Shown in pieces: positions 1-25,528 of a DNA stretch of 25,528 nucleotides. The stretch comes from a virus: positions 1 through 25,528 of IMG/VR virus record IMGVR_UViG_3300033153_008740. One strand, given 5' to 3'. Both the position numbers and the translations under genes were made by a program. The notes beneath the pieces are model-generated. The model ran no database searches. It was not told the DNA's origin and worked only from the letters and a program-made list of their open reading frames with translations. Positions within the stretch are counted from its first letter, which is position 1; each line of letters starts with the position of its first letter.

Positions 1-507
1 AAGAATCAAGGACAACAAATAAACAATGAAGAAAATTCTAATGCAATTGGAAAAAGCTTCTTTGAAATATTAATTGGAAAGATGCTTAATTATATGTCAT
101 CTTTAGTGTTTCCATTCTTGGGGCCAATATTTACAGCAGTAAACGCATCTCCTGCTGGACAAGGACTTTCTGCAGCAAATGTTGCTTATAGTAATTGCGA
201 CATTATGAATACAGCTGGAAATGCAGCACAAGACCCAGAAGAAAAACAGGAGTTTTTTAAAACTCTAGCAAATGCTCTTCTTAAAGAATTATTGAGAATG
301 CTTCTTGTATTTGTGATTAAAGAATTTAAAAGTCTTGTTGGAAATTACTTTGCAAGAACAGCAATAGAAAAACAAAAGAGAAAGACAGAAAAGATAAAAT
401 TAAAATTTACAGTATTTAAAGAAGTTGGTGAATCAGCCGCTAAAGCGAAAAAATATGCAGCAGCAGCTTCAACTTTAAATGGAATACTAAACGCAGAAAC
501 AACATAA
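1..507 (+). CDS. Unknown phage tail/baseplate-module protein, 5' truncated by window edge
   Basis: The reading frame is open from base 1 with no stop, so the gene begins upstream of the window; the first internal ATG is at 82 but nothing marks it as the start. At least 168 residues are visible. The central part is hydrophobic and helical (segments such as SLVFPFLGPIFTAV and LLRMLLVFVIKEF), followed by a basic, Lys/Arg-rich helical stretch (EKQKRKTEKIKLK) and an Ala-rich helix near the C-terminus. It ends with TAA 10 bases before the next gene and is probably co-transcribed with it. I do not recognise the family. Its position just upstream of the OB-fold hub gene suggests a tail or baseplate role, but that is inference. 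The hydrophobic segments could be membrane-interacting or buried helices. Confidence 0.75.
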   Translation, partial: KNQGQQINNEENSNAIGKSFFEILIGKMLNYMSSLVFPFLGPIFTAVNASPAGQGLSAANVAYSNCDIMNTAGNAAQDPEEKQEFFKTLANALLKELLRMLLVFVIKEFKSLVGNYFARTAIEKQKRKTEKIKLKFTVFKEVGESAAKAKKYAAAASTLNGILNAETT

Positions 508-517
508 AACTAATAAC

Positions 518-934
518 ATGGCAACAGTAGGAATAGAACCAAACTTAAACATATCAGAAGAGATAGCAGATTTTTTACTTTTTTTATTAAAAGAAGATAG
601 AATACCTGTACCAAAACCTAGTCTTCAACAAATTATTACAGCAAAAGGAAGGCCAGGGCTTAGCGCAGAAATCATGACAGCTGAAATGACTAGGAGATTT
701 AGCGAAGTTGGAATACCAACTGGTTCTCTTGTTGGGGGTACTCCAAATGTTATGGAACTTTTTGTGAAACACATGATGGAAGTAATAGTTGAAGCAATTC
801 AATCAGATATGAGAGTAGATATATCAACAGATGCTGGAGCTACAGTTACAGCTGCAGGAGCAAATGGTGGTGGACCAGTTTCTACTGTTGGAGCAACAAC
901 AGTTCCTCATAGTGGAGTTGGAATAGCAAGTTAA
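518..934 (+). CDS. Conserved-looking small phage structural-module protein
   Basis: A 138-residue protein whose start is supported by an A-rich leader and 10-base spacing from the previous stop. Residues about 10-105 look like a folded, mostly helical domain with the segment VGIPTGSLVGGTPNVMELF, a pattern I associate with small proteins beside the hub gene in T4-like and jumbo myophages, though I cannot name the family. Residues from about 107 form a low-complexity tail rich in Ala, Gly, Val and Thr. The next gene begins one base after its TAA, so it belongs to the tightly packed unit 1-2136 leading to the hub protein. The function is unknown; a tail or baseplate assembly role is inferred from context only. 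Confidence 0.75.
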   Translation: MATVGIEPNLNISEEIADFLLFLLKEDRIPVPKPSLQQIITAKGRPGLSAEIMTAEMTRRFSEVGIPTGSLVGGTPNVMELFVKHMMEVIVEAIQSDMRVDISTDAGATVTAAGANGGGPVSTVGATTVPHSGVGIAS

Positions 935-935
935 T

Positions 936-1166
936 ATGGAAGTGAAGAAAAATAAAAAAGAATTGATGCAGGAGGCGCAAGCCCTTGCTGATAAATTCGA
1001 AGAGAAGAAAGTAATTATAAAAACAGCACTTGATGAGCTAGATGCAACGAAAAAAGTTGGTAATGAGCACATAAAAGGTATGGCTATAATTGAAGACATA
1101 TTCACAGAGTTAGATAAAATTGAACTTCAACAACTTGAAGTATTCGAGAAAATAAAAAATATATAA
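936..1166 (+). CDS. Small charged helical protein, unknown
   Basis: A 76-residue protein, almost entirely Lys/Glu/Leu/Ile-rich and without Pro, Trp or Cys, consistent with one or two long amphipathic helices or a short coiled coil. Its ATG lies one base after the preceding TAA, and its TAA is one base before the ATG of the hub gene. It is therefore sandwiched in a translationally coupled string. The size and placement would fit a small baseplate chaperone or assembly factor, but no family motif is visible and that role is speculative. The reading frame itself is well supported by the packing on both sides. Confidence 0.7.
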   Translation: MEVKKNKKELMQEAQALADKFEEKKVIIKTALDELDATKKVGNEHIKGMAIIEDIFTELDKIELQQLEVFEKIKNI

Positions 1167-1167
1167 A

Positions 1168-2136
1168 ATGGGTAGACCAGATAGTTTAGCAAGAGCGGCA
1201 TTGCAAGGGCAAGGGCAAGCAGGAGGAACGTCCTCTCAAGGAAATCAATCCTCAAGGATTGTTTATCCAGCTATTGTAGTAAAAGATGAAGACCCTCTTG
1301 GAATGAAGAGGATTGTTGCTCGTATAATTTCTCTTGATGAAACAGGTAGAGTTAATGGAGGTAGAGATAGAGATACTCCAGACGAACAATTACCATTTTG
1401 TGTACCATTTATTCAGAATCATGTTCACATTATGCCGCTAGTTGATGAAATGGTTTACATTATACTTGAAAATCCTAATGATAACTCTGCTCCTAGATAC
1501 TATATGGGGCCGCAGACTAACAGTCAATTTAAACTTAAGTTCCAAGATTATAAAGAAGCAAATCAAGTATTCAAATATACAGATTTCAATCTTAATCAAA
1601 ACAAGAGTGGGAACGAAGAGGCTGCAACAGTACTTCCAAAAGCTGGAGACATAGCTCTTCAAGGTCGTACAGATGCTGATTTAATACTTAGACCAAGAGA
1701 AGTTTTTCTTGTTGCTGGAAAGTTCGTCAAAGGAACGCTCAACGTTAATAAAGAATCTCCATCTAATCTACAACTTATTCAAAAAGAAAATGATGATGGT
1801 GATGATGAATTAATACCAAGTTATTCACAAGCAAATTTAGTATCTACAAACATTAATTTATTTTCTCCAAGAGGAAAATTTAGAGATACCAATATTTCTG
1901 AATTTGAAAAGAATGAAGACCTTAAATCATTTATAGAAATAGCTGATTCACTTCACCCTGCCGTGTTTGGAGATGAATTGGTAAAACTGCTTGACCTTAT
2001 TGTAAAAGTGATGTTAAATCACATACATACACCACAAATGCCGCTAGTCCCATTCCCAGAATCAGAGGAATTATCTGCCTATACAGTTGAGGGTGAATTA
2101 CAGAATATTATATCGAATCACATAAGAGTTAATTAA
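1168..2136 (+). CDS. Baseplate hub/spike protein with gp5-like OB-fold domain
   Basis: A 322-residue protein resembling the N-terminal OB-fold part of T4 gp5 and VgrG-type spike proteins. Residues about 30-113 carry the expected order: an opening strand with DEDPLGMKRIVARI, then DEQLPFCVPF, then PLVDEMVYIILENP and PRYYMGP, where a hub OB-fold reads PLVGxxV...PxxMG. The C-terminal part (about 220-322) contains INLFSPRGKF, DSLHPAVFGDELVKLLDLI and a closing IISNHIRVN, a layout I know from T4-like hub proteins of marine myophages. Residues 5-28 are a Gly/Gln/Ser-rich linker. No lysozyme domain is visible, unlike T4 gp5. It would sit at the centre of the baseplate, joining the tail tube to the membrane-piercing spike. 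The gene ends a packed block; an 86-base gap follows. Confidence 0.75.
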   Translation: MGRPDSLARAALQGQGQAGGTSSQGNQSSRIVYPAIVVKDEDPLGMKRIVARIISLDETGRVNGGRDRDTPDEQLPFCVPFIQNHVHIMPLVDEMVYIILENPNDNSAPRYYMGPQTNSQFKLKFQDYKEANQVFKYTDFNLNQNKSGNEEAATVLPKAGDIALQGRTDADLILRPREVFLVAGKFVKGTLNVNKESPSNLQLIQKENDDGDDELIPSYSQANLVSTNINLFSPRGKFRDTNISEFEKNEDLKSFIEIADSLHPAVFGDELVKLLDLIVKVMLNHIHTPQMPLVPFPESEELSAYTVEGELQNIISNHIRVN

Positions 2137-2159
2137 ACTTTAGTATAATACAATTTTTG

Positions 2160-2184
2160 TATATATTTGTTATTGAAAGGGGAG
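2160..2184 (+). promoter_or_regulatory. AT-rich promoter-like element plus purine-rich leader before the zinc-finger gene
   Basis: The 86-base gap 2137-2222 contains TATATTTG at 2162-2169, which fits the Bacteroidetes -7 consensus TAnnTTTG and partly resembles the TATTTATA motif used elsewhere in the window. It is followed by AAGGGGAG at 2177-2184, the only strongly Shine-Dalgarno-like tract I noticed. That tract lies 38 bases before the ATG at 2223 and 16 bases before an ATG at 2201, so it is badly placed for either. Assignment is tentative. Confidence 0.35.
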
Positions 2185-2222
2185 ATATTGAGAGAGAGAT
2201 ATGTTGAACGAATACTATTTTA

Positions 2223-2456
2223 ATGGAGAATAATAACATTAAAAACAAACAAGAAGAGCTGAATAAGAATATTAAAGATTCAGAAAAAGCTCTGAAAGAA
2301 TTGAGAAAAAATTGTAAGCACTCTGAAACTAACATTAAAGATGTAAATACAGAATCAAGCGCTCTCAAGCTAATGAAAGTCTGCAACCTTTGTGGTGAAC
2401 AATTAGGCTTTCCAACGAATCAAGAATTGAAAGATAACGGATACATGCCAAAATAA
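2223..2456 (+). CDS. Small coiled-coil/CxxC zinc-finger protein
   Basis: A 77-residue protein. Residues 1-34 are a Lys/Glu/Asn-rich helix, likely a coiled coil. They are followed by CKHSE and, about 25 residues later, VCNLCGEQLGF, so Cys/His and CxxC pairs could bind one zinc ion. Small phage proteins with this layout (helix, CxH, CxxCGxxLG, then a short tail) are common in large myophages and have no established function. The only in-frame ATG after an upstream stop is 2223. Its TAA overlaps the ATG of the next gene in a TAATG arrangement, so the zinc-finger protein and the CinA-like enzyme are probably made in coupled fashion from one transcript. Confidence 0.8.
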   Translation: MENNNIKNKQEELNKNIKDSEKALKELRKNCKHSETNIKDVNTESSALKLMKVCNLCGEQLGFPTNQELKDNGYMPK

Positions 2457-2950
2457 TGGAACTAGTCAGTAAAATTAGCAAAATACTTCAAAAAAAGGGA
2501 TGTAAAATCTCAACTGCAGAAAGTTGCACAGCAGGATACATTAGCAATTTATTAACATCAATACCAGGTAGCTCAAATTATTTTGAGGGTGGTATAGTAG
2601 TTTACAGTAATGAGGCTAAAATAAACGTCCTAGGAGTAGAAAAAGAGTTAATAGACGAACATACTGAGGTAAGTGCTGAAGTTGCCTGTAGAATGGCTGA
2701 AAGAGTAAAGGAAGTAATGAATACTGACTACTCTATTTCAACAACTGGGTATGCTGATGTAAATGGTTTTGGAACTGAAGAAAATCCAGCTGGAACAATA
2801 TATATTGCTATGTCAACTCCAGAAGGAACATATCATAAAAGACTTGAGTTTGACAATAAAGATAGAGGGAGAAATATTTATCTCGCATCTATAGAAGCTT
2901 TAGAAGGTCTTATAAGCTTGATTAAAAACCAGAAGGCCTTATTACCCTAA
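2456..2950 (+). CDS. pncC: CinA C-terminal domain / PncC-type nicotinamide-nucleotide amidase
   Basis: A 164-residue stand-alone CinA-C domain, the length of bacterial PncC, which hydrolyses nicotinamide mononucleotide to nicotinate mononucleotide and ammonia in NAD recycling. Visible family motifs are AESCTAG at residues 21-27, GSSNYFEGG at 38-46 and YSNEAK at 50-55, all in canonical positions. The loop that usually reads GxAGPxGG is here GYADVNGFGTEENPAGT (98-114), so the double-glycine loop has diverged while the closing PAGT is kept. Activity is therefore likely but not certain. The gene is coupled by TAATG to the zinc-finger gene and its last 29 bases overlap the 3' end of the convergent minus-strand gene. 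An NAD-related metabolic gene among baseplate genes suggests an auxiliary role such as nucleotide salvage or resistance to NAD depletion; this is inference. Confidence 0.88.
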   Translation: MELVSKISKILQKKGCKISTAESCTAGYISNLLTSIPGSSNYFEGGIVVYSNEAKINVLGVEKELIDEHTEVSAEVACRMAERVKEVMNTDYSISTTGYADVNGFGTEENPAGTIYIAMSTPEGTYHKRLEFDNKDRGRNIYLASIEALEGLISLIKNQKALLP

Positions 2951-4358
2951 ACGTTGTAGACTCAGGAAGCACTCTCTTTGTTCCGAACTCATCAATCCTA
3001 TATTCAATCTTATAAGTCTGGTTGTGTAATAACCACCCAGTTTCAAGAACGAAATAATTACTCTTACATTTATTTATTACAGCTTGATTTACAGGTGTCC
3101 AAGGAATAACCTCATCTTGATTATTCATGACCATTCTATATTTAAGGTCGTATGCTGTCTTAGGTTGATTTCTACTACTGTAATTAACTCTTAGGTCAAC
3201 AAATACTTTGTGAGTTTCTCCTATTGATAATATTGAATTATCTCCAATACCATAAGTGCTTATTGAATATTCGTTTACATCAGGAGTGTTGCTAGTAAAG
3301 TAGTTATCTTTTATTGTAAAGATTTGTTCTATACTTTGTTGGTCAACGCCAGGAACAAAAGTAATATCATTCCAAACATCTTTATATTGTTGTCCACGAG
3401 TAGCAGAGTTCATTAATACATCTACATAATAAACACCATTCTCTTGTTGAGTTGGAGTAAGTCCAGTGAATACATTAACGTTTGTTGACATATTTTTTAT
3501 GGTAACAGTTCCAGCTGAAAAATAATTCACAGCATTGTTTCCACTAAATGTGTAAAGAAATAATCTTGATGTTCTATTGTTAGAAACTTGAAGTCTATCA
3601 TCTTGAAATGATTGATTATAAGTTACTTCTATATATGGTTTAAATGAAGAGTTTGTTTTATCTGTGTAAAATGAAGATATATATCTTGTATCTGTACTTA
3701 GCAGTTCATAATCCCTTCTATAAGCAATTCCTAATCCATTATTTACAGAGCCACCACTAAGCCAATCGTTAACAATGTCTGTAATGTCCATATCAATATC
3801 TTCATTACCAAGGTCAAAGTGTTGTGTTGAATAAGATGTTACAGCTGTAGAGGCTGTTGGATTTGTAAATATACCGCTCTCATCCCAACTTGTCATTAAA
3901 GTAGCAGAGTTCCAGATTGAGTATCCAGTTGCCAGAGGGTTTCCCTTTTGTCTTACAAGATAGTTTTCTTGGAATAGGTCATATCCTCTACCTTCATCCC
4001 AATCTTTGTTTATTGGAAATGTAATTAGGTCAAATGAAGCTGATATTTTTTTATTAAGAACATCATATTCAAATTCAGGTTCAAGTATTCTATCTCCTGG
4101 CACTGCATTTGTCATCTTAAGTTTGTAAGATGCTATAAGGTCGCCATTTATTTCTTTAGAATTTAACTTACTTGAAAGCTCGTCAAGGTCAAATTTTACC
4201 ATAAATCTACTAATAGAATTCCTTTTCTCTGGGGCACTATCAGTACCTCCCCCTCCATACCATAAATCTGTAACAGCATTTTGACCAGAGTTGAAGCTCT
4301 GATAGATTCCTGAAGCAATAGAATTGCTCTTCTCTGGATATACTCTGAAAATTCCCAT
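2922..4358 (-). CDS. DNRLRE-like beta-sandwich virion protein, lone minus-strand gene
   Basis: A 478-residue protein read leftwards. Residues about 45-247 resemble a DNRLRE-type domain: SRFMVKFDLDEL, then SYKLKMTNA, an ITFPINKDWDEG segment, DITDIVNDWLSGG with NNGLGIAYRRD, and a closing FKPYIEVTY. DNRLRE domains are extracellular beta-sandwich modules found in surface and phage tail proteins. Residues 250-478 are further beta-rich sequence, possibly Ig-like, ending RVIRPSGF. No signal peptide or membrane segment is seen. It is transcribed alone from the divergent region 4359-4457 and converges on the CinA-like gene with a 29-base overlap. A peripheral baseplate, fibre or adhesin role is likely from the fold and neighbours; the exact place in the virion is unknown. 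Confidence 0.72.
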   Translation of the reverse strand: MGIFRVYPEKSNSIASGIYQSFNSGQNAVTDLWYGGGGTDSAPEKRNSISRFMVKFDLDELSSKLNSKEINGDLIASYKLKMTNAVPGDRILEPEFEYDVLNKKISASFDLITFPINKDWDEGRGYDLFQENYLVRQKGNPLATGYSIWNSATLMTSWDESGIFTNPTASTAVTSYSTQHFDLGNEDIDMDITDIVNDWLSGGSVNNGLGIAYRRDYELLSTDTRYISSFYTDKTNSSFKPYIEVTYNQSFQDDRLQVSNNRTSRLFLYTFSGNNAVNYFSAGTVTIKNMSTNVNVFTGLTPTQQENGVYYVDVLMNSATRGQQYKDVWNDITFVPGVDQQSIEQIFTIKDNYFTSNTPDVNEYSISTYGIGDNSILSIGETHKVFVDLRVNYSSRNQPKTAYDLKYRMVMNNQDEVIPWTPVNQAVINKCKSNYFVLETGWLLHNQTYKIEYRIDEFGTKRVLPESTTFRVIRPSGF

Positions 4359-4364
4359 AAAACG

Positions 4365-4378
4365 TTTTATTATAAATA
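4365..4378 (-). promoter_or_regulatory. TATTTATAATAAAA motif upstream of the DNRLRE gene
   Basis: Read on the minus strand this is TATTTATAATAAAA, identical to the copy at 24588-24601. The TATTTATA core ends 12 bases before the ATG at 4358. It is probably the leftward half of a divergent promoter pair with 4432-4445. Confidence 0.6.
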
Positions 4379-4431
4379 TTCATTTATTTATTTTTTATAA
4401 CAACTCTAACTCTTTATTTTTTTTGTCAGCA

Positions 4432-4445
4432 TATTTATATTAAAA
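4432..4445 (+). promoter_or_regulatory. TATTTATATTAAAA motif upstream of the gp25 gene
   Basis: A copy of the shared AT motif, with the core ending 18 bases before the ATG at 4458. It is the rightward partner of 4365-4378 in a 99-base divergent intergenic region. A T-rich tract precedes it and no -35-like element is evident. Confidence 0.6.
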
Positions 4446-4457
4446 CAAAGCATACCT

Positions 4458-4865
4458 ATGGCTGTAAGTATAAAATTTCCTTTTAAAGAAACTAACTCTG
4501 GTGGTTTATTCATGGCTAATGAAACCACGCAAGAAGCAATTCAGACTAATCTAATTGCACTGCTTACACTTAAGAGAAGGAGTAGGGTTATGCATAATAA
4601 TTTATATTCTCCTCTTTGGGATTACATATTTGAACCGTGGGATGATATGTCTTCTACATTGCTTAAGGGCGAAATTATTGAAAAAATAGGAGATTTTATT
4701 CCAGAAGTTGAAGTTGTAGAAGTAGTGTTCACATTTACTGAAAATGAAAACTTATTGGAAGTTAAAGTAATTTATAAAATCGTTGACCTAGGCGGAGTTA
4801 ATGATAGCGTAAGCGTGATAATACCAGTTGAACCAGGTGAAGCTGGAGTAGATGTTCACACATAA
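4458..4865 (+). CDS. Baseplate wedge protein, gp25-like (GPW_gp25 family)
   Basis: A 135-residue protein close to the length of T4 gp25 (132). Residues 30-60 contain the family hallmark: LTLKRRSRVMHNNLYSPLWD followed directly by YIFEPWDD, where gp25 proteins read R-x-R-x-M-x-x-x-(Y/F)-G-x-x-x-x-x-x-F-(E/D)-P. The rest is the expected alpha/beta fold ending in strands around VEVVFTFTENENLLEVKVIY. gp25 nucleates wedge assembly and contacts the sheath at the baseplate rim. An internal ATG at residue 19 is an alternative start, but the ATG at 4458 keeps the conserved N-terminal KFPF segment and sits behind a motif and A-rich leader. The gp6-like gene follows 10 bases after its stop, the classic gp25-gp6 pairing. 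Confidence 0.92.
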   Translation: MAVSIKFPFKETNSGGLFMANETTQEAIQTNLIALLTLKRRSRVMHNNLYSPLWDYIFEPWDDMSSTLLKGEIIEKIGDFIPEVEVVEVVFTFTENENLLEVKVIYKIVDLGGVNDSVSVIIPVEPGEAGVDVHT

Positions 4866-4875
4866 TTAAGACAGA

Positions 4876-6774
4876 ATGGAACAAAAGACCGTAACAGTAA
4901 ATTATTTAAGTAGAGATTTTACCTCAATTAGAGAGGATTTAATCAATTACCTTAAAACTTTCTTCCCAGAACAATGGCAGGATTTTAATGTAACTTCTCC
5001 AGGTATGGCATTAGTAGAGCTTAATGCTTACGTTGGTGATTTGTTATCTTATGCTACTGATAAGAAATTTAATGAATTATTCATTGACGGAGTTCAAGAG
5101 AGAAGAAGCGCTTATAGGCTTGCTAAGACAAAAGGGTATAAGCCGCCAGGTGTTAGACCAGCAATAACTCTTGCTGAAATAATTATAGAAGTTCCACCAA
5201 CAGCAAACGGCCCAGACACAAGTTATCTTCCAGTATACAGACCTGATATGAAAGTTAAAGGAGCTGGACAAACATTTGGCACTGTTAATGAAATAGATTT
5301 TTCAAGTGATTTTAGTGAAGATGGAATTGCTAATAGAACAATTACACCTATATTAAATGGTAATCAAGATTTAATTAGATATAGAATACTTAAGAGAGAG
5401 AAAGTTAAGGCTGGAGTTACAAAGATTTTTAAAGTAGAAATCACAGCAAATCAAGCAAAACCATTTTTTCAAATAGAACTTCCAGACAAAAACGTTCTTG
5501 AAGTAATTGATGTTATAGCTATTGATAGCCTTGGTATAGAAAGGACTCCTTCTTTTACTGAATTTAATGATTTTGATTTAAAATATTATGAAGTAGAAGA
5601 CCTTCCAGAGAATAAAGTATTTTTAGAAGATGATACTGTTGATGGTGTTAATGGAGTAAAAACTGGTAGATACGTTGAGGTGAAGAGAAGATTTGAAAAG
5701 GATTTCCTTTCAGATGGTTCTTGTGTTCTTACTTTTGGTGGTGGAGAAGAAGATGTTGATGCTTATGAAGCATATATTGATAGCCTGACAAATGTTATTG
5801 CATGCCCAGACTCAAACGCTCTTGATGTTTCTGATGTTTTAAATAATACTGCACTTGGATTACAAGTAATGCCTAATACAACTATTTTTATAAAATATAA
5901 AGCTGGTGGAGGGCCTCTTAGTAATGTTGGCTCTAATGTTCTTAATTCAGTTTCAAATATACAAAGTCAATCACAAGGAGCTAATCAAACATTAGTTCAA
6001 GGAGTTGTATCTTCTACAAGAGCTAATAACCCAGTTCCAGCTATCGGTGGAGTAGGGCTTCCTTCTGTAGAAGAAGTTAAAAGCTATATTGGCGCAAATC
6101 ATGCTGCTCAAAATAGAACTGTTATATTAGATGATTATGTTTCGAGAGCATTTCAGATTCCAGGAAAGTTTGGAGCTCCATTTAGAGTTTTTGCTAAAGT
6201 AGAAGATAATAAAGTTAAATTCTATATTTTAACACAAGATGGTGCAGGAAAACTTGTTGCGGCCTCTACAAGTGTTATAAAACAAAATCTACAAAGATAT
6301 TTAGTTCCTTATAGAATGATTAACGATTATGTTGAAATTAATGATGGAAAAATTGTAAACCTTCAAATTGAAGCTGACTTATTTGTTGATAAAACATTTA
6401 ATGCTAGTGAAGTTAAATCTCAAGCTATAAACGCTATAAAGGATTACTTCGATGTATCAAAGTGGCAAATGAATCAAAATATCTATATATCTCAACTTAC
6501 AGATTTCTTAAGAGATATTCCAGGAATTATTAACGTTGTTGATATTAGAGTCTTTAATTTAGAAGGTGGAGAATATTCAAATACTGTGCATTCACAAGCT
6601 AACTTTAATAGAACTCAAGACCCTAATACTGGAGTATTTAGAACTCAATTTGGATACCTTGATAATGCTATAATAGGAACTCCTATTTCTATGTTTGAAA
6701 TTAGACTTCCTGAGAGGGATATAAAAATCAGAACTGCTTCTGGTTCTCCTGATAATGCAACTACAACACTTTAA
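4876..6774 (+). CDS. Baseplate wedge protein, gp6-like (baseplate J-like family)
   Basis: A 632-residue protein (T4 gp6 is 660). The N-terminus carries the gp6/baseplate-J signature: YLSRDFTSIREDLINYLKTF, then SPGMALVELNAYVGDLLSY with DKKFNELFID, RRSAYRLAKTKGYKPPG. The C-terminal half has the usual LVPYRMINDYVEINDG, ADLFVDKTFNASEVK and LTDFLRDIPGIINVVDI segments. gp6 dimers form the inner iris of the baseplate that rearranges on contraction. A Gln/Ser/Asn-rich insertion lies around residues 350-395 (SVSNIQSQSQGANQ), probably an exposed loop. It follows the gp25 gene by 10 bases and is likely co-transcribed with it. An 81-base gap with a new motif copy follows. Confidence 0.92.
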   Translation: MEQKTVTVNYLSRDFTSIREDLINYLKTFFPEQWQDFNVTSPGMALVELNAYVGDLLSYATDKKFNELFIDGVQERRSAYRLAKTKGYKPPGVRPAITLAEIIIEVPPTANGPDTSYLPVYRPDMKVKGAGQTFGTVNEIDFSSDFSEDGIANRTITPILNGNQDLIRYRILKREKVKAGVTKIFKVEITANQAKPFFQIELPDKNVLEVIDVIAIDSLGIERTPSFTEFNDFDLKYYEVEDLPENKVFLEDDTVDGVNGVKTGRYVEVKRRFEKDFLSDGSCVLTFGGGEEDVDAYEAYIDSLTNVIACPDSNALDVSDVLNNTALGLQVMPNTTIFIKYKAGGGPLSNVGSNVLNSVSNIQSQSQGANQTLVQGVVSSTRANNPVPAIGGVGLPSVEEVKSYIGANHAAQNRTVILDDYVSRAFQIPGKFGAPFRVFAKVEDNKVKFYILTQDGAGKLVAASTSVIKQNLQRYLVPYRMINDYVEINDGKIVNLQIEADLFVDKTFNASEVKSQAINAIKDYFDVSKWQMNQNIYISQLTDFLRDIPGIINVVDIRVFNLEGGEYSNTVHSQANFNRTQDPNTGVFRTQFGYLDNAIIGTPISMFEIRLPERDIKIRTASGSPDNATTTL

Positions 6775-6836
6775 TTAAAGCATTATAAATTTAGAAAAAT
6801 AAGATTAACTATTTAATACAGTTTTTTCTTTGCTTA

Positions 6837-6850
6837 TATTTAGAATAAAA
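6837..6850 (+). promoter_or_regulatory. TATTTAGAATAAAA motif upstream of the 974-residue protein gene
   Basis: A one-mismatch copy of the shared motif (TATTTAGA), with the core ending 11 bases before the ATG at 6856. It lies in an 81-base gap after the gp6-like gene; no convincing hairpin terminator is seen there. Confidence 0.5.
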
Positions 6851-6855
6851 GAATT

Positions 6856-9780
6856 ATGAGTATTCAAAGAGAGGAAATAACTATAAAAGAGTTCACATCT
6901 GGAACTACTCTTATATTTTTTAGTACACACTTAGCGTACAATACAGAAATATTAGAGAGAAATCCTGTTATTGAATACGCTCCCTCTATTATTACTCTCA
7001 ATAACTTTAACATACCAATTGAAATATCTACATTTGATGGACTGAATCTTTGGAAGTTAGACCCAAATAATATCTATCAACCCCTTACATCAACATCAAC
7101 AAATTTTGTGACAGGACATTCTTACGTTCAAGATGTAAATCAAATACTTGAATCTGGGACGATTAATAGAATTGAAAATGAATTTAAACAATCAATTTAT
7201 GATTCAATTGGAACAGCAGTTACAACATCTCCTACAAGTTATGTGTTCTCAGCATATAATGAAATTGATGATTTTTATGTTGATATAAAATTACAAAGAA
7301 CATTTGGAACTCTTGATACTCTTAATATCTACAACAACTTTATAAATAGTATGCCAGTTCAAGAGGCAAAGACTGGGGTAGTGTTTGGCAAATTAATGGC
7401 ACTTCAAACTATTAGAGACCCAGAGGGAAATAGAATTAGAATACCACTTAGAAATGTTCCTGTTGGCTTATTTAATCCTTCAGAGGATTTTCCAACTACA
7501 TCTTCTTTTAGTGATGATGGAGATAGAATATTTCTTAACGTTAAAGAATCAGCTGAGCAGCAAGATTATTTTAATGTTGAATCATTTAATCTTGATAAAA
7601 AAACTTTACTTAGGTCTGCATCTAAATTTACTTCAGTGCCAGACCAGTACAAATATATAACAACTACAAATGACGAAGGAGAATTTGTAATTTATGATGC
7701 TCCTCTTGGAAGTCAAATTGTTATGTTTGAGGTTGACCTTATGAAACAAGGTTTGACTAGAGATGAAATTGCTCTTAACTTCTTTCCTTTCCCGCCAGAT
7801 GAAGATGCAGTGATTGACCAAATTCCAAACTTTTCATTTAAACAATTTCCTATAGAAGTCGTTCCTGCTTGGGGAACAATACAAACTGGATACACAGAGT
7901 TAAATGTAACAGTTAATATGGACCTTAGGAAGTGGACTACGTATCTTATCCCACCTGTATCTGTAGGTGGCAATAAATTAGAGGCAGCTGTAGCATCTAG
8001 TGCCGCAAATAGCCTTAAAATAGGTATTAGGAATATGGCTAAGGAGGGCTATCCTAAGACTCAAATAAAAATGACATCTATTCCAAATGATTTAGACAAG
8101 GTTAATAATCAATTACTAAACTGGCATCAAGAGTTTACTCAAGTAAAAGATGAGGCTGATTTTTTCAAACATGGAATATCTATAATAAAATTGCCAGCAA
8201 ATATATATGACCCTAATGCTTTTAGGACTGATAAGGATGGAGTTCCTATGCCAAATCAAAAAGGCGTTTGGTTATCAGCGTATCAATTAAAAATTTTTTC
8301 TAACTCTAATAAAGGGGTTTCAAGAATGTCTGGAACTTATCATCAAGATAGTTCTCATGCATATAGTCACTATAATCTTACCCATACTAATGATAATATA
8401 TTAGCTCAAGATGAATCAAGTGAATCTTTAAATAAATTCCCTTACGAAAAACCTTGGTCAACTGAATACCCAAATCAATATTCAATACCATCAAAGCCAA
8501 CGCAATCAAGATTTATTTCAGATAAAACAAATGGTAGAACAGAGACAGCTCCAGGTAATGGATTATACTTCCTTAATGAGCCTTCTTTTTCTGATGGTGA
8601 TATGATTGGAAACTTAGTTGACTCCCAAACTACAACAGCTGGTGGATTTGGTATGCAACCAGCCTTCAATATTTGGATTCCAAACAGAGTTGCGCATGCT
8701 ATTACAAAAAATTATATGTATAAATATGAATCTGGAGTAGCTATTAATGAATCATACTCAAATGGATTCGAACCATCAAATCCAAACTTTCAGACTGGAG
8801 GGTTCACTAATTTTATAGGAACATCATCAGTTGTTGGAGGAGAAAAATATCAAAGACTTGAATGTGGCTACGGATACTTTTGTAGACCAGATGGATGGCC
8901 AAGAGTTGCAAGATACCCTTGGGGTGGAGGAGAAGCTTTGTTTAAGCCAGATGTTACTCATGGGCAAGGATTAGGTGGTTCTACAACTACTCCTGGACCA
9001 GGAACTACTGGTTTCTTATATTCTGATGGACTTTGGAGTGGTCCGTCACATAGAAATGATATATACAATATTCAAACCCAAGACCCAGCTCTTGCTTTAG
9101 ATAGAGCTAATGGCCTTAAGAATGCTGGAGTTGATTTCTTTAGAGTTATAGACCCAAGTTCAGACAATTTAACTCCTATTGAACCTTTTGTGATTCCTAC
9201 TTATTCATTATTAAACACAAGTGCTGGTAGTGCAGAAAGAATAAATGCTGGTGGATGGTTTTCTATAAAAAATCGTGGAGAAATAAATGTAAATATTCCA
9301 TATTTTCTTAACCCTACTGGCTTAGGTTACCCAGTTTGGACACCAACACAAGGTTATCATACTGGAACAAGTTTATTAAAACCTGGTGAAATATTATATA
9401 TATTTGGAAACTCTCCAGCTTCTCACGCACCTGTGAACCTTAGATTAGCTTTGCAATATACAGCTGTTAAACTTCCAGGTAATAGTAATTTTAACATAAA
9501 TACAAACAGATATGACATATCTTTTTATGAAATTGGAGTAGTATATAGTTCTCCTATTTATCAGAGTGGACCATCACTTCGAACTGTTGCAATAGGGATG
9601 GCTGCTGGTATAACAGCTCCATCATATTATCTTAAAACACAACACTCTGGAGGAGGTGCAGGACTTTCAAGTCTTGGTATTAACTGTACTACTGTTAGTA
9701 ATGCTAATACATCTAATCCATTTGGATTTGGAGTCGCTGGAATGGTTATCGAAAACAACACAACTTTACTTCACTCATAA
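6856..9780 (+). CDS. Large beta-rich virion protein with carboxypeptidase-regulatory-like domain
   Basis: A 974-residue protein transcribed behind its own motif. Residues about 174-295 resemble a carboxypeptidase-regulatory/transthyretin-like beta sandwich: VFGKLMALQTI with DPEGN, LRNVPVGLFNP, then after an insertion DEGEFVIYDAPLGSQIVMF, matching the usual DxxGxFxIxxxPxG ending. Residues 300-470 (LNFFPFPPDEDAVIDQIPNF, WTTYLIPPVSVGG) form another probable domain. The C-terminal half is Gly, Asn, Ser and Tyr rich (YPWGGGEALF, GGSTTTPGPGTTG), typical of exposed virion beta structure. Its TAA abuts the ATG of the next gene. From position after gp6 it could be a gp7/gp10-like wedge periphery or fibre-attachment protein, but sequence alone does not settle this. 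No signal peptide or enzyme motif was seen. Confidence 0.75.
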   Translation: MSIQREEITIKEFTSGTTLIFFSTHLAYNTEILERNPVIEYAPSIITLNNFNIPIEISTFDGLNLWKLDPNNIYQPLTSTSTNFVTGHSYVQDVNQILESGTINRIENEFKQSIYDSIGTAVTTSPTSYVFSAYNEIDDFYVDIKLQRTFGTLDTLNIYNNFINSMPVQEAKTGVVFGKLMALQTIRDPEGNRIRIPLRNVPVGLFNPSEDFPTTSSFSDDGDRIFLNVKESAEQQDYFNVESFNLDKKTLLRSASKFTSVPDQYKYITTTNDEGEFVIYDAPLGSQIVMFEVDLMKQGLTRDEIALNFFPFPPDEDAVIDQIPNFSFKQFPIEVVPAWGTIQTGYTELNVTVNMDLRKWTTYLIPPVSVGGNKLEAAVASSAANSLKIGIRNMAKEGYPKTQIKMTSIPNDLDKVNNQLLNWHQEFTQVKDEADFFKHGISIIKLPANIYDPNAFRTDKDGVPMPNQKGVWLSAYQLKIFSNSNKGVSRMSGTYHQDSSHAYSHYNLTHTNDNILAQDESSESLNKFPYEKPWSTEYPNQYSIPSKPTQSRFISDKTNGRTETAPGNGLYFLNEPSFSDGDMIGNLVDSQTTTAGGFGMQPAFNIWIPNRVAHAITKNYMYKYESGVAINESYSNGFEPSNPNFQTGGFTNFIGTSSVVGGEKYQRLECGYGYFCRPDGWPRVARYPWGGGEALFKPDVTHGQGLGGSTTTPGPGTTGFLYSDGLWSGPSHRNDIYNIQTQDPALALDRANGLKNAGVDFFRVIDPSSDNLTPIEPFVIPTYSLLNTSAGSAERINAGGWFSIKNRGEINVNIPYFLNPTGLGYPVWTPTQGYHTGTSLLKPGEILYIFGNSPASHAPVNLRLALQYTAVKLPGNSNFNINTNRYDISFYEIGVVYSSPIYQSGPSLRTVAIGMAAGITAPSYYLKTQHSGGGAGLSSLGINCTTVSNANTSNPFGFGVAGMVIENNTTLLHS

Positions 9781-12405
9781 ATGGACGACAAGAAAAAAAT
9801 AGTATTAGCAAGCGAGGACATCATAACTAAAGGTTTGGATGACATTTTTATTAATGTAAATCTACAGCATACCTTTAATCAAATTAAAAAAGATAAGTAT
9901 GATAACAACTTCGACCTTGCTGAACAATTTAGAAAAGAGAGAAACGCATCGAGAGATTTTAGAATTTATGGAATACTGGATTCTAACATTATTGATTTAG
10001 ATTCTTTTTCATTTGATGTTTATAAAGATTCTGGTCTCACAGACTTCCATTCAACAGTTGCTACTACTCCTCTTATTTATGATGAGAAAAATGTATTCAG
10101 AAAAAAGAGAGGAAAGTATTTGCTTGAATTAAATAACTACGATGCTGATGTTGCTTATATGAAAATAACTGGAGACTATATTTCATATGGCGACCAAGTA
10201 GTTGAGCAGAGAGTTGTATATTATACTCTTGATGGAGACTTTGTTGAATATGGGACACAAACTGTAGACATAGGTCTTAATAATCCAGGATTCTTAGAAA
10301 TTGAAAATGACTTTCCATTCTTCTACAACAAGCATTGGATTAAAAAAGATATTGAAATAGTTGAAGAGAAAAAAGCTATCATACAATTCCAAGAAGCAGA
10401 AAGTAATGTTAATGAAGGAAACTCTGTAGAGATAACAGTAGAATTAGATAAGCCAAGTCCTTTTGGAAACGAGATTGTTGATTTAGATGTAGAATTAGTT
10501 ACAGCTAAAGTTGGAGATTATAGCGTATCTTTATCAGGAAATCCAGTAACTTTCCCGACAACAATTTCTTATGCTACTGGAGAACAATTCAAGACATTTA
10601 CATTTAATGGATTAAATGATGATTTCCCAGAGTTTTCTGAAAGTCTATTCATCAATATGTCAAACTATCAATTAGTTGAGTCTGGACTTACAACAGTTCA
10701 CGCAGCAAATATACATGATGAAACTCCTAGACATTATGCAAATTATAATTTTGGAGAATTGTATAGAAATAGGTATGTATTTTCAGGTAGAACTTATTTT
10801 AACTCAAACAACCCTAATCCAGTTCATACAAACTCTTTCTCTATTCTTAGAAATGGATTGAAATATGAAAGAAGAAATGAAGAGTTTTATCCAAACGATA
10901 CATACACTTTATCAATAGAAAATAAAGGTGGAGATTCTGTCTTGCCAATTAATAATTCTCTTGGTGTATCATTAGAAGAGTTATTTTTATCTGGTCAAGT
11001 TAAAACATATAACTTGTCTTCACAATATGATGGAACACAGGTTCAAAAATTAAATGTTATATTTTCTGGTTCTGGAATAAACGTTCAAAGCAGTAATCAT
11101 GGTTCTATGTTTATAAATGGAGTGCAGTTTAATACGAATAATGGTATTAATTATGTTTCTGCAAAACTTGCATTTACTTCTCTAAATCCACTAACTTTAA
11201 AAAATCTTGAAATTCCATGGACTTTTGATTTTGATGATAATAATAAGATAATTACCATAACATCTAAGAGCTCAGGTGTTCCTGTAGATTTTTCAACACT
11301 AGAAACAAAAGGTCCTGCGCTTGGACCTGTTGACCCGAACAAAATACCTATTGTTGAAGAAGTGGATAGTTTTGTTTTTTATGACCAAATCCCATTGGAA
11401 GTTAAGCTTGCTGCAAATTCAAATGCAAACAATAGTTGCTTGTATGAAATTATAGTAAATAAAGCTGGTTATGGAGGAGTAGTAATTCCAAATTCACCAG
11501 TCCCAGCACTTTCATCTGCAACTGATAATTATTTAATTACAGGAGTTGATTTAGTTATGAGAGATTGGGATAGCAATATTCAAAACTGTACATTTATCAC
11601 AGGAACAACTGTTGCCACAACTGTTGCAAATAACCAAACTTGGTCAATTCAAAATGTGACTCCTAATCCTTCTAATTTTATTATGGAAATTGGAGAAGCT
11701 TATGTGAATGGTACTGTTTTATATAGTAGCAATTTACTTCCAGGAAAACAAACTAATGAATCTGATTATTTATCAGCAGCATTCTATCCTAAGAAATTAT
11801 TAACAGAGCCGTGTACTGATGACCCAATATTAAATGTACCTATAGCTCAAAGAACTATACTTACAATACCAGGAATAGGAAGCGGAAACGGAACCTATCA
11901 ACAATTGCTTCAACAAAATTCAAACTCTAATCGTTCATTTGATTTTAGAACTGGAACAACTGGTGCATACACAACATTCTCTCATTCTAATAACTCTTTC
12001 CAGCAATTCCAAGATTGGAAATGGGGAAGTAATGTTTCAGTTAATGGCGGAACATATGGTGGAGTTAACTCGCAAATGTCTAATATTTTAGATTTTGGAA
12101 ACGCTCCAGTAACCCAATTTGGACCGATAGAAGGTCAAGATGCAAATGGAAATCCAGCAATTCCAGGAGCTCAAACAATTTATTTAGAAGCTAAGATTCC
12201 AGGAGTTCCTTTTGAAATAACTAATATATCAAACGCCTCTGTTACTACAACAGCATCAAACCAATATAATCAACAAGTTATTGCTGGAACTATTCTTGGC
12301 CCAATCGGAGTTAATACAATTGTTCCTAGCTCGCTTGTTGGTGGAGCCAATCCTGCAAGAAACTTCTTAGGAGGATTTAATCCTGCATTAGTATTTGTGC
12401 CATAA
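9781..12405 (+). CDS. Calx-beta-containing virion protein
   Basis: An 874-residue protein starting on the base after the preceding stop. The first ~190 residues are mixed and acidic (QFRKERNASRDFRIYGIL). Residues about 199-300 form a Calx-beta-like repeat: IIQFQEAESNVNEG, VEITVELDKPSPFGN, an ISYATGEQFKTFTF strand and DDFPEFSESLFINMS, the usual order for this calcium-binding adhesion fold. It is followed at 313-328 by DETPRHYANYNFGELY, a junction also found after the second Calx-beta module of the 634-residue protein at 13727. The remainder is Asn/Ser/Thr/Gly-rich beta sequence with a Gly-rich end. No transmembrane segment is visible. A wedge-peripheral or adhesin role is inferred. A gap with a motif copy inside a palindrome follows. 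Confidence 0.75.
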   Translation: MDDKKKIVLASEDIITKGLDDIFINVNLQHTFNQIKKDKYDNNFDLAEQFRKERNASRDFRIYGILDSNIIDLDSFSFDVYKDSGLTDFHSTVATTPLIYDEKNVFRKKRGKYLLELNNYDADVAYMKITGDYISYGDQVVEQRVVYYTLDGDFVEYGTQTVDIGLNNPGFLEIENDFPFFYNKHWIKKDIEIVEEKKAIIQFQEAESNVNEGNSVEITVELDKPSPFGNEIVDLDVELVTAKVGDYSVSLSGNPVTFPTTISYATGEQFKTFTFNGLNDDFPEFSESLFINMSNYQLVESGLTTVHAANIHDETPRHYANYNFGELYRNRYVFSGRTYFNSNNPNPVHTNSFSILRNGLKYERRNEEFYPNDTYTLSIENKGGDSVLPINNSLGVSLEELFLSGQVKTYNLSSQYDGTQVQKLNVIFSGSGINVQSSNHGSMFINGVQFNTNNGINYVSAKLAFTSLNPLTLKNLEIPWTFDFDDNNKIITITSKSSGVPVDFSTLETKGPALGPVDPNKIPIVEEVDSFVFYDQIPLEVKLAANSNANNSCLYEIIVNKAGYGGVVIPNSPVPALSSATDNYLITGVDLVMRDWDSNIQNCTFITGTTVATTVANNQTWSIQNVTPNPSNFIMEIGEAYVNGTVLYSSNLLPGKQTNESDYLSAAFYPKKLLTEPCTDDPILNVPIAQRTILTIPGIGSGNGTYQQLLQQNSNSNRSFDFRTGTTGAYTTFSHSNNSFQQFQDWKWGSNVSVNGGTYGGVNSQMSNILDFGNAPVTQFGPIEGQDANGNPAIPGAQTIYLEAKIPGVPFEITNISNASVTTTASNQYNQQVIAGTILGPIGVNTIVPSSLVGGANPARNFLGGFNPALVFVP

Positions 12406-12414
12406 ATTAATTTA

Positions 12415-12430
12415 CAATTATTTATAATTG
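12415..12430 (+). promoter_or_regulatory. Perfect palindrome containing TATTTATA, directly before an ATG
   Basis: CAATTAT-TT-ATAATTG is a perfect 7-base inverted repeat with a 2-base centre. It embeds TATTTATA at 12419-12426, only 4 bases before the ATG at 12431. That is too close for an ordinary promoter to yield the start codon, so it may act on the RNA or as an operator, or the start may lie downstream. Confidence 0.45.
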
Positions 12431-12952
12431 ATGGATAAGATAGATAACATACAACAATACGAAATATATGTAGACACAATACCAATGTCTGGAGTACCAG
12501 GTGCTTGGAATTTTGTTTATAAAGATGGAAGTCAAAGCAATGGTGTTCCTGAGTTTGATTTTCAAATACCTTTATTTTTAAAAAAGACATATGAAATACA
12601 TGAGTATGTTGATGTAGAAAAAGAAACTGAAATAAAACCAATTCAAAGACAAGGATTTAATCCATACTTCATTGAGTTTGGATTCTTTGATGAAGTAAAA
12701 AGAAATAGAGTTAATAGAGGTTTGGAATTAACTTCTGCCATGCTCAATTTTATAAGAATTAAAAGACCAGATGTTGCACAGCTTAATGGAAATGACTTAA
12801 GAAAGTGGTATGATGAAGTTGGTGTAAATGAATTTCCTTGGAATGAAGGGACTCCAAATGAGGTTACAGAAGATGATATTGATGAAGTTAATTTTGTAGC
12901 TGGACACTTAGTTTCAAAAGCTAAGTATTTTAACATAGATGTAAATAAATAA
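12431..12952 (+). CDS. Unknown phage structural-module protein
   Basis: A 173-residue protein. A TTG three bases upstream could extend it by one residue, but the ATG is preferred. The N-terminal part (MSGVPGAWNF, VPEFDFQIPLFLKK) looks like beta structure. The middle is charged (EYVDVEKETEIKPIQRQGF). The C-terminal half is helical (GLELTSAMLNFIRIKRPDVAQ) and acidic (TEDDIDEVNF). I do not recognise a family. It ends TAA TAATG, with the second overlapping triplet leading into the next ATG two bases on, so the two are probably translationally coupled. The context between Calx-beta proteins suggests a virion or assembly role. Confidence 0.7.
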   Translation: MDKIDNIQQYEIYVDTIPMSGVPGAWNFVYKDGSQSNGVPEFDFQIPLFLKKTYEIHEYVDVEKETEIKPIQRQGFNPYFIEFGFFDEVKRNRVNRGLELTSAMLNFIRIKRPDVAQLNGNDLRKWYDEVGVNEFPWNEGTPNEVTEDDIDEVNFVAGHLVSKAKYFNIDVNK

Positions 12953-12954
12953 TA

Positions 12955-13725
12955 ATGCAAAGACACACGCTATTAATGAATTTTAGTTTTTCAGCAACAG
13001 CTGATTCTTCTAGTGCGTCCACATTGACAACTGTTGGTGGATACCAGGTGAATAATATTCAAGGGTTAGGTGGTGGAATTGTGAATCCATCTAATGTTAG
13101 AGGATTCTTAGCCGATGTTAATGGGTTTAATGATTTCATGATAAATGATTTCTTTTCTTATTTAACTGGTAGCACAAATGCTATACAGTTTGCAGAAATT
13201 TATGGTAGTGACCAAAAGTTGGCAAATGTATTTAATGATTATTATACATCAAGTATTCTAAATAATCAAACCCCTTCTGGTTCAGTATTAAATGCAAGCT
13301 TGTCAGGAACTTCTAATATTTTTATATCTGATAATCATATACATGTTATGGATGGAGTTGCCCCTAAGAAAGGTTTAGACAAAATTCCTTTAAGCATTAA
13401 TAATTCAACAAGAAGAGTAAATACAATACCAGCTCTTACAACTTTTACAACTGAAGAAAGTTATTACATACCAGTATTCATAAAAAGAAATGCTAAGCAA
13501 ATGTGTAGACTTACTTTTAGTGCATGCGAAGAGGTTGTAAGTATTCTAAGTGCATTAACTATAAGTCCTCCTAAAGTTGTAGGCCCTATAGTAGTTGGAC
13601 CACCTAGCGGACCACCTAGCGGACCACCATCTTCAGGGCCAACAACTCCTTCAGGACCAACAGCTCCTCCGAATAACACTCCTCCAATAAATATAGTTGT
13701 GGGACCTTTTAAAATAATAAATTAA
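12955..13725 (+). CDS. Virion protein with C-terminal collagen-like Gly-Pro-rich tail
   Basis: A 256-residue protein. The ATG at 12955 fits the coupling with the upstream gene; an internal ATG at residue 8 (MNFSFSATADSS) is an alternative start. Residues 8-200 are Ser/Asn/Thr/Gly-rich with hydrophobic patches (NGFNDFMINDFFSYL, HIHVMDGVAPKK) and a Cys pair near MCRLTFSACEEV. From about residue 208 the chain is Gly/Pro-rich: VGPPSGPPSGPPSSGPTTPS, collagen-like but short and irregular. It ends with a hydrophobic INIVVGPFKIIN cap. The 12-base tandem repeat under the GPPS units is described separately. Such tails in phages often mediate trimerisation or act as flexible stalks. Function is inferred; the following gene starts 3 bases after the stop. 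Confidence 0.7.
   Translation: MQRHTLLMNFSFSATADSSSASTLTTVGGYQVNNIQGLGGGIVNPSNVRGFLADVNGFNDFMINDFFSYLTGSTNAIQFAEIYGSDQKLANVFNDYYTSSILNNQTPSGSVLNASLSGTSNIFISDNHIHVMDGVAPKKGLDKIPLSINNSTRRVNTIPALTTFTTEESYYIPVFIKRNAKQMCRLTFSACEEVVSILSALTISPPKVVGPIVVGPPSGPPSGPPSSGPTTPSGPTAPPNNTPPINIVVGPFKIIN
13597..13628 (+). repeat. 12-base tandem repeat (2.7 copies) encoding GPPS
   Basis: GGACCACCTAGC occurs at 13597-13608 and exactly again at 13609-13620, followed by a partial copy GGACCACC at 13621-13628. The unit is four codons long, so copy-number change would keep the frame and lengthen or shorten the Gly-Pro-rich tail. Confidence 0.9.
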
Positions 13726-13726
13726 C

Positions 13727-15631
13727 ATGGCAACAGGAAGTACAGTACATACAATATTACAATGCTTTGTAGACCTCAATCTTGAGACTGATGAGAATGC
13801 TATATACTCTTTAGACTTGTTAGATGTTAGTTTTAATAGAGGGTCGATTTATGTAAAAGAAGGACAAATTGTTGAACTTGAGGTGCGTTTAAGCACACCT
13901 AGTGTTAATGGGTATGAGGAAGTCGATGTTGATATTGTATATCAAACAGCAACTCCTCCAGATATTAATTTACTTGGAGAAACATATCCGAAGACTCTTA
14001 CTTTTTCTGCTGGACAGCAAACTCATACACTTAGATTTTTAGCAAATTCAGATTTTATTGAAGAGGGTCAATTTAATACAGCAAGTGAAACTTTTGACCT
14101 AATCATAGGAACTTTTATAAATGTAAATCCTGGAAATTTCATAACAAGTACTGTGTATATTATTGACCTTACTGACCTAAAAGAAGTTTTCATAAACCCA
14201 CAAGGAGGAAATTATCAGATAAGCAATATAACAAGCGCAAACACTCTCACATTTTCAACTACTGAAGGATTGTCAAAAGAATTTATGGTTTCTTTAGATA
14301 ATCCTAGCATATTTGGAGTAGAGGGCGTTACAGTTAATTTTACAAACGCTACAACAAGTAGTAACGATTATTCAATTATTGGCAGTTCAAATTTAACTTG
14401 GGCAATTGGAGAGCAAGATAAGTTTTTCACAGCTCAAACTACAGATGATGGAGTAATAGAAGGAACAGAGACACTTCAAATAGGTCTTTCAAATCCTATT
14501 AATGCAAACATAGTTACATCTAACTCACCTTTATACCCACTCCCAGTAAACAAGGCAGAATTTAAAATATTTGACAACTCTCCAGAGTCTAGGTTTATAA
14601 ATGTAAATTTTCAAGAGCTTTATACTCAAATCGGAGGATTCAACAATCAAAATATAACAAATCTAAGGCATGCTAATAATAATCAAGAATTAAGCACATC
14701 AAGTTCAGATGAAACAATGTTATTGAAATTTGGAGATAGTGTTAACACTAAAATCTCTACTACTTACACTGGTCCAGCATCTGTTTGTGGAAGTAATTGC
14801 ATAAGAGCAAGTATCACAAATCAATTTAATGTTGTAACAGGGTATGATGATAAAATATTTTTTGGTCAAAATCCAAACACAAGCGCATATGGAGACGTTA
14901 GACTAAAAACAGTTAACAGAGGGCAATATGCTGTTGTTATAGATGGAAACCAGATAAACCCAGGACAATCTGTTACTCTTGATATAGACGCATTTGATTA
15001 TAATGTGACACTTCCAGCTAATGATACATTATTATCTGGGGGAACAATTCTTGCTGGAGAAACTTTATTAGTAGACACTCTTTCAGAAGCTCAATATGAA
15101 TTTATTATTGAAACTGATTATGCAGAAAGAACATTTTCTCTTAAAGATTTTAATAACTTTCCTACTACTAGTAAATCAATAAATATTGGTAATCATATAT
15201 TTAAAGAAACTTATAGTTTATCTGGAGCTACTGGTTCAACCAATCAACATAATTTGGTAACAACATACAATCAGGTTCTTGCAAATTGGGATAATTATCC
15301 AAATTATAATAGCCCTAAAACATGTGTTCCATTAAATGCATATATAAACAATAACTGGAACTTCCCATCAAACCCTCCAGATGCAATATCTGTCACTAAT
15401 GGAAGTGGTCACGCAAGAATAAATGGTTTTGCAGTATTATCTGATAACAATATAAACTACCTTAATAATGGAGTCGGAGATGGCCCTACCCCATCTGAAG
15501 AGTCTAGGTATGTTAGTACAGAGTTTTTACCAAGTGGTAAAACTATAGGTGTGACATGCGCCCCAATAGTATACCCTGGAACACAAACTGAAATAGCTTG
15601 GACTTCACTAGCATTTGAAAGAATACTCTAA
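13727..15631 (+). CDS. Virion protein with two Calx-beta-like domains
   Basis: A 634-residue protein. Residues about 35-148 form the first Calx-beta-like module (GSIYVKEGQIVELEVRLSTP, LTFSAGQQTHTLRFLANSDF, then an ETFDLIIG strand). Residues 172-284 form the second (LTFSTTEGLSKEFMVSLDNP, DYSIIGSSNLTWAIGEQDKF, DGVIEGTETLQIGLSNP). After it, at 283-299, comes DNSPESRFINVNFQELY, matching the post-Calx-beta junction of the 874-residue protein at 9781. The rest is beta-rich, with Cys residues at ASVCGSNCIRAS and near the C-terminus. Calx-beta modules bind calcium and are frequent in adhesins, so a calcium-stabilised fibre or wedge extension is plausible. It sits 1 base after the collagen-tailed gene; an endonuclease gene follows after 48 bases. 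Confidence 0.78.
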   Translation: MATGSTVHTILQCFVDLNLETDENAIYSLDLLDVSFNRGSIYVKEGQIVELEVRLSTPSVNGYEEVDVDIVYQTATPPDINLLGETYPKTLTFSAGQQTHTLRFLANSDFIEEGQFNTASETFDLIIGTFINVNPGNFITSTVYIIDLTDLKEVFINPQGGNYQISNITSANTLTFSTTEGLSKEFMVSLDNPSIFGVEGVTVNFTNATTSSNDYSIIGSSNLTWAIGEQDKFFTAQTTDDGVIEGTETLQIGLSNPINANIVTSNSPLYPLPVNKAEFKIFDNSPESRFINVNFQELYTQIGGFNNQNITNLRHANNNQELSTSSSDETMLLKFGDSVNTKISTTYTGPASVCGSNCIRASITNQFNVVTGYDDKIFFGQNPNTSAYGDVRLKTVNRGQYAVVIDGNQINPGQSVTLDIDAFDYNVTLPANDTLLSGGTILAGETLLVDTLSEAQYEFIIETDYAERTFSLKDFNNFPTTSKSINIGNHIFKETYSLSGATGSTNQHNLVTTYNQVLANWDNYPNYNSPKTCVPLNAYINNNWNFPSNPPDAISVTNGSGHARINGFAVLSDNNINYLNNGVGDGPTPSEESRYVSTEFLPSGKTIGVTCAPIVYPGTQTEIAWTSLAFERIL

Positions 15632-15665
15632 TTAAATTAGTAGATGTAGATTTTTTAATTTTTAG

Positions 15666-15680
15666 TATATTTATAATATA
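15666..15680 (+). promoter_or_regulatory. Palindromic TATTTATA element abutting the endonuclease start
   Basis: TATATT-TAT-AATATA is a perfect 6-base inverted repeat with a 3-base centre. It contains TATTTATA at 15668-15675, with only 4 bases before the ATG at 15680. The geometry is the same as at 12415-12430. Confidence 0.45.
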
Positions 15681-16567
15681 TGCCAAAGAAATTAACAACA
15701 AAAGAATTTGTAAAAAAAGTTATTTATAAAAATTCTCAAACTAAAATAGATATTAAATGTTTAAATCATGGAGTTTTTAAACAAACTCCTAATAATCATA
15801 TTTCACAAAATCAAGGCTGTCCTATTTGTGCAGGAAATAAAAAAAATAGTATTAATGAATTTATACAAAATTCTAAAAATATTCATGGAAATAAATATGA
15901 TTATTCATTAATTAATTATAAAAATAACAAAACGAAAGTTAAAATTATATGCAAAAAACATGGAGAATTTATTCAAAAGCCGTGTGACCATATAAATCAA
16001 AAACAAGGATGCCCAAGGTGTGTTGGACTAGGAAGGACTACTCAAGATTTTATAAATGATGCGTCTGAAAAACACGAAGATAAATACAATTATTCAAAAG
16101 TTGTTTATAAAAAATATAATAAACATATTGATATAATATGTCCAATACATGGGAAATTTAAACAAAAGCCTTATATACACCTTATGGGTTCTGGGTGTCA
16201 AAAATGCTCAGAATCTAAAGGAGAAAGAAAAGTGGCTTTATTTTTAAAGAAAAATAATGTAAATTTTGAAAGGCAAAAGGTTTTTAATGATTGTAGAAAC
16301 TTTAAAACAAATAGACATCTTAAATTTGATTTCTATTTACCAGATTATAACACTTGTATAGAATATGATGGAGAATATCATTATGAACCTTGGAGGTTGT
16401 ATTTTGACAAATCTGTAGCAAAAATAAAATTTGAAGAAATGAAACAAAGAGATGAGATAAAGAATAAGTATTGTTCAGGCAATAATATAGGACTCTTAAG
16501 AATTCCATATTTTGAAATTAAAAATATTGATAAAATTATTTCTGATTATTTATATAAAAACAATTAA
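15680..16567 (+). CDS. Free-standing homing-type endonuclease: three zinc ribbons plus PD-(D/E)XK nuclease
   Basis: A 295-residue protein. It has three zinc-ribbon-like units with CxxH...CxxC ligands: C27/H30/C47/C50, C91/H94/C111/C114 and C154/H157/C173/C176. Units 2 and 3 carry the full HGxKYxYS lead-in; unit 1 lacks about 16 residues of it. The C-terminal domain looks like a Vsr/PD-(D/E)XK-type nuclease: GERKVALFLKK with E182, KFDFYLPDYN with D217, and CIEYDGEYHY with E228, D230 and H234 as likely metal and catalytic residues. This architecture is typical of phage-borne free-standing homing endonucleases, which cut intron- or insertion-lacking alleles and spread their own gene. It interrupts a run of structural genes and is visibly richer in A-runs and Lys/Asn codons than its neighbours, consistent with separate acquisition. 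It is not itself a virion gene. Confidence 0.87.
   Translation: MPKKLTTKEFVKKVIYKNSQTKIDIKCLNHGVFKQTPNNHISQNQGCPICAGNKKNSINEFIQNSKNIHGNKYDYSLINYKNNKTKVKIICKKHGEFIQKPCDHINQKQGCPRCVGLGRTTQDFINDASEKHEDKYNYSKVVYKKYNKHIDIICPIHGKFKQKPYIHLMGSGCQKCSESKGERKVALFLKKNNVNFERQKVFNDCRNFKTNRHLKFDFYLPDYNTCIEYDGEYHYEPWRLYFDKSVAKIKFEEMKQRDEIKNKYCSGNNIGLLRIPYFEIKNIDKIISDYLYKNN
16547..16560 (+). promoter_or_regulatory. TATTTATATAAAAA motif inside the 3' end of the endonuclease gene
   Basis: A copy of the shared motif, with the core ending 15 bases before the ATG at 16570. It overlaps the last codons of the endonuclease, so the downstream gene appears to keep its own promoter despite the insertion. Confidence 0.55.
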
Positions 16568-16569
16568 TT

Positions 16570-17445
16570 ATGGCAGTAGGTACTTATGGGTCTGTTAAGT
16601 TGGCAGACTGCGACTTTAACGATGTTGATGTTCTTTATTCTTATTCACCTAATAGAGAGTCTTTAGGAGACGTTCAATTTAAACCACTTTTTAATAGCGT
16701 TACAAATAACGAATTTAGAAAAATGCTTGGTGGAGATGGTGGATACAAACTAAGATTGCCTGCATCCATTTTTAATAAGCTTGGATTTTACTTACTTCAG
16801 ATAAGACCAAAAATTTTTCAGACAGAAATTGTTGACTGTTCTTTTGTAATCACAAATAATGATACAGAAATTCAAATTTCAAAGAAAGGGATTGTAATAC
16901 CAAAATTACAATTTCAAAGTACGGGAGCTCTTACTGGATACCAATTAGAATATTTTGATGATAATAATGTGAAGATTAAAAACTTCCATAGAATCATTAC
17001 AAGCTCTGACCTTGTTTCTGTTAATCCAAATAACAATACAACAAACAATAGTTCTACAACTTATGTTTTAGACCCTAATGGAAATCAATTATTTCTTACA
17101 CTTACTCCAGATGAAGCAAGTCTTCTTACAAGCCAGGTTAGTCCTGACCTTGGAAAATCTGGACAACAAATCCTGTTATCGAATACATTTTTTGATGCAG
17201 AGATGATTGAAATTGAGATGGTTGACCAAAGTATTAAAACACTTAGTTATGCTCTTTATGGAGAATCTACAAGAGACCTTGAAAATGGAGTTTACTCTAT
17301 CTTTGATGAAAATGGAAATCTTTATAAGCAATACAATTTACTTACTAGAAAGAAAGTTACTAGTGATGGTAGAGTTGATATTAAGGAAGAAAGAGATAAT
17401 ATCAATAGAACTCAAACATTCTTCAACCTTTCTCAAGGTATTTAA
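16570..17445 (+). CDS. Unknown virion/tail protein
   Basis: A 291-residue protein starting 2 bases after the endonuclease stop and behind a motif copy. The N-terminal 95 residues (GSVKLADCDFNDVDVLYSY, KLRLPASIFNKLGFYLLQI) look like a compact beta domain. A Gln/Asn/Thr-rich linker at about 152-165 (NPNNNTTNNSSTTYVLDP) joins it to a second half ending KVTSDGRVDIKEERDNINRT, likely helical near the end. I cannot name the family. Domain layout and neighbours suggest a tail or baseplate accessory protein. Its TAA is one base from the 3' end of the convergent minus-strand fibre gene, leaving no room for a terminator. Confidence 0.72.
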   Translation: MAVGTYGSVKLADCDFNDVDVLYSYSPNRESLGDVQFKPLFNSVTNNEFRKMLGGDGGYKLRLPASIFNKLGFYLLQIRPKIFQTEIVDCSFVITNNDTEIQISKKGIVIPKLQFQSTGALTGYQLEYFDDNNVKIKNFHRIITSSDLVSVNPNNNTTNNSSTTYVLDPNGNQLFLTLTPDEASLLTSQVSPDLGKSGQQILLSNTFFDAEMIEIEMVDQSIKTLSYALYGESTRDLENGVYSIFDENGNLYKQYNLLTRKKVTSDGRVDIKEERDNINRTQTFFNLSQGI

Positions 17446-17446
17446 T

Positions 17447-18286
17447 TTAGATTATAATCCAATCAGAAGCAGTACCTCCAGTATTGTACATTATTCTGTT
17501 TAATGAACCACCACTAAAGAACATTCTACCTGCAACAGCGCTTGGAAGAGTTGTTTGTGGATTATAATCTATATATTCATCTGTATATAATCTTTGAGTA
17601 TATGCAGTATCTTCAATTGTTGCAGTTATCCCTGAGCCTGCTAATATAGAAGACCTAAATGAAGATGGGTCTATAGAATTTGTTGAACCTGCTAAAATAG
17701 AGGAATTAGTTGCCCCTGCATTATTACCACTTCCATTATTAGGTATAATAGCATTAACTCCTGTTGATGCAGACCAAAGATTTCCTCCAGTTGTTGAGAA
17801 TATAGTATAAAGGTCTGTGTTTGCAGAGTAAATAACTCCATTACCATTACCTCCAGAGAAGTTTGCCCATGCGCTCATATAAATACCATCTTCAACTGTT
17901 ATTGGGTCATAACTACCAACTGAAGGATTATTAAACCCTCTTAGTGTTGTTAAATTAATTGTTTGTGCAGATATTGTTGTTGCACTAATTGAGTTTAATA
18001 TAATATCGTCAAGAAGACTTATAACTGGAAGGGTCCCTGTTCCACCAGTTGACATATTTGTTCCTGGTTGAACTCTTGTGATGTCATTCCCATCTGCAGC
18101 TGTTAAGAATATATTATAAAGGTCGGTTCCACCTGAAGTAATAGTTCCACCACCAGTACCAGCAGATAAGTTTCCACCAGAATCTAGCACTACATTATTA
18201 AATTGTGCAGTACCGCTAAAAGCGCTGTTTATTGCCTTTCTACCTGCTCCAAAGGTGACACCCGTTGCTATTAATTCTCCAGTCAT
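17447..18286 (-). CDS. Tail fibre protein
   Basis: A 279-residue Gly/Ser/Thr/Asn-rich protein on the minus strand. Internal repeats are visible: TDLYNIF at 54-60 and TDLYTIF at 157-163, and SSILAG at 195-200 and 212-217, the latter resembling the GSxN-type coil repeats of trimeric fibres and adhesins. The C-terminus AVAGRMFFSGGSLNRIMY followed by SDWIII matches the AxxGRxYF...L.xYNGT.W end common to phage fibre tips. It is the last gene of the leftward operon 22382-17447, with a motif copy 16 bases upstream that could give separate expression. It most likely contributes to host recognition. Chaperone or receptor partners are not evident. Confidence 0.72.
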   Translation of the reverse strand: MTGELIATGVTFGAGRKAINSAFSGTAQFNNVVLDSGGNLSAGTGGGTITSGGTDLYNIFLTAADGNDITRVQPGTNMSTGGTGTLPVISLLDDIILNSISATTISAQTINLTTLRGFNNPSVGSYDPITVEDGIYMSAWANFSGGNGNGVIYSANTDLYTIFSTTGGNLWSASTGVNAIIPNNGSGNNAGATNSSILAGSTNSIDPSSFRSSILAGSGITATIEDTAYTQRLYTDEYIDYNPQTTLPSAVAGRMFFSGGSLNRIMYNTGGTASDWIII

Positions 18287-18296
18287 TTTTATATTA

Positions 18297-18310
18297 GTTT
18301 CTTATAAATA
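18297..18310 (-). promoter_or_regulatory. TATTTATAAGAAAC motif upstream of the tail fibre gene
   Basis: Read on the minus strand, the TATTTATA core ends 16 bases before the ATG at 18286, in a 30-base gap. It suggests the fibre gene can be transcribed apart from the two genes upstream of it. Confidence 0.5.
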
Positions 18311-18316
18311 GTTTCT

Positions 18317-19981
18317 TTAATATTTAATTATATCATTTTCTTTCACAGCCCAAATATCATAATCATTATCCCAAGCAATTTCAATATAAAAGTCTAAATT
18401 TGTATCTGAACTCACAACAACTTGTCTACTATCTGCAACGTACCCTCTATAAGTTGTATTAAGTGTGTATGTACCTGCTTCTAATGAAGTGAATACAAAT
18501 CCACCACTTGCGTCAGTTGATTGTGTTATAAAGCTTGCATTAGGATATATAAGAGTCATTGAAGCTCCATCTATTGTACTTCCAGTTACTGTACCGCTAA
18601 GTACATAGTCTGCAAGAATACTTTCAGAATCAAGAGATGGTGGAGTTACAAGTCCAGCAATGTCAATTGAGTATGGACTATCAGATTCTGTAAACACAAA
18701 TGTATTGATTGGATTCGTTTGTGTACATATACTTTTATATTCAGAGAAAGTAACAACACTTTGTCTTACATCATATATATTTTTAAGCACCTTTACATTA
18801 CCAACCCTATACAACAAGCACTGGCCCGTCTTAAGAGAAGTTTGAAATTTTCTAATGGTCTTAGATGCTGTGAATTCTGTATCAGGACTCTTTGTCTTAC
18901 TCACAGCCTCTTCTTTAAAATCATCTGACTTAGGAATAGGGTATGAAAATATAGTACCAGTAAATCCTGTGTCTCCAGTATTGTAAGTTATTTGAACTAA
19001 GTATTCATCAGCCCCTTCTCCATTTGACCAGAATATCTCTGGAGTAAATGTATCAATTTGTCCATCTGGCGAAGGGTATTCAATAATTGGTTTATCTGGA
19101 ACTTCAAAGTATGAAAAATATTCACCTGCAGCAAAGTTAAGACCAGCAAATTCACCTCTATCAATATTTTGTCTATCTGTTGTTGTTTCAGTAACAGTTA
19201 CAGATTTATAAGCATCACCATCAACTACTCTACCAGCATCATTAATTGATTTAACGTCTTTCAATCCAGTAGTAGAAGTTCTATTAAATATGAAATTTGT
19301 ATCTACTATATATTGGTCTCTATCTTGATATAATTCTTGCTTATGCTCTCCAAGATTTTTAATATATTGTTCAGGTTGGAAGTCATAAATATTTGTTGTT
19401 ATACCAGTTGTTGCTGCTGTAATTGAAATCACAGGAATAAGAAGTTGACTTTGAAGGTCAGCTATTGTAGGGTTTGTAACTTTACCAGCATTTCTATTAG
19501 CAGTTTTGCTATCAGTCTTCCTAGAAGAATTAATAGTATTTTTAAGTTCACTAATATTTCTTCTTATTGTTTTAATTTTAACTTCACCAGTGACTTCATC
19601 AACCTCTTCAATAGTTTCTACTATATCATTTTCTGATTGAATTGTTTCATCGCTTTCCGTTTTAAGACCGTCTTGAATAGTACTATACATATCCCAACTG
19701 ATTCTATAAATGTCATGTTTTATAAAAGTGTCTGGACCAAAACTATCTGTATTTTCGCTGAAATCATATCTTATGAAAGGTTTTACAAGACTTGTAAATA
19801 TAGCAAGAGGATTTTGTCCATAGTAATCTGTTGTTCCACCAACTGTTGAGTATTGTGGAACCTCAAATATAAATGGAGAAATAATAGATTCAGAAGAATC
19901 ATAATAAATATTATGAGTAAAACTTTGAACTACGCTATCTTCGTCTCCAGTTGTTGATTTTTTTGATTCTCTATATATCAT
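18317..19981 (-). CDS. Virion protein with FN3-like and carboxypeptidase-regulatory-like domains
   Basis: A 554-residue protein. Residues 1-295 are unassigned, with a Lys/Glu-rich stretch at 105-165. Residues about 296-412 look FN3-like (PDKPIIEYPSPDG, FTPEIFWSNGEGADEYLVQI). Residues about 459-533 form a carboxypeptidase-regulatory-like sandwich (YVLSGTVTGSTIDGASMTLI, DASGGFVFTSLEAGTYTLN, YRGYVADSRQVVV), a module used for binding and spacing in surface proteins. It starts one base after the stop of the gpI-like gene with no motif between them, so the two are probably one transcript. It likely links baseplate to fibre; no catalytic motif is visible. Confidence 0.75.
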   Translation of the reverse strand: MIYRESKKSTTGDEDSVVQSFTHNIYYDSSESIISPFIFEVPQYSTVGGTTDYYGQNPLAIFTSLVKPFIRYDFSENTDSFGPDTFIKHDIYRISWDMYSTIQDGLKTESDETIQSENDIVETIEEVDEVTGEVKIKTIRRNISELKNTINSSRKTDSKTANRNAGKVTNPTIADLQSQLLIPVISITAATTGITTNIYDFQPEQYIKNLGEHKQELYQDRDQYIVDTNFIFNRTSTTGLKDVKSINDAGRVVDGDAYKSVTVTETTTDRQNIDRGEFAGLNFAAGEYFSYFEVPDKPIIEYPSPDGQIDTFTPEIFWSNGEGADEYLVQITYNTGDTGFTGTIFSYPIPKSDDFKEEAVSKTKSPDTEFTASKTIRKFQTSLKTGQCLLYRVGNVKVLKNIYDVRQSVVTFSEYKSICTQTNPINTFVFTESDSPYSIDIAGLVTPPSLDSESILADYVLSGTVTGSTIDGASMTLIYPNASFITQSTDASGGFVFTSLEAGTYTLNTTYRGYVADSRQVVVSSDTNLDFYIEIAWDNDYDIWAVKENDIIKY

Positions 19982-19982
19982 A

Positions 19983-22382
19983 TTATGGCAATGGTGTTTG
20001 AGTTACTTGTGTAATTGGTATTTGAATAACCCCATCCATATCGAATGTATCAATTTCAGATGAAAGATTATTTTGATTAACATATCCAACAATTTTAACA
20101 GCAGTTATAGATGGATTTATACCTTGACTAACTCCACTATTTATTACTATTGGAGTAAGAGAATCTTGTAAGAAATCATTAATAACTGAATTTACTTGAA
20201 CAGGTGTAATAACTGGTCTTATTTCTGGTGGTAGAGATACTTGGAATTCTGAGCCATCATTAATCCCTTCTTTATAGACAAATCTTTGTCTATGAAATAT
20301 TGTGTTTCTATAAACTGTACCATGTTCAAGAATTGATGTAGCAGGAATTAATTGAAATAAATAATCGTTAAAATTAACTTCTAACAAATTAAGATAAGCT
20401 TCAAGTTTTTTAATTGTAAGTCGATTAGATATTGGTTGAGAAAGATAGAAATAATTCAAATATATTCTCTTAAGTTCTGGGTAACCCCAAGAAGTATGAA
20501 CTTGAGAATTTGTCTTTCTGTTTCTAGTCTCTATGTTCGATGAATATATGTATTTAATATAATCGTTAAGAGTCATTCCAGTTATTGAAGATGGATTAAC
20601 AAAATCACAATTAGGAATTGCATATTCGAAAGGAACTGTATTAGCACTAAACGGAGGAGCTAGAGGACTTCCCCATACCCAGCAAGTACCGCTCAATTGA
20701 TACCATTCAAAAACATCACACTCTACACCCTTTGCAGGGTCTAGTCTTGCCACTACCTCTTTTGTGTTTACTACATTTTCACTACCAGTGAATGCAGTCA
20801 ATCCAACTTGAACCTTTACATTGTCAGCCCTCTTGATTGGATTAAATTCTGGCCTCCATTGATTAATATATCTTTGTCCATCACCTCTTCCTTTTCCGCC
20901 TTCTTGGAAAATGTACTGGCTTGTATCATAGTTTATAAATCCTCTTGAATTTGATTTGCTAACAGAATTATTTGGCCCTACTGAAGAAGTAAGTGTTGAA
21001 TTTATATCATACACAAATTCATCAAAAGAAATAAGACAATCTGGAGCTCCAATCAATTTAAAAATAAATTGAATTGCGTCTCTAGTTCCTTTCTTTTTAT
21101 AAAGCCAGTTTATGTTAACCAATATTCTTCTCCAAATTTCTACATTGTAATATGCAAAAGAATTTTGTTCAGAATTTTCATCATCTGCCAGGTATTCAAA
21201 AAGGTCTATCTCACTAAAAGAGCTTGACAGCTTCCATCCAAGCAAGTTACTAAGTTTTACTAAAAACTTATCAGGAATATTTTCTTCCCCATCATATGTT
21301 ATCGTATGACCATATGCTATGTTGTCTATAAAGTTTTTGATTTCATCAAACTGTTTTGCGTATGAAGAAATAAGCTTTTTATAAATCTCTGTATCAGTAT
21401 CAAAATCAAGATAGTTTTCTGGTATTACGGTTTTAATCATAATATCTGTCTTATCTAAATCAACATTCCCAGCCAGAAGAAGTATGTTATCTTTATAAGC
21501 ATCAAACGCAGAACCATCTGTATCAGGATTAAATCCATCTATTGTTTTTGGCCAAGGCACTATGTATGTGAAATCCCTTTTCTCGTCATCAACATCTGGA
21601 ATATCAAATCTACCACTATACAATAATTGATTTTCAAGTCTTGATAATTGTAATTTATAATTAGTAAATCTTTCTCTTGATGGTCTAATGTATATTGGAG
21701 CAGTAGATGTTGTTGTTGAAGTCCCTGTTAATAAACTACCTAATATTGTAAATTCAAGAACTGGAGTTGTACCCCCAGTGTAAGAATACGATTCAATTTT
21801 ATAAGTTTCTGTTTCCCCACTCACCTGAATTTCAAACATGTTTGTTTGAGTCATCAAGCTATATTGATTTCCAACTGTTGAACCTGAATTGAAAAATATA
21901 GAACCTTGATTAGTTATTACACTTGATGGGATTTTAAAATTAGCAGTCACCCCGCCAGTTGTTGCATTGTATGTTTGACTATAATCATATACTGTATTAC
22001 TAACTCCGTCATCATATGCAAGAGCTGCATACGGGAAGTTGTCAAGTACATTATTTATAGAACGTGCTATTTCTGTATAGAATGAACCAAAATAAGAATA
22101 ACTATGAGGGTCAGAATTTAATGGCTTAAGCTCATTGTTTTGAATTGATGTATATGTTGTAGGATTAAAATCAGTCGCTCCAAGATTTTCTAGTGTAGAA
22201 AATGGAGTAAAACTAAGGTTTTTAGAATCTCCTGTTATGTTGTCTGGCTCGCTACTTCTCTCTATTCTATAGTCACCAAAAGTAAAGATAGCCTCAGAAC
22301 TCGTATTAGGAAATCTAAGGTCTTGCCCAGGCCTAAATGCTACTGATAAAGTGTTTGCTGTATTTACTGGTGTTGATGCCAT
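19983..22382 (-). CDS. Baseplate/tail protein with P2 gpI-like (TIGR02242-like) domain
   Basis: A 799-residue protein, first gene of the leftward operon. Residues about 335-450 carry the tail protein I signature seen in P2 gpI, T4-like wedge proteins and extracellular contractile systems: IPDKFLVKLSNLLGWKL, then WRRILVNINWLYKKKGTRDA and IQFIFKLIGAP, that is, LxxLxxxLGW followed by WLYxxKGTxxAIxxxxxLxG. The first 330 residues are beta-rich and Ser/Thr/Gly-rich; the C-terminal ~330 include SSITGMTLNDYIKYIYSS and repeated polar segments. In relatives this domain joins the wedge to tail fibres. It is far longer than P2 gpI (about 180 residues), so the flanks are additions. A motif copy lies 14 bases upstream. 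Confidence 0.8.
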   Translation of the reverse strand: MASTPVNTANTLSVAFRPGQDLRFPNTSSEAIFTFGDYRIERSSEPDNITGDSKNLSFTPFSTLENLGATDFNPTTYTSIQNNELKPLNSDPHSYSYFGSFYTEIARSINNVLDNFPYAALAYDDGVSNTVYDYSQTYNATTGGVTANFKIPSSVITNQGSIFFNSGSTVGNQYSLMTQTNMFEIQVSGETETYKIESYSYTGGTTPVLEFTILGSLLTGTSTTTSTAPIYIRPSRERFTNYKLQLSRLENQLLYSGRFDIPDVDDEKRDFTYIVPWPKTIDGFNPDTDGSAFDAYKDNILLLAGNVDLDKTDIMIKTVIPENYLDFDTDTEIYKKLISSYAKQFDEIKNFIDNIAYGHTITYDGEENIPDKFLVKLSNLLGWKLSSSFSEIDLFEYLADDENSEQNSFAYYNVEIWRRILVNINWLYKKKGTRDAIQFIFKLIGAPDCLISFDEFVYDINSTLTSSVGPNNSVSKSNSRGFINYDTSQYIFQEGGKGRGDGQRYINQWRPEFNPIKRADNVKVQVGLTAFTGSENVVNTKEVVARLDPAKGVECDVFEWYQLSGTCWVWGSPLAPPFSANTVPFEYAIPNCDFVNPSSITGMTLNDYIKYIYSSNIETRNRKTNSQVHTSWGYPELKRIYLNYFYLSQPISNRLTIKKLEAYLNLLEVNFNDYLFQLIPATSILEHGTVYRNTIFHRQRFVYKEGINDGSEFQVSLPPEIRPVITPVQVNSVINDFLQDSLTPIVINSGVSQGINPSITAVKIVGYVNQNNLSSEIDTFDMDGVIQIPITQVTQTPLP

Positions 22383-22471
22383 TCAAAAGGTTTTATAATA
22401 AATATTAGCGAAAAACTTTTTGAATGTAAATAGAAAATTTCTTTTTATCTAAAACTATTTATTTTTGAATG
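22380..22471. repeat. 9-base inverted repeat and third direct copy in divergent region
   Basis: CATTCAAAA at 22380-22388 is the exact inverse of TTTTGAATG at 22418-22426, and a third TTTTGAATG lies at 22463-22471. The left arm covers the start codon of the gpI-like gene. The arrangement surrounds the leftward motif and could be an operator, but is short enough to arise by chance in AT-rich sequence. Confidence 0.45.
22391..22404 (-). promoter_or_regulatory. TATTTATTATAAAA motif upstream of the gpI-like gene
   Basis: A one-mismatch core (TATTTATT) read on the minus strand, ending 14 bases before the ATG at 22382. It lies between the arms of the 9-base inverted repeat at 22380-22388 and 22418-22426. 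Confidence 0.5.
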
Positions 22472-22495
22472 ATAATTAAATAAATTTTATCGTTC

Positions 22496-22509
22496 TATTT
22501 ATATAAAAT
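22496..22509 (+). promoter_or_regulatory. TATTTATATAAAAT motif upstream of the 678-residue fibre protein gene
   Basis: The core ends 29 bases before the ATG at 22533, the longest spacing of the set, followed by an A-rich leader. It is the rightward member of the 150-base divergent region 22383-22532, which otherwise holds only the repeats described. Confidence 0.55.
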
Positions 22510-22532
22510 ACTGAAGATTAAAAACAAAAAAT

Positions 22533-24569
22533 ATGTCGTATCTACCAAACGAGCCAACAACTTTTATCAATATAAAGCTCACCGATGAGGGAAGAAGACT
22601 TTTATCATTAGGTCAACTTACTTTTGACAAAGCTGTATTGTCTGATAGAGAAGTTAATTATGGCATAGATAGAACTGGCGCATATGATATAGGATGTCTA
22701 AATAGAATTATAGCACCTAAAGATGATGCACCAACATTTGCACAACCTCTTAGTTATGATGGTTCAAGTGCATTTACTATAACTGTAGGTTCTGCAGCGC
22801 AGACAATAACTGCAGCAACAGAATCAACTGGTTTCTTTACTGGAACAACAAATAATTGGGCTATAGATTTTGATGAATACAGAGGATTTAATTCAATATC
22901 TTATTCTGGAGGTGCTCCAGATGGAACAAATGTAGTTACAGTTCAAAACCTTGCTGGTTCATATTTCCCAACAGGAGGAGAATTAATTTATATCCCTTGG
23001 GAACCAATTCAAAATAGCGGTAAGACAAATGACACATCAACTTTAACATATTCTGCTAATCCTACAAACGACTTATGGTATAGAGTTCTTTCTGCGGATA
23101 CTGGAGCAACAACAGTAACTCTTGATAGAAATATTCCAAACTTTGGAGGAAGCGCAATTACTACATCTCAAGAAATAAATACTTATTTTTATCCATATAA
23201 TGGAGTTGAAACTTATTATGGTTCTGCATCTACAGTTAATGCTAAGGTTTGGAATATGAACATTATTAGGACAAGTTCAGTAGAGGGTACAAACTCTACA
23301 ATAAGCGGATATACAACATACGGTTCAATTCAATATAATGGTACTAAACAATATCTTGGATTCGGAGACGACACAAGACAAGTAGGCGTTATTCACTATA
23401 CAAATGAATACACAGGAAACACATATGCTGAGCAATTAGTAGAGAAATCTGTTGTTGTAGATATTCCAAATATCATGTGGCACAGATATTCAGCAACAGC
23501 TGGACAAGGAACTACTCATGGGCTGAGGCTTTATGATACAGTAGGTTCAACAATATTTGATTCAATCTCACAAACAACATATAGAGAATTAAGAGATGGT
23601 AACTCCACTACTAACGCTGTTGTTGGTAGAGTTTATCATAAATTAAAAATGATTGTTATAACTGACTCTGAATTACTAACAGCTATATCATATAAATCAA
23701 ACAGGTCATATACATTACCTGCTTTAAATATTGATGCATCTTCAGTTCCAAAAGCTCCACTTACAAGTTCAAACGCTACTGGAATTTTAAAAACTGGATA
23801 TACTTATTTTGTAACTTACATCACAGAGAGCGATGCGGCATATGCTTCTGGAACATCTTATGGATACCCACAATCATTACCATGTCAATATATTCAACAA
23901 ATTGATGGCGATGTTGATAGTGTAGGAAATCCACAATATCTTAGAGGATATTTTAATACATCTTTCTTCCCATATCTTAGAGATTCAGTAGGAATGACTT
24001 CTTATTCAGGAACAGGATGGAATACAAACAAGGTTCAACTTTTAGTTAATAAAGTAAACTTGACAACAAGCCCTTCTGTAAACTTAGATACTATTCCGAC
24101 AGATGGATGGAGATTAGTTTCTACCACATCTGGAAATGGAATCTATACTGGAGGAACAAACTCTTTAACTATTTCTGCAGCAGACATGTCATTAAATCAA
24201 TTTATAATCTCTCAAGAAGATTATGATAGCGGAACTACTTATGTATTAGATAATACATTCTACGATAATAATGATACATCTCTTAATGGTTTAACATTCG
24301 GTAGTGAATCATTTTTCTTTGGAAATATAACAGCCTCAATTTTGGCTACATCATATAAATCTGTAATGACAGTTTTAGTCCCTGACCAAAACTTCAATAC
24401 ATCAACTCAAAACTCTAGTTATAACTCTATATTAGATACAGATACGTTTATAACAGAAGTTGGAATATTAAATAATCAAAATAATCTTGTTGCAGTTGGT
24501 AAGCCTACTTATCCAATTAAGAAGAATGTATCAAGATATTTAGCATTTCAATTAGAAATAGATTTTTAA
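22533..24569 (+). CDS. Tail fibre/appendage protein with virion-attachment N-terminus
   Basis: A 678-residue protein. The N-terminus (SYLPNEP, LTDEGRRLL at 16-24, then AVLSDREVNYG) shares spacing with the next gene's product and probably docks both on the same tail site. The middle is Gly/Thr/Ser/Tyr-rich beta sequence. The C-terminus (FITEVGILNNQNNLVAVGKP followed by TYPIKK and a final FQLEIDF) matches a closing module I know from tail proteins of large myophages. No enzyme motif or membrane segment is visible. It has its own motif and A-rich leader and is followed after 41 bases by a second motif-bearing gene. An adhesin or appendage role is likely. Confidence 0.72.
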   Translation: MSYLPNEPTTFINIKLTDEGRRLLSLGQLTFDKAVLSDREVNYGIDRTGAYDIGCLNRIIAPKDDAPTFAQPLSYDGSSAFTITVGSAAQTITAATESTGFFTGTTNNWAIDFDEYRGFNSISYSGGAPDGTNVVTVQNLAGSYFPTGGELIYIPWEPIQNSGKTNDTSTLTYSANPTNDLWYRVLSADTGATTVTLDRNIPNFGGSAITTSQEINTYFYPYNGVETYYGSASTVNAKVWNMNIIRTSSVEGTNSTISGYTTYGSIQYNGTKQYLGFGDDTRQVGVIHYTNEYTGNTYAEQLVEKSVVVDIPNIMWHRYSATAGQGTTHGLRLYDTVGSTIFDSISQTTYRELRDGNSTTNAVVGRVYHKLKMIVITDSELLTAISYKSNRSYTLPALNIDASSVPKAPLTSSNATGILKTGYTYFVTYITESDAAYASGTSYGYPQSLPCQYIQQIDGDVDSVGNPQYLRGYFNTSFFPYLRDSVGMTSYSGTGWNTNKVQLLVNKVNLTTSPSVNLDTIPTDGWRLVSTTSGNGIYTGGTNSLTISAADMSLNQFIISQEDYDSGTTYVLDNTFYDNNDTSLNGLTFGSESFFFGNITASILATSYKSVMTVLVPDQNFNTSTQNSSYNSILDTDTFITEVGILNNQNNLVAVGKPTYPIKKNVSRYLAFQLEIDF

Positions 24570-24587
24570 GTTTTTTTTAAATTAAGA

Positions 24588-24601
24588 TATTTATAATAAA
24601 A
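24588..24601 (+). promoter_or_regulatory. TATTTATAATAAAA motif upstream of the collagen-tailed gene
   Basis: Identical over 14 bases to the minus-strand copy at 4365-4378. The core ends 15 bases before the ATG at 24611 and lies in a 41-base gap. Confidence 0.6.
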
Positions 24602-24610
24602 TAATAACAA

Positions 24611-25072
24611 ATGGCATATATACCTTCAGCAACATCAGTTTATTCAGTGGCTTACCTAACAGACACAGGTAGAGCATATCTGTTTAATGAAAATAACACT
24701 AGATTCGATTCTAATGGTAATGATTTATTTGAAATCACAAAGTTTACTCTTTCTGATACAGACACTAATTATCAAACAACTCAATTGCTTTCTTCTGGAG
24801 AGGTTCCAGATGTTACAGGAAAATCTGAAGGCTGTTTAAAGACTACTGCAAATTACATACAATCAAATTTAATATCTTTTGTATTTGATGGTTCTCCAGT
24901 AAATGTTGAATATAACACTAGTTTACCATCTCCTAATAATACATTGGTGATTGAAGAAAGTAGCTTGCCTGCAATTAGTAGTGGAGAAGTTCCACCAGCA
25001 CCAGGACCAACAGGACCAGTAGGACCAATAGGGCCACAAACACCGTCAGGACCATCTTCAGCAACACTTTAA
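24611..25072 (+). CDS. Short tail protein: shared attachment N-terminus plus collagen-like C-terminus
   Basis: A 153-residue protein. Residues 1-54 mirror the N-terminus of the 678-residue protein upstream: AYIPSA, LTDTGRAYL starting at the same residue 16, then FTLSDTDTNY. The middle (GKSEGCLKTTANYIQSNL) is short. Residues 132-153 are collagen-like: GPTGPVGPIGP then QTPSGPSSATL. The protein therefore looks like the docking domain of a fibre fused directly to a short Gly-X-Y-type stalk with no distal domain, unless the next gene supplies one. The A-rich leader and motif support the start. A role as a fibre adaptor or decoy/neck spike is inferred. It is followed 19 bases on by the partial gene. 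Confidence 0.72.
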   Translation: MAYIPSATSVYSVAYLTDTGRAYLFNENNTRFDSNGNDLFEITKFTLSDTDTNYQTTQLLSSGEVPDVTGKSEGCLKTTANYIQSNLISFVFDGSPVNVEYNTSLPSPNNTLVIEESSLPAISSGEVPPAPGPTGPVGPIGPQTPSGPSSATL

Positions 25073-25091
25073 AAATTAAAAAACAAAAAAC

Positions 25092-25528
25092 ATGGCAACA
25101 CCAAATACATCACCAGCAACAATGAGTTCAGACATGGCTAGAAAAGTCGAGTTTACAACAACTAATGTTGACTTCGCTATTCAATTCGTTGAACCGCATA
25201 CAGTAAATGGCCCTAATGGAGCATTCACAGTACCATTAAACGCAATAAACATTGGTGGGTCTAAAGTGGTAGTTCCATTATCTTCAAACTCTGCGCAAGG
25301 AGCTTATTATTTAAAGTTTCATTTACCACAACCAGGGTCAAGTGAATTTTATGTAACTTTTGCACAAAAAAACAACAATATGACTGATGGTTATTATGAC
25401 TATCAAACAGGTGTTCCTGCTGCTTATAAAACTGATTTTAGAACATTTGTTAAAGATAACTTAGTAGCGCTTCCAAATTCATTAACAACATTAAAAAAGA
25501 ATCTTGTATTTTCAGTTTATGGATTAGA
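25092..25528 (+). CDS. Unknown tail-module protein, 3' truncated by window edge
   Basis: An ATG behind a very A-rich leader (AAAAACAAAAAAC) opens a frame that stays open to the end of the window, giving 145 visible residues. The N-terminus MATPNTSPATMSSDMARK is polar, followed by strands (VEFTTTNVDFAIQFVEP, NIGGSKVVVPLSSN) and an aromatic segment (MTDGYYDYQTGVPAAYKTDF). I do not recognise the family. Its frame, codon use and spacing match its neighbours, and there is no TATTTATA motif before it, so it is probably co-transcribed with the collagen-tailed gene. Confidence 0.7.
   Translation, partial: MATPNTSPATMSSDMARKVEFTTTNVDFAIQFVEPHTVNGPNGAFTVPLNAINIGGSKVVVPLSSNSAQGAYYLKFHLPQPGSSEFYVTFAQKNNNMTDGYYDYQTGVPAAYKTDFRTFVKDNLVALPNSLTTLKKNLVFSVYGL

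Follow-up and report, generated by a model that had tools for sequence, protein, structure and literature searches.

A short AT-rich sequence, TATTTATA, recurs just before genes in this window, which is an entire 25,528-base viral contig (IMGVR_UViG_3300033153_008740), and raises the question of what it does and which protein reads it. An earlier note, made without database searches, took it for a candidate phage late promoter and suggested that a sigma or gp55-like factor of new specificity, encoded by the phage, recognizes it. The evidence presented here makes it likely that the motif forms the core of the promoters of a phage late regulon and is read by a gp118-like sigma; transcription starts, late timing and recognition are inferred, and there are no binding data.

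The window carries gp25-like and gp6-like baseplate genes, a CinA-like gene (2456) and a homing endonuclease ORF (15680-16567). Its gp6-like protein shares 58-80% identity with those of 14 related viral contigs; the closest isolates, the Flavobacterium phages immuto and Mel-JY01, are remote (28-29%). The window and its 14 relatives form a set of 15 contigs that are related and thus not independent samples. Most relatives are fragments, G008 (186,855 bases) being the only large contig among them, and of the 16 records considered all except immuto may be fragments. The phage family is described here as tailed viruses infecting marine Flavobacteria-type bacteria. Bacteroidota hosts are indicated by the near absence of Shine-Dalgarno sequences (0/21 window genes, 6% of G008 genes), together with Flavobacteriales MAG contigs that make up several of the genome-collection matches of the candidate sigma family.

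The motif and its ten sites in the window

All ten sites claimed in the earlier note were recovered at their coordinates and on their strands, including one-base variants of the core at 6837 (TATTTAGA) and 22397 (TATTTATT). Because the relatives are not independent samples, a held-out weight matrix, trained on the 14 related contigs only and then run on the window, provides a better test than pooled counts. Its top eight window matches are eight of the ten sites, at 15.0-22.3 bits, against a maximum of 8.65 bits for the reversed control. Conservation was assessed by ortholog footprinting, in which a site was counted at ≥10 bits and orthologs shared 38-85% protein identity. The eight genes with strong motifs have a site before their orthologs in 9-14 relatives. 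The remaining window genes have no site at their orthologs, save the homing endonuclease (2/4) and gene 25092 (1/11).

The highest-scoring of these putative late promoter elements, TATTTATATTAAAA at 4432..4445 (+), ends its core 18 nt before the gp25-like gene 4458 (22.3 bits; 13/14 orthologs). On the minus strand, TATTTATAATAAAA at 4365..4378 stands 12 nt before gene 4358-2922 (15.0 bits; 13/14 orthologs), and the same 14 bases recur, as had been claimed, at 24588..24601 (+), 15 nt before gene 24611 (16.0 bits; 13/13 orthologs). Also on the plus strand are the variant element TATTTAGAATAAAA at 6837..6850, 11 nt before gene 6856 (17.0 bits; 9/14 orthologs), TATTTATATAAAAA at 16547..16560, 15 nt before gene 16570 (18.3 bits; 14/14 orthologs), and TATTTATATAAAAT at 22496..22509, 29 nt before gene 22533 (16.8 bits; 14/14 orthologs). 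Minus-strand sites further include TATTTATAAGAAAC at 18297..18310, 16 nt before gene 18286-17447 (15.9 bits; 11/11 orthologs), and the variant TATTTATTATAAAA at 22391..22404, 14 nt before gene 22382-19983 (18.2 bits; 12/14 orthologs).

The other two sites are less strong or belong to a separate, leaderless class. The core TATTTATA at 12419..12426 (+) ends 4 nt before ATG 12431, taken as the start of its gene in preference to TTG 12428. This site cannot be scored by the matrix because the ATG is only 4 nt past the core, and the same arrangement, TATTTATA-4 nt-ATG, is found in several relatives. The core at 15668..15675 (+), 4 nt before the homing endonuclease gene 15680, is a weak candidate with a marginal, near-noise score of 9.2 bits; the next window match, at 7.9 bits, is within noise. 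With these measured gaps, the claim that eight of ten cores lie 11-29 bases before the ATG held. The absence of the motif before genes packed behind another gene also held and extends to their orthologs, as did its placement before most transcription units on both strands, where it is conserved at unit starts.

Alignment of 153 unique sites yields the consensus (A/C)TATTTATA-nn-AAAA, also written (A/C)TATTTATAnnAAAA; a T-rich patch lies 8-10 nt before the core. The aligned sites carry no information at -35 and their logo lacks TTTG, bearing out the claims of no -35 element and of a poor fit to the Bacteroidetes TAnnTTTG promoter. Among intergenic copies of TATTTATA lying ≤60 nt upstream of a gene across the 15 contigs, 166 are in the sense orientation and 22 are reversed, the latter reading TATAAATA in the gene's sense. 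The motif extends to contigs of more distant members of the family (99 sense, 25 reversed). No relevant report of TATTTATA in connection with phage promoters turned up in the open-access literature.

One alternative is that these are chance AT-rich words in AT-rich gaps. In its favor, the window gaps are 84.5% A+T, and six of the 13 window copies of the plain 8-mer fall within coding sequence; the 8-mer by itself is weak evidence, and what carries the signal is where the copies lie, which way they point and the AAAA tail. Against it, the upstream gaps hold 7 exact sense copies where dinucleotide shuffles predict 0.50, and 0 of 2000 shuffles reach 7. The strong orientation bias, the conservation before diverged orthologs and the recovery of the sites by the held-out matrix all but exclude chance. 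What is shown is the motif itself, where it sits, how it is oriented and conserved, and that no -35 element accompanies it; that it marks the starts of late transcription units is likely, with both the start sites and the late timing inferred.

Two further features of the window concern individual genes. The putative late promoter of gene 16570 sits within the 3' end of the homing endonuclease ORF. The gap at 2137-2222 is the sole window gap without the late motif; it holds a host-type sequence, TATATTTG (2162-2169), which precedes gene 2223 and the CinA-like gene and is kept in 5/6 relatives. These two genes make up a cassette that sits within the late block but has a promoter of another kind.

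Motif-preceded genes in related phages

In G008, TATTTATA sites are almost all located at 37-133 kb, and a different element, TTCTTTATA, serves the genes at 139-172 kb. In that second region, 36 genes have in common the module TCCCCCTTTT-N-TTTCTTTATA, whose spacing is constant (loci L025-L027). From its appearance, this module likely represents a second, probably early, promoter class. It also overlaps terminator-like hairpins of the preceding gene. In the cultured phage immuto, the genes annotated as terminase (119017), tail sheath (147026), tail tube (149201) and tape measure (150801) stand behind the TATTTATA motif. Structural genes stand behind the motif in the window, in the 37-133 kb region of G008 and in immuto. 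The label "late" rests on these gene functions, as there are no timing data. Immuto additionally has a second motif, around TATATTTAGGTATCAATAATTAAAAC, before many genes mostly outside the late block (L072-L075).

A second alternative places the signal in the RNA: the motif could, for example, be a translation-initiation enhancer or an RNA-processing site kept at a fixed distance from the start codon. This reading is consistent with most cores ending 12-17 nt before the ATG and with phages that largely lack Shine-Dalgarno sequences. However, genes inside operons and their orthologs are not preceded by the motif, and the distance from core to ATG falls into two classes, one of 3-4 nt and one of ≥9 nt, with outliers at 57-66 nt. 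A site 3-4 nt before the ATG also leaves little space for a leader signal. In Mel-JY01, where ATATTTAT occurs upstream of genes by 11:0 and stands ahead of head and tail block genes, the core-to-ATG distance is 33-42 nt. These longer leaders contain SD-like sequences, which favors a transcription signal over a translation or start-codon signal. The RNA-level reading is very unlikely.

A candidate sigma factor

Profiles of the T4 late transcription proteins were searched for a factor that might read the motif. The gp55 profile (phrog_234) has no match at E≤1 in the 15 contigs. Neither the gp33 profile (phrog_254) nor the gp45 clamp profile (phrog_223) has a match in the 16 records, all but immuto possibly fragments; no other clamp families were included. 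The search for a gp55/gp33-like gene proposed in the earlier note therefore found nothing in the contigs and a weak gp55 match in immuto only, to KNV73_gp118 (E 0.008).

KNV73_gp118, previously unannotated, is one of just 11 proteins common to immuto and G008, with counterparts at G008 34377-35423 and L003:2619-3524. Its family is encoded in 12 of the 14 relatives and in immuto, and the other two relatives do not cover the region; presence in all covered relatives is shown. The gene lies outside the window: collinearity puts it just upstream of the window-equivalent block, ~1.6 kb beyond the left edge of the window, and its presence in the window's own phage is inferred from the relatives. The family has 187 matches among viral contigs. 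Among 50,697 phage records it occurs in six, namely four immuto phages, Mel-JY01 and LR756508.

Sequence evidence that this protein is a sigma factor is limited. Pfam Sigma70 profiles do not match three family members at E≤10, and the candidate profile produces chance matches only against PDB sequences. Comparison of the family with gp55 by hhalign gives E 0.0089, and its N-terminal half aligns on region 2 with E 0.0043, better than against ECF sigmas (E 0.26). The C-terminal part has weak support as sigma4 (E 0.053), and hhalign probabilities against known sigmas are low throughout (1-8%).

Two AlphaFold models of moderate confidence (pLDDT 66 and 73) were built with the immuto protein left out of the input family, and essentially every PDB entry returned in their structural comparisons is a sigma factor. 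For the window-clade model, T4 gp55 (7d7c_F) is nominally first (Z 9.2, 3.1 Å, 106 residues), although gp55 is not singled out because Z differences under 1 amount to ties. Model residues 13-117 superpose on region 2 of E. coli sigmaE (Z 9.4, 2.8 Å, 91 residues), in agreement with a predicted sigma2 fold. The C-terminal domain, not modeled alone, aligns on sigma4 in whole-chain model alignments. With moderate confidence, the gp118-like protein is predicted to have a sigma fold. Its predicted architecture comprises a gp55-like sigma2 domain and a sigma4-like C-terminal domain, the latter with only weak sequence support.

A third alternative accepts the late promoter and assigns its reading to a host sigma, to an ECF-type sigma of G008 or to an unrecognized activator, leaving the gp118-like protein with another role. 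G008 does encode an ECF sigma with clear Pfam matches, and LR756508 has a gp118 family gene yet shows no motif enrichment. Against this, immuto has the motif and no match to Sigma70_r2 or Sigma70_r4_2. The Sigma70_r2 profile also finds an ECF sigma in no relative besides G008, though most are fragments. The gp118 family, in turn, is present in every covered relative and models as a sigma, so that this alternative appears unlikely. The G008 ECF sigma was dropped as a general late sigma because immuto has the motif without a recognizable sigma70 domain; a single-sequence search of viral contigs with it found no other relative. It lies at 165382-166002 (L070), is nearest to crAss-like phage sigma-W proteins and is itself behind the TTCTTTATA class of element.

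Reading by the gp118-like protein remains the preferred explanation. In phages without the candidate gene (phi4:1, RM378, PTm1 and, scanned with the matrix, T4), no motif was found before genes, with only the first 50 kb or the late block considered. Co-occurrence of motif and candidate follows descent, so recognition is not proved. Under the preferred explanation, the Bacteroidota host RNA polymerase would carry a phage-encoded sigma, most likely the gp118-like protein, and would bind (A/C)TATTTATAnnAAAA, which would act as a -10-type element unaccompanied by a -35 box. Transcription would start ~4-6 nt past the core on both DNA strands, a distance inferred from the 3-4 nt spacing class if those genes are leaderless, and the resulting leaders would be very short or absent. 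The earlier proposal of a phage sigma or gp55-like factor with a new specificity is therefore supported in silico, with a candidate in 12/12 covering relatives and immuto, while starts and recognition remain inferred. It requires one refinement: the candidate also has a predicted sigma4-like domain and is not simply gp55.

Relation to T4 and other promoter systems

The T4 late promoter is an 8-bp element without a -35 box. It is read by gp55, a protein equivalent to sigma domain 2 alone, while gp33 mimics sigma4 and gp45 serves as the activator (PMC2988020). The system described here similarly has an 8-bp -10-type core, lacks a -35 element and serves virion genes. The candidate is likewise predicted to be a small, divergent relative of sigma domain 2, and the window baseplate genes are T4-like. 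Unlike T4, whose core is TATAAATA, the core TATTTATA is its reverse complement when read in the gene's sense, as the earlier note had stated, and carries an additional AAAA tail. Unlike gp55, the candidate has its predicted sigma4-like domain in the same chain. The system thus appears to work like the T4 late system, but membership is not shown; it is not filed as T4-type because its core fails the sequence comparison and no gp33 or gp45 is recognizable in these mostly fragmentary contigs.

Other known systems resemble it in part. Phage sigma70/ECF sigmas, such as crAss-like sigma-W and the G008 protein, share the sigma2-sigma4 two-domain layout predicted for the candidate, but the gp118 family is not recognized by Pfam sigma models. 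The Bacteroidota housekeeping promoter TAnnTTTG of Flavobacterium johnsoniae (PMC6847099) is also AT-rich with a weak or absent upstream element. TATTTATA does not fit it, and only the sequence before gene 2223 does.

Why a fused sigma for late transcription has not turned up is a question raised in the T4 review (PMC2988020). A bolder reading is that the gp118 family supplies a natural one in T4-like phages, joining a gp55-like sigma2 and a sigma4 in one protein that reads the reverse complement of the T4 core, possibly without sliding-clamp coupling. The evidence tips modestly toward this reading. The system as a whole would offer a natural case bearing on why the late sigma of T4 is divided between gp55 and gp33. 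It would also define a late promoter for a Bacteroidota phage group, allowing late units to be annotated from sequence alone, and propose a function for the unannotated protein family. Immuto on Flavobacterium sp. LMO8 is a cultured phage-host pair, making these ideas directly testable.

Just downstream of the candidate sigma in one relative (L003:3535-3900) lies a gene for a 122-aa protein similar to the candidate's C-terminal domain, found in 8 relatives. It is possible that this is a separate sigma4-like protein recalling gp33.
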